From Moniliella sp. 'wahieum' (lineage: Eukaryota; Basidiomycota; Moniliellomycetes; Moniliellales; Moniliellaceae): a DNA stretch of 64,000 bases. Shown piece after piece: positions 1 through 64,000 of this stretch (positions are counted from its first letter, which is position 1; each line of letters starts with the position of its first letter). The notes below the pieces were generated by a model, which had not been told where the DNA came from, made no database searches, and saw only the letters and a program-made list of their open reading frames with translations. The stretch covers positions 186,001 to 250,000 of the forward strand of contig RSEE01000081.1 in the NCBI GenBank assembly GCA_003971905.1, written 5' to 3'. A program made the translations under genes and the position numbers.

Positions 1-845
1 GATTCTCATAGCCAGACCAGGCCAGACGCCCGGGTGAAGGTGAAGATCCAGATTCAGATTCACCGATGCGTTCATCGAGTTCAATGCCCACAGGCCCACA
101 TACGGGTAATTGCGACTTAGCACCTAGCCCTTAGCCCTTATACGAACCCTCTTATGCGCAGCAGTTACGTCCGTACGTACTTACTATTGTACCACTGACA
201 GGCAACACGTGCAGCCCTACGGCCTACCCCAGGAATGTGCGGGGTAGTGTCTCAGGCGGCTCTCGGATCAAAACATTGTCGGGTCACTTATTCGTAGTAC
301 CAGCAGTACGCAGTAGGTACCCAGTCTGAAAACTCAGCACACCTCCTAGGATGTTTCCACCCCCGCGCACGCGCCCTGTGGGCGCACAGACCACCCCCTC
401 TTCCGCGGAAGCCAGCGCCACTCTCGGCGTCTGCCGCGCCGACAGGTGGGTAACCGGTATAACAGGTAACCGGTAACCCCGGGTATCGCCTTTGTGCATC
501 GCGCGCCTCGAGAGGAAAAAAAGAGAGAACATCGACCATCTCATAGTTAGTGCATCAGGAGTGGCGTGCACACACAATCAGCTGCTTTGCGTGTCTGTCT
601 CATGGCATCGCCTCCTTTCACCCGTCCGCAGTACGAGCCCGCACAAGAGAGGGCACGCGTCTTCAATGGCTTGTACCTCAGCGTACGCTTTGAGCCTCCC
701 TGTATGTGCCCAAGTGTCTCGCTCATGCATCATGAATCATGCGTACGTAGACTGCCCATGAGCCTTTTGCTGTGTTGCCTCTCTTCCCTTGAAGCTTCAG
801 GTGGTGAGAGAATCAGCAAGCCCCCATTAAGAGCGATGCTGGGGC
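1..845. other. Gene-free left flank
   Basis: I see no protein-like reading frame here on either strand; the short open frames are low-complexity or overlap each other. The stretch holds a small array of GGTAACC-like units at about 449-478 (ACCGGT palindromes separated by one base), one of the heptad arrays described in the findings. The right end grades into the promoter of the SDR gene. Confidence 0.5.
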
Positions 846-855
846 GTATTTAAAA
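846..855 (+). promoter_or_regulatory. Candidate TATA element of the SDR gene
   Basis: A TATTTAAAA-type sequence lies about 150 bp before the SDR start codon and is followed by a pyrimidine-rich leader, as expected for a fungal core promoter. This is motif evidence only. Confidence 0.4.
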
Positions 856-1000
856 GGGCTGGACACCACGAGTCAATGAACGCTAGAATTCTTCAAGAAC
901 ACACCCCAGCATTTCTTCTGCAACACCTCCCACACAACAGACTCTGTCTTTTCAGCTTTTCACTCCTACTACAGCTCCCTTTTCCCTACTCATCCACACA

Positions 1001-1963
1001 ATGTCTACCACCTCCACGCACAACTCGGTTCCTACAGGCGCTGCCCCTCGCTTTCTTCCCGGGCTTTCGCTGACGGGCAAGTCGGCGCTGTTAACGGTGC
1101 AGCTCGCGGGATTGGCAAGGCGATCGCCCGGGGCTACATTGAAAGTGGTGTGAACCGGATGGCGATTTTGGACTTTCACGAGGCGGATGCCAAGCAGGCC
1201 GCGCGGGATTTGATTAAGGAATACGAGGAGGAGAAACACTTGGTGCCCAAGGGCACGTTGGCCATTGAAGGGTTTGGTGCGGATGTCGGCGACGAGAAGC
1301 AAGTGGAAGTGGTGATACCCAAGGTGGCGAGCTACTTGGGTCAGATTGACATTCTGTTGCACGCAGCGGGCATTATTGCCAACTTCCCCTCCGAGGCGTA
1401 TCCGCACGAAGATTACCGCCGCATCCGGTCCACGGACATTGATGGTGCATGGTTCGTTGCCACGCACTGTGCTCGTCATGCGCTCGAGAATAAGTACCCG
1501 GCCTCGTTCATCCTCATTGCCAGTATGTCGGCAACGATTGTCAACCACCCGCAAAAGCAGTCGCCCTATTGTTTCAGCAAGGGCGCGGTTAAGCATATGG
1601 GCGCCGCTTTGGGCGTCGAGTGGGCCAAACAAAAGATCCGTGTCAACACCATTTCTCCGGGTTATGTTCTTCTGAGCCGCAGCGTGCTTGAGAATGCTCC
1701 TAATGGTCATGAGATGTACGAGGATTGGGTTCGGAAGACCCCGCTCGGCCGGCTGGGCGAACCGGTACGTAAAGACACCTCACCTCCTTATTCCTTCAGC
1801 TCTGTTGTGACGCAGACGTCAACGAAACGAGTACTGACTTTTCTTGGACGTCGGTCTATAGGAAGATATCCAAGGCCTCGCCGTCTTCCTTGCCTCGGAC
1901 GCTTCCGCCTACGTCACCGCGACCGACGTGCTTATCGACGGAGGATTCTGCAAGCAAGGATGA
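1001..1963 (+). CDS. SDR-family NAD(P)-dependent oxidoreductase (sorbose reductase / mannitol or xylulose reductase-like), frameshifted
   Basis: A classical short-chain dehydrogenase/reductase, cytosolic by inference, that probably interconverts a ketose and a polyol using NAD(P)H. Visible features are the N-terminal cofactor glycine motif (NGAARGIG, with Asn in place of the usual Thr), the helix-4 AAG motif, a catalytic Ser in IASMSA, the YCFSK Tyr/Lys pair, the SPGYV substrate-loop motif and a C-terminal IDGGF. About 285 codons follow the start at 1001, which lies just after a pyrimidine-rich leader. One base is missing near 1088 (CTGTTAAC, where CTGGTTAAC restores the motif). An intron at 1765-1861 (GTACGT..TAG) precedes the last exon, which begins with GEPED-like residues. 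The family is certain. The substrate is not; the downstream YCFSK..VEWA block resembles fungal sorbose reductases and mannitol dehydrogenases. A xylitol-dehydrogenase-like gene lies 50 kb away, but no linkage is implied. Confidence 0.8.
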
Positions 1964-2351
1964 AGTCATGCACGGAACACAGTGCTCTCGGTAATGAACC
2001 ACTTTATTTTGCCCCACCCCACACCTCTCTTGCTCAAGGTGGCCAGCGTTCAGTTGTAGAGGATACTGCGGTACTGTCACAGACCGGGGATAGGTCGGCC
2101 TCAGAAGGAGGAAGCAGCATCGTAGATTGTTGTTGATGAACAGAAACAAAGCCTCCGCGAACGCAGTCTTTGATCGTCGGGTACTGGACCACTTTTTACG
2201 CCCGACATAACTCTGGCTCCCGTTGGGGGAATGATGGTCAGGGAGCAGTGAGTGTTGCCAATTGGATGCAGAGTAGAGAGAATCCACTTGAGGAGGGAGT
2301 GCGAGTAGTAGCGACTAACAAGAGCTAGTCAAACTCACTTTCCCTCAAGTC

Positions 2352-2391
2352 ACTAGTCACTTGAAACTTGAAGCTTGACTAGTGACTAGCC
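2352..2391. repeat. Mixed heptad array (ACTAGT/AAGCTT family)
   Basis: Units read ACTAGTC, ACTTGAA, ACTTGAA, a 5-base remnant GCTTG, ACTAGTG and ACTAGCC. The phase is 7 bp although the unit sequence changes. It lies in the gap between the SDR gene and RPS11. Confidence 0.8.
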
Positions 2392-2648
2392 TCAGGATCA
2401 TGGCATTGAAATTTCATCCAACTAAACCCTACTCGAACGGCAGGTAGACCATCTTCGCTCGGCGCAATAATTATGTTGGCAGTCACATCACTGCCGCAGT
2501 GCTGGACAGTTGGAGATGCAGCACTGCACCTGTGTGAAGATCGGAGGCACTAGGGCTGCTTTGCATCTGCGTCGCCTGCCTAGGCCAGCCCAACGTCGTG
2601 GCATCCCAACTCGCCGACTCGACACCTTCACCACCCGTTGCTCTCAAG

Positions 2649-2705
2649 GTACGCCACGCTTCAGCCACGCGTACCGTCCGAAGCTAACCGCTCCTTTCTC
2701 CTTAG
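2649..2705 (+). other. Probable 5'-UTR intron of RPS11
   Basis: A GTACGC donor and a TTCTCCTTAG acceptor bound a 57-nt segment ending 9 bases before the RPS11 start codon. Leader introns are common in fungal ribosomal protein genes. Splicing is inferred from the motifs only. Confidence 0.5.
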
Positions 2706-2714
2706 CCACCCACC

Positions 2715-3203
2715 ATGTCCAACGTAGAGCTTGGTGTGCAGCACGAGCGCGCTTTCCAGAAGCAGCCTCTCTTCCAGAACGCCAAGGTGGCCGCTGGCAA
2801 GAAGGTCAACAACAAGACCAAGCGGTGGCACAAGGACATTGGTCTTGGTTTCAAGACGCCAGCTGCTGCGATCGGGGGCACGTACATTGACAAGAAGTGC
2901 CCCTGGACGGGCTTGGTGTCGATCCGCGGCCGTATCCTGACTGGACGTGTGGTGTCGACCAAGATGACGCGTACCATCATCATCCGCCGGGAGTACCTGC
3001 ACTTTGTGCCCAAGTACAACCGGTACGAGAAGCGGCACAAGAACTTGGCTGCCCACTGCTCGCCTGCGTTCCGTGTTGACGTTGGGGACGAGGTGACGGT
3101 AGGCCAGTGCCGCCCGCTTTCGAAGACGGTGCGGTTCAACGTGCTCAAGGTGACCAAGAACAAGGCGCTGGAGAAGGCAGCGAAGCAGTTTGGTCGTTTC
3201 TAA
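2715..3203 (+). CDS. RPS11: 40S ribosomal protein S11 (uS17)
   Basis: Component of the small cytosolic ribosomal subunit that binds 18S rRNA. The 162-residue frame is complete and unbroken. It carries the eukaryotic N-terminal extension (residues 1-60, with FQKQPLFQN and [10 protein letters not shown]), then the uS17 OB-fold core with [26 protein letters not shown] and the signature [19 protein letters not shown] near residues 128-146. The length matches the family. The ATG has a CCACC Kozak context and follows a probable leader intron. This is one of few genes here with no frame slip, so it is a useful check that the frameshifts elsewhere are not a property of the genetic code. An AATAAA lies about 150 bp downstream. 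Confidence 0.97.
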
Positions 3204-3349
3204 CTTGCATCCCGTGCATCCCTGTGTTGTGCGTGTGGCGGAGGGAGGTGGCTATGTGGCTGATGGGCTTGGGACCCCTTATGCTTTGTCTCTCTCTGAC
3301 CTTGACACCTTCGCCTGTCGCCTGCTCAGCGAAGAGCAAGTCGTCACCA

Positions 3350-3355
3350 AATAAA
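3350..3355 (+). terminator. Polyadenylation signal for RPS11
   Basis: AATAAA about 150 bp after the RPS11 stop codon. This is motif evidence only. Confidence 0.45.
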
Positions 3356-3552
3356 ATTCCAGCCAGCCGCTCTACCCCTTGTGCATGCGCCTCGTGTACA
3401 CTGCGCATCCTCCGTATCCGTCGGACGCCCATGCATCTATGCCTACCTTTTTGGGGTTTTTTGTAGCTCACTTCTCCGGTTCACCGGGGAAGAGGAGAAA
3501 GAAAGAAAGCAGAGCAAACGGATGATGCAGATGTTGGATTGCGCTAGAGCTC

Positions 3553-4220
3553 CTATTGTGAATTTGGAACGGTTGTCTCATCGTCCTCTTCTGGCTCTGG
3601 CTCGCGGCCGGGCAAGTACCCCGTCAAGCTGTTCCCGCTCGGATCTAGGCCATAAGCAGCGGCAACAGATTGGATGCCCATCTGCTGTCCGCGCAGGCTG
3701 CCCACCAAGTAGCCTGGGATGGAGATGCAAAACGATATCCACAATGCCTGGAGCATCGTGAACCGTACCCGCTCCATAGCGGCCAATGTGCGATAGGTGA
3801 AACGAAAGCGGATGAAAATGCGTGGGAGTTTCTGGGGTGGTTCAGAGGGGCTCTTACGATCCCAATGAACTTTACCACGGGGGGAGGTTTTGCCCATTGG
3901 CTGCATCAGGTCCGGGGTCGGCCCGTTTCCAGAGGAGCTCGAGAGCCGAGCGGAGGGAAGGGAATCTGCGCCTCGGTTGGGATGTTGGCGGGGAAGGGGG
4001 GGTTCAGTGTCCCTCACTGGCTCACGGGGGGCGGACTGGCTTTCCTCTGGCCAGCAATGCGGCGGGGGGGAGAAGGGCCAGCGGAAGGAAGGGGTTTCTT
4101 GCCGCCGGACGAAGCCCATCTTTGGAGAGAGGGAAAAGCCGGATGGACCGGGGGACCAGCGAGGGCAAGCTTCATCTGCCCGGCCGGTCCGCCGCGGGCG
4201 ATGGCGCTCAACCGATTCAT
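3553..4220 (-). CDS. Hypothetical protein, probably mitochondrial, one membrane segment, frameshifted
   Basis: Not recognised as a known family. The proposed N-terminus from the ATG at 4220 (MNRLSAIARGG..) is rich in Arg, Ser and Ala, lacks acids and contains LQRWASSG, which looks like a mitochondrial targeting sequence. A frame break follows within about 60 codons, close to a seven-G run at 4063-4069, and the frame ending at 3553 continues. The C-terminal half has a basic amphipathic stretch (IFIRFRFTYRTLAAMERVRF), one hydrophobic segment (LQALWISFCISIPGYLVGSL) and an acidic tail. It is divergent from the proline-rich gene at 4473, so the two share about 250 bp of promoter. An intron instead of a frame slip cannot be excluded. 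Confidence 0.5.
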
Positions 4221-4472
4221 CGCGCCTGAAGCGTCACTTGGGCCGGGGTGGGTGTGTGCCGTCGTCAGCTGGCCAGCCAATCTTCTTGCGGCGGACGCGA
4301 GCGAGCCGAGAGAGCCATGGCCAGCAGCGCTGAAATGTTCAGGCGGGGCTGCGGGCGGGCGGAAGGCCAGCGGCGGCGGAACGAAGGTTGTCGGGTGGGT
4401 TTAGTGTGGGTTTTACCACGCCCTCCCGCTGGGCGGCCGGGCTTCCTCTCCACCAGCGTTGCCTCGGCCGCC

Positions 4473-5972
4473 ATGCCCGACGCTTCTGCGCCCGATGCTC
4501 CTGCGCCCGATGCTCCTGCGCCCGATGCTCCTGCGCCCGATGCCTGTCCCTGAGGCTGCTACACTTGACCCTCCTCCCGACCCTCCTCTGTCCCCGTCTT
4601 GTCCCGTCCCCTCCGGCACACGCAAGCGGCCACGCGACGGCTCGCCCCGTCTGTCCGCTGCTGCGTCCAGCTTCCAGCCCAAAAGCCCAAGATGCGGTCG
4701 TCGTCTCCTGAGGAAGAAGGTGAACTGACGCCTGATATGGAGGAAGGAGAAGTCCCTCCTGGCCCCACAACGCCCCCACGGCCCCTACTCCCACTTCCCA
4801 GCAGAACCTTGTCTGGTCCACGCACACCTCCCCGCCCTCGTCGCCCCCTCCGCCTTCAAGCATGGAGCTGGACTACGACGGCGGGCAGATGGACGCGCCC
4901 GTCGAGGCACGGGCGCCGCCGTCGTTCTACCGTGACCTGGACCACCCTTCTGCGCACTACAGGCCCCCACCACGACTCAGTGCTCCCTCGCGCCGACCAC
5001 CGCCTATGCCTCCTATGGACCGACCACCTCCGATGGACCGAATGCCTCCATGGGCCATGCCCCCTCCCGTCGGATACCAGGGTACGTCCTTCCTTGTTGG
5101 CTTTCGCTTCTGACTTGGCACCATAGGCTACGATCTCTGGCCCCCCACCTACCCTTATTCCCAAGGACCCTATCCTCTTCCAGTTGGATTTAACCTCCCC
5201 CAAGCTCCTGCGAACTATGGTGCACCAGTCGCTGCTTACCCTCCTCATGCTTTCCCAGTACCGCCGCCGAGCATGGCCCAGCCTCCGCGAGGGTACCCTT
5301 CCCCCCTCATGACGAGGGAAACGTGACCCAGACCCCCCCGCCACGGCAGGAAGAGAGCACAGAAGAAATGGTCGCTCATCTCGCTTCGCTTCGCGCCAAG
5401 TTGCAGGCCACGCTACAGGCGCAGGGCGCGCAAGGCAGAATGGCGGCGCCTAGCGTGTCTAGGTGCCTAGCGTACCAGCCGTGTCGGACCCCCCATCAGG
5501 ACCTGCCAAACCGTTCAAGTCGACTTGGACCAACCCAGAACTTGCTCGGGGTCCGTTTGTGCACGAACAGGAAGTAGTGATCCCCCTTGAAGGAGACTGG
5601 ACGGGATAAAAGGACACCCCACTTCTCTTCCCGAGCTGCAAGAAAAGCGCCACGGGTTTCTGCAATACCTGCTCACTGTCTGTCCCACCCCGCCAAGCTC
5701 GAGTGGACCGACGCCGGTACTTTCTCGGCCGAAAGCAGTGCCACGGTACCGGCCAAGGAGGTACCGCCGACCCCGCTGTGGCGCCCGCCACCGAGCTGGA
5801 GATGAAGGAACGGCAAATTCAAGAGATGCAAGCGATGATCCGGGCGATGGAGAAGCGTCGTGCCAAGGCGGCCCAAGCCCGTGCCCCGACAGTTGACACG
5901 ACTGCTTACCCCCGCGCCTGCCGAGACAGCGCAGTCAGCTTTGTGATGTTGGATAGGTATGCCCCACTCTGA
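4473..5972 (+). CDS. Proline-rich, mostly disordered hypothetical protein with C-terminal coiled coil, frameshifted
   Basis: Not recognised. The ATG at 4473 opens a frame with a four-copy APD-type repeat (see 4491-4545), then a basic patch with TRKRPRDGSP that resembles a nuclear localisation signal. An acidic block (SPEEEGELTPDMEEGEVPPG) follows, then long Pro/Met/Tyr-rich sequence (PPPMPPMDRPPPMDRMPP, WPPTYPYSQGPYPLP), a predicted helix with EEMVAHLASLRAKLQATL and a final charged coiled coil (ELEMKERQIQEMQAMIRAMEKRR). An intron at 5082-5126 (GTACGT..TAG, 45 nt) joins GYQ to GYDLW. The protein-like blocks sit in different frames, so several one-base slips are needed. The 3' limit is uncertain, because a GTATGC donor at about 5957 could start a further intron. 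A nuclear role is inferred from composition only. Confidence 0.55.
4491..4545 (+). repeat. 15-bp coding tandem repeat
   Basis: About four copies of GCTCCTGCGCCCGAT encode a repeated Ala-Pro-Ala-Pro-Asp unit near the N-terminus of the proline-rich protein. The period is a multiple of three, unlike the 7-bp arrays in non-coding DNA. Confidence 0.85.
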
Positions 5973-6442
5973 TCTGGTTGCGTGAGGCTGAACCGGTTCT
6001 TGGTGCGTTTTGTGGTTGGGAGGACAGGTACGAGATATGGGCAAGCAAGACGCTCAAGCCATCCGCGGTCATTAGGTCCCCCTACTAACCTCCCTCCCCT
6101 CCCCTCCCCTCCCTCCCCTCGGCCTCCCCCATTCGGTACTTCCCATACCATACTCGGCACTGTCCTTTTGTGTGTGATGTGCATCGCAGGTTCCAGTCTC
6201 TTTTCTTTCATTTCGCTTCGTTTTGCTATCCACCCATCTGCATCCCCCCATCTCAGTCCAATTGCGTGAGATGCTGCTAACCCACCCACCGCCTTTATCA
6301 ATTATCGTCATTACCGTCAAGTCGACTGTTTTCATGCCAAGCTGCCCCCGCCCTTTGCCCCTCCGGAGACCCGTCGCGTGTCTCGCAAGTTCGCCAATCG
6401 CACCTTCTTGCCATTTCTCTGATGCTTCTGGAAGTAGTCTTC

Positions 6443-6475
6443 ACTAGTCTCTAGTCACTAGTCACTCTAGTCACT
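6443..6475. repeat. ACTAGTC heptad array
   Basis: ACTAGTC units recur with small gaps in the intergenic stretch 5973-6963. That stretch otherwise holds only a C/T-rich run at about 6090-6130 and no gene I can support. Confidence 0.75.
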
Positions 6476-6963
6476 GCGACGAGTCACGAGGTTGCTGGTC
6501 ACGCTCACGAGGGTTACTAGGTTGCTGGTGCGGCCGCGGTTGTTGATAGGATAGCGCTAGCGCAGGAGGTCACGGTATTAGGGAAACGCGCTCATATTCA
6601 CTCTGCGCCGGGAAGGCCCGGGTGGGCGGAGTGGAGAGATGGGCTGAGCGCATTACAAAGCGGAGTCGGCGTGCGCGTAGCAGCCGAAGAGGCGCGTGGC
6701 CGGCGGGAGAGCACACACGGAGCACCGCACGCGGGCAGTGTGCGGCGCGGCGGGGCCAGTGTGCATTTTTTGCGGGCGGAGCAGGCGGCAGCCAACATAA
6801 AATCACCGCAGGACGCGTGACGTGACATGTGACAGCCGCAGGTGGGCCCACCCGCCTTTTTGGCTTTTGTTCCCGCCAACGCCAACCCACGCCAACGCCA
6901 ACGCCATCCCCCCCACCCCCACCCGGCCCCGCCGCGCTCCCGCCGCTGTCCACGCCCTTGCCC

Positions 6964-9622
6964 ATGGTCCAGCAGTACGCGCCGCCGGCCGCCCCGCCCA
7001 GCGACGCCGCCGCCGCCAGCTCTCCTACCCGCTCTCTGTCCCACTCACCAGCTCCCTCCTCCTGCCTGTCTCCCCCGGCCCTCGCACCCGAGGGCGATGG
7101 CTCCCCGTTCGATGCCCAGTATGGACTCAACCGGCAGCGGTACGTGCCCTTCCCCACCATCACCCACGCGCCTCAACTTCTTCCTTCGTACTAACCGCCG
7201 CTCCCTCCGCCAGCCTGCTGGACGGCCTGCAACGTACCCGCCACATCGTCAACCACCTGAAAGACTACACCAATGGTTCCTGGGTTATGCAGTACCCTGA
7301 TCTGAGTGCCCCCCTGCGGGCTATTGACGACGCGCGCCCCCACCTAGAGCGAAGCCAGTCCATGTCGAGCGAGCAATCGTCGCGTGCGTCAGGCGCGTCC
7401 GTCTTGCCTCTCGACGTGGCCGGGGAACCAGATGGACTGAACATCCTACGTGTCGACTTGCAAGTGGGTCCAGGATCGAATGTACCGACGAGTCCGGGAG
7501 CGGGTGCGCGACCTTCTGTGCTGCAGTCACTGGAAAAGTCGTCGGTGGCTCAACTGTTAGCGGGTCGGATGGCGCAGGCGGTGCGGCACCTGGAAGCGCT
7601 CCGGTTGCGGATCAGTGATCGGCAGAGCAAGGTGCTGATCACGGGTGATTTGAACGCGGGAAAGAGCACGTTTGTCAACAGCCTACTTCGGCGCGACCTC
7701 TTGCCCATCGACCAACACCGTGTACCACTGCCTTTTGTGAGGTACTGGATGCGCTCGAGTTCAATGCGGGCAAGGAAGAGATTCATCTGCCTCGTCCGGG
7801 CAAGATTTACCGTCCTGAGGATGAGGATAGCTATACTCGCTACTCCCTTGAGCAGGCTGAGGAACTGATGGCCGCTTTTGAGGAGGGAGAAGGCTCATCT
7901 TGTTGAAATGTTACTGCACGGATCGCCGTGGGACCCAGGAGAGCCTGTTGCACAATGGCGTGGTGGACATTTCGCTGATTGATGCACCGGGTCTGAACCG
8001 CGACTCGCTCAAGACGACCGCTCTTTTTGCTCGTCAAGAAGAGATTGACATTATCGTGTTTGTGGTATCGGCGGAAAACCACTTTACCTTGTCCGCCAAG
8101 GAGTTCTTGTGGAACGCCTCGAACGATAAGGCGTACGTGTTTGTTGTGGTCAACAAGTTTGACCAAATCAAAAACAAGGACAAGTGCAAGCGTCTGGTGT
8201 TGGAGCAGATTAAGCAACTAAGTCCCCGTACCTACAATGACGCTGAGGAGCTGGTCCATTTTGTCGATTCGGAAGATGTGTTCCCCCAGGAAGACGAGAC
8301 AATGCAGCCCGGCGATCGTCAGCTGGCCTTTACGCGTTGGAACAGTCGTTGCGCAAATTGTCTTGCTCAAGCGATCAAGTCCAAGTTGCTCCCAGCGCAG
8401 GTCTACGTCCTTCGTCTTGTCGGATGTGATCCTACTTGCGGCACGAACGCCTCGTATGCCCATGCAGAGGAAGCAAATGCCACCTCGGCTCTGGCCATTG
8501 CCAAACCGGCATTGCACGAGTGCCGTCGGCGCGCTGAGAGGTTGACCTCCAAGCTGGAGGAGAGGAGGACAAGACCGTGTCCGAGGCAGAAGAGGCAGCG
8601 AACGATCAGCTGACCCGAGCGTTAGCTTGTATCCAAGCTGGTCGCAGTGCTCATCCCAGCATCACCCTGCCGGTCTACCCAGGGGTCTGGGAGGCGTGGC
8701 ACTACGCGAAGAAGTGCGGCAAGCCATGGTCGACTCGCTCGAGGCTGCGATCCGGGAAGCCGAGCAGCAATCCCGTCAACTGACCACGGACGCAGTCAAG
8801 GCGGTGAAAGAGCTTGGCGAAGCGCACCTTCCCGCGGATGTAGAACGGTCTTCCCGCGTGTTCTTGCCCGACGCCATGTTCTCCAGTAAGCGTGCTCATG
8901 CCCGGCGGGAATCGCGTGCCAGCATGGCGAACCATATGGCTTGGCTCGGCCTGCCCAAGGAGGCACTTCACTCGCCCGCGACCGATTTGCTCGACGTACC
9001 CTTCCTGGTCGCGGGGCTACTTGCGCCGCTCGACGCTCAGCGGAAGCAAGCCCAGAAACTTGCTCCCTCAAGTTGGCTCTCTGAGGTAGAACATCACCTC
9101 GTTGGGAGTCTTACGCTCGGTCTTGGCGCTCTGAGCTTGGTGGGAGGGAAAGCGTTCGGGGCCAAGGCGGCGATTGAAGGGCTGATTCGGGTGGCAGATT
9201 TGCTCGGAACCAAGAGTGTGCGGAACGCTGCTGGTCCCCTGTTTGCCCTTGCCGTTGCTGGGGCAGCAACGTACGTGATACTTGATCTGCCTAATACGAT
9301 TCCGCGCAACGTGGGACGCTCGCTCTGGTTGGCCGCTTCGGCCAGTGTACCCGAAGGCCACGATCTCAGTGCGCAACACACCGTTCGGATCTCGCGTGAA
9401 GTACGCAAGGTGATGCGGTTGGCCAGCTGGGACTTGCAAGAAACGTTCCGTGCGGCGCTTAGTGCCCGGGCGGCCCAGGTGGCTGCAGCGGAGCAACAAG
9501 TTGCCCAAGCCCGGGAGGCTGGGATTTACTTTGACCGCACGCTCACCAAGGCGCTGGAGGTGAGGGAAGAAGTTTCCTCTGTGCATATTGGAGACGACGC
9601 GCCCGCTGAGCCTGTCGCTTGA
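6964..9622 (+). CDS. FZO1: Mitofusin-like outer mitochondrial membrane GTPase, frameshifted
   Basis: Dynamin-superfamily GTPase of the Fzo1/mitofusin family, which drives fusion of mitochondrial outer membranes. Visible parts in order are a Ser/Pro-rich N-terminus, a helical region with LERSQSM, the P-loop GDLNAGKST, a PCTT G2-like motif, the DAPGLNRDS G3 motif, NKFD as G4, a helical segment, a hydrophobic pair near 9090-9300 (SLTLGLGALSLVGG and LFALAVAGAATYVI) that fits the membrane hairpin, and a C-terminal heptad coiled coil (AAQVAAAEQQVAQAREAG). An intron at 7140-7213 (GTACGT, branch TACTAAC, CAG) interrupts the N-terminal region. One-base slips are needed near 7720, 7895, 8566 and 8682; for example, inserting one base near 7720 restores QQPCTTAFCEVLDALEFN. 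The start at 6964 is the first ATG compatible with the spliced frame. The family assignment is firm. Confidence 0.9.
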
Positions 9623-10013
9623 TCCTCGTCGCCACTTGATCTTTTCTTTCGCTGGCATGCCAACGAACAAAAATGGGAGGGGTTGGGGGGGGGAAGAGGA
9701 AGAGGAAGAGGAAGGGGGGGTAGGAGGCTTCTAAGCCTACCTCCTGCATGCCCCCCCCACCTTACCGCCCCTTAGCGTTTTTCTGATGTTGACCGATTTC
9801 CTGTGTGTTTCTTTATCTGTACTACTTACTGCTCATCGTGAATACCGATGCTGTCTATGCTCTCCATATGGTGTGACATGTAACACGAAACGCAGAACGC
9901 CTCACTACGAGAACTAGATGAGTTCAAGCCGAGCCGGGGGATCGGGACGGGGGGGGGGGGGGGGTACACATGAGATGGAGATGTGCCTACAACCAGAGGC
10001 TGAATCGAATGAA

Positions 10014-13000
10014 TTACTGACCCTTGTACCGCTGTGCTTCCCAAGCGGACCAAACGCGTTTGAGCACCGCGCGTGCCGGTGGGGCGAGGTGGAAGCGGAG
10101 AGCCATATCGCGTCCAGCGGGGGCCAAGGCCGCTGCGTCGCACAGCGCAAACAGGCCGGGCTCCAGCACCCGTTGCGTCTCGGGGGACACATGGCCCTGG
10201 TCCATGGGCACGGGAGCAGGGCGGTCCAGGGGGTTACGGGCGAGGTCCTGGGCACCAAGCAAGGTGCGCGCATAAATGAGCAAGAGGGCGTGTGCGTGTG
10301 GAGCAAAGTGGTCTGCGAGCGAGAGGGTAGTTCCACCCTGCCGATTGGCCATCCCTTTGAACGTGATGGTCTCCAGTGTGTGGGAGAGGGTGGTGGCGAG
10401 GCGCACTGTCAAAGGGGCATCCAGTGCGCTCATCCAGCTTGGCACAGTGTTGGCACCGACTCGCAAGAGGGGCAAGAAGAGTCCAAGTACCGCTGCAAGC
10501 GCAGAGAGCGAGTCACGGAGCATCTTGCGTCGTTGCCGCATGATCAAGCCCAATGCGGTGAGAAGATGAACCAGGGCTTCCAGCGTTCGTGTCGGGTCCA
10601 GGGGAGGGGCATTCTCGGTCCCAGCAGGGGTGAGGAGACCCGCACTAAAGGCAAGGAGCTGTTGGACGTGGGCACGGTCAAACCAGCTGTGGTGTGCGCG
10701 GACCAGGCTCGCCGCAGCGGAAGCAAAGGCCAAGCCAAGGATGGGCGTGGAGGCATGACCTGTGCATACCAGAGCAGCAGTAGAGAGAAGACGAAGCATG
10801 GATGTGCGTACCGCTTCTTCGTCCTTGGTAGCTACGATGCACCCTACCAGAGCATCCATCCGCGCAGCCACACGGCAGGCCAGGCCAGGAGATGATGTGG
10901 CAAGGTGGATGCCCAAGTCCTCATCGAATGCCGGGAGAAGCTTCTGGAGAAGAGCAGTCTGTTCGTCCACAGGAAGCGCAGCCACTCCCGAACGAAAGAC
11001 CGCGGTGTGGAGCTCCCCTTTCCCAGCCGTACCACTGAGATAGGCAGCCTCTCGAGCATAGACATACGTGGTTACCAGCTGCTCCGTCTGCCTCGAGACG
11101 AGGTGTAGTTCCAGCAGGGAGAGAAGAAGGCCGTCGAGTACGTCCGCGCGGGATGGGTTCCGAGCTCGTTCGGCCGCGAGAGAAGGCACAAGCCCAGTTG
11201 AGATAACGATGTCTTTCTTCTCTGAGAGGGAGACCGAGATGGCTGCGTCCCGCACGGTGCGTTCTAGCGTGCTCACCTCCTCGTCTGTGGCGGAAGCCGT
11301 GAAGGTCTTCACGGCTTGACGGGCTCGGGTGAAAGCAGTAGGGTCGACAGAGAGAAGGTCCGGATGAGAGCGGCCATAAGTCCTCATGACGCTGGAAGAA
11401 AAGGTGTACAGCACCCATTGTTGCTGGCTGAGGAGGGTGCGAGCCGTCTTGATAGCATCCTGTCCTCCCGTGCGGAGGCTTGGGCATTGACCCACGCGCG
11501 CACAAAGAGAGCGGTCGAGGGCCGGATCTCTTTCGCCTTTCCGGCCGCGGCGACAAACGTCAGCAGCTCCTCGGGGGAAAAGATGGAGTCGCCGCCCTGC
11601 GTCTGAGCCAACAGTTCCCGAACATGACCAGCTATGGTGAAAGAGCCATTGGCGATCAAGACCTCGTCCGCTTTGCGCGCTGCAGCTTGGATCAAAGGGA
11701 GGGCACTCTGCCAGTACAGGCGAGGGAAGTGTCGGGCTCCGGCCAATTTGGAGGCGTCCCGTACTGGTTTGGAGCTGGTTTCCAACACATTCTGGACAAT
11801 CGCGTCGCGGAAAGAAGCAAGTTCGACGAACTGGGCGTTTCCGGCTGTGAGGCGAAGAATGAGGCGATGCCTGTCTTCTGTGCCGTCCCAAGCCTTGATA
11901 AGCGCCCTAGCGACGGGCATGAGGTCCTGAGCGGGGAAAGGTTGAGTCCTTCGGCCCAGGTGGCGACCATTTGCCACATGCCCACCGACAAGACAGGGTC
12001 GGGCGACTCAATCGCCTCGAGGACATAGACAACAACCTTCCTTGGGTCTGTAATTTGATCGGCGATGGCACAGCGCAGGAGAGTATCCGCCTGGAAAAAA
12101 AGTCAGTACATATTGCACAAGACACACTCCTTAGGGAATGGGCGTACCAGGTCCAGGCGAAGCGCAGTGTTGCAACCCGCTTTAAAGATATTGTGAAGGT
12201 GGGGGAGGTGGGGCCGGATGGACAGGGTAACGGTGGAGAGGGCCTCCAAGTCGGGTGCGTACTTCTCGTGCCGTCGGCGAAGGGGGCATAGCATTCTGCG
12301 CCCTAGAGAGTGCAGTATATGCGGATCGCCAAATGGCCAATGTGGCTCGAACGGTAATCTCATCCTCGGCTCCTGCTCCCTTCTTGATCTGTTGGATACG
12401 ACTTGAAAAGTTGCCCATCGCTGTGTAGGCTGCAACCCATGCCGCCAAGCCTCCAGCATCAGGCACCAGCGTGGCTGTCGACAAGATCTGCGAAGCCAAG
12501 TACGCCTCCACAGCCCATGGACCCTTCTCCGCTTGGGCAAATGTGGTCTGCCGCTGGGCCAAAGTCTGTACCAATCCCACCGCCAATGGCGGGGAGAGAT
12601 TGCAGTGCTTCTGCACAAAGGACAAGCGCTCGAGGAGTTTGGGGCAAGGGAGTGCCTCCCAAAAAGTTTGGAACCAGAGCCGAGGCTTCCTGCGCAGCAT
12701 CCATCAGAGCAACGGCAAGTTGCGACACGCCACGTGCTCTCCGGGCCGTTTCAAAGATGGAACGAAGCAATGGCTCGGCCGCGGCAATGCTCGTCGCATC
12801 TGTGGTGGTCCACATGGCCCGTAGAATGGCACCTAGATGGCTCGAGACCAAGGTGCTATCCACCGTCCACAGGTTATGAAGGGCTCTGAAGTCCGTCGAA
12901 CGTCCTTCCCTTGGTGTACAAGGCGAGCGAGCAAGCCCTCCAAGCAAGTAGAGAGAAGAGAGGCCCAGGAAAACCCCTGTCCATCGAGGTCGGGACCAGG

Positions 13001-14258
13001 GCGGTAGAGTCCGACCGTAGAGGTAGCGAAAAATGTTTGGGCAAGAAGCTCGGTTTGTTCTTCGTCAGCCACCCCGACAGCCGAAATGAGATGGGACAGG
13101 AAGTGGAGCATGGTGATGCGAATGGTTTCTCCTTTTTGGGAAGTTCGACGGGCAGAGCTCGCATTCGTGCGGTAAGGGTCTGTACCAAGGCTGGGGCGAG
13201 AGTAAGGGATTTGGTACAACGAGCCGCTGCCTGGGCCGTGCGCTTTAGCACATCCGTCTTCTCAGGGGTGAGAAGAAGAGTCCGGAGCGTGTCAGGAAGA
13301 AAGAGCGTGTCGTAAATGAAGGCTTGCGCATGGGACGCAAGGCTCGAGGATGGCTCCTCAGACACAGACCTCTTTCGCTTTCCAGTGAGTTTCGTCGAAT
13401 GGGAAGACACGAGCGTAGCGCAATCCTGGAAAGACTGGAGGGCAACCTCGATCCCGACTTCACGGCGGGCGGGACTGGCTTGGGCAAAGGCAGGAAGATA
13501 CGAAGCGAGGACAGAATGAAGGACCGAGCTGATCCCTGCTTCTGCTTCTATTGCTGATGCTGGAAGGGAGAAGCAAAAGAGAGAAGTTTGGAAATGGCTT
13601 CAGGGAGCGAGGAAAGACGTTCTCGCGCTGTGGCTGTAGTTGCCCCAGCGCTGATGACGGGGTTTATCAGAGCACCCAGAACAGGCCCTACCAATGCAGC
13701 CAACTCCAACAAAGGTTCTTCTGCCATTTCATGGAGAGGGAGGCAAACACCTCGACCGCGCGGATAAGGGCGGGAGCATGGCGACTGGCCAGGACGCTGT
13801 GCAGCTGGGGCTCAGCCTCGAGGATGCGCTCGAGAAGGACCCAATAGGAAAGACGAACGTCCTGTTCGTTCTCGGTCAGTGCGTGGGACCCCTTTCCCTT
13901 CCCCTTTCCCTTTGCCTTGGAACTAGCGCCAGTGTTTGCACTGGACTGAGCCTTGGGTGAGAGGGCAAGGACAAGCCAGTCGGCGAGGAGCAGGCCCTTG
14001 TCCGGAACAAAGAAGGTGCTGGGGGGGCGTTCCAAACGGCGGTGGCGACCTCGATGGCGGAGGGGGATGCGTTGGCGGGAGATGTCTTGAGGTAGCGCAC
14101 AAGAGCGGCGGTGGATGCGATGCCCGCGTCGGCAAGCACATCGGGAGCCAACGCCATGAGGGGCAGATGGATGTCGGTGGACGAGGGGGGGCAGAGCTTT
14201 TCCTTTTTTCTTCAAGCGACAGCCGCTCTGGTGAAAAAAATGTCGCAGCATGCAGCAT
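10014..14258 (-). CDS. URB2: Nucleolar pre-rRNA processing protein, Urb2/Npa2-like, frameshifted
   Basis: A very large helical protein of about 1,400 residues that matches the Urb2/Npa2 family, needed early in 60S subunit assembly on 27S pre-rRNA. The most telling part is the last ~200 residues: a region after LIYARTLLG, then EPGLFALCDAAAL and a closing ARAVLKRVWSAWEAQRYKG, which fits the Urb2 C-terminal domain, where a final GR-x-LKxLYxxY block is usual. The upstream part is alpha-helical repeat-like with Ala/Leu richness and short basic linkers (KAKGKGKGKG at about 13890). The gene is cut into at least seven frame segments (e.g. 10014-11891, 12182-12700, 12459-12947, 12874-13410, 13688-14100). 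The ATG at 14258 is proposed as the start; 14312 is an alternative. Length and C-terminus support the call, but the middle is too divergent for motif-level proof. Confidence 0.7.
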
Positions 14259-15288
14259 TGCCCATTCGATGCGATGTTTCAAAACGACGCGGATGGAAGT
14301 TTCAAATCGCATCCGGCTGCTGCTTCCCGCCACACACCTCCCTCCCTCAAGACCAACTGTTCCATAGCACCAAACCCAACCCAAGTTCGGCATGCTCTTC
14401 CTGCGCCATATGTCAGCGTCCCGTAGCATATGAGAAGGAGGGCGTCGTTGTGACCATATAGATTGTGCTCTGTCTGCGCACCGCCTTGTCATTGTTAGCT
14501 AGCACTGGCGTTCGCAAGATTCCCAGGCCAGCAAAGAAACAAGCAACAGGGAAGAACTATTAAATGAGTGTGCACTTTTCCGAGGGGAGAGAGGTGCCTA
14601 GTTGTCCGTCCCCCCGGCTAATTTTGTTTGCACACTCATCGATCATCCACTGCTTTAATGTTCCGACATTTCAGTTCCGCGTCAGGCATCGAATAGGTCA
14701 CTAGCACTAGTCACTGATCACCGTGATCGAGTGAACATCGATCATTCGCCGCCGGCCGCAAGTAGCCGTGGAAGTCCAACCCGCCCCAGATTGGCTGTGT
14801 TGCTGGATGGGTCAAGCTTCGCCAGAGCAACTCGTCAGTACTCGATTGCTCATTTTCTTTCCGATTGGAGATGGTCGCTGATCGATGATGATTCAGAGTC
14901 GGAAACAAGCGGCGGTCTTTGACCAACTCCAAGCCAACTCAGCCTCGGCCAGCCATGCACCAACAAGTCAAGCTTCAAAACCGATGCGTGTGGCCAGTGT
15001 GACATCGACTGCGGCCTCTCTTGCTCGGTGCGATCCGTAGCGGGGTATCCGGTATCGGGTGGGACAAGACCTATTCCGACAGGGCCCGTGCGCTGGCACA
15101 CTGGCTCTGTGCCGTCCCGCGGCGTCGGAGCCACGGGCGCACACTGCCCCCCTCTGCCCTTCTGGGCTGGGCGCTAGCAGTTCGACTGGCTGCTGCTAGT
15201 TCCCCCCTGCCCTGCACCATGGCCCGCCGTCCCGGGCCGAATTTTTTTTTTCCACCTCCCCGGCATGGCAGCTATCGCGCGCACGGCG
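14259..15288. other. Divergent intergenic region between URB2 and DUG1
   Basis: About 1 kb with no supported gene. It holds short palindromic words (ACTAGT near 14700, AAGCTT near 14970) and ends in the DUG1 core promoter. Both flanking genes point away from it. Confidence 0.5.
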
Positions 15289-15294
15289 TATAAA
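15289..15294 (+). promoter_or_regulatory. TATA box of the dipeptidase gene
   Basis: TATAAA lies 65 bp before the proposed ATG at 15359, after a run of nine T residues (15243-15251). Spacing and sequence fit a fungal core promoter. Confidence 0.55.
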
Positions 15295-15358
15295 GCACTT
15301 GTCGTCCCCGCACTCGTCTGCCGCACCATCCCTTCCTTCTCCCCGCTGTGTAGCCACC

Positions 15359-16901
15359 ATGTCCGCCGCGCAGAACACGGTATTTGCCAAGATCGACGCG
15401 AACGAGGATGCGTACATCCAGCGCCTCGCCGAGGCCGTCGCCATCCCTCCGTCTCGGGCTCGGTCAAGTACCGCAAGCACGTGTACGAGATGGCTGACTG
15501 GCTCGTAGCCCAGCTCAAGAAGGTGGGCGCGACGGCCGAGCTTAAGCCCCTTGGCAAGCAGACCCTTGATGGCCAGGAGATCGACTTGCCCCCCGCTGTC
15601 TTTTCCCAACTGGGCACCGACCCCAAGAAGAAGACCATCCTTATCTATGGTGTACGTAGTGTCATTGCCCATCTCCCGTCATCCCTTTCTCCCTTTCTCA
15701 TTTCCCCCCTTCCACCTCCCTCTGCCTTCGCTCTTGTTCCCAGCCACTGACAAATTTTGGTACAGCACTACGATGTGCAGCCGGCGCTCAAGTCGGATGG
15801 GTGGAACACCGAGCCTTTCGAACTGGTGGTTAAGAAGGACACGGACCAGATGTTTGGTCGTGGTTCGACCGATGACAAGGGTCCCATTCTCGGCTGGTTC
15901 AACGTGATTGATGCGCACCAACAGAGCGGGGTGGAGCTTCCTGTGAACATCAAGTTCTGCTTTGAGGGGATGGAGGAATCTGGCTCGGTGGGTCTGGACG
16001 ATCTGATTGTGCGGGAAAAGGATGGGTTTTTGTCTGGTGTGGATGCGATCTGTATCTCGGACAACTACTGGTTGACGACGACCAAGCCGTGCCTGACGAA
16101 CGGGCTGCGTGGGATCCAGTACTTTAAGCTGCACATTGAAGGTCCGGGTGCCGACTTGCACTCGGGTGTGTTTGGCGGGATGGTGCACGAGCCAATGACG
16201 GACCTGTTCAAGATCATGTCGCAACTCGTCACGCCTTCGGGGGAGATCCTGGTGCCTGGGATTAAGGAGCTGGTGCAGCCCTGACCGCCGAGGAACGGAA
16301 ACGGTACGAGGTGATGGACTTCTCCATCTCCAGCCTCGACGACAATGTCCAAGCCAAGATTTCCACCTCGGATGAAAAGGAGAAAGTGTTGATGGCGCGC
16401 ATGCGGTACCCTTCGCTCTCGTTGCATGGGATTGAAGGTGCCTTTCCGAGGCGGGGACCAAGACGGTCATCCCGGCCAAGGTGGTGGGCAAGTTCTCGCT
16501 TCGTCTTGTGCCTGACATGACGCCAGAGAAGGTGGTGGCAGTGGTGACCAAGTATGTGAATGAGCTGTGGGCTCAGGGGCAGCAAAAACAAGATGACGCT
16601 CGAGGCCGAGCCTGGTGGAAAACCTTGGCTGGCGGACCCTAACCACTGGAACTACGCTGCTGCCTTCAAAGCGACTGAGGAGGTGTACGGCGTGACGCCC
16701 GACTTGACCCGTGAGGGTGGGTCGATCCCCGTTGCTCTCTCCTTCTCTGAGATCCTGGGCAAGAACCTGCTTCTTCTTCCCATGGGCCGCGCTGACGATG
16801 GCGCGCACAGCATTAACGAGAAGCTCAACTTGTCCAACTTCCTCAAGGGATCCAAGGTCATGGCTGCCTACCTCCACCAGGTGGCCGCCTTGGCTCAGTA
16901 A
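15359..16901 (+). CDS. DUG1: Cys-Gly metallodipeptidase (M20 family, Dug1/CNDP2-like), frameshifted
   Basis: Zinc- or manganese-dependent dipeptidase of the M20 family that hydrolyses Cys-Gly in cytosolic glutathione turnover. All metal-site blocks are visible: HYDVQPA, GRGSTDDKG, EGMEESGS, the SDNYW aspartate and a late GAHSINEKL histidine. The dimerisation domain begins after LTNGLRGIQYF, and GADLHSGVFGG provides the conserved histidine of the lid domain. The ATG at 15359 has a perfect CCACC context. An intron at 15652-15765 (GTACGT..ACAG) falls between YG and HYDVQ. One-base losses are needed near 15450 (ATCCCT for ATCCCCT restores IPSVSGSVKYRKH), 16280, 16450 and 16580. Length of about 475 residues after correction matches the family. 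Confidence 0.92.
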
Positions 16902-17572
16902 AGGACGACGGCGTGCAGCTATGAACGTCCCCGAATCCATCCAGGTGCATATCCATACATTACAGCATCAAGCTTGGCATGTGAAACGGCGTTGAGGTGA
17001 AAGTGAATCGAGTCGATCCACTCAAGTATGTAGTTTGAAAAGGTGCTTTCCATAGGCACGTCGAAAAAAGCATGGCGGGAGAGAACCCCTGTTCAGGCTA
17101 GATGTAACCTGCTTGAGCTGCAAGCTGCATGAATATGGCAAGAATTGCGCAGTGAATGAACCGTTTCTGTTTGGGTTGCGTTAGTGGAGAACTGTTCTCA
17201 CGGGGTGGATAGAAAATGTTTGCATTGCGGCGAAAAGGGGAAAGAATCAACCCAGTCGAAGGGGTGTGCTTGATGGGAGAACCAGTTGTTAAGGGTGATA
17301 CATATGGTGGCGGCTCGCACCACTGCAGCGTACCATCGCCCTTGGAGTTATTAGGGAGAGTGGTACAGTTCCGGCGCCGGGGGGGCTGGGCCTGTTTGAA
17401 GAATACCTCCTCTATGGACTACTCAGCTTGTACCAATGTCATCACTCACATAATCACGGGCTAGCATGCGCGTGTGGCGTCCTTTCTCGTCCGATACAAC
17501 CACAATCCTACTTCTATGGTCCCCCTCCGAGAGAGTAGAAGTGCTGAAAAACCCGGGTAGAAGTAAAATTTT
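16902..17572. other. Convergent 3' intergenic region
   Basis: Lies between the stop codons of the dipeptidase and BRX1. I see no gene, only an A/T-richer stretch with no clear repeat. Confidence 0.45.
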
Positions 17573-18557
17573 TCAAGCAAAAACCCGACGAACCGAGAGC
17601 TCGTCCTCGACCGGGGCGAGAGCTGCGCGCTTCTCCTTGAGTTGTTGTTTGCTCTCGACCGTCTCGGCGTACTTGTTTGACTTTTTCCGGCGCATAGCGG
17701 ACCGAATGGCGTTGGGCGACACGTACTCTGGGTTATCAAACAGGACCGCACCGGAGAAAGAGCCTTCAAAGATTTTGATGGGCGTCAGAACAAACCGGGG
17801 CCCAATCTCGGTCAATGTCGAACAGCAATCCCGTCTGATTTCTTGGTCTTCTTACTGGCGTTCCCGCTCAGCTGGGCAGCAAGCGCCGCTTGCATCTCCG
17901 ACTCGTTCTCGTGAGCCAAAGGCTCAACAATTTGAAAGTTGCGGAACCAAATCTTGCCGTCCAACAGGGAAAAGGATAGGACGTGGTCCACAAACGGTTT
18001 GGTCCGCCGCGACGTTTGCGGTACACCAAGATCTGGATGAGCATTTCCTTGATGAGTTGCAGGTGAGGTTCAGCGTCAAAGCCAGCGTCAAAAGTGACAA
18101 TGTGCCGACTTCCCTTCAAGCAGTTGCCGGTCATCTTAAGTTCGTCCATGGTGTGGATGTTGTTTACCTGCAACTTGACGGTAGGGCCGTTGGGTGCCTT
18201 GCTCATCCACATAAACAGGTCAAGGTGCTTGCGTGCCTCAAAGAAGAGAGTGTCTGTGCAAATGTTAGAACTCGATCGGGCGGCAAAAGAGAGGAGGCAT
18301 GCATACGTTGCAATTGTTGAGCTCTGCAAGCTCGTTGAGCACGTGAAGCTGATGCTTCGTATCCAACTTAGCGTCCCGCTTAGAGTGCGGCATGAGCGCC
18401 TCGAGGTCCGAGATGAGGTGCCGCATCTGGCTCGTCACGCCCCGCGAGGGGACCATCAGTACACGCTGCCTGTTCTTGCGGAGGGGAGCAACGCTCTCGC
18501 CCTCCCCGTCGTCATGCTTGCGCTTGCCCTTGACACGGCGGCAAACTTGGTCGCCAT
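17573..18557 (-). CDS. BRX1: Ribosome biogenesis protein BRX1 (Brix domain), frameshifted
   Basis: Nucleolar Brix-domain protein needed for 60S subunit assembly. The N-terminus from the ATG at 18557 is basic (RVKGKRKHDDGEGE, then RKNRQRVLMVPSRGVTSQMRHL). The Brix domain follows with LMPHSKRDAKLD, FFEARKHLDLFMWMSKAPNGPTVKLQV, NIHTMDELKMTGNCLKGSR and HLQLIKEMLIQI. The hallmark C-terminal block EIGPRFVLTPIKIFEGSFSGAVLF leads into NPEYVSPNAIRSAMRRKKSNKY. A GTATGC intron sits between NCN and TLFFE (about 18250-18305); the splice phase is off by one base, so a base is probably missing there. Further slips are needed near the start and near 17840. Together with URB2 it makes two 60S-assembly genes within 8 kb; neither adjacency nor co-regulation is implied. 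Confidence 0.93.
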
Positions 18558-19791
18558 TGGAGTTAGTAGGTGGATGGGTGGATGGGTGGTCTAAAGCAGC
18601 ACGCCGTGATTCGAGAGAAAAAAGAAAAAAGTTGGCGCGTCGATTGAAATTGCATTTCTCGTCTTTGCAGCCCTGCAGTTCCGCCGGTCGGTGGCAACAG
18701 CCTCGGAAGAGGGAGGTGGTGTACGTAAGCCAGCAGGACAGCCGCTACGCGTCCACCCGACAGCCATGGACAATTAAAGTACGCACCGGAGCCTATAGCT
18801 GCATCGCATGGCTGGAGGCGTGAAGTGGGTCTCTTTCTCCTGACCACGCAATCGGAAGATGGCCAGCTGGGTCTGTACAGCGCGCCCCCCGCACCTCCGG
18901 CGCCTACCTGAGGAGATCCGAAAATTGATACCGTCAGGCTTCTGGGGCAAACCATCACAAAAAGCCACGAAACGGTGTTGAACGCCCCGGTACGTTCGGG
19001 TGGGGGAGAAGGGAGTGCTGAGGAAAAAAATCTGATGAAACCCCCGGGCAAAGCAAGCGCATGCTTCCTTACCCGAAGAAGGGAAGAAGGGGCTTGGGGG
19101 TCAAAAAGAGAAAGAAAGAGGAGAGGTCGTCGAAGTTACGCAAAGGAAGCGAGCAAGGCTCGAAAGAATAGGCGAAACGCGTGGAAGAGGAAGAAACGAT
19201 CCTGATCAATGGTAAAGCGACGGAGCCGGCATCTGAATGCAAGGCTGACGTAGACGCTGAGGAAGAACGATGGTCTCAACACATATCAAAAAGCGATTCG
19301 ACTTTGTGTTCAATGCCGTGGGCATAAACGCGTAACACTTGCGTGTCAAGCACAAAGAGGGGTATCTTTTCGCCAATGGTCCTGCAGGGCCTTGGTAGTT
19401 TCCGCAAATTGGTTGGCCCGGATCATCGAACATCACTGTCCTTGCCTGAAAAGTAACATTCACCCATCCAACACGATACCGATGCACGCTCGCGTTTACC
19501 CCGAGACGCGAGGCCGTAGAAGCGGTAGAGAGCCTATAGTTTTTGGAAAGATTGCTACGCCTATCAATGTGGATGGCTCGTGGGCGCGTTCAGGGATCAA
19601 GCCTCAAGTACAGTCGATGAGACGGCTGTTGCGTGTTGCGCACGGTGGTCTCTCCTAGTGAGTTCCATGCTAGCTGCTAATCAACCCCAACGAAAGGACG
19701 AACCCAACTCCTGACTCTGGTGGGGTACCTGTGGCCAACGGTATGGGACTGCAGCGCGATAGAAGCACAGATCTCAGCGGGAACAAGTGAA
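18558..19791. other. Gene-free interval between BRX1 and SEM1
   Basis: About 1.2 kb upstream of BRX1. A Lys/Arg-rich open frame at 18975-19205 has purine-biased composition and no domain, and I do not treat it as a gene. No array of note. Confidence 0.4.
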
Positions 19792-20219
19792 TTACTTGGA
19801 GGTCTTTTCGAGTTCAGCCCTAGAGGGGGAACCAAGGGGGTTAGAACCTTGGACAACAGACAGCCACACACACAGAGAGAGACACACGGGGTCGAAAAGT
19901 GAACATACCTCAATGCCTTGCTAAAGTCATCTTCAACATCATCGTCGTCCCAATTGTCCGCCCAGAGGTGATCTTCTCCCGTGCGTCCCGAGGCGCCACC
20001 GACAATCGACAGGCCTACCGCGCTGCCCGGGGCCGAGGGGGCAGCTGCAGCCATTGGAAATGTAGACGTTCTTGTCGGACAGATGGGCCAGCGCCGTATC
20101 GGTATCGTTCCAGTCTTGCGCGTCAAACTCCTCAAACTCGTCGTCCTCGTCCAGAACGCCCAGAGGAGGCAGGTCCTCAGCGGAAAATTGAGGCGGGGGG
20201 AAGGCACTCGTGTAGCCAT
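19792..20219 (-). CDS. SEM1: 26S proteasome / TREX-2 acidic subunit Sem1 (DSS1), frameshifted
   Basis: Small, intrinsically disordered acidic protein of the DSS1/SEM1 family, a subunit of the proteasome lid and of mRNA-export and recombination complexes. The two hallmark acidic-aromatic blocks are visible: LDEDDEFEEFDAQDWND and [27 protein letters not shown]. The linker between them is Ala/Ser/Gly-rich, as in other fungi. The last exon is tiny: an intron with a GTATGT donor after KAL-AG and a CTCTAG acceptor at about 19815 gives AELEKTSK and a stop at 19792. The ATG at 20219 (MATRVPSP) is in another frame from the first block, and a slip in the C6 run at about 20195 joins them; another slip lies before the linker. 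The C-terminal blocks make the identification safe. Confidence 0.9.
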
Positions 20220-20425
20220 GGTCACTCCAGTGGGTGGTGGTGGGGGCAGCTCGCCCTACGCCCGGCCGAGCGGCCTGGCAACCATCGGTGTCCCGCCCAA
20301 CGCGTGGCCGCCGCTCATTCCGCCCAGTATGGATTCCGCCCACCCACGGGAGTTTCAGCAGGTTCCAACTTTCATTTCGGTTGTCTCTACGATCAAAAAT
20401 GATGGCTGATGCATGATGACCGGTG

Positions 20426-20453
20426 ATCGATGATCGATGATTAATGATTAAAT
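20426..20453. repeat. Heptad array of ATCGAT and ATTAAT palindromes
   Basis: Four consecutive 7-bp units read ATCGATG, ATCGATG, ATTAATG and ATTAAAT. The first three each contain a 6-bp palindrome plus one base, and the palindrome changes from ATCGAT to ATTAAT without loss of phase. Confidence 0.85.
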
Positions 20454-20470
20454 GATTGCGGGTGGGTGGT

Positions 20471-20517
20471 GCTTGAAGCTTGAAGCTTGGAGCTTGAAGC
20501 TTGAAGCTAGCTTGAAG
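20471..20517. repeat. AAGCTTG heptad array
   Basis: About six GAAGCTT-type units with minor variants (GGAGCTT, GAAGCTAGC). It follows the ATCGAT array by 17 bp, upstream of SEM1. Confidence 0.85.
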
Positions 20518-22097
20518 GGTCGATGATCGCCCGATCGGCCAATTGGCCAAAACGCACCACAGCGCCTCGCACTTGGCCAGTCTGGCAGGCAGCAAGCATA
20601 ATGCATCAATGCATCAACCATGCAATGACGATGCCCCCCACCACCGCCTAATCCGTCTCGACCATCTTGTTTCCTAGGCAGGGTGGTCGACGCACGCACA
20701 GGAGACGGTTGAACGTGATACTGTCCTCCCCCTTCGCCCGCGCACCGCAGCAGGCGCAGGCGCAGGGCACGGGGGGTATACGTGCGACGAGTACGAGGTT
20801 GTTATGGAAGGCTAGTCTGCGGGTGGATTCTGAGATTGAGATGTGAAAGCGCACCGACTTCGTGATCCGCGTCGATGTTGCGGGCCCGGGTACCCCGTCA
20901 TGCATCATGGCCAACATCCAACGTGGCATCCTGTGCACCTCGACGCACGGTGTCGGGTGTGAGGCATGTGAGGCCTGAGGAGCGGAGACTTGCGTTTGGC
21001 TGGTGGACCAAGGCTACTCCAGAGGAAGAGCTGTATGTGGACCGAACCACGTTCCACCCGATTCCCTGGTGGGAGAAGGGTTTGGCCAGGAGTATGAGCC
21101 ACAGTATGCCCACTATAGGTCGGTTGCGTGACGTGCACGGTTTGTCTTTTTGCGTTCGTGATGCTATGTCGTGTTACCGGTTTTGTTAGCCACCATTTCT
21201 TCCTTCTGTCTTATTTCTTTTATGTTCATGTCGCGTCTTACTCCCCGGCAGGGGGCTTGCTTTTCCCCTCGTTGCATGTCATTCATGATTACTATTTACA
21301 GGCGGTCTGCTGTGCCTTTCACTCTTTCCCTCCTCGACGGCGACTACTGTTGTGCAAACACGAATGCAGGACGTAGCTGCATGGGTACGCTAATCGTAGC
21401 CAATCCGGTCCCATGCAACTGGGGCATAACAGACGAGGAGACCAGACCTACCGTGGGTAGCAGTTTTGCGTGTTTTGGCCTTCCTCACGTACGAGGAAGG
21501 AATAGGGAATGGGGAAAGGGGGGGGGGGGGGAGTGACAGAGGGGAGGATGAGGGGCGGCACGGTGAGAGAGCATGAGGTGGACTGGTTGGAAATAAGTAA
21601 AACAAAAAAAAATGAGACCGAGTGACTCCCGTGCAGAGTAGGTGCAAGTGCAAGTATGTGCAGGTGCACGAGCAGGGCGAAGCGCAAGCCAGGCGCGCAG
21701 GGCGGCGGGGGGGGGGGGGAGAGAAAAGAAAGAGAGGAAAGTACACACGTAGAACGTGGAACGTTCCACCACGGTCCAGGAGCCTCCCAAATGCAGACCA
21801 AGACCAAGACCAAGACCAAGACCAACACCAACACCAAAGCCAAAGCCAAAGCCAAGCGACGAGGAAGAACGAAGCTACCGGCTCCACGGGTCGGCCAAAC
21901 GCAACGAGCGAAGGACGATGGGGCGGGAGCCGATCTTGGTCGGAGTCAGAGTCTAGGTCGGGGTCGGGGTCAGGGTCTGGGTCCTGGGACGGCAAGCGAG
22001 GCGCACAGGAGGCGGGGGGAGGTACATCCCCTCGACCTTTCTCCACCTCCATGCTTTCCCGCGTAGGTCCTCCCCCTCCCTACTTCCGTCCCTGTCC
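20518..22097. other. Gene-free interval with simple repeats
   Basis: About 1.6 kb without a convincing gene. It holds a G-run at about 21520-21530, six-base arrays (CAAGAC type at about 21797-21825, CCAAAG near 21835-21855) and a GTCGGG-type array near 21957-21985. Several long open frames over these repeats are compositional artefacts. Confidence 0.45.
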
Positions 22098-23849
22098 CTA
22101 TCCACGTCCCCATCCATGTTTCCAATCCACGTTCCCATCATGTTTCCATCCACGTCCCATCCGGACCGACGCGCTTCTGCCTGCCGCGGTCATCGATCCC
22201 GATCCGTTTGCACTTGCATTTGCATTTGGGTTTGCATTTGTGGTTGGGGTGCGGTCGCGACGGGAGAGAAGATGGGTGGGAGGGACCGTCCCCGCCGCCG
22301 CTCGAGCCATGGGGCGCCCAAGAGTGGCGATGGGATTGGAGTGAGCTGAGCGTGTGTGTGTTGGGGTGTGAGGGTGGGGTCGATGGGGCGGGTGTTGGTC
22401 TTGGACTTGGCATTGGTTGTCGCCGGTGGCCACGTCGACACTCGCTCGTCGGTCCGGACTTGGTCGCTGATGGTACTGACGGTACCCACGGCAGCCACGG
22501 CAGCCACAGTAGCTACGTCGACACTTGCCGTCGGTCGGGTCCACACGAAATTCGCGACGCCGTTTTGCGGCGGCGCAGCCCTGGAATGAGTCAGGACAGA
22601 CCACGGTGGTTAGACGGATACGAGGCGCACATTCAACCAAGTAAACCAAAAACCAACAGCACCAAGCACCAAGCACCAAGCACCAGCACCAAGCACCAAG
22701 CAGCACGAACCTAACACCAAGCAGCAAGCCAACCGTGGCGAAGGCGAGACGGAGACAGGAGGCTAACTAACAAACATACCTTGACCAAAATATGACGGTT
22801 GAGCGCATCTTTGCGGGAAAAGGGTTTGTGGCACTCGGGGCACTCAAAGGGCAAGGTACCCAAATGTTTGCGGATGGCGGCGCAGGTCGTGGTTCCGGGC
22901 AAATGCCGCGCCGCACGAGACGCACTTGAACGGTCGCGGGGGAGCGGGGACAGGTGGCGCACGAGGTAGCGAGGTAGCGGCGGAGGACCAGCGGGGGAAG
23001 GTACGTGTACCCCACCAGGCACCTCGTCTATCTGGCCCCATGGCGCTGGGCGCGTCGGTCCATGTGCATAGGGTAGGGAGAGTGGGAAGCGTGGGGGGCA
23101 GCAGGCTGGTGAGGCAGCAGAGAAGAGCGCTCGTACGGCAACGCAGGTGGGGCGGGGAGGTGGGCAGGATGGGCAGGATGGGCAGGATGGCAGGATGGGC
23201 GGGGTGAGAGTAAGGGTCAGGGCTGGGGCCGGACAGACTGCTGCGCGTATAAGGCAGCGGGTAGGGAGGCATCGCACGGGGCGTATGCGGGGGGCATAAG
23301 AGCGTCTTCGTGCGCCCGGTCGCTCCCATGTGGCCGGGGGCGGTGAAGGGGCGGCGGGAGCAGCAGGCGCGGTAGTGGGGACGGGGTAGGGCGGGTGGGG
23401 CGCCCAATGGCCCGGCGCAGACACAAGCGAGGAGCGGCGATCGGAGGCAGGCGGGTCGTACGGGTGGTAAGCTTCGTACGCTTCGTATGCTTCGTACGCA
23501 CTGCCGCGGCGGGAGGAAGGGGCGGTGGTGGTGAGGGGAGGCAGACGGGGTCGCTCGCCAGTGAGGACGGCCGTGGGGCCAGAGAAGCTGGCGCGGGGGC
23601 CGAGGGGCGGGCGGAGATGGGAGGGGGGCAGGCTGCGTGGCTGGCCGACGGGAGGCGCGTGGGCAAGACCAAAGCCTGGACGATGGAGGGCAGGCGGCTG
23701 CGGTGGACGGCGGGGCGGTGGGCGAGAGGGAGCGGGAGCGGGCGCGGGCGGAGGCGGAGCGGGGCGGGGGGCAGCGGGGGCATGGACCGCGGCGCGTGGC
23801 TGCTGCTGGCTGCGGCCGACGGCGACAGCGGGGACGGCGCGGAGGACAT
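22098..23849 (-). CDS. C2H2 zinc-finger protein, probable transcription factor, frameshifted
   Basis: Two adjacent C2H2 fingers define it: FKCVSCGAAFARNHDLRRH followed at once by a second finger with FECPECHKPFSRKDALNRH. The spacing between them (IRKHLGTLP) fits tandem fungal C2H2 factors. A long Pro/Ser/Ala-rich disordered N-terminus precedes the fingers. Exon 1 ends after RHILVK at a GTATGT donor; an intron at 22581-22779 ends in CCAG, and exon 2 begins GCAAAKRRRE, a basic patch that could be a nuclear localisation signal. The rest is low-complexity, with Asn/Ala repeats, to a stop at 22098. The start at 23849 is the first ATG of the proline-rich frame. At least two frame slips are needed, one between the two finger cores. 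Nuclear DNA binding is inferred from the fingers; no target is suggested. Confidence 0.7.
22660..22700. repeat. CACCAAG heptad array
   Basis: Five exact CACCAAG units and one 6-base variant, located inside the intron of the C2H2 gene. The period is 7 bp, but the unit is not palindromic. Confidence 0.85.
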
Positions 23850-24394
23850 GGCGGGAGCAAGGCGTGGGTGGGTTGGGCAGAACAGACAGATGGGTTACTG
23901 GGCCCTGGAAGGCGGTCGGAAGTCCTGGAGCACACCAACGCTGATCCAGCGCTTAGTAGTCCACCTGCCCAGACGCGAGGACAGAGCACGTTGGGCAGCT
24001 AGCTCGGCTGTTTCTTGCACCCGCCATCGCCAGCCAGCGCCTCAGCCTCGCCACCCGCCCCCCGCACGGGGTACTGCACCCTACATCACACACCTCCCTC
24101 ACCATCACCATCGCCATCACCATCACCATCGCCGCCCCCCGCTGCGTCCCCCCACGTCCCCTTGCCAGCCGCCCCACCCCCGCCCAGCTGGTAGGATCAC
24201 ATGCACCCCCAGGCTGAGGCGCTGAGGGCCTGAGCCTCAGGCCTGAGGCGGCCATGCCCCTCGGTTCACACACTGGGCCATCCAGTGCATTTTGCCACCC
24301 TCCCCCACATGGATCTGCATCACAATCATATCAACAACACACCAGCGGTACACAGCAGCACGCCCCTCATCCATCATCCATCGGTGTCTCCCTT

Positions 24395-24415
24395 GGGCCT
24401 TAGGCCTTAGGCCTT
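24395..24415. repeat. AGGCCTT heptad array
   Basis: Three units (GGGCCTT, AGGCCTT, AGGCCTT), each of the last two being the palindrome AGGCCT plus T, in the gap between the C2H2 gene and VPS55. Confidence 0.8.
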
Positions 24416-24900
24416 GCTGCTGCTACAAGATGCAGATAGCCACAATCCAGGAGCATGTGACACTGTGACATGTGGTGGGCCACGAGTGGGCCACACAGTA
24501 CAAGGCAAACGCTAAGCACCTTGTAGCACTGGGCACTTGGCACGTATATTCCAGCAGCTCAGCCTGAGTGCCCACCTGGACCCCCAGCGCCAAGACAGCT
24601 GCACCCGTGCTGGTGCTGCCCGAGCATCTCCTAGCGCATGTCAAATTGTCAAACGTCAAGCCCACCTCTCGAAACCATCTGCTGCCGCGTAGTGCCGCGC
24701 TGATGCCCTCGCCGAACGGCTCGGCCTCAGGTCCTCAGGCTGAGGCCTCACCTCACTATTCAGTCCGGTTCCGTTCCACTTGAAGCTTGACGAGCTTGAC
24801 GCTTGACTAGTGGAAGTTCAATCCAGGAACCTCTCCCTGATGCACACTGTCTAGTACTGGCTCCTTTTTCCTTCTGCCAGACGGATGGGCCTGCCGGATC

Positions 24901-24942
24901 AACGAGGAACGAGCAACGAGCAACGAACAACAATAAACGATT
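24901..24942. repeat. AACGAGC heptad array
   Basis: Six consecutive 7-bp units: AACGAGG, AACGAGC, AACGAGC, AACGAAC, AACAATA and AACGATT. The unit is not palindromic and decays towards the right end. Confidence 0.8.
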
Positions 24943-24983
24943 CACGTTCACAGCTCCACCATGGGCCATACGACTGACCTGCC

Positions 24984-25022
24984 ATCTAAGATCTAAGATC
25001 TAAGATCTAAGATCTAAGATCT
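24984..25022. repeat. AGATCTA heptad array
   Basis: Five exact ATCTAAG units plus a partial one; read in register, this is the palindrome AGATCT plus A. With 24395-24415, 24901-24942 and 25444-25471, it makes four different heptad arrays within 1.1 kb. The remainder of 23850-25482 holds CACCAT-type hexamers near 24098-24130 and no supported gene. Confidence 0.9.
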
Positions 25023-25443
25023 CCATAGATGTAGCCTTGGGTTGAAGAATGCCATGTATACTGTGGCTCAACAAGAACCGTGGTGCGCGGATGGCGCTGT
25101 GGAATGCACGTACCCCGCACCGCGAACGTCCCACTGCATGGTCCCGAACATCGAGCGCCCCAAGCGGGGCTAAAGCTGAAGCTTGAAGGATTAATATTTA
25201 ATGACCGACCGGAAGGGACCTTAAGCCAGACCAGAGGGACCAGAGGAGTCGGAGGAGATCGGAGGGATTGGAGGGATTGGAGGGAGTCGGAGGGGATTGG
25301 AGGTAAAGTGCACCGGCAACCCAGTGGGTTTAGTTGAGCCACCTCCCCCCCGCGGCCACCGGCCTTTCGCAGCAGGTTGATAAGGAGGATTGGTTGTGCT
25401 GGTGCCGGTCGGGCCAGGCTCACATCCCAGACCTCTCTCATCC

Positions 25444-25471
25444 CCCACCTCCCACCTCCCACCTCCCACCT
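25444..25471. repeat. CCCACCT heptad array
   Basis: Four exact CCCACCT units immediately downstream of the VPS55 stop codon. The unit is not palindromic. Confidence 0.9.
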
Positions 25472-25482
25472 GGGAGAACGGA

Positions 25483-26196
25483 TCAGAAGGCAAACGAAGG
25501 ATCCTCCTCCTCGGCAAAAAACGCATGGTAAGTGACCATGGTGGAATACACCAGGGCGCCACCTACGATGGCCATGGCGCATGCGGAGGTTGAGAGGAGG
25601 GCAGCATGAGCCAAGGCCAAAGGGAGGGCGATGCCACTGACGAGCATGATGGCTGTGAGAAAGTTGCCGAGGTCACAAAGGCCGTGTTGTAGTCTGCTGA
25701 GTAATCGTCGTGCCCAGCCAAGCGGGAACAGAGCGAGTTGGGGATCGGGGCGAGGACGAAAAGTAGTGCTGTACCCATGCAGAGAAGGGAGTGGGATTGG
25801 GGGGGTTAGTGTGTCGTACGGAGCTACTGAGCCCAGCGGAGAGAAAAGGTGGTCTGCGCATAGTTTCCTGATCCAAGTGCGAAAGCAGATGTACATATAG
25901 GACGCGGACAGTGAATGCAGGGAGGGGGAGGAGGGAGAGACGTACCAACCAAAAGGGGGTACCAGTTGGACCAAAGTGCACACGAAAGAATCAAGAGCAA
26001 AAACCCAAACGCCAAAACAAACGCGAGCCAGATAACCGCTGTCGACGACAACCCCGTTGGTTAGTACTTGGTACTTAGTACTTAGTCCAGATGCAAGATC
26101 CATCCTGGGACCCGGCTCGGGAGTCCTAGCCATTGGACAATAACCAATAGCCATTAGACATTGGACATTGGACATACTGCGAATCCCGGACGCCAT
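25483..26196 (-). CDS. VPS55: Vacuolar protein sorting protein Vps55 (LEPROT family)
   Basis: Small four-helix endosomal membrane protein that acts with Vps68 in late-endosome to vacuole traffic. Three exons can be assembled. Exon 1 (26196-26178) encodes MASGIR and ends at GTATGT. Exon 2 (26038-25946) encodes TVIWLAFVLAFGFLLLILSCALWSNWYPLLV and ends at GTACGT. Exon 3 (25768-25483) encodes LLFVLAPIPNSLCSR, then DLGNFLTAIMLVSGIALPLALAHA and a last helix before the acidic end EEEDPSFAF. Phases agree at both junctions. One T is missing near 25678, where TTTTGTGAC would give FCDLGNF. Four hydrophobic helices and the LSCALW, LAPIPN, SGIALP and LAHA motifs match the family, as does the length of about 130 residues. 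Intron 1 itself contains two heptad arrays. Confidence 0.93.
   Translation of the reverse strand: MASGIRSMSNVQCLMAIGYCPMARTPEPGPRMDLASGLSTKYQVLTNGVVVDSGYLARVCFGVWVFALDSFVCTLVQLVPPFGWYVSPSSPSLHSLSASYMYICFRTWIRKLCADHLFSPLGSVAPYDTLTPPIPLPSLHGYSTTFRPRPDPQLALFPLGWARRLLSRLQHGLCDLGNFLTAIMLVSGIALPLALAHAALLSTSACAMAIVGGALVYSTMVTYHAFFAEEEDPSFAF
26063..26083. repeat. AGTACTT heptad array inside VPS55 intron 1
   Basis: Three units (AGTACTT, GGTACTT, AGTACTT). The AGTACT palindrome plus T repeats with a period of 7. A second array (CATTAGA, CATTGGA, CATTGGA) lies at 26152-26172 in the same intron. Confidence 0.8.
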
Positions 26197-26721
26197 CGTG
26201 CCAAAATCAAAGGTGTCCACGACACGAGCAAAGCCAGCACGGTGGAGTTCCAACAACAACGGCCGCCAGAGCGAGCGAGCAAGCAAGCCAGGGAGAGGGT
26301 GAATGGTTGAACGTTGATGGGCTGCCCGGCCAGATGGCGCTCGTAATCGTAATCGATAATCGACGTAATCGCTGAGCTGGACAACGCCACTGCGCGCTTA
26401 CTTCAGCACCGTCGTACTCCTCGACGCGGGTTAAATTGAATTGTTCAGGAGCTGCTATCATCACCACTGTTACTTGGCCCCTCGCGATTAAAATTGGTGC
26501 CAACGATCTTGTGAGATCTGGCTCGATTTCAGAGTGCGGCGACTGCATCCCCGAAACTGGGACCGAATTGGCTGAGACGACGCTCAGCTGGAACCGCGCC
26601 CGCACCATGCACCATGCAACACACAACGCCACTAAGCGCCCAATAGGGGACCCGGGACGTCGTCCTACTCTCTTTGGTTCTCTTGTTGGTATTGCTCGCT
26701 TGCCACCTTCTCACCACTGCT

Positions 26722-26750
26722 CTTGAAGCTTGAAGCTCAAAGCTTGACGA
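26722..26750. repeat. AAGCTTG array upstream of the AhpC/TSA_2 gene
   Basis: CTTGAAGCTTGAAGCT, then CAAAGCTTGACGAG, about 45-70 bp before the start codon at 26793. It lies within the probable promoter or leader. Confidence 0.75.
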
Positions 26751-26792
26751 GCCAAGCCTCTTCGTTGGTTGAGATCCATCCTCGGCACCACC

Positions 26793-27505
26793 ATGGCCAC
26801 CATTTGGAACGCGATCTGGAGCTTGATCCCACAAGGTTCTCCTGTCCCGCACGCGGTACCTCAAGTGGGGAACAAGCGCCGCCGCACCCTGTGCTGAATG
26901 GCAAGCCTACCATTATCGCTTTCCCGCGGCACTGCGGGTGTCCCTTTGCTCAAAAGGAGGTCTTGACCCTCGGCGAGCTGACCAAAACGTACAAGGACAA
27001 GGATAAGGACTTGCATGTGATCATCGTCCAGCACTCGCCCCAAGACGTTACCCAGCAATGGTTCGATGCAATTGGGTACGTTCCCCCCCCCCTCTCTCCC
27101 GCTTTGCACCTTGCCTTTTCCCCCTCTTTTCTCCCCCCGCTCCCTCTCACCGAAACAGGTGCACTAACGCTACGCCCTACGCCTATGTGGAACGAATAGC
27201 GGTCCCGCTGCGTTCGGCGATGCTTCGCGGTACACGTTACTGTCCGATCCTTCGCGGGAGCTTTATGCGCTGTGGGGGGTGGGTACGTTAGGATGGACGT
27301 CGCTGTTGGATCGCGGGGCGTTGGGTAAGATTTCGCAGTTGGCCAAGGAGAATATTTCGGTCACTACGTTTGCTGGGTCGTACCGCTGGCAAAATTCAGG
27401 TGGGTTGCAGTGACGGAGCAAGGTACGGTAGCTTGGTGTCATATCGCAACCACTGCGAGCGATATGTGCGATTACGAAGCGGCGGCAAAGAGTTTGTTCG
27501 AGTGA
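26793..27505 (+). CDS. AhpC/TSA_2 (PRXL2-like) thioredoxin-fold redox protein, frameshifted
   Basis: Member of the AhpC-TSA_2 family of thioredoxin-fold proteins related to peroxiredoxin-like 2. After a short N-terminus (MATIWNAIWSLIPQG), the core opens with KPTIIAFPRHCGCPFAQKEVLTLGEL. The Cys in CGCPF is the predicted redox residue; the second Cys of the usual CPFC motif is Ala here. HVIIVQHSP follows, an intron at 27076-27199 (GTACGT..ATAG) joins AIG to GPAAFGDASRYTLLSD, then ELYALWGVG, SVTTFAGSYRWQNSG and GTVAWCHIATTASD, the typical end of the family. Two one-base slips are needed, near 26870 and 27405. The ATG has an ACCACC context. Function beyond a likely peroxidase or reductase role is not known. 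Confidence 0.8.
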
Positions 27506-28403
27506 TTCAAATGGGGAGATAAGGTGGTGTAGGGCCCGCGGGGGGGGGAGCAGAGCGGGTTCCTGTTCCCTTTCCTATGTCGTATGTTGTGCGAGTGAAG
27601 GTGCTTATATACCTGCAAAGAGCAGGAGGTGCGAACATGGGTTGTTACGACGTATGGTCGATGATATATGATGCAGGATGCAGGAAGGCGGCGAAAGAGA
27701 GAGGTATAGGCACGTGAAGCAGGTGGCAAAGTAAAGACAGAACGCCGACCTGAGCGCTGAGCCTGAGCAGAGAAGGGCAACCGTTACTCAGTTCGTCAAT
27801 GACGTTCAAGATTACCATTGGTATGCACCACGTTTTTCACGTGTTGGAACAAAGTTGTCTGGCGACGGTGCTCTCTGTTTCGGTAACGATGTATCATGAA
27901 CCACGGGGCCCGACAGACGTGCCATCATTGATGATATGTGACAGCCTACTGTATTTATCTGGAGCCTGTCCCCACGGCTCTCCTTCGTGATGCTTGCACT
28001 CCTACTAGAGCCATCGATTCGGGGTACCCTGATCAGACCTACTCACCCGACTGGCATCGCTGCGGCTATATAATGTTTCCCCTCCACGCCGTAGCCACCC
28101 CTTCGCCCTGAGGTAGGCTTAACCAACCGAACCTCCGTTTTTCACCGAGAGGGGATGTTATATCAAGAGAAACGTAAGCCAAGATACCGTCTCATCTTCT
28201 TTTGCACTGCCCCCCCCCCCCCCCTCGCTCTCCGAGGGCAGGCCCAGATCATGCACATTGGCATTGGGTTCTCGGTGTTTCCTTCCAGTCCTCGTATGGA
28301 GCAAACGATCGCTACAAAGGAAATAGAGGGCACAGGGAGACTGAGTAGTGATGAAGTCGATGAAGCTTGAAGGAGATACGCGGTGCCGAAATGATTGATG
28401 ATA
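27506..28403. other. Gene-free interval after the AhpC/TSA_2 gene
   Basis: No supported gene. It contains a C15 run near 28211 and short palindromic words. The interval continues through the large inverted array at 28404-28553. Confidence 0.4.
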
Positions 28404-28553
28404 CTTGAAGCTTGAAGCTTGAAGCTTGAAGCTTGAAGCTTGAAGCTTGAAGCTTGAAGCTTGACAATCGACAAGATTCCGCTGTCCCTCAGGCCTCCTC
28501 TCATCCGCCAGATCTAAGAAAACTTCAAGCTTCAAGCTTCAAGCTTCAAGCTT
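28404..28553. repeat. Inverted pair of (GAAGCTT)n arrays
   Basis: The left arm at 28404-28463 is about 8.5 perfect copies of a 7-bp GAAGCTT unit (AAGCTT plus G). The right arm at 28522-28553 is about 4.5 copies of its reverse complement, AAGCTTC. A 58-bp spacer containing AGATCT separates them. The arms could pair into a stem of about 30 bp, and each unit is itself palindromic. Confidence 0.95.
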
Positions 28554-30982
28554 TAAGGGCTTCAAAACATGCTCTCAGAACTCCGCCATCTGCTCCACCT
28601 GGAGAGCATGCCGGATGGACCGACATGATATTGAACGTCCTGGGATCCTGAGAGCCACAGGTCTCAGGCTGAGCGCTAAGGCCGGTTCAGGGGGACTCAC
28701 TGATGCGTCCCACACATGCATCATCACGCATCGTCAACGACCGTTTGGTTCGGGCCCTCAGGAATGGTAAGAAATGGTATGATCAGTATATCAGTGCGCT
28801 GAATTGTTGGGATGACGGTCATCCTCCGCATCTTGGCGTTGTTCTTCCCACGCGTCTTCGGGCCAACATGGCGTTGCTCGCGAATCCTATAATTAAGTGG
28901 TGGGTGTGTTGTGCCTGCATATGTGGCGCCTCCCTTTTTTGACGGAGGTGTCAACGTGTCAGCCACAGCGAGTTGCACGTTGCTGGTTTGTCCGATTGGG
29001 CCTTTCAGGTCCTCAAGTCCCAGGGGGGGAGAGTGGGCGGGGGGGGATAGGTCGACTAGAGGACGACTTGAAGAAAAACTTGAGGTCGTTACTCGTAGTA
29101 TAGTACTTCATTGTTACCGTGGGATGATGGATGACGGATGAGTGTGGGTGGGACCGAGTGTAGATGGCTAACACACATCAGTATGGAGAGAGGCGTTTAG
29201 GCGTGGCTGAGAACTGAACCTGAGGACCGAGTTCAGTGCGGCGGGATATAGTCCTGTTGAGTATATACTGCAGAGTACTGAGAGTATATACTGAACCGTC
29301 GACGGCAGAGCTTTTCCTAGACCTAATCGACCCCACTGGGCACGAGAATGCACACATCCACAGCGAATGGAGAAGCGCCGACAGTCTGTCTGGCGTTGAT
29401 GTCCAGTAGCTAGGAGCGACGGACAGCAGGACGCAACGCAGTCGTTGGCGTGTGTACCACGAGTCTATACACGCAGTGCGGCGCACTTGTCCAGTCATTC
29501 GATCCTCGATCAATAGCGATCATCGATCCCCGATCTTGTCCAGATCGATCTCGATCAGATCTTGCGCCGCCATGGCGCATGGGGGCATTGTGCGGGGGCG
29601 TACTGGGGTGCATATGCGAGCCATGCCAGCCTGCTCCCTCGGCCTCGCCAGCGCTGCGGGTCGCATGCAGTCGTGTATATACTTGGCTGCAGCGCGGCAT
29701 TACGCGGTACGCGTTGCGCCGACGCGGTATATGCGTCGCATGTTACATGTTACAGCCGCCCGCACTGGGCCAGTCTTGTTGCTCCCCAAAGGCCAGGCAC
29801 GCACGGAGTGTACAGAGCAGAGGGCTAGCATAGCAGGCATAGCTGCCACTCTGCACCCCAGCGAGCGACCACACCCGCCTCCAACGCCACTGCCTTCTTG
29901 TCTGCTGGCCCTCCACCACACCTCTCGCTGGCAGCAGAGCATCCACCTGTCCCTGCCACCACAGCCACTGCCCCTGTCACTGCCACCCCCTTCTCTCTGC
30001 ACAGCGTGTATACGCGTCTCGCTCCACACACTCCTCCCTTTCTTTCTCCACCCTCCACCCCTCTCTGCCATTGGCTTGTCCGCACATCCTCTCCAGGGGG
30101 ACCACTCGGTCCTCTGCTTCTTCCTCTACCTGAACGCTCGCCACACAAACACACCACCCGATCCTCCTTCAGCTTAGTACAGCCTCGCTTTCCATCCTAT
30201 TTTGGCCATCAGCACCAACAAAACCCTTCAGCCATTCCACCCGCCCCCTCTTTCCCATTTCTTTTCTCTTCTAAGCAGCCGATGACGTTCTGCATCCCCC
30301 CCCCGCCGGGTCTCGTCCCTACGACTCCCATTCCCACATCGAACCACCGTCCGTGTGCCCTTTCGCTTTCTCCCCACCCAACGCCTCGTTTTCCCTGTCG
30401 TCTGCGTCTGTGTTCTTTTTGCACCCGATTCTCTGTGATCAAGAGCTCTCGTCGCCCCTTTTTGCCAGCAACACGCGAACGCACCAGCGTCTCTTCTGTT
30501 GCCCAGGCTCTTTATTTACCCCTCCATTGTCCAATGACCCACTAAGTTCCTACATCCCCAGCTTTAGACCTTCCGTGAGTGTCGTTTCTGGCCCCCGAAG
30601 CGCATCCATTCTTTCATCTCGTGTGTTGCGCTGGCCTGACCATGTATCTTCACACCACAGGATATCGTTAAGGTCGTTTCGCTCGACATTGTACAACGCG
30701 TCTTTCTGTCGTTGTACCTTGCTTGAGCATAACACTATTATTCCAGCACTTGCTTTGCTCTTTACATTTCCGCTTCATCCTTTTGCCTTGCTTTACTCCT
30801 ACAAGCAATTGTGTCCGTTACTTTACTTTTCCGTATCTCCTATACCCTTTTGGTATAGAACCCCTCTGTTCCATTTCTTTTTGGCGTCCGGTAACGTTAC
30901 GCCTCCCTCGTGGCATTCCCTCCTTTCCGTCCCTCCGTCTCCCATACTCCCAACAACATTATCAAACAACTAAGAACCTGTC
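28554..30982. other. Long 5' region of the photoreceptor gene
   Basis: About 2.4 kb without a supported gene. It includes GATC/ATCGAT-rich sequence at 29500-29565, ACATGTT units at 29739-29754 and AGTACT-containing words near 29270-29295. From about 29860 to 30980 the plus strand is strongly C/T-rich with few purine blocks. That could be a long transcribed leader of the WC-1 gene; the open frames there look compositional. Confidence 0.45.
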
Positions 30983-33900
30983 ATGAAGACCGTGACGGAT
31001 TCCGATCCTCTTGATCTCGAAGCTTTGCTCGAGAGTACGGAATTTCAGGCCGCAGAGCCTTTCTCGGGTCTTAATCCAACGATGGAAGCATTGATGGATC
31101 CGTTCAGATTGGACGGTGACGGTTCTCGTCTCTCCTTTCAAGCAATGTCGACATGGACAATTTCGGTTTGGAAGGCTTCCCTGCCGGCCCCAACCTATCT
31201 CTGACCTCGCATTTTCTCATCGGGCCAGATGCCATTCTCTGACCCCGCCAATTTGCAGTTTGACCATCCATTATTATCGGATATGGATATGCCAACTTCG
31301 GGGAAGATAATGGAAGCAACAAAAATGCGGAGGTGGGATTGCCCTTGCGCGAAATATTCCCTTCTTTGGCCGGACATGCCTCTGATTCAGACGGCATGAC
31401 TTCATTTTCTCCTCCATCCCGGCCGTGGTGCAGCAACACACCCTTCCCTGGATCCAGCCCGAACCGAACTGAGCACATTTTCCCTTCCGTTTGTAGTGGA
31501 AACTCAGGGCGTACCAAGGGAAAATGTCACAAACCTCGTTCCATCCAAACCGGTGAACTCAAGCCACGTTACAAAACGTATCATCAACGTATCCGTCAGT
31601 ACCACCGTATCCGTTCCCAGTATTGGCTCGGGCGCAAGGCTTGCCTACTGCCCGGCCAATCACAACAACAGGGAACGATCGGCTGCGGGCCGCGGATGGC
31701 TGGTCCGCAAGCAGGGGTGTCTCTACAAGATCGTCGGCGCCAACGCCACCTGAAGCAACAGCAACCTATTTTTCTAGCCCAGCCCTGGTGGGAGCGTCAA
31801 ACCCATTTGAGCTCTTCTTTCCCTTCGCTGATTCCGGAAAAAGGCAAGAAGCGCACTTTATCTGTGACAGAGCCAGCACCTGATTTGTCCGCGCCTCCTA
31901 CCAAATTTGCACGGAAGGCTACTAGTGCTTGGCAGCTTATCCCCTCCGTCCAAACACTCCCCTACATCCCAGCCTGCCTTCACTTCATGTCTTGACGGAT
32001 ACGTAGGGGAGATGAAACGGGCATGGGCATGCCTACTGCCACTATCACTTCGAACACGGTGTTGCCAAATGTGGTTAGTCCGCAGGTGTGATGCCAGCAA
32101 CCGAGCACATTCACGGTGCCACTTCATCTTTATCAGGGTTTGACGTCCTCACCGCCCTGGCGAAGGTAGCCGCCCGCCCAAATCCGGAATCAACATGGGC
32201 CCAGTGGACGAGTCATGTTCATTACTGTGGATGTGGACCTTGCGGACCAGCCTGTGGTTGTACTGCTCTGACGCATTCCTGCAATTGACGGGATACGCGA
32301 AGCACGAAGTCATTGGTCGAAACTGTCGCTTCTTCAAGCACCGGCTGGAATTGTACCAAAGGGATATCACCTACGGCTACGGACCCCAGGCGATTCGACA
32401 CTTGGCCATCCTCTTATCCCAGAAGAAAGAGTGTCAGGCGAGCTTGATCAATTACCGCAAGGACGGCCGCCCTTTCATCAACTTGGTCACCATTGTTCCC
32501 ATCCGATGGGACGATCCGGATGCATCAAGTAATGGTAGGATTTCAAATCGACTGATTGAACAACTGGATCGATGTGGAGAAGAGAGCGGACGGATCGTAC
32601 ATTGTCAACTACTCGTCCCTCACCCCCTTGCCGCTTCCACAAGGTTCCGCCAGTATTGGGCATACAGAGCCGGCTTCGCTGTCCCACTCAAGGAAACATC
32701 CACCGTTGGTTCTGACGGATGAGGAACTTGACGCTGAGCGTACTCTAGAGAATGCGTTTAACGTATCGGATGCCGTGAGCGGTAACATGCAAGATCCGCA
32801 AGCTCGAGCCTGCCTGATCCTCGAGAACTCTCCTGACGTGACATATGTTTTGTCATTGAAGGGTACATTCTTTTACGTCTCCTCATCGGTCGAGTACATT
32901 CTTGGCTTTAAGCCATCGGAGCTGATTGGCTGCTCGATTGCCGACTTTATGCATCCGTCGGACGTTGTGCCCGTATTCCGGGAGCTGAAGGACTCTACCT
33001 CGAATGCCGCCATTGCCGCCTCCGCTCAATCGGCTTCACATCGTCGTGGGTGTAGGAAAGAGCTGCAGGACCTACGGTCAACCTCATGTTCCGTATGCGG
33101 TGCAAGGACAACTCGTACCTCTGGATCGAGTCGGCGGGAAAGCTTGTTATCCAGCAGGGCAAAGGACGCAAGGTAGTAGTTTCGACCGGTCGTCCCCGAC
33201 CAGAGTATCATCTTGGAGAGAAGATCGTAACTGAATCTGCCTTGACCCAGCAGGGCTTCTGGGCCCGCGTTTCGACCGACGGCTTGTTTCTCACTGTTCT
33301 CTCTCCGTAACCCATGTTCTGCATCTTTCTCCATCTGCCTTGATCGGACATGGCTTCAAGGACCTTTGTGATCCACTGGCTGTCCCAGCGCTGATTCGGG
33401 CGGTACGCATGCCCACACCTACCTCTGTTCTTCACACTCTACCTACCAGCAACGGGGCTACATCACTGGTCGTATCGAGCTTTTACCCAAGCGCTCTTCA
33501 ACGTCCTGATGGCACCCCCACTCTCCACTCGGAATGTAAGTGTGTGGGTTCACATCGCCCGTGCCACCCCCAACCAGTTGGCCAATCTGATTCCCAATGT
33601 AACCCTGGCCATTGACCCGGGCCTCATCGCCCTGTCTTCCCAAGGCCAGGACGATACATTTGCCGAACTGGATACGCTGCGCGGATCCAACTGGAGCTAC
33701 GAACTGCATCGGCTGCAGAATACTAACCGGCATTTGAAGCAAGCCATCCACCTCGCTCGCTGCAAGCGCGTCGCCTCCCTGGGACCCGACGGATCTTGCG
33801 TCGGTCTCTCGCCGTCCCTCGACCCAGGTGAACGACAGGGCAGGACAAACTGCGTCGGCCGGACCGACACAGGGTACGGTAGGGGACATGTTGGATGACC

Positions 33901-34190
33901 CACGTGCGCCATATGCGTCCAGATCCAGAGCGGTCCTGTCGAACCCGTTGGCTCTGATTCGGAACACACGCCCGAGCCAGACACCTTCTTCGTCTTGCGA
34001 CTCAAGTTCCGGGGTCAACTCGAGGGTCAGCTCGGGCTCAGGCTTACTTTCCACCACCTCGACTGGGTCTACCTTGGCCGCACGCGCGTCCACCAGGGCC
34101 ACTTCGTCCCTGTCGTCGACAGTTATGTCATCGGACGAGAGTGGAAAAGATAGTACCAAGCCAGATGCGGTTGGTGGGTCTAGCTCTTGA
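30983..34190 (+). CDS. White Collar-1-like blue-light photoreceptor (LOV + PAS), frameshifted
   Basis: LOV-domain regulator of the fungal White Collar-1/BWC1 family, which binds flavin and partners with a WC-2 zinc-finger protein. The start at 30983 opens an acidic N-terminus (MKTVTDSDPLDLEALLE). A Gln/Ser-rich region with EKGKKRTLSVTEPAP follows. The LOV domain lies at about 32200-32520: FLQLTGY, then GRNCRF with the photo-adduct Cys, and INYRKDGRPFINLVTIVPI. Correcting a one-base slip after RNCRF gives LQAPAGIVPKG, the standard LOV sequence. A second PAS at 32790-33200 contains SPDVTYVLSLKGTFFYVSSSVEYILGF and MFRMRCKDNSYLWIESAGKL. The end is Ser/Thr-rich and I see no GATA finger, as in basidiomycete homologues. 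At least six frame slips are needed. Nuclear, light-regulated transcription is inferred from the family. Confidence 0.88.
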
Positions 34191-34563
34191 CCACGGGGAC
34201 GAAGCTCAGGTGAGAATCTTCCAACGTCGGAATCGACCATGGCATGAGAGCCTACCAAGGTCCGGTTCTTCCCTGGACAAAACCGTTGGGCTTGAGCATG
34301 AGTCAGTCCTCTCTTCCTTGACCCTGGGCTTCGACTATGTCAAGGTTCAACGTCCTATGCCAACACAGGAGATGAACATTATCATCACAAGAAGGGTCCG
34401 GACCGAGGCCCCGTGCAGCCATAGGTGTAAACAGGATGCAGGCACTTCCAGAGAGGTGGAAAGGCCAATATGCAGAACCCGTGTTTTCAAAGGTCCTACG
34501 GACGCTGCGCAGTCAGACGCAGCAGATGAACGGGTCTATACCAAGATTGGGCGCGATGAATAC

Positions 34564-34569
34564 AATAAA
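34564..34569 (+). terminator. Candidate polyadenylation signal of the photoreceptor gene
   Basis: AATAAA about 375 bp after the proposed stop codon. Motif only; the distance is long but possible. Confidence 0.3.
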
Positions 34570-34671
34570 GCATCGTAGTACAAGGGGTATACAGTCTCTT
34601 GGAGACCCTACGGTCGACCCACCGTAAATTCGCTTGGATTGTTAGTGGATCGGATGCGGGGGGGGGGCGGG

Positions 34672-34680
34672 TATATAAAG
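34672..34680 (+). promoter_or_regulatory. Orphan TATA-box sequence
   Basis: TATATAAAG follows a G-rich run and is followed by another TATATA at about 34703. No protein-like frame starts within 500 bp. It may drive an unrecognised non-coding transcript or be non-functional. Confidence 0.25.
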
Positions 34681-36368
34681 ACAAAGAGTGCCCTCTCGGA
34701 GTATATAGCAGAAGAGACGGCTGTAATGAATATGGCGAGGCTTCTTCTGCACCGCAGCTTAGGCAGTAAACTTGACGTATCTGAAGCCTCCAGGGCTTTT
34801 CGCTGAGACGGGAAAGTGCACTGCCATCCAGAGCTGTAATATAGTAATACTGGACCGGGACGGGCTTCGGTGTGGTTGGAACGGGACTCTGCGTCCGGAG
34901 ATAACAGGAGCGCCCTGTACCCTTGTCCTCTATCCTGTTCTTATATCTCTCTCTTTCCTACATGCAGAAAGCAGCCAGATGTTACACGTGTTACATGTTA
35001 CACCGGATTTGAACTGCATCCGTTCATGTTCACACATTCACCTGGCAACAGCCAGGGTGGTTCGGGGAAAAGCCGATTAGAAAATGGTAGAGCTGTGCCG
35101 GACTATATAGACATCTACTAAGTACTAATATGGGACCGTGACGAACTAGTACAAAGAGGTTCTATCCGCTGTGAAGATATGACTTGTTGTCAAAGATCTG
35201 TCGATACGGGTTGATCGACATCGTATATCTCTGATCGATCCTGTGCGCGCTGCGCCCTGACGCATCGCGTGACTATGTCTGTGCCTCTGACATCTGAGAT
35301 TGAGATACGAGAAGACGCGCACCAGGGGCTGCAGCTCCGCGGTGGTGGTGGTGGTGGACCCACCGAATCATACTGTTCATGTTGTATCGAGGGTTATTGT
35401 TAGCAGCAGTAATCGGTAACCGGTAACTTCTAATAGGTTCTAGCAACCGGTTTTGCCGATGCTATATGGCCCGAGCTACGTTCCCTTGGCGTTAGTCCTA
35501 TTAGATTTCTGCCACAAACTAAACGTACAAAGGTCCCGTCACGCGTCACATCACATGCACATGTTACTTGCACACGTCACGTCACGTGCACCCGCGCCGG
35601 CCACCTTGGCCACCCATTGTGCGGGCCCGGTCGGAACCACCGTCCTACGTCAGTAATACTACACTCGGTAGTCAGTACGAGCATCTGGACTTCCGACCCC
35701 ACTGCACGCGAGGCAGGCTAGGCCTCAGGCCGGGACCTACCCCGAGCAAGCCGGACCCTCATCGATCATCCGTGCAGGCCCGCCCACGCTCTCTTCTGCC
35801 CCCGTCCCTTCAGGCACACACCTGTCCCTATACCTCACTCATCGATCATCCCACTGCGCCTCACGCCCCACGTGCAGCTATTACTCGTGGCGCCCAGCGC
35901 CTTCTCTCTGCACCGGGCCTTCTCTTTTTCCGCCACACGACTGGAGCCCCTTCTGCTACCCCTGCACACCACACCCCACGCAGACACAGATGAGACGGTA
36001 TATAGTAGTGAGTACTGAGTGGGTAACGCTCGACCAGCAGACACTTTTCCCGGCGGCGGTCAGTACTATACCCAGTACTCAGTGGTCCGTACTGAGACTC
36101 AATACTCACTATATTGGGTTGGTTTGTTCCATCTCAATCAGGAGTGACTGGAATGACTGTGTATGATACATCATGCTGACAAGAGTATGACTCATGCAAG
36201 CTAGCTTGAAGCTTGGCTGGCGTTATATAGAGCTTAGTACCCACGACGGGCGCCTTTTTGGAACCCTTGGCGCGTATTACATGTTACAGTGCCTCAAACA
36301 ATAACCCCCTGGTAAAAGGGTTTCTCAGCCGCCGCCTTGTTCAGCCTCGACGTCTCAGTGCTCAGCCT

Positions 36369-36417
36369 GAGCCCCGAGCCCCGAACCCTGAGCCCTGAGC
36401 CCTGAGCGCTAAGCGCT
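36369..36417. repeat. Seven-unit degenerate heptad array
   Basis: Seven 7-bp units in perfect phase: GAGCCCC twice, GAACCCT, GAGCCCT twice, GAGCGCT and AAGCGCT. The right-hand units become AGCGCT palindromes plus one base. The array is flanked by CTCAGCCTGA and CTGAGACTCCTCAG palindromic words. Confidence 0.9.
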
Positions 36418-36500
36418 GAGGCTGAGACTCCTCAGCGCTCAGTTTTTGCATGTACCACGACACGGACCATGGTCCGGAGTCTCTCGGGGAACAGCTCGGC

Positions 36501-36521
36501 AACCGGTAACCAGTAACCGGT
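36501..36521. repeat. ACCGGTA heptad array
   Basis: Three units (ACCGGTA, ACCAGTA, ACCGGTA). The same family occurs at 449-478, 35412-35427, 43978-43991 (ACCGGTG) and 51120-51133 (ACCGGTC). Confidence 0.85.
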
Positions 36522-37369
36522 ACCCATTAACCGTGGAGTGTTACACGTTAAACGCGGCAGCTGTTCCATTCTGTGCACTCATGCCCACACTCACGACCTT
36601 CAATTCTTTCGCACGTGCCTACTAACCCAACCACATGCGTGCCTCAGCGAGCCTTACTTCTTGGCAGCCTGAGACGTAGCCAAGCTCAGGCTGAGCGTTG
36701 AGCTTTTGAGCCTCCGCGCTGAAAATGACGACCTGTGCCCGCCCCTAGCGTCAAAAGCCGCTTTAATCAGTACTTAGTGCTCAATTTTCAAGCGTTTTCA
36801 AAAGCTTCACCTTCAAGCTTCGCAGCTCCAAGCTTCACCACGGTATATTAGTACATGTCACACGTAGTCACCCTGTCACCTGGTCACCACGAGTTAATCC
36901 CAAACACGGGGCGCAGCATTTCGGCGAATAGTACTCTCTATCTTTTTCCCTTCCAATGCCCAGTCCCGAGGCTCAGGGCTCTTTCAGCTCCGGTATGAGG
37001 CCCTGAGACGGATCTGAGGTGACTGTCACCCATGCTACTCTGCCTGTCCTGCCTGGTAGGTCCAAGAGGCGGTGATAATGTTGGATAGTTGTCGATGACC
37101 CGATGATCGATCGATGACCACTCTATGACCGCGCCGTAAGGCGTAAAGGAGCCGGTGTGACTTGTGTCTGTGATATGCGTGGCGGTCCGGTTTGTAGGTG
37201 TCGGGTCTGCTATATCCCCCCCCCCAGCATCTCCGGCTATCTATTATTGCCACCGCGCCTCATCTGCTCAACCTCTTTATTGTTCTTCTGTTAATCCTGA
37301 GAAGACCTCATCTGCATCCCTCTCGCCACCACAACCACCTCTGCATGTACCCTATTCTTGGCAGTGGCC

Positions 37370-40010
37370 ATGTCGGGTACGAGCACAGAACGCGCTACGA
37401 ACCAGAACGCCAATAACGGCTTTATTTCCACCATCTGTCGTCGCCTCAGCCTAACCGCCAACCTTAAATCCCCCCAACTGTCTGCCGGGATTAGCACCCA
37501 GCACCCACACAAGGAGTATGGGCGGTGGCGCAACGTGCTTGGAAGCGGGGCGGGGCGGGGGGTACCGTGCGCTTGGTCAAGCGACCGAGGGACAACCTTA
37601 CGTTTGCCATCAAGGAGTTCCGTCCTATCCAGGAAGGCGAGTCGGAGCGACACTATGTCAACAAAATCACCGCCGAATTTTGTGTCGGCTCAACTTTGGA
37701 CCATATCAACATCCAAGACCACCGACATTTTCCGGTACCAGTCGAGTTACTTTCAGGTGTTTGAGTATGTTCCATACGACCTGTTTGCTGTGACCATGGC
37801 TGGTCGCATGTCCCGCACCGAAGTCTACTGTATATTTCGCCAGATTGTCGATGGGGTGGATTACCTGCACAACCTCGGCTTGGCCCATCGCGATCTCAAA
37901 TTGGACAATTGCGTCATGACGGAGGACAACACGATCAAGATTATTGATTTTGGCACGGCCATTGTCTTCCACAGTCCGGGAAAGAGCAAGGTCTCCGCGG
38001 CAGGCGTAGTGGGATCCGACCCTTACCTTGCACCCGAGGTGATTACCAGTCCAAAGCAGTACGATCCGCGCCTAGCGGACATTTGGTCACTTGGAGTGAT
38101 CTTTCTGTGCCTCTACCTTCGTCGATTTCCTTGGCGATTGCCGGATCCGAACAAGGACCCATGTTTCCGGCAGTACGTGGACGAACACCCGGAGCCCCCC
38201 TACCCTCCCCATTCAAGCTTTGCCGAAATGGTCGCCCAACCGGTATCGAGTCTTTCGTCCGCCCTAGCGTCTCGCGCCGAGGCGGCCATTATCCTCGAAC
38301 CCAAGTCCGGTGGAGGGGAATGCTGCCACCAAGTTCAATCCCGACCTTCTTCCGGCGTTTGACCCAGACGTGGGAGCATCTGTGATGGAGCAAGGGGGAC
38401 CAGGGACGAGGGCGAGCTCGATCAGCAGCCACAGTTCCAGCTCCGAGATGGCGATGAACAACGAGACGCCCAGCACGGCACCGTCTACCGCGCAGAGCAA
38501 ACGCTCGCTGATAACCCTCAAGCACTCACCCCCGTCTAGCTCTGTGCTCCGGTCGGACCGTGACAATCCCACCATCTCTAATCGTACGAAGCAGACGGGA
38601 CGTCCTGGTTCTCGCCCCCTTCCCACCAGTTGTCCTCCTGTGACGAGGAATGCGCACGCGTACCAATCCGACACTGCTTTGTCCCCGGCCATTTGCCCCG
38701 AGACAAGTCGCCACGTCGCTGTATTGAAACTGGAGCCGAACCCAAACGAGTTTCTTCGGCTTCCGAACCAGGACATGCCCACTGAAGTAGTCCGGGCCTT
38801 GGCCGAGCAATCAGGTTACGCGCGATTTGCCCCGCCTCCGTCTCCCGCCTCTCCTCGCGCACCTAGGGGGCCTTTTTCATTGTCTGAAGGCGGGCCTGGC
38901 CCATATGAGGGGATCCCTACCGTCAGCGAGACAGAGTACGAGATGGACGATCCGTTGTACTGCTTCTCCTTCCGAATCGCTGTGGACCCACAGGCCCACA
39001 AGGGAGAGGGCAGAGGTGCTGCGTGCTGAAAGAGTCTCGCAGGGAGTGAGTACGCTCAACCCGAGCCCTGGCTCAGAAACAAGGACCTCAGCGTCGATCA
39101 TGATTCCGAGAAACCGGCGCGGCTCTTCGGGTCGGCCCAACACCGCGTCGGTCCACGTACCATATGATGCACACGGCTGGACCGTGGAGGGAACCGAGCC
39201 CTCGCGCAATGCGGCACTCAATAGCAGGCCAACCGAGGAACTGGCTAGGGCCGGCATGGCTGGTTCGCCTCGGGTCTATCTCCATGGAACTTCGCCCAAG
39301 ACGAGCAAGCAACGTGTGTTGTACCCGTCTACTCCGACCTTGGAGGGCAAGCGGCCCATTCGGCAGCACACGGAGCCCATTCCCCGACCCTCGTGGTGTA
39401 CCACGTCGACGTCCTCAATGGACCGGGTGAAGACTGTGGGCGCAAGGGCCGAAGAGGTGGTCCCCAAGCCCCGCCGCACGACAGTTTATTGAGTCTCGCT
39501 CCGCTCGAGGCACGCCCGGCACTGCAACGCATGCTCATGATCAACCCGGCTCGGCGATGCACACTAGGGGATTTGCTCCGTGGTCCGCGGTACGCAGACA
39601 TTCTTTCGCCACTTCACCATTTGCCTGGGCAGAGAGCAGAAGAGCCACCGGAAGGACTTGTTGGATCATCCACCTTGCCTGGTGCACCTTCACTCTCCCC
39701 GGTGGGGAGTCCCAAACGCGCTCGCTCTGCTCCCAAACTGCGCGGGCTACAGGACCTAGGGGAGACCCAATCCGACCCCTGGCTCACCAGCATCACCACC
39801 TGCTCCTCCCTCTTGCTCGAGGGCAATGGAGAGACACCGTGCCACACCCATCACCACCCGATCCGTCCGGAAGTGCCGGACGAACCGCCGAACGGGGCAA
39901 GGCCTTCCTGCCAGGCCTGTTTACTTCGTAATGTGGCCCTCGGCCGTCGGCCCTCGCCTGACGCCCGTACACCGCGCAATGATACAAGAACGCGCAAAAG
40001 CGAGTGGTAG
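37370..40010 (+). CDS. HAL4/SAT4-type Ser/Thr protein kinase with large intradomain insert, frameshifted
   Basis: Protein kinase of the fungal Npr1/Hal family. In yeast, Hal4/Hal5 stabilise the Trk potassium transporters at the plasma membrane. The Gly loop LGSGAGGTVRLV and the Lys of FAIKEF appear once a one-base slip near 37555 is corrected. Then come FEYVPYDLFAVTMAGRM, FRQIVDGVDYLHNLGLAHRDLKLDNCV, the DFG in IIDFGTA, VGSDPYLAPEV and DIWSLGVIFLCLYLRRFPW, which is diagnostic for this family. About 1.2 kb of Ser/Pro-rich sequence (roughly 38250-39490) separates this from subdomain XI, RMLMINPARRCTLGDLL. The C-terminus holds DPWLTSI and HTHHHP, typical of basidiomycete Hal4-like kinases. The start codon at 37370 is the first ATG in frame. 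The end is uncertain because the last frame may be shifted. Confidence 0.85.
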
Positions 40011-40352
40011 GTTGGGACACAGAAGAATATAGACAGAAAAGGCTGAATAGACTGAGCAGAGGAAGGTGCAGTAAGGCTGGGATGGAGCACAATGCCCGTT
40101 GGATTTCCCCGTGTGTTGGTCGACAACACCGGCGTTGGATTGCCACCAAACGCAGATCCAGTGACACCTCTCAGGTACGTGTTCGCTTTCCATGGTACTA
40201 CCTAGAATATTTGGGGTATGTAAAGAGGGGGAGGGGATAGCATGTAATATTGCACAAACACTTTTCGTCTGTCGAGGCTGAGCCACTCGTTGGGAAATGA
40301 GCCGGGGAGGGGGGGGGGAAGGGAGAGGGCAGTGGTGGGCACAATTTAATAC

Positions 40353-42011
40353 TTAGTGGGCCGCCTCAAACTCCAGGCCAGACTCGTGGGTGGGAACAGA
40401 GGATGCGCATAGAGTTGGTCGCACCCTTGCCCGCGCGCCATCCTTGGAGGGCAACAACGGTCGAGCCCGGCTTGAGAATGCCAAGCTGCATCGCCTGGGC
40501 AAAACCAAACTTGATGCGGTTGTCCACATCTTCCTGCCATTTGCCCACAGCCGGACGCGGCTGGGTGTAGAGGAAAGGGTACGTTCCACGGAACAGATGG
40601 CATGCGCGAACGGTCTGGGGGTTGCGTGTCAAGACCAAAACAGGGCACCGCGGGCGGTACTTGGCAACGAGGCGGGCAGTGTTACCTGAGCTCGACATGA
40701 GCAGAATCGCACCGGCGTTTTGTTCCAACGAAGCTGCGACAGCAGCCATGGCCACGGTCTCCTCGGTGTGGGTCGGGGTCTGGATCACTTGCCGCATCTC
40801 ATTGAAGATGGCAGGATACGCCAATGCCGATTCGGCCAACCGTGCCGTCTGGGCCATGGCAGTAACTGCCTCAACAGGGTACAGTCCCTTGGCCGTCTCC
40901 CCCGACAGCATCACACAATCAGCACCGTCGAGCACAGCGTTGAACACGTCCGACACTTCGGCCCGGGTGGGACGGTTGTTCTTTATCATCGACTCGAGCA
41001 TTTGGGTGGCACAAATGACCGGCTTACCAGCCAAGTTGCACTGGGCGATCATCATTTTCTGTAACGAAGCAACAGCACTGGTAAGCAAACTGTACTTACT
41101 ACAACGGGTATAGGGTGGTGTTGAGACGTACCTGGCTCACCGCGACCGCTTCGGCGGGGATTTCAATGCCAAGGTCACCACGGGCGACCATGATGCCATC
41201 GGTCTCCTTGAGAATCTGCGAAAAGTTCTGTACGCCCTGATGAGACTCGATCTTGGAGATAATCTTGAGGTTGGTTCCATCCGGACCCAGAACCTTGCGG
41301 ATGTGCTTGACGTCGTTCGGGGTACGAATAAAGGAAGCAAAAATGTAGTCCAAGTCCTTTGCGACTGCAAAGCGAATGTCCGCTTCGTCCTTGGCCGACA
41401 GGGCAGGCAGATCATCTCGGTCATGGGCAGGTTGACACCTTTTTTGTTGCTCAGCACACCCGCGTTCACAGCACGCACTTTGACCTTGGTCGGCGACTCG
41501 ATGGCGAGCACTTCGAGGGCAAGAATGCCATCGTCAATGTAAATTTTCTTGCCCACGTCGATCATCTTGGGCAAGTTCTTGTAGTCAATGTAGAGGTACT
41601 CGGGGCTGGACTTTTCCGCAAAGGCGTCGTCCGTCGTGACGTAAAACTCGTGGCCTGCCTCGATGGGCGCATCCTCTCCGTTGACCATCATGCCAGTGCG
41701 CATCTCGGGGCCCTTGGTATCGAGCGCAATCGCCAGCGGGCGGCCAGGATACTGAGCCTCGACGTGGCGGGCATTGTCGATGACCGATTGGAAGTACTCG
41801 TGGGTGCCATGCGACGCATTGAGGCGCACCACGTTCATGCCTGCGTCGCGGAGGCCCTGAGGGTGGGCACATTGTTGCTCTTGGGGCCGATGGTGCAGAC
41901 GATGGCCGTCTTGCGGTCGTTGGGGTTGGACGCAGCCTCTTCGAGGCTGAGCGGATCGAGGCCGGCGAGCCACTCGATCTGGGTCATGTTGGCGTTGGGA
42001 GCAAGAGCCAT
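40353..42011 (-). CDS. PYK1: Pyruvate kinase, frameshifted
   Basis: Glycolytic enzyme transferring phosphate from phosphoenolpyruvate to ADP in the cytosol. The start at 42011 ([20 protein letters not shown]) leads to [15 protein letters not shown], then VVRLNASHG (the usual NFSHG has Ala in place of Phe) and [12 protein letters not shown]. The B domain follows, then [12 protein letters not shown] with the active-site Lys and Glu, and [14 protein letters not shown]. An intron at 41059-41131 (GTACGT..ACAG) separates VSQ from [39 protein letters not shown] and the C-terminal allosteric domain with GWRAGKG end at 40353. Slips are needed near 41855, 41405 and 40430. It is convergent with the kinase gene, with 342 bp between their proposed stops. 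Confidence 0.95.
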
Positions 42012-44105
42012 GGGGGCAGAGGCGGGGCGGGGGGGAGGGGGGCGGTGGTGGTGGTGGTGGTGGTGGCAGGAGCAGAAGAAGAAGGCGCGCGGTGTGGGAG
42101 CCATGAGGGCTGAGGTGAATGGGGCGGCTGGGGCGGCATGGAGCTCAGGGGCGTCGGCGTCATACTGATTGCGGGTGCGGCGGAGGGGTGTTGGATGTAC
42201 TTACACGGTATAATGGGTCTGACAGGTGTCTGACGAGTGACTGCGGATGCATGATGCTTGTTGCCGCGCCCCAGAGTTGGCGGCTGCGCGGAGCTCTGCT
42301 GCGCCGCTGTGCCCCTGGCAGGCGGCACAGGGGCCGCGCGGGCACAACCAACACCGGCACCACGGCCCACTCACGCGTCACGCGTCACGAGTCACTTGCT
42401 AAGTAATCGTCCTAGTCGCCGTCCCTACCGCCTCCCCAGCTGCCCCCCAGCGCGCCTTGTCCAGGCGCAGCGCCCTCCCTTCGTACATCCGCGCTCCGCT
42501 CCGCTCAGCCGGCCGCAGTCGTTTGGCGCGGCTCGCCGTCGCACAGCAGAAACTGGCCACTCCAACCCTCTTCGTCTCCGCCATGAACCAAGTTTCGTGT
42601 GGGCTCGCCCACACTCGGCAGAAAAGGCATGCTGTCCGGCGCACAGCAGAGCCCATCAAGCGCAATGTGCGTACACAGCGCGCCCCTGCTTTCTTCGTTT
42701 GCTTTTTGGTATGTACTTAGCAGTAAATGTGGTGTAGTTGTGGAACCACCACCATCATCGACGTCATCCCACGTGCCCCCGTTCGCCAATCGCGATCTGT
42801 AGTACCAAAATAGTGGCCAGTTGAACATAGTGCACGAAACAGATGGTCAGGCTGTTCGGATCCATACTCTCACATTACCCAGAACGCGCCTTATACCCTT
42901 TCAGGGCGATTGCACGCCCAGGCATTTCCCGCGGGTACAAGATTCCCGCCAATGTTACAACACAGGTATTGGTTGTGCAGTCAAACCTATATGGGGTTGA
43001 TGAACTCTCTCTTCATCAAAAGCCCTGGGGCGCATACTTCGCTTCGCTCAGGAGCACACCACGTGTGCATTCCACGGTACTGCATGGCATGAGGTACGAG
43101 ACTGTCCCCTGGAGACATCAATAAACGTACTGACGACACAGAAGCTTGAATCTGTGCCTTCCCTCCTCGGTGTTATCGGTAATGGTGTCAGTCACCTCTC
43201 AGATCTCAGCCTCGACAGGCAAAGTTGTCTTCGTCATCTGTTCGATCAGGCCACACGTTACAGTTTGGAAGGGGGGTGCTTGACGGACATTGACTTTTGT
43301 CGCGAGGACGAGTGAAAGAGCACAATTTGCGCGGGTCCGGGCTCTATAGAAAAGAGTTTATAATAGTTGGCGTATAAGCAACACATCCGGATGAACGGGT
43401 CAGTTTAGTTTAGGTGCAGCGTTTCGTGGTCCCAGCCTTAAGCTTTGGTCAATGATATATGTGGTTACAGAATAAAAGGCCCACATATAGATGGACGAAG
43501 AGGGTTTAAACACGTTAAACGTTAAACGTGAATGATAATGATTACTCTCGCGGCGTGGCATAGCCCATCTATTGACAAAATGCGTCCACAGCAGGAGTCA
43601 TCTTGAGTCCAACCGTTGATCTTCCATCCTATCGGCCACGAAAAGGAACTCGCTCTTACGCTCCTTCCGCGTGGAGCCTCGAGACCATGGCCAGGCGTCT
43701 CTGTTGCTCTCTCGCTCTCCGTCGCGGCGGTCTACAGATGAAAAGGTCAGTGATATTATCATCGCCGTGCCGTCGAGTTTGGGAGCATATCAATGGTAAT
43801 CCCCTTCTCTCTCTCATTTCTCCTTCTCTTCAGACGTTGCTTGAAGACTTGTGGCTCACCACTTTGCCTTCACGCCTTGTCTGAAGCCTGCTTTGCAGCT
43901 GATCCATAGGACCGCCAGTGCTCCCAAGTCGCACTCTAGCACACTGCTCCATATTTCAACAGCAACAACCAAGGGTGACCGGTGACCGGTGATGCCCAAT
44001 GCGTGGCTGCGACCAGCGGTGATGCTTAGGTCAGCCCCGCGCCGCGTATAGGTCCACCCACGATCCACTGAGCCAGTCCCATTGCCGAGTCCAACCACCC
44101 CCGCC
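42012..44105. other. Promoter side of PYK and gene-poor interval
   Basis: No supported gene over about 2.1 kb. It has a CCACCA-rich run at 42040-42065, AACGTTA heptads at 43511-43531 and ACCGGTG heptads at 43978-43991. A plus-strand stretch at 43619-43797 is open and protein-like in one frame (with RSPSRRSTDEKVSDIII) and ends near a good GT..CAG pair (43797-43834). It could be an exon of an unrecognised gene, but I cannot extend it. Confidence 0.4.
43511..43531. repeat. AACGTTA heptad array
   Basis: Three 7-bp units (CACGTTA, AACGTTA, AACGTGA); the centre is the palindrome AACGTT plus A. The same word family is at 63020-63057. Confidence 0.8.
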
Positions 44106-46210
44106 ATGGCCGACGCGCTGGCCCAGGCCGCGAGCCACGTAGCAAGCACCGCTGGGGACAACGCAGGCTGCGTGTGCTTCTATCCGCGCACCAGCATGTC
44201 CTAGGCGCCCTCAACAGCGGGGCGTCCCCCAGTTCTGCGGATGAGGAGGCGTGTGCATGTGTGCGGGCGGCCGGGCTGATGCCTGCAGTACTCGCAACGG
44301 CCCATGCGGCACTCCCTCTGCGATCGGGGCGCTAGCTAATGAGTGGACGGGGAATGTGCAGGCCACATTACAGTCTTTGGAGGGGCTTTTGAGGAACGAC
44401 CAGCTTTGGCTTGCTGCCGTGGGTGCTGGCCCCGCAGCTAGCCCGGTACGCGGATCGCTTCGTGACGTCCTTGGGTGACCATCCGGCTTTCTCTCCTCTT
44501 ACGAGCGCCGCCGAGACGTTGTTGGAGCACAGCTTTTCTGTGGGGTCACTTCGGACGCGCCTCCTACGTGGTCTGCCACCCTGCCTGGATCCGCATTTGT
44601 TGCCCATGCCGCCGCGCTGGGGCTGAGCCCTGCTCTGGACCGCACACTGGACATGGTCACGCTCTCTTACATTGATCGTCTGGCCAAGAAGGCCTGCGCC
44701 GACGATGGGGACCGCACAGCGCCCCAGTTGGCGTCAATCGTTTTGATCAGTTCGGGCTGTGGGGGCTTCGCATATCGCCCTCGTCCGAGCGCGGGTTCGG
44801 TCTCAGCTGGCGTGTTTCTTCCGACGATAGCGCTTCCGTTGTCTCTGCTGAAAAGAGTACGGTGGACCAAATAGTAGTGCATGGGATTCTGTCTGCACGA
44901 CTGGTTCAGTTTCGCTCCCTTGTGCTCGCGTTTCCTGCCTCTTCCCCCGCTTGAGGGACATCCAGACGTGCCTTGATGCCTTGGCATCGTATCCTTCAAA
45001 GGCGATTCCGACATATCGCCCAGATGGCGCGCACTCTTCTTGCTTCCTGGCGCACATCCATTCTCCTCCCCGCCACGCCTACCGATGCGCTGGTGGAATT
45101 CTTTGTACTACTGGTCCATGCTTGTCGCGCCACGCTTTCTGAGGGTGGACAGGTCCTGCTCTCCCATCTCGTCCCCCCTTTACGCGCTACGCTCCGCAGC
45201 CGAAGCGATACGATCGACGTGGTGGTGTCGGCACTGCTGGGAAAGGGGGCGGCATGCCAACTACTTCGTCCTGCTTTCAAGCGGGTGTCAAACGGGCATG
45301 ACCTTGATGGGGCAGACGGTCCTAGCGCGCTTGAACCTGATGACCCCGCCGACGAGGATGATTCGGACGATGAGGCGGCGGTGCAGGACAGAGCATGGAA
45401 ACCACGACCGCGCCATGCGGGGCCAGCTTATCGCCGTACAGGCCAGTCAGATGTGGTTGGGTTGCTCGTCTCCATCTTTACCGATCGCCAAGGGTTCGTG
45501 AATGCTCTTGAGCGCGCGTTCGCTACCCAGCTCCTTCACTTGCGAGGGTATGATGCGAGCGATCAGGTACGTCCCCCTAGCTTCTGCTTCTCCCTGCCTT
45601 GCGGTAGCCGATGCTGACGATACAATAGGCCCACCGCTCCAAAGCGTTGAGAGACCGGTTTGGAACGACAGCCTTGTCAAGTATCGACATGATGCTCCTC
45701 GACCTGGAGCGATCCAAGAGTGTCACAGACAAAAACCAGAACGAGATGCAGGTGGAGCCCGTCATTGTGTCGCGACAATGCTGGCCCGACCTGACGGGGG
45801 AAACGCTATTTGGGCCCGAGACGCGCTTGCGCATTCCCGGATGGGATCTGCCATCGACCTTGCGATTACCGGAACGATGGGAGAAGGCGTGGGCTGATTG
45901 GAACCATACCTGGTCCCACGTAGCCAGGGGGCAGCGTGTGTTGCCCCATTGGCGATTGGGTACCGCTGATGTGACACTGACCATGGACGATGGGCGAGTA
46001 CGCAAGTTCGAGGGACTAGATGCGGCGCAGGTGGGTGTGTTGGACCTGGCAGCTGAGCAAACTAACGTGGGTGAACTCTCTGTCTCGTTGGTTATGGAGC
46101 GTCTGGGGCTGGATCGTACCTCCGCTCGGAGGGCTATGTTCTTCTGGTCTGCGCAGGGTGTGTTGAGCGAGGAAGGGGGAGATGTGTTTGTCATTGTCGA
46201 GCATGCATGA
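44106..46210 (+). CDS. APC2: Anaphase-promoting complex subunit 2 (cullin-like), frameshifted
   Basis: Cullin-homology scaffold of the APC/C ubiquitin ligase, which binds the RING subunit Apc11. The N-terminal half is helical and split over several frames (e.g. HQHVLGALNSGASPSSADEEA, then APQLARYADRFVTSL). The cullin part is clear: TDALVEFFVLLVHACRATL, an acidic linker (DDPADEDDSDDEA), then SDVVGLLVSIFTDRQGFVNALERAFATQLLHL, an intron at 45567-45628 (GTACGT..ATAG) and RFGTTALSSIDMMLLDLERS. After VIVSRQCWPDL comes the C-terminal winged-helix region with VLPHWRLGTADVTLTMDDGR, AAQVGVLDLA and AMFFWSAQGVL. This order matches Apc2 rather than canonical cullins. The ATG at 44106 is provisional. Five or more slips are needed in the N-terminal half; the last 200 codons are clean. 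Confidence 0.87.
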
Positions 46211-46260
46211 GCGCACGCGCATCAGAGCCAACTGGTGTTGGTTCCACCTGTGGACCGTAG

Positions 46261-48466
46261 TTAGATGCGCCGCAGTAGCCCCAACCCGTAGAGCCACCCA
46301 TTGGTCGCCCCATACAGTCCTACCACCGCTTCTTTGCCTGCAACGAGAGGGTGCGCTGCCCGCCCCCGGCTCCGCCATACCAGTCGCTCTTGCGCCCACT
46401 TTAGCTCGAGCTGGACCGCATCGAGCCACGCCCCGCTCCGCACGTGGATGGCAGCGAGGTGTTCGCCGGGACCAACGTCGAAGCGGTAGGCGGTGCCCCC
46501 TCCACCTGAGAGTTCACCCCAACGTGTGCCATCTGAGTAGTGGACCTCGATGCCATCCACAAACGCGCCCGCGCGAACGACAAAAGCAGTCAGTTGAACA
46601 GGCGAGTAACTGTCTTTAAATACATGCAACCGCTCAGGGCCGGCGAGTTGACCTGCGAGGAAGCCCTTGGCCAATCCAAAGGGCACCCCGGGCAGACGGA
46701 TGGGCACAACAAAGGCCTGCGTACGATAGTCCTCCACTACCGTCTGCCGCAGGTTGCATCCCACAATGTTGAGACGCACCGTGCGCGACGAAGGTGCAAG
46801 CACATCGTACCCGACCAGCGAGGACATCCACTTGGGATCGAGCAACAGAGAAGAGGGAGGAGCATGTCCGCCCTGCAACCCGGTAAACTCCACATGGGTA
46901 ATCAGGTCACCGTCTCCCCCCTGGCCTTGGGGCTTGGTATAGACCTCAACAGCACCGATTCCACACGCAGCACGGACTTCCAGGCCATTGACCCCGGGCT
47001 CATAGATGGGCTCAGCAGAGCACCACACGCGATACGCCTCGGGCCCACCGTGAGGGTTGTAGAAGGGAAGAGGTGGGTCGGTAGGCAGGGCCTGGGATGG
47101 ATGCCAGCGTCCCCGCACCGCCTGTAGACGGTGAAGGTAGTTCATGCCACTATCGTTGGCTGGAGTGATGGGGTTCACGTTCTCCTCGCCTGGGGCATGT
47201 CGTTGAGTGCGAGCGCCTTCGCGCGTCATAAAGGCCCGGTTCCACTCAACGTACCCGCGGAGCATGATGCCTCCCGGCCAATGGGGGTTATTGAACGCAT
47301 GGCCCACCTCGTGCACAAACGCTCCCGAACCAATATTGAGCGTCTCGAATGCGTACCCGCACTCGCCTAGGTCGTTGACGCAGAACCGCTCGTCCGTCCG
47401 CTCGTGGCTTTGCATTGTCTCCGTCACCTCATCCAGACCACTCGGCGGCCCAGATCCAGTGGCTGCCCATCACGCCAAACGAAAGCCCCCCGGATCGGCG
47501 GAGCCGACCGCGGCATGTCCGCGTAGGAGAGGGATAGAAGGGTCCCAGTGCGTGTCGAGCACAAGGACAGCAATGGGGCCTTGGCGGGCCTGCTTGATGG
47601 CCTGGGGACACTGGGGCGAAGAGAGGGCTTCGTTGGCGAAGCTGTGCATTGCGCCACCATTCTTGGCTTTGGGGTTTTGCTGGGCATTGTCGGGGTCGAG
47701 AAACTCGCGCACCGTGTGGTCCGAGACGAGGATGTGCACAGTAGGGTATTCGCTCACCTCCCGCCGCCGGTTGGCACAAGTAGGTTCGTCGTCCCCTGCG
47801 CTGTCATCAAGAGCAAAGGTCCGCCGACCCAGACTTGGCGGTGCATCTGTTCCCCATGGAACGCTTGCCACAGGTACGCCTGCAGAGCAAAGCGACGCTT
47901 CACTTCGCTCAAGGAACGCAGGCGCTGAGCCTGTTCCCCAGGAGGGGCATCGACCAAGGCACGTGGAGATGCGCCTGAGCTGGTATGGTCGGCGATCTTG
48001 CGTCCCCACTGAGTCAACAGACCCGAATGGGATGAGGTGGGAGGCCCATCCGGGGCACGGAGAGCAGGACTGTCCTTGGCTACCAGGATGGCAAGGTGAA
48101 GCGGCGGAGTTCCTCGGTCCCGCTGGTACCAGATGCTGTAGGGAGCTGGACGAGGCTGGGCTCGCGCTGCTGCCACGCGCGGTCGTCATACAGCAAAATC
48201 TGGGAAGCATGTGTGTACTCGCGCTCGAACAGCTGGAGCGTCAGCTCGTTGGGGCCAGGAGAGAGCGGGACGAGGGCTTTAAACTGGCCGTGGTTGACTT
48301 GCCAGACGAGCGGGTCGTACTTGCCGTCGCGAGAGGTGACGAGAGCGTGCCTTGCGGCGCAGCATAGTTTTCCACCACGCCTTGAAGGATGAGCACGCGC
48401 TGGTAGACCGTCTCGCGGTTGGCCACGTTCTGCACCACGATCTGGGGCACGCCCTTGGCCAAGCAT
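46261..48466 (-). CDS. Putative zinc metallopeptidase (YIL108W family), frameshifted
   Basis: Matches the fungal 'Metallopep' family typified by yeast YIL108W. The N-terminal beta-sandwich shows IVVQNVANRETVYQRVLILQG, WQVNHGQFKALVPLSPGPNEL and HASQILLYDD. The protease core has the zinc motif HEVGHAFNNPH in FVHEVGHAF, followed by MLRGYVEWNRAFM. After it comes FYNPHGGPEAYRVWCS. A C-terminal domain with AFVDGIEVHYSDGTRWGELSGGGG and GLYGATNGWLYGLGLL resembles a jacalin-like lectin fold. The last 388 codons (46261-47427) form one intact frame; the upstream half needs several slips. No ATG lies in the earliest protein-like frame, so the start given (48466) is the first upstream ATG and is uncertain. 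The substrate is unknown. Confidence 0.8.
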
Positions 48467-48762
48467 GGGTGGTGTCGGCTGTCGCAGCGCAGTCGGCGGA
48501 GGAGCGGCGGCAGCTCAGCAAAGCTCAGCCGAAGCGAATGCCCGGGCCCCTGGGTTTCAAATTGCACTTACGACGCACAGACGACTCTCTGCGTGTATAA
48601 CCCTCTCTCTCGCTTAAATACAAAAGCAAACACCCAAGATGATGGCAGCAGCGCCAACACCACACCATCTCCCTGTCCTCTGCCCTACACCTCGAGACGA
48701 CCACCCGCCACACCCCCATTCTCACCTCCCCCATCGCCTCCTTCAGTGCGACAACCAACTAC

Positions 48763-50411
48763 ATGCAGCCAGGACTGACGTCTGCCCGTCTGGAACGACT
48801 CGGAAAGGCCCACTCCTTCACCCGTGACTTCGTCGATGCGCAGCGACTCCGTCAACACTCCCAGGCTCTCCGCCCGGTACCTCTGTGATGCGCACCAGAC
48901 TGGATCCAAATCCACACACGCTGTCTGAAAGCACGAAACCCCGACCTCCAGCACATGAGCGGCGACGCACGGCCAAGTACGAACATGACCCCAGCACGCT
49001 CAAACGTGAGTTCTCCATTTTTCATCTTCCTCCTCTCTCCTCTGATTCGCACTAACACCGATCGACATTGTAGGGATGAACGAGCGCCGGGACAGGCGAA
49101 GGGGCGAGCTCATCTCAACAAGCGCCTTTCTGGTGCTTTTGGACCGGGCCGGCAGAGTTCTCGCCAGATCATGGGTCCGCCCACAAAGCGCAAAGCACCT
49201 ACTGGGAAAGCAAAACAGCAGCGCCTAACGGTACGCACCATCTTTAGACTATTATAGGCCCTGTGATTTCAGCACTGACAAGGAAAACAAGTTGGGCGTT
49301 CCCAATGGCCAACCACGCGTCCAAAGGGTTTCATCAGCATTCTTCGAACCGAGTGGACCATTCGATTCCACTTCTTTGTCCTCAGAGACTACGCTCGAGT
49401 AATCCTATTCGATCCTCCTCTCCCTCACATCTTCGTATGAGAGAAGAAGAGCAGGATAGCTCTATTCGCTCCTTAAGAAATCCCAGATCATTCAGCGTAC
49501 TCCAACGTACTCCACCAGCGAATACCAGAGGGTTGTGAGACGGACGGTTCCGCTCCCTCATCTGGTCCCTGTTCCCCTCATTCGCACAGTCCTTCCAATC
49601 CTACTATCGATACTATCGGCAATTCTGATGAGTGCCAGAATCATGGTGAGGCAGACTCTTCTCCACCACCTGCACCACTTCGCTCAGCGCCAAAGTCGTA
49701 CTTCAGTGGTAACTATTTTACTGCTAACTACACGGTTCCGAATGCTTGGGAACGAGTCGAGACCCCGTGTCACGCTTGGAACTTGAGCGCTGTCGCCGCC
49801 ATCAGTTTCACCCAGGGCTCACAAAGAAGAAGGAGCTCGAACTTCATGACGAGCACAAGGAGGCCAAGTACCAGGCCAGAAGATCAATTGTACAGGTTCA
49901 ACGCATTCCCTACCCATGCAACAAGCTGTGAAAGGGGCGCGGTCTTTCGCGAAAAATGGTACGAAAGATATCCTGCTCTGTTGTACGGGCTCCTAACTAA
50001 CTCTCTATCTCTCCTCCTTGAAGCCCAGTGCGAGGAGGCTGTCCCACGGTCCAGCCAGGTACCAAGAGCCTATGCCTACGCTGCCTTTTTGCCCACAACA
50101 GACACTGGATTTGAGTATTCACAGGGTGACTTTATCCAGTTGCTTCCACCTTCGGAAGTTCCTCCCAACCTGATTGACAGTTGCCTTCCTCCGATGAGCA
50201 AGGCCAAAAATGTTGAATGGGTCGCCCCTTGGCCACTTGAACAAACTCTCCGCGGGTGCCTATCAGTTTTAGCACGACCTCTCCCATGCTGCGGGCAATG
50301 ACGCTACTTGAAGCGCGGGAGTTGCTGGCACGGGGGATTGAGAAGGTTAATACGTGTTTGCACACGCCATGTGTACATCATGCAGGTAGCACATACTGTA
50401 CCATTAATTAA
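48763..50411 (+). CDS. Hypothetical protein with basic and charged blocks, frameshifted
   Basis: Not recognised. From the ATG at 48763 the frame encodes a charged N-terminus (MQPGLTSARLERLGKAHSF). A GTGAGT intron at about 49006-49073 ends in TTGTAG, and a second GTACGC donor lies at about 49230. Downstream blocks are protein-like but in different frames: a Ser/Pro-rich acidic stretch near 49540-49680, NYFTANYTVPNAWERVETPCH, then ELERCRRHQFHPGLTKKKELELHDEHKEAKY with paired Cys and His residues, and a C-terminal helix MLRAMTLLEARELLARGIEKVNTCLH. The gene diverges from the metallopeptidase and shares about 300 bp of promoter with it. I assign no function. The charged, Cys/His-containing block is the part most likely to be conserved. 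Confidence 0.5.
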
Positions 50412-50841
50412 AGGAATGTAGTTCTCTCTCTATGCGAGTCCTTCGGACACGAAGAAAATCTTCATCTTCCTTCTGTTATTTGATTCGTTTGCACTGTGGT
50501 CACCGGAGAGTGCACCGTGGTCACCACTACTTCACTTGCTGCCACTGGGGATAGCGTACGTGGCCTTGGATACTAGCTTCACTGGCCACTCTCCGGCTTT
50601 AAGCGCTGTACTAATTGGGCATTCTATTGTGCGCGCTACTGTGGCGCGGGAAGAGCGAATGGCAATAGTCAATAGCAACTGGACAACTGCTTGCGATAAG
50701 CGCTACGCCCAAGCTCATAATGCTCCCTTTTCAAGACACACTTCTCCGCGCATCAAGCATCAAGCTCATCAAGCTTCAAGCTAGGTACGCCCTGGAGGAA
50801 GAAAGCGTGCCGAGCTACAATAATGAGCTAGTGAAAAAAGC

Positions 50842-50869
50842 GGTGCGGGGTGCGGGGTGTGGGGTGCGG
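50842..50869. repeat. GGTGCGG heptad array
   Basis: Four units (GGTGCGG, GGTGCGG, GGTGTGG, GGTGCGG) upstream of the XDH gene. The surrounding gap (50412-51522) also has AAGCTTCA words at about 50755-50782, ACCGGTC units at 51120-51133 and no supported gene. Confidence 0.85.
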
Positions 50870-51522
50870 GGGTGGCGCGCGCTGGCGATCGCCGAAAAGA
50901 CCAATAGATCGTTGGGCGTTGGGAGGCGTTGGGACGCGCATGGACCCCTGCGAAAACAGTTCGCACCGGCGAAGGGATGATTGATGTCACCGTGCTACTC
51001 TGCCCTGCTCTACCCTACTCAGCCACACGGAGTCACCGCGGCCGCCGTGCTCGCCCCATTGCGTATCGCCATGCGTTCGATGAGTCGCTGAGAGATCGAT
51101 GAGGGTCCGATCGGTGGTCACCGGTCACCGGTCGGCCAGCCAGGTTGGTCTGTGCTGTAGCTGCGTTCCACCGGTTTCCACCGTGTGGATTCTGGCGCCA
51201 GGCCGATGGGGGGCCAGGAGGGGGCTCCGTGCCGGCGGCCATGCAGCGTGCTGAGAAGAACGCTGGTGCTGGGGCGTCCTGGGGCGCGCGGGATGCGGCG
51301 CTGGCGAGCATGGTCCCCTCCCCCTCTGCGCGTAGCCACCAGCTGCCCCCGCAGCGGCGGCACCGTGTCTCTCCATTGCCCGCCAGCCCAGCGGGATGCA
51401 CGGACCATGTGTTTTGCACCGGGCCTCCGCCGAGATATATTCCGGCCAGAAACCGCCAGCTGTAGCCTGCGCACGACATCCCCCCCCCGCTCTCTCTTAC
51501 TCTGCACGTCCTGACTTCCACC

Positions 51523-53020
51523 ATGCCCCTCAACAACAACTCTATCCCGTCCCGGTTGCGGACGGCAACAAGTCGCTTGTCCTCGGCAAGGTTGACACCA
51601 TCTACTACGAGCAGCGCCCCGTCAAGCCCCTGGCCCCAACGAGGTCCAGGTCAACATCCGCCAGACTGGTGCGTCTTGCCCTTGCCCCCTGCCCCTCTTC
51701 GCCTCAGCACTGACCTTCGGCTCCCACCCAGGCATTTGCGGTAGCGATGTGCACTACTGGAAGCACGGCTCCATCGGCGAGTTTGTTCTCACCGCGCCCA
51801 TGGTCCTGGGCCACGAGTCGGCAGGCATTGTGACGTCGGTGGGCGCCAACGTGGACAACCTCAAGGTCGGAGACCGCGTAGCGCTGGAGCCTGGTGTTCC
51901 GTGCTTCAAGTGCGAAAACTGCTTGGGCGGACAGTACAACCAGTGCCCCAAGATGATCTTTGCTGCTACGCCGCCGTACGATGGCACGCTGGCGACGTAC
52001 TACAACCTCCACTCATCTTTTGCCCACAAGGTGCCGGACCACATGTCGCTCGAGGAGGCGTCCCTGATGGAGCCTCTGTCTGTGGCTGTGTACGCAACAG
52101 TCAACCGAGGCAAGGTGGCCCCACTGCAAAACGTGCTGGTTATTGGGGCTGGCCCGATCGGCTTGGGGTGTGCCGGTGTGGCCCGCGGTTGGGGTGCGGC
52201 GGCCGTGACGGTGGTGGACCTGATTGACGACAAACTTACCTTTGCCAAGGAGTTTGCCGCCACGCACACCTACAAGTCTTCCCGCCCGCTCGAGGGCGAG
52301 ACACCTGCGCAGGCAGCCTTGCGCAACGCCAAGGCTGCAGTGAAGGTGTCGGGCGAGGAGGTGGTTGCGAATGGCGGGTTTGATTTGGTATTGGAGTGCA
52401 CGGGTGCTCCGCCCTGTGTGGCGATGGGGATCAATGCCACCCGGCCTAAGGGCCGGTATGTCCAGGTAGGCATGGGCGTGGACAATGTGACGGTGCCGCT
52501 GGCCTATGTCAATGTGCGGGAGGTGGAGATTACGGGTTCGTTCCGATACGGGGCGGGGACGTACCGTACGGCCATTGACTTGGTCGCTTCGGGGAAGCTG
52601 CCGATCTCTAAGATTGTCACCCACCGCTTTACCTTTGATGAGGCCATCAAGGCGTTCGAGACGACGGCCGCGGGTAAAGGTCCAGATGGCCGCACGTCGG
52701 TCAAGGTGCAGATCAGCCAAGGCCCTGCTGACCCAAGTTTGCTTAGCCAACACTTCTCTTTCCTTTCTGTCTGGTGGCTTTATGTTCCCTTAAATTGTCA
52801 CCCCCTTCATGTACTTGCTAGTGCAAGCCCCTCATACCATGTTCCCCCGCTGGCGAGGCTCGAGGGTCAGATGAAGCCCTACTTATTTTTTTTGCGAGCG
52901 AAACCCGTACCAGCCGAAACTGATCAGGGACGTCTTAGTCGTGTGCACGTCAGTATTCAAGGCGGAATAGTTCCCATGCTCGAATTTCGCGTGAGGTCTG
53001 AGAGCGATCAGTCGTTTTGA
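51523..53020 (+). CDS. Xylitol dehydrogenase-like zinc-dependent MDR enzyme
   Basis: Zinc-dependent medium-chain dehydrogenase of the sorbitol/xylitol dehydrogenase group, which oxidises xylitol to D-xylulose in the cytosol. The ATG at 51523 has a CCACC context. An intron at 51669-51731 (GTGCGT..CCAG) lies in QTG-ICGSDVHYW, the catalytic-zinc motif. GHESAG follows, then structural-zinc cysteines in CFKCENCLGGQYNQC, the MEPLSVAV block, the Rossmann motif GAGPIGL and the hallmark EITGSFRYG. A one-base slip is needed in exon 1 near 51640. The frame stays open to 53020, giving about 95 unusual residues after VKVQISQG, where homologues end. A one-base shift would stop it at 52731, the likelier true end. 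The NAD specificity is inferred from VVDLID after the Rossmann glycines. Confidence 0.9.
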
Positions 53021-53209
53021 CAGCCAAGGGGGCATGGTCAAAGTGGATCGCTCAGGGACGATTTTGAATCTACTCACTGGTCAGTGCTCATCTTGGTCCT
53101 GCAGTGGCGTCGACAGCAGTGGGAGCTGCTAAGTCCTAGCCTTTAGGTGCGCGGGGCATATGGCAAGAATGAATTGATTTTGCGAGAATGAGAGGGTTGC
53201 TGTGGCTCC

Positions 53210-55067
53210 TTAAGCTCGTTGTAGTATGCAAATGCTCTGGGCATGGCTGTAATAGACTGGTTAGTCGAATTCATCGAGTGTGGAAGAGGAGAGACGTACC
53301 GGGTCTGCGGGAACAAGTCAGCAGCACGCAGGGAGAAGAAGGTGTAGGCTGGGTCGTGGCTGAGGAGGTAGCCAACGTCCCGAGCTTGGGCATGAATGCT
53401 GGCCGACACATAGATGACCAGTCTGGGGCGTAGCTTGAGCAGTCCTTCGAGGAAATCGTCATCGCAGCCACGCCGTGGGGGGGTAATCACTACCGTCGTC
53501 GAGTCGGGCTTAAAACTGTCGATGCGGGGCGAATGGAAATCTCCTGAGCCGGGCCCACGTGGAAACTCACTTCGCCCAAGTCGTTAGCCATTGCGCTATG
53601 CACTGCGCATTTGACGGCTCTAGGCGAAAATTCTACCCCACCACTTGCTTGAACATGGAGGCTAACGACAATGCAAACAGTCCCGGGCCACAGTAAGCGT
53701 CAATCAGGTACTGTGGCTGGACTCGCTGGTCCGCAGGAAGAGTGGACGCCAACGCACAATCTCGTGGCGTAGGTACTCGACAAAGGGGAGCAACATGGAA
53801 CGATTGGCCGGGAAAGAGTCATAGGCTGGGCCATGGACCCAGATGCTTCCGACTTTCTCGTACGTGATATCATTCTTCAAGTCGGTCAGCACTTGGGACC
53901 CATCGGTTCTTCTTGCGAAAGCGATTTCGAATCTTGGGGGTCAACGAATCGCGAAGCATTAACGGCTTTCCGGTGAGACGGAGATGGACGGTTTGCCGAG
54001 CCTCTTCGCGTACGATTGGCAAACGGTTGTTGATCGCGTCAGTGGCAACAGGACAAGCATCGATATCCAATAGTTGGCCGTCATCCCATTGAATCCAATG
54101 GGGCAGGGGTCAGGATCGGGTGGGGGGATCACAGGTTTGGATAGGTCCAAAGGCGTGTGGGTCAACTTGGCATGAAGTTTTTCCTCTTTCTGCCACTGCC
54201 GCACCACGGCAGGAACGACGAAGTGAACCTCCAGTTTGGTGCGATAGCCATATTGCTTTGGAGAAGGTAGCGTTTCGGCTGCGGGCGGGACAAGCGCAGG
54301 GTTCAACCCACTATAATTAGCGAATGCCGTGTCGACAGCATGGCGTTTCAGTTCGAGCTGTTGTGGATAGGACAACATCTGGTACTGACATCCACCGCAG
54401 GAGTGAAAGACCTCACAAGGAGGTGTCTGTGTCCGCATCTTGGATGGTACCAAGATTTGCTCGATGATAGCCACAGAGTGCATCTCCAAATTAAAGGTGA
54501 CCCGCACCATCAGCTCGTCCCGGGCAACGATTTAGGAACAAGGATGGCCCAATCATCATGCCCCGGATCGCGCGCCACGCCCATTCCGATGGTGGTGATT
54601 CTTTCGACTTTTACCCGAAGGATACTTCCGATGGGGTACACAAACTCAGTAGTTGTGCCCTTGGCCTTGCGTCGTTCCACCGCCTCTGGCCCCAAGAACT
54701 GATGCACCTCCAATATGCTTGGGTCCACAGCAAAGGCCTTGGCCCTCTTAACCGAGGCCTGTAATGCGGGTCGTCTACTAGGTTCCGGAGGAGTCAAAGG
54801 GGGCAAAGGGATGTCTTTGCGAGGAGTACCTGTGGGAACACCCACAAGTTGCATGGCGTCCAGACGATGCCCAGAGAAGGGCGAGTGGGTTTGGCGGCCC
54901 GGTTGGCGCCGGAGCACACGGGAGGCTAATTTGCTCTTATCGGGGAGCGGATGCGCTGAAGAAAGGGATGAGGAGGAGGAGGAGGAGGAGGAAGATGATG
55001 AGCATAATGCGCGGGCTTGACCCACCATGTGGGCCGGAAGAGCAGCCAATGCGCGACCGCTCGTCAT
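53210..55067 (-). CDS. Trm2-like tRNA (uracil-54-C5) methyltransferase with altered catalytic motifs, frameshifted
   Basis: Related to Trm2/TrmA m5U54 tRNA methyltransferases. The start at 55067 opens MTSGRALAALPAH and a poly-Ser run. Then come a TRAM-like basic beta domain (GSILRVKVERITTIGMG), CGGCQYQMLSYPQQLELKRHAV, YGYRTKLEVHF and the SAM-binding DAYCGPGLFALSLA. An intron at 53247-53299 (GTACGT..ACAG) splits DLFPQTR from HAQSICILQRA and the stop at 53210. Family motifs are otherwise degenerate. The usual FFQxN reads SFPAN, the IDPPR motif reads ITPPR, the SCNP nucleophile motif reads SASI, and the RHVE base motif reads RHAQ. These changes are in frame and are not explained by single indels. 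A non-catalytic role is inferred. Frame slips occur near 54505, 54090, 53890 and 53690, so the changes should be confirmed on better sequence. Confidence 0.85.
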
Positions 55068-55622
55068 TCCAAAGATGTTGGCGTGGAGAACAGCGAAGAG
55101 GCTCCGCTCCCTCCAGACAGGAAAAGGGTCTAACTCCGCCCCAGAGCGGAATCACTATTTATCCCGCGTTTGGTCGTGGAGGAGGCTCAGCCTGAGCCTC
55201 AGCCAGAGAGCATTGCGTATTTTTTTGTACTACACCCATGTGGATCCGCTAACAACCTACTTGGCGGCGTTCACGGGAGGGGTTGGAGGAACCACACGCG
55301 ATGACGTCTCAGTCTGTGGCGAAAGTGGTATGAGTAGTAGGGCCGCCGAACCAGGAGGAGCTAGGTTTCTTTCTCGGCATCTCGTTCATCCACCTGCAAC
55401 GAAGCTGGCGGGGCGTTGGTGTCATCACGGACTACCATTGGGCACATTGACGTCCTAAGGGATAACTTCATTCGCCTTTGGCTTCCAATCATGAAAAGCA
55501 TACACTCTTCCCTCCATGTACACGGGGTGGATAAGGATAGCTGCAGTGAGATTACCCGTCATACTCGCTGATGCTGTCCACTTTAGACCATATTAAACAC
55601 GTGGTAGAAGGGCTGGAACAAT

Positions 55623-57224
55623 TCATTCACTCGCCGGCTTACTGTTGTCACTGGGACGGAGGAAGAGGCGGGAAACCGGCGGCCGACTGGGTGCGTTGAA
55701 TCGCATCACGAATCGCTTCGTTGACCGAGGCGGCGGCTTGGACACCAATGCATGGCCTCCATTCTCAACCCAAACAGGAGTGGCATGGCGCATGACCGAA
55801 ATGAGGTGGCGAGAGTTGTTTGCGTTGACCATATGGTCCCAAGTCCCGCTGATGACCGTCAGTCGCGAAACGCCGCCGGACGACAACGATTCGTCAATGG
55901 CTTGAAGGACCGAGGTCTTGACCTGGTGAGTCTGCGTCGATGAGATTGCCGCGATAGCCGCTACAGCATCAGGGCTTGGCTGAAGCCGAGCCATCACGGC
56001 GGCCCGCCAGAGCGCCACAGCATTCCAGTATGTCCAATTGGAAGTACTCTCCTCTCCTTCGGGGCCGTGCCAAAGATCTTCCTCTCTCACACCCTTTTGA
56101 CGGAGTGCCTTATTGTTGCGATTAGTGTTTCAGAGGGGGTACGGTTTAACCACTCGGGCGGGTACAGCACCTTGTTTGCGCGCTCCACCCGACTCATGGG
56201 CGTGTCACGCCCAAAATTGACTGCACGATCGAAATGGCCACCATCGCAACCCCCTTAAGAGGAGGCAATCCGGTACTAAGCTTCTTCACTGCATGGCTGG
56301 GATCCACAACAGCAGGCAAAAGTTCAACTGCTTGCACATCTGCCGCATATAGCGCGTGACCCGAAGTCGTAGAGATCAGGCATGCGGACGCTGCGACTGT
56401 TGATTCTCCCTGTACCAGGGTAATCCGGAGCAGTTCCAAGAGGATCATGCCCCCCATGGAGACTCCGGCAAATGGACCTTTTGGGAGGCGGGGGAAAAGC
56501 TGAAAGATTCGCTGGCAGGGGCAGGAGGGAGCCAGCCAACCCTTCGAAGAAAGTAGCATCAGCACGTCTTGCGCCATGAGGGTCGTCCTAGACCATGTCA
56601 GTCTGATGCAAAGTAAAAAAGGAATATGAAGAGAACATACGTATACCGCCCTCCTGGCGCCTCGGAATTGCCCCAGCCACGGTTGTCAAAGACGAGGACC
56701 GAGTACGTTTCTGGATGGCGCATGAAAACTCGACTGGGGATGTCTGTCAGATACGATGCATGGATCTCAAGGGGAAAGATAACGCACTCTGAGGAAGCCA
56801 TGCCACATGGCTTATATTCATTCCCATAATAAGGCAGATGTGCACAGGTCCATGGCCATGAATCTCATAGTACAAGCCCACCGTCTCGCCCGTAGTGATC
56901 TGTTTCGCCCCCCACAAAAAGGAGGACCAAGGCGTGATGTAAAGCGGGATGCGTGCAACCCCACGGGCGGTCCGGGTTGCCGGATTCAACAGCGAAGGAA
57001 GCACGGTCCACTCGCCTTTGCCACCGGCAGGCGTGGGGGGCAGCTCCTGGGCCCCCTCAGGGCGAGGCAGGGGCAGACCCATGACCGGAGCCGTGAATGA
57101 CGATTGGCGCAGGACAGGCTGGCTGTCCCACATGTCACGGAGGATATCGTCGTAGCTGGCACCTAGGTAGGCTGCGCCAGGCGGCGTCGGCCCGTTGAGC
57201 ACGTCCGTCGTCCAGTCGGCCATG
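55623..57224 (-). CDS. Alpha/beta-hydrolase fold protein, frameshifted
   Basis: Alpha/beta hydrolase of unknown substrate. From the ATG at 57224 (MADWTTDVLNG) there is an N-terminal region of about 100 residues, then GLYYEIHGHGPVHICLIMG with the oxyanion-loop HG, and VLVFDNRGWGNSEAPGGRY. An intron at 56588-56640 (GTATGT..CTAG) leads to MAQDVLMLLSS, the nucleophile elbow GVSMGGMI, and the late catalytic residues in VISGTWDHMV and ENGGHAL. The family order Ser-Asp-His is complete. Two or more slips are needed, one near 56740 and one near 56100. An upstream in-frame ATG at 57352 would add residues encoded by a heptad array (57301-57335), so I prefer 57224. Cytosolic location is assumed; no signal peptide is evident. 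Confidence 0.82.
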
Positions 57225-57300
57225 GTGAGGAGGATGGGTGGTGGTACGAAACTGGCGTTGTGTGAAAGCGCCAGGACTCCGAAACGCTGAAGATTGAATG

Positions 57301-57338
57301 ATCGATGGTCGACGGTCGGTGGTCGGTGATCGATGATC
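57301..57338. repeat. ATCGATG/GTCGACG heptad array
   Basis: Five consecutive 7-bp units (ATCGATG, GTCGACG, GTCGGTG, GTCGGTG, ATCGATG), then ATC. Two palindromes, ATCGAT and GTCGAC, alternate within one phase. It sits in the leader region of the hydrolase gene. Confidence 0.88.
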
Positions 57339-57954
57339 TCTTCCGGTGCCATTGTGATAGCTGGCTGCGCTCAGCCTATGTGAATGTGAAGATTTAATAT
57401 GAACCAACTACTACGATCTTGTCTCTCGGCGTTCCCCGTTCTCCCACCCACCCCCCCTCGGGCATGCTCGGCATTCCCTGGCTTTCCCCGCTCTCTCAAC
57501 ATGGTTGAGATGGTGGAGATATCGGAGCTGCGAGGGTGGCCACGCTGTATAATAACGTCCAACGCACTCAACATTGAGTTCGACGTCTCCTACATGGAAA
57601 CCGATGTGCAAGGGGTACACCTACGGTGGAAGCTGTTGGGCAGTATAATTATTACCGCACGTCTTCTGGGTCACGCTGTTTGCATGTCCGCGCTGGCTGC
57701 CATGCAGCAGCGTTCAGGCCGAGCCCGATACTCCTACTCCATATATATACCACCTGCAGAGCTGCGACTGCGCGCAGCACTCCCGAGTCCGCTCTGCAAA
57801 GCTAACCGTAACCGTTTGTTCTCCGCGCTGGAAACTATCCATATGCTGGGCTACACAGCGCAAGTACAAGAAACGTGCATCGAGGTGGGAATGGGTGAGG
57901 ATGCCATCAAGACCACGCGTGTGCATCCCTCTAGTCAGGCGTCCGGCACAAGTT

Positions 57955-59257
<1,303 letters not shown>

Positions 59258-59506
59258 AACGTACAATGGGGACAGGGGTGGTAAGGGCGGGCGGGGTAGG
59301 AAGGGCGGAGGACGGCCAGAGTCAATCGAAATGGGCGTCTATTTTTTTCGCCCAACGGGACTCTAATAGCATAGCAGCGTAGTTTATTAGTTACCTCAGC
59401 TGCCTCCTCGAGGCCATTCCGCCCGCACGGCTTCCGCCCCTGCGCCGCACCAGGCCAACGGCAGCAGCACAGCGGGCAGGCCGCCTGGCTTCGCTTGGGC
59501 GCACCA

Positions 59507-60840
59507 ATGGCCGAGTGGGACGCTGCCCCAGCCGAGCCCGGTAGCCGCCACACCTACCCTCCCGCCACCCCCGCCCGTCCGCGCCCAAGGCCCCCTCGGC
59601 TGGAGCGCATAATCATGGCTGCCGTGCGCCTCCTGGGCCTGCTAGCCTGGATTGTGCCCCTCAACCTCCTCCCCCGTCTCTCGTTCCTCCTCCCCGGCAC
59701 ATTACAGGATGTTGCCACGCCGGACGATGCTGCCTCGGAGTACCGCCATCACCTCGAACAGTTCTGCCGCGCTTACAACCCCTCCGACCACATTGACTCC
59801 CAGCCCTCGTCGTCGGCGTCTCTGGAAGAAGAGGGGCTCCTCCGGGTCCCCCGCGTCTTGCTCCGAGGAACGTACGACGAGGCCATTAGCCGCGCCAAGC
59901 ACGATGCCAAGATCCTTATGGTTGTGCTTGAGTCTGAAGTGCATCAACACACACCCGCTTCCGCACTGAGACGCTTCTCAACCCCCACCTAGAGAGGCTG
60001 CTGGCTCAAGAAGACATCTTGCTATGGGCCGCGGATGTAGGCGGACGTGATGGAGCCCAAGGTACGTGTGATCAGCCGCGAAGATAAATGCTCTGACATG
60101 CATTTTTTCTAGTCTCTCAACTTCTTCAGGCTACAATGTACCCTTTTGTCGCCTTCATTTCCACCCAACCCAAACCCAGTCCCACCTCGGGTGTACGAAC
60201 GCGCATGGCTGTCCTATCCCGGCACGAAGGGCTGGCTGGGGTGGGGCTTGCAACCCTTTCGGAGCATATCCGCACCGTCCTTGTTCCCAGGGTCGGGGGC
60301 TATTTATCTCGCCTTCAACGAGAGCAAGCTCTGCGCAAAATCGGCGCTTCCCTCCTCGCGGACAGCCTTCTGAGCCAGCACCCCAGTATGACCCTAGCAA
60401 GAAGGCGTACCTCGCCTGGCGGCGCTGGGCGCTATCCCAGAAGGACGATGCAAGGCTACCCAAAGAGGTCGATCGAAGCGATGCTGATACGATTACATTC
60501 GTGGTGCGCTACGCCTCGGGGCACAGTAGCGTGATCTACCTCCCACAATCTGCCCCAGTCGAAGCACATTTGCTGCTGTTGAACTGGACGCTCTGCCAAC
60601 TTTGCTGTGAGCGAGCCCGTGGAAGTTGGAGAAGAGAACCCCCCCTGGCCGAAGTACAACTTTCTGTTCACTTTAACCAGTAGTCATCCCTCCCGCACCT
60701 TTACTCCTGACGAGGAGACGCTAAGCCAGCTTATCGGTACATCGGGCCTGTTAGTACAGGACGATGATGCGTCCAGTCACAATCGCGCCACCTTACTGGT
60801 GGAAGGCGCTCCGGGTTGGCACGTCGCATCGTACCCATGA
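59507..60840 (+). CDS. UBX-domain protein of the FAF2/Ubx2 (Ucp10) type, frameshifted
   Basis: ER- and lipid-droplet-associated p97/Cdc48 adaptor of the FAF2/Ubx2 class. After the start at 59507 a Pro-rich region leads to a hydrophobic hairpin-like segment (LLGLLAWIVPLNLLPRLSFLLPG). A UAS thioredoxin-like domain follows: LLRGTYDEAISRAKHDAKILMVVLES, then LERLLAQEDILLWAADVGGRDGAQ, an intron at 60062-60112 (GTACGT..CTAG) and VSQLLQATMYPFVAFIS. A coiled segment precedes a C-terminal UBX domain (VGEENPPWPKYNFLFTLTSSHPSRTFTPDEETLSQLIG). Corrections are needed near 59965, 60180, 60520 and 60605. I find no N-terminal UBA domain. The preceding 249 bp is the divergent promoter of methionine aminopeptidase 2, so there is little room for an upstream UBA exon. 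Confidence 0.85.
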
Positions 60841-60997
60841 CAATCGCATTAGTTACATGTTACCCATGATTCTGAACATGATGAGTGCTGCTGAAAGGGG
60901 GAATTACATGCAACAGGGTCAATCAATGCAAAGCGCGACAATTATCAGGACGGGTAGAGCCGTAGTCGATAGAGATGATGGCGGGTACGCAAAAATG

Positions 60998-61082
60998 TGC
61001 CTCTTGGCCGAATCGAACGACCGATCTTCTCATGTCCCAGTATTTCTACTAGTGAGATGCTTTACCACTGAGCCAAAGAGGC
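60998..61082 (-). tRNA. tRNA-Thr (anticodon AGU) with 13-nt intron
   Basis: The minus strand folds into a complete cloverleaf. The acceptor GCCTCTT pairs with AAGAGGC and has discriminator A. A three-bp D stem carries GTGGTA in the loop. The anticodon stem TCTCA/TGAGA encloses CTAGTA, the anticodon AGT, an intron after A37 and base 38. The T arm is GGTCG-TTCGATT-CGGCC. The mature length is 72 nt; the intron (GAAATACTGGGAC) sits at the canonical 37/38 position. AGU reads ACU/ACC threonine codons after A34-to-I editing. It lies between the UBX gene and RPS18. Confidence 0.93.
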
Positions 61083-61319
61083 TTGATGCTTGGTACCATT
61101 CATCGAATAAAAAATACATAACACCTTACATAAACTTCAAACCCCCTCAGTGAGGCTGCATTTGCGCTGCGGGAGTGCCAAATATTTATTGCGCCATAGT
61201 AACCCTATCCTGGCTTTTGCGACGACCGCTCCTGACCTCCTTCTCCCGACAGCCGAGTCGTGGGAAGGTAGCCTTGCCTCCCTGTCACGCCCAGCAGTCG
61301 CCAATAGTCCCTTGTGCCT

Positions 61320-61901
61320 ATGGATGCGTCCCAGAGCTTTGCGCACATTCTGCGCTTGCTCAACACCAACGTGGACGGCAGGGTCAAGATCATGTACGCT
61401 CTGACCCAAATTAAGGGTGTGGGTCGTCGCTTTGCCAACATGGTATGCAAGAAGGCCGACATTGATCTCAACAAGCGGTATGTGGTTACACCTTCTGCCC
61501 CTACTCATTCCCTGGACGTAGCAGGCGATGTATTTTCCGCCTCCGTTCTCGCCTCCCGAGTCCCTCTACCTTAGTTGTTGTGAGCATGGGCTGATCTTTT
61601 GACTCGCAGTGCTGGTGAGCTCAATTCCGATGAGCTGGAGCGTGTGGTCAACATCCTCCAGAACCCGCAGGAGTTCAAGATTCCTGACTGGTTCCTCAAC
61701 CGGCAACGGGACGTAACGACGGGCAAGTCGTCTCAGCTTGTGTCGAACAACATTGACTCGGCGCTGCGCGAGGACATTGAGCGTCTGAAGAAGATTCGTG
61801 CTCACCGTGGTATTCGTCACTACCTCCAGCTCCGTGTGCGCGGGCAACACACCAAGACGACCGGTCGTCGTGGTCGCGCCATTGCTGGCAAGAAAAAGTA
61901 A
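61320..61901 (+). CDS. RPS18: 40S ribosomal protein S18 (uS13)
   Basis: Small-subunit head protein that contacts the 60S subunit and tRNA. The frame encodes [47 protein letters not shown], then an intron at 61478-61609 (GTATGT..GCAG, phase 2 in an Arg codon), then [31 protein letters not shown] and the C-terminal [24 protein letters not shown]. About 149 residues match the family. No frame slip is needed. The N-terminus (MDASQSF) is unusual; homologues usually start MSLV-PE. A short upstream exon spliced to the CAG at 61332-61334 is therefore possible, but I could not find one. The next 3' 2.1 kb shows no gene. Confidence 0.92.
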
Positions 61902-64000
61902 CTTTCCTTGCTTTCTTACGCTTCAACGGGCTTCTGCTGTATTATTCGCATTTCCCTCGTCGAGTCACGGCTCGGTTTGGCCCTCCTATCTCGCCCACGC
62001 TGCTACGCCCATCTTCCGATACTCCCGGCCTCTGTACCCTCACACTGCATAAATGGCACATACCTCGAGAGCCCTGAGCCTGTGTTCCCTGTAGATGGCT
62101 GAACCTCAGCCCTGACCGTTGTTTTATTGCTACGGCAACTCTTGGGTCATCGGTCATCCTGCATTGGGCTGAGTTCATCGAGTTCACCTCAAATCAGTGC
62201 TCATACCGCACCATTGGAAGGGGGCGTAACTTCTTCCCTTGCGTTGCACCCCCACCGGCCTTTTTTCGCCACCAACATCAAAGTCTCTACTTTTTGGCAA
62301 ATGGGATACTGTAAAGGATTTGTATACTGTCGAAGTAATAGCGACGAAGAAACTAAAATAGTTGATGTTACGTTACAATGATTATCCGTCTGGCGGTAGA
62401 CTCTACAAAAAGTCTGATACCCAGCTCCATCCTAGCTGCATCAACTACATCAACGTCATCAAAGTCAGTGGATGAGTCGCAGAGGGAAGATCGAGATCTT
62501 GTGTCGCGCGTCGGCGCGTCAGCGCGTCAGCATCGACCGTCATCGAAATGGTACTGTCACGCTGAGTCTCAGCGCTGGCGCGGCTGATGCATCCACACGC
62601 AAGCTCTTTTATATACGCGAGTTAGAAAATGTGCCGAAATAGCCCCTTCCCTCTCTTTATCGATTATCGGATTATCGCTCTGCCACCATCGGCGGCATAA
62701 CCAAACGGCCCACACCTCTGTTGGAACTCCGATAACTATCTCCAACAATCCATATTTGATACTCTGGCACACCGGCGACATTCTCTAACTATGGTACACA
62801 GTGTGGCGAATCACCTGATCTGGGCGCCTTCGCCCGCGGCAGCGCTACTCCCGCATTGGCTCCGAAAATGGGTGGGGGTTTAAAAAAATGTATAGCGCCG
62901 TACGCCAATGAGGGTAGGTATAGGCCGCACCCATTCGCAGACGACCTCAGTTGGATCTCTCACGCAACGGTCCATTGGTCACTCGAAATACCTCGTACGG
63001 TAGGCGACCGTTCACCGTGAACGTTAAACGTTGAACTTCAAGCTTCAACGTTGAACGAGAGGAACACAAATGATAAATGCACAGGCCTGGGCAGCTGGGC
63101 AATTGGGGCCTCAGCCTGAGGCAGCAGAGGGGCTGTGGAGTCGAGAAGGGATCTCCGCAGTGTGCCGGCGCAACGACTTACTCTAAGGAGAGTCCCCCTG
63201 AGCTGGGGTCGCGCTGATAAAGTGCCGATAATGTGTTCTTTTCAGCCGATTTGCCGACAGCTGCTCGCTCCCCTCTCAGTAGGCTTATCTGGGCTTAGCG
63301 TTACAGCGCTGACACACGCGCCCTGGGGATGATACTGGACTCCGCAGTTACACCGCGAGAGCGAGAAGGAACCAAATCGTCTTTGTCGCACTGGATCGTT
63401 GTTTGTAACGCGGTTGTAGGCCGCTGGTGGCGCTGATGGCGTTGATGCAGCAGATGGTACCCACAGAAGAGAGACTCAGTGGCCCACACAAAATCTCTGC
63501 TGAAAAGGCTCAGCGCGCTCGGCCCAAGGTCTATAGGGGGGGGTCTCTCCCTGAGCGCCTGAGAGCCCTGAGGCCTGAGGCCGCCTGAGGCTTATGTGAC
63601 TATTGACTTGGTTATTGCTATCCGCACAGTACAGGGGGCGATGCATGTCCAACCGCCCTGATTCTGTAGCCGACGTAATTTCGTCGCTCTGTTGCAAAAA
63701 CCCGATGCTGCTGTGTGGCTACCGATACACGTGAGATACAGGGGGGAGTCAAGCTATCAAGCTATCAAGGGCTACCATACCTGCTTCTTTGAATGACAAG
63801 TGACAGGCGCAGGACTAATCATACACTACATACGCCCACTGCAGTGTTTAGGGGCTGTGGGGGCAATATAACCCCCAGCCTGTGGCGACACAATGGGGAT
63901 GGAGGTACTTCCCGCCGAATTGAGCTGCCCTATCCGTCCGCACCCACCCACCCACCACCACTTGCTCTTTTTCACCATCAAATCACTGCAGCCTCATGTC
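61902..64000. other. Gene-free right end
   Basis: No supported gene. An AACGTT/AAGCTT mixed array lies at 63020-63057, and CCTCAG/CTGAGG words are dense at 63105-63125 and 63545-63595. A CAAGCTAT direct repeat lies at about 63751-63769. A run of short unconnected open frames covers the rest. Confidence 0.45.
63020..63057. repeat. Mixed AACGTT/AAGCTT heptad array
   Basis: The order is AACGTTA, AACGTTG, AACTTC (6 bp), AAGCTTC, AACGTTG and AACG. Two different palindromes are interleaved with a near-constant 7-bp period. Confidence 0.85.

Follow-up and report, generated by a model that had tools for sequence, protein, structure and literature searches.

The question raised by this locus is how short tandem arrays with a common step of 7 bp come to be built, at many places within one window (the whole stretch of DNA that was analysed, 64 kb in length), on units of quite different sequence, many of which are palindromic. 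An initial annotation named templated duplication, hairpin-primed slippage or a protein that measures 7 bp, and took the palindromes to reflect self-pairing. The evidence set out below points instead to a hairpin-making enzyme, perhaps that of a jumping gene, by which the DNA would have been cut and rejoined many times over, leaving in the non-coding DNA of this fungus small insertions that are here called scars.

Arrays with a 7-bp period

Counts were made on a sample of 314 kb, comprising the window and 25 loci of 10 kb from the same 69.5 Mb genome; six of these loci (L009-L013 and L015) were picked near matches to AAGCTTG, so that the sample is biased. The neighbours of one protein, MetAP2, would place the genome near Ustilaginomycotina. 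The window could also be compared with a second copy, C107, to which it is about 90% identical (23 kb being used from a collinear stretch of 29 kb), and which may represent either the alternative haplotype or a homeologue.

Within the window, TRF and a search for perfect runs located arrays at the places claimed, with an offset of no more than about 10 bp. Those beginning at 28404, 28523, 20471, 24396, 24984, 26071, 29739, 34989, 42371, 43512, 43974, 51116, 6451 and 2348 in the following list were confirmed in this way, as was an array at 20424-20451, and imperfect arrays (76-87% matches in TRF) lie at 36501, 36404 and 57301. An Rfam scan of the window gave one tRNA and nothing else. In the list, which uses window coordinates, X is the middle base of a TXA triplet and an empty allele is one that lacks the insertion.

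28404..28464, (AAGCTTG)n, 8.7 units against 1.7 in the second copy, the gap of 49 bp being 7 x 7
28523..28553, (AAGCTTC)n, differing in length in the second copy
20417..20447, chain TGA-CCGG-TGA-TCGA-TGA-TCGA-TGA-TTAA-TGA, in which X is unchanged and the palindrome varies
20471..20508, (AAGCTTG)n, interrupted (TRF, perfect runs)
24984..25022, (AGATCTA)n, 14 bp shorter in the second copy
24396..24415, (AGGCCTT)n, one unit shorter in the second copy
26071..26086, (AGTACTT), the copies differing by one unit
29739..29754, TG-TTA-CATG-TTA-CA, where the second copy has one TG-TTG-CA
35117..35130, AC-TAA-GTAC-TAA-TA, empty allele AC-TAA-TA, the 5' flank having been copied
35757..35770, CC-TCA-TCGA-TCA-TC, empty allele CC-TCA-TC, the 3' flank having been copied
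35837..35850, AC-TCA-TCGA-TCA-TC, second copy AC-TCA-GTAC-TCA-TC, i.e. the opposite flank at the same target (alleles read by eye)
36275..36288, TA-TTA-CATG-TTA-CA, empty allele TA-TTA-CA
2348..2389, ACTAGTC doublet and chain CT-TGA-AGCT-TGA-CTAG-TGA-CT, in which each palindrome fits its own flank
42371..42389, (ACGCGTC), the second copy having an additional TCA-GTAC unit at the left end that fits the left flank AC
43512..43529, (AACGTTA) (perfect runs)
43974..43992, (ACCGGTG) (perfect runs)
51116..51133, (ACCGGTC) (perfect runs)
6451..6466, (ACTAGTC) (perfect runs)
34989..35002, (ACATGTT) (perfect runs, two-copy comparison)
25444..25471, (CCCACCT)4, a non-palindromic ordinary microsatellite outside the scar class, 14 bp shorter in the second copy
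22658..22729, (AGCACCA)n, a non-palindromic ordinary period-7 microsatellite, also outside the scar class (TRF)

When perfect period-7 duplications of 14 bp and upwards are counted across the 314 kb, 129 of 230 prove to be maximally self-complementary, against about 43 after letter-shuffling of the same units, a difference that rules out chance. The outer pair is A..T in 123 of these 129, and the excess is absent at periods 5, 6 and 8-10. For the 101 non-palindromic duplications there is no evident excess over neighbouring periods in the same sample (all duplications at periods 6, 8 and 9 number 194, 49 and 62), and these look like a separate class of ordinary microsatellites. The claim of a general period-7 process thus holds for the palindromic arrays, in a form stricter than was proposed, nearly all of them being TXA-palindrome-TXA, and falls away for the non-palindromic ones. 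In the autocorrelation of the window, lag 7 (0.2766) does exceed lags 5, 8 and 10 but is itself exceeded by lag 6 (0.2887), a figure that includes codon periodicity, and this does not bear out the initial annotation as worded. Where at least 11 of the 16 possible inner palindromes had been reported, all 16 are present among isolated doublets.

The TXA core and its flanks

The form of a scar is most easily described by setting n1n2-TXA-n3n4 beside n1n2-TXA-[4 bp]-TXA-n3n4, which has the same X twice and is longer by seven bases. The inserted 4 bp are either n3n4n4'n3', i.e. the 3' flank followed by its own reverse complement, or n2'n1'n1n2, in which the 5' flank is treated likewise; the two flanks are used about equally often, and X and the flanking bases are nearly free while T and A are fixed. 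In the 314 kb there are 634 same-X TXA pairs 7 bp apart (X being any base), against 132 in the Markov-3 sequences that served as control for these counts, and 358 of them enclose an inner palindrome, against 8.5; no other core comes near this. Sorted by flank, 101 of the 358 palindromes match the 3' side only, 88 the 5' side only, 122 both and 47 neither, giving 311 that fit a flank, with all 16 flank dinucleotides represented. One-sided cases counted alike at five other cores number from 2 to 11 each, and if only isolated, unambiguous one-flank cases are taken there are 89 at TXA and at most 13 at any other of the 16 core letter pairs. The frequencies of X in scars are those of background TXA. 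Within the window no TXA-palindrome-TXA lies in the 9.0 kb of eight chosen long ORFs, and 68 lie in the remaining 55 kb.

A first count had suggested a 7-bp duplication with mosaics at the junctions, but the unambiguous sites leave palindromes that are wholly of the left or wholly of the right flank. Among isolated TXA cases there are nine simple 7-bp duplications and one of each of two kinds of mosaic, neither class being in excess at this core (simple duplications at other cores range from 6 to 40), together with 64 cases that are ambiguous between classes.

TXA direct repeats around an inverted repeat have the outline of a minimal transposon, and one could imagine an element with a 3-bp TNA target duplication that, on leaving, lost all but 2 bp of its terminal inverted repeats at either end; duplications of this kind exist in NuwaII and other PIF-type elements, according to the part of the literature drawn on here (PMC4482050). 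The four inserted bases, however, track the flanks rather than any fixed ends, and this flank rule largely refutes the idea, which we regard as very improbable.

A less remote though still unlikely alternative involves replication alone. A nascent strand that had advanced 2 nt beyond TXA would reverse onto the displaced flap or sister strand, copy 3 nt in reverse (n4'n3'T) and rejoin its own template at the T that precedes X, in the manner of rad27-type template switching, so that a 1-nt T microhomology would yield the same product with no need of a transposon. Template switching that makes palindromes, by inverted copying of adjacent bases, is known in rad27-delta yeast, although what was seen of that account (PMC5677150) describes no fixed core, length or step such as are found here. 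A process less exact than the proposed one would also suit some of the inner palindromes with an odd centre that occur at distance 6 (63 against 29) and distance 8 (28 against 6.5). Against it, scars would also be predicted at G-X-C, C-X-G and A-X-T, cores which are near background, and arm lengths should vary, whereas little or no enrichment is seen when the inner palindrome is 2, 6 or 8 bp long (d=5, 39 against 38; d=9, 6 against 2.5; d=11, 6 against 0). Same-X pairs as such are enriched at distances 6, 8 and 9 also (255, 239 and 271 against about 146, 141 and 145), and 276 of the 634 at distance 7 are non-palindromic (control about 124). Both excesses lie outside the mechanism proposed below, as do the odd-centred palindromes and the 47 of 358 palindromes that match neither flank.

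Comparison of the two copies

Of one-unit 7-bp differences between the window and its second copy, 21 of 24 at TXA are palindromic and 20 of 24 follow the flank rule, against 3 palindromic among 161 at the other 15 cores; rows within one array are not independent, and the 24 rows, like the alleles read by eye, form a favourable subset, because rearrangement prevents an unequivocal call at the majority of sites. Under strict whole-chain calling, 34 window sites divide into 6 shared, 4 fully empty and 24 partial, complex or unaligned, and 41 sites in the second copy into 9, 1 and 31 respectively. These comparisons bear out the earlier proposal of a step fixed at 7 with the sequence left free, and templated duplication, as then suggested, comes near to the pattern of the differences. 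Some scars are common to both copies (e.g. at 20896 and 27749), and scars can also serve as markers distinguishing the two. The use of repeat families of the sample as empty-site tests was abandoned, as their alignment gaps were of just 1-5 bases.

An origin of the palindromic class in the usual slippage of microsatellites, or in faulty assembly, can be given almost no credence, well as slippage suits the non-palindromic arrays. It is refuted by the TXA core, the flank rule and the lack of any excess of simple duplications, and it is further opposed by the scars that both copies have in common and by genome-wide word counts, AAGCTTGAAGCTTG occurring 2819 times and ACTCAGTACTCA 1021 times, against 0 and 5 for the same letters reversed without complementation.

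The initial annotation's own view, in which self-complementary 7-bp units would expand by hairpin-driven slippage in the manner of CNG triplets, is less remote but still improbable as the main cause. Array units do fold with one X-X mismatch each, copies differ by whole units, and there is some growth beyond what an insertion model gives. Yet this view leaves unexplained those palindromes that one allele has and the other lacks, and that are copied from the flanking dinucleotide, and it would permit other outer pairs and periods 5 and 9, of which the former make up 6 of 129 and the latter show no excess. Nor does the palindrome appear to come first, as expansion of the CNG kind would require: outside doublets there is no excess of palindromes, whether of ANNNNT (768 against 752 expected) or of NNTXANN (726 against 707), and empty alleles lack the palindrome. 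The arrays are largely repeats of the same insertion event, so that the palindrome is a product of that event and not a prior substrate for self-pairing.

Chains also follow the flank rule. Ten of them contain two unlike palindromes; in 8 the palindrome on the left matches the flank on its own side, and in 8 the same is true of the palindrome on the right, the probability of 8 out of 10 by chance being about 1e-8. On the other hand, chain lengths indicate that repeat events are commoner at doublets than at single TXA sites, and unlike neighbouring palindromes are rarer (10 of 81) than the 25% of a pure insertion model (P = 0.004), which together imply that slippage also acts, hairpin slippage having at most a helper role.

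Proposed mechanism and possible agents

The best explanation, to which we would give about an even chance, is a break at TNA whose ends are hairpinned 2 bp outside it and reopened 5' of TNA, as after the excision of a transposon; both the direction, a gain of 7 bp, and the reaction itself are inferred from the scars. An enzyme would cut the double strand so that both ends retain n1n2TXAn3n4 (a 7-bp duplication, as after transposon insertion), and both ends would be closed as hairpins, the tips of which would consequently be separated by 7 bp of the original site. If a nick then fell 2 nt from the tip of each hairpin, on either strand precisely at the 5' side of TNA, two facing 4-nt self-complementary 3' overhangs would result, which could be joined by ligation into a mismatched bubble. 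One strand of this bubble would be retained, through replication or through mismatch repair, so that the palindrome of one flank would survive whole. Each product would have two TXA sites. At such a doublet the next event could take four forms, of which three would give the same palindrome again, so that one-unit period-7 arrays would grow by the same reaction, with slippage helping. The scar rule would in this way account for period-7 arrays with varied palindromes without special self-pairing, and it predicts, ahead of any identification of the enzyme, where the two nicks and the two hairpin tips should be placed.

Scar density is 1.57/kb in the six loci chosen near AAGCTTG, 0.70/kb in the other 19 and 0.78/kb in the window. 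Extrapolating 0.70/kb to 69.5 Mb gives some 50,000 scars, both genome copies included, and one rule (core, length and choice of one flank) would then tie small insertions that number, by extrapolation, in the tens of thousands to a single reaction. The scars can be read as a record of the places at which DNA was cut and rejoined and of the frequency with which this happened.

Artemis opens hairpins 2 nt from the tip, which leaves 4-nt self-complementary overhangs, and flank hairpins opened in this manner are what the scars would have in common with RAG/Transib, CACTA (CMCT) elements and the P nucleotides of V(D)J joining. In Ac-type footprints the hairpin is centred on a base, unlike the palindromes here, whose centre lies between bases. 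The hAT elements Ac/Ds leave palindromic footprints built from flanking DNA in plants and yeast (PMC4561436, as far as the sections drawn on go), as do the scars, and among basidiomycete transposons hAT7 of rust fungi and Kyakuja are described, in the part of PMC12730594 used here, as having 7-bp target duplications, which recalls the 7-bp step. Unlike those of hAT, however, the 4 bp are here nearly always one whole flank palindrome, T-N-A is fixed and plain duplications are missing. A T-N-A target with free middle base and 3-nt stagger is shared with PIF/Harbinger elements, namely mPing (PMC4561436) and NuwaII (PMC4482050), but in the same portion of PMC4561436 such elements generally excise precisely, in contrast to the flank palindromes added here, and NuwaII favours C-TNA-G, in contrast to the full range of flank dinucleotides. 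A footprint of this kind was not found in the open-access literature, as judged by titles and the openings of abstracts.

As the agent, the best candidate would be a DNA transposon of the cut-and-paste kind, or a tamed transposase, with flank hairpins like those of RAG or hAT and a TNA-centred target. A more specific proposal, which we put forward only tentatively and think rather doubtful as a whole, is that a TNA-specific hairpin-making cutter, perhaps a tamed transposase working apart from its element, wrote the estimated total of flank-templated scars, the ends being joined as a mismatched 4-nt bubble. Simple excision repair would be expected to leave plain 7-bp duplications, and their absence counts against the mechanism proposed above.

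Among the larger insertions between the copies, which have either an 8-bp duplication, TTCCTTCC, or none evident, the small sample examined contained no element flanked by TNA-centred repeats of 7 (or 8) bp. When the 314 kb were searched for elements with terminal inverted repeats and TXA or NNTXANN duplications, the majority of the hits were on the arrays or were lone pairs of poor quality.

Eight DNA-transposase profiles were run on the whole genome, in which reverse transcriptase gave 71 matches. Those for hAT (PF05699 and PF04937), MULE, Plavaka, PIF/Harbinger (DDE_Tnp_4, PF13359), KDZ and the Tc1 type had no match in it; four of these unmatched profiles were equally silent in control genomes, the two for hAT among those silent there, so that these domains may be present all the same, and DDE_Tnp_4 was positive in 1 of 14. 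The sole matching profile was that of CACTA tnp2 (Transposase_21), at C17:557095-557541 (52.6 bits, above the cut-off), with a weak match on C34. In a search of the protein database with the tnp2 piece, none of 1222 candidates scored. The duplications of CACTA-type elements are short (2-5 bp, in the part of the literature drawn on), unlike the 7-bp step; a tnp2 gene is nevertheless present in this genome, and its tie to the scars is a candidate one.

Period-7 duplications and the TXA doublet

The sample analysed comprised the window, which is C81:186001-250000 of a eukaryotic assembly of 69.5 Mb in 223 contigs, and 25 ten-kb stretches from the same assembly (L009–L033), 314 kb in all; 19 of these stretches were unselected, the other six having been picked near AAGCTTG matches. 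Tandem Repeats Finder recovered the 7-bp arrays of the initial annotation at or adjoining the places where it had put them, as well as the period-15 tandem repeat that it had named (4475–4543, 4.6 copies). Its observation is correct, and the palindromic make-up of many units is the key part: among 230 perfect duplications of period 7 (at least 14 bp) in the 314 kb, 129 were maximally self-complementary, compared with about 43 when letters were shuffled within units, and 123 of the 129 had the proposed A..T outer pair (the rest being T..A 3, C..G 2 and G..C 1). No comparable excess of self-complementarity was present among perfect duplications of other periods in the same 314 kb, while the other 101 period-7 duplications (periods 6, 8 and 9 gave 194, 49 and 62 duplications) look like ordinary microsatellites.

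Read in a shifted register, the palindromic arrays consist of TXA, a 4-bp palindrome and a second TXA, with X identical on both sides. Same-X pairs of TXA at 7 bp numbered 634 in the 314 kb against 132 in order-3 Markov sequence, and those with a palindromic interior 358 against 8.5, whereas with different X the count was 49 against 22. X (C 76, G 71, A 19, T 17) is used in proportions like those of background TXA sites, and none of the 16 inner palindromes is lacking, AG and TC being favoured and TT, AA, TA, CC and GC under-used. Among odd-centred palindromes, strong enrichment is confined to those with T-X-A at the centre (for an arm of 6, 117 vs 10; for A-X-T, 21 vs 10), and these end at arm 7, the position where X faces X. 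Since neither NNTXANN palindromes nor ANNNNT showed any excess outside doublets, the doublet seems to be formed in one step.

If the target is written n1n2-TXA-n3n4, a prime denoting the complementary base, the palindromes of the 358 doublets matched the 3' flank only (n3n4n4'n3') in 101 cases, the 5' flank only (n2'n1'n1n2) in 88, both in 122 and neither in 47; five other cores, counted identically, gave 2 to 11 one-sided matches per core. When all 16 letter pairs were compared, TXA had 89 isolated one-flank cases and no other core more than 13, and the rule persists in the 19 unselected loci (3' only 44, 5' only 45, both 46, neither 25; n = 160). The 64 possible 12-mers of the 5'-flank type, 12 of which are absent from the sample, occurred there 433 times, as against 4 for the reversed words and 4 with an AXT core; in the whole genome one of them, ACTCAGTACTCA, occurs 1021 times and its reversed word 5 times. 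In ten chains containing two different palindromes, the left palindrome corresponded to the left flank in 8/10 and the right palindrome to the right flank in 8/10, for which the chance is about 1e-8. Plain duplications (n3n4n1n2) and mosaics were not in excess (isolated cases 9, 1 and 1, a further 64 sites fitting several classes); the apparent support for such a reading came from pooling ambiguous sites in one class, and was gone when unambiguous sites were used.

All 68 TXA-palindrome-TXA pairs of the window, at 50 separate sites, lie in the 55 kb remaining outside eight long ORFs (9.0 kb; chosen by size and apparent identity, and not curated genes), within which there are none. One coding feature of the window is the following:

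58118–59266, minus strand: methionine aminopeptidase 2 (protein identity 81% and 91% to two proteins; 70–72% to those of Pseudozyma flocculosa, Violaceomyces, Thecaphora and Tilletiaria); by this one protein the fungus would probably belong to the Ustilaginomycotina

Every unselected locus (19/19) has at least one site, the range being 1 to 22 per 10 kb, and a density of 0.70 sites per kb, scaled up to the full assembly, would give about 49,000.

Comparison with a second copy of the region

Window positions 24000–29800 have a collinear second copy within the assembly, on another contig (C107:163782-170560), and 23 kb of C107:158200-187500 was fetched in pieces for comparison. Aligned blocks are mostly 84–95% identical and the copy overall about 90%, which may reflect separated haplotypes or a hybrid origin. 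Array lengths differ between the copies in steps of the repeat unit: at 28404 by 49 bp, at 24984 and at the non-palindromic array 25459 by 14 bp, and at 26511 and 29739 by 7 bp. At 24211–24245 the window has 35 bp of clustered, imperfect TGA units, with AGGC on either side, that the other copy lacks entirely.

Examples of empty-allele differences between the two copies
26510: TG-TGA-GA vs TG-TGA-GATC-TGA-GA
35117: AC-TAA-TA vs AC-TAA-GTAC-TAA-TA
35757: CC-TCA-TC vs CC-TCA-TCGA-TCA-TC
36275: TA-TTA-CA vs TA-TTA-CATG-TTA-CA
20604 and 35715: with minor additional changes close by

The target AC-TCA-TC at 35837 shows opposite flanks in the two copies, the window having TCGA there and the C107 copy GTAC. 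An automatic count of one-unit 7-bp differences at TXA gave 24 rows, some from one array and hence non-independent: the palindrome fitted the left flank in 3, the right flank in 6, both in 11 and neither in 1, while 1 row was a plain duplication and 2 were other. At the 15 other cores 3/161 were palindromic. In a stricter whole-chain test 15/75 sites were shared and 5/75 empty, the others being partial, complex or unaligned. Precise loss through recombination between TXA repeats, in place of gain, would look the same, so that the polarity of the 7-bp differences is not proved; whichever the polarity, the palindromes still reflect their flanks.

Candidate agents and large insertions

Whole-genome profile searches gave no match for the hAT dimer domain, DUF659, MULE, Plavaka, DDE_Tnp_4, KDZ or DDE_3, although with Plavaka, KDZ and both hAT profiles the control genomes were silent too, which makes those zeros weak. 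Reverse transcriptase gave 71 matches, and Transposase_21 two, one of them over the cut-off, these being the sole signal among eight DNA-transposase profiles:

C17:557095-557541: CACTA tnp2-like (Transposase_21) match
C34:514908-515195: CACTA tnp2-like (Transposase_21) match

The tnp2 piece has an open frame of 331 aa (Transposase_21 at 7.5e-14), without a scored relative in a set of 1222 protein-database candidates, and is the only candidate for the agent among these profiles.

No TNA-centred 7-bp duplication was seen at large insertions between the copies; the one at window 28278 has an 8-bp duplication, TTCCTTCC, and elsewhere none is evident. The former is a 215-bp insertion in the second copy (about 4596–4810 of the fetched stretch L034) in which TTCCTTCC is a direct repeat and inverted ends are not obvious. 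A related element of 550–590 bp appears to have been inserted twice in the second copy, in opposite orientations (L034, about 5260–5808; L038, a further fetched stretch, about 904–1496); by eye its ends are CCCTA..TCAC and ACAAG.., inverted ends being absent and a target duplication not clear.

Proposed formation and growth of the scars

The class is best read as flank-templated 7-bp scars at TNA left by hairpin-type breaks or transposon excision. P-nucleotide footprints are a familiar kind of scar; for those seen here the precise form, the number and the agent are, as far as our literature searches reach, without published description. The junction can be drawn as a heteroduplex, with n3n4n4'n3' on one strand and n2'n1'n1n2 on the other. 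These two strands would follow if each broken end retained the 7-bp target, closed as a hairpin at the target edge and was opened by a nick 2 nt away from the tip. The two nicks would then fall exactly 5' of TNA with a stagger of 3 nt, and two 4-nt overhangs, equal in length and each self-complementary, could be ligated face to face. Repair or replication of this junction would leave one whole palindrome, or rarely a mosaic, which agrees with the counts, and the 7-bp step would be 4 + 3.

The two halves of this scheme are known separately: Ac/Ds leaves palindromic footprints derived from the flanks through hairpins, and mPing has a TNA target with a free middle base (both PMC4561436), as has NuwaII, another TNA-target example (PMC4482050). 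Duplications of 7 bp are described in PMC12730594 for the basidiomycete elements hAT7 (rusts) and Kyakuja (Laccaria).

With its two TXA sites, a doublet is open to four kinds of further event, of which three would give the identical palindrome again. Unlike neighbouring palindromes were found in 10/81 cases, compared with the 25% predicted by this insertion model (P = 0.004), and with 183 doublets, 35 triplets, 7 quadruplets and 4 quintuplets among all-palindromic chains, as against 10,566 single TXA, chain lengthening outpaces hits on single sites; array growth is therefore aided by slippage or gene conversion.

The flank rule leaves unexplained the 276 non-palindromic same-X pairs at 7 bp (control about 124), and outside it lies an excess of same-X pairs at distances 6, 8 and 9, partly odd-centred palindromes; classes at distances 8 and 9 are enriched in a count that lumps ambiguous sites into one class. 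At 3881–3920 of the sampled locus L010, CTTGAAG units with an extra AG between them have a period of 9, and may be scars in which the hairpin was opened elsewhere along its arm.
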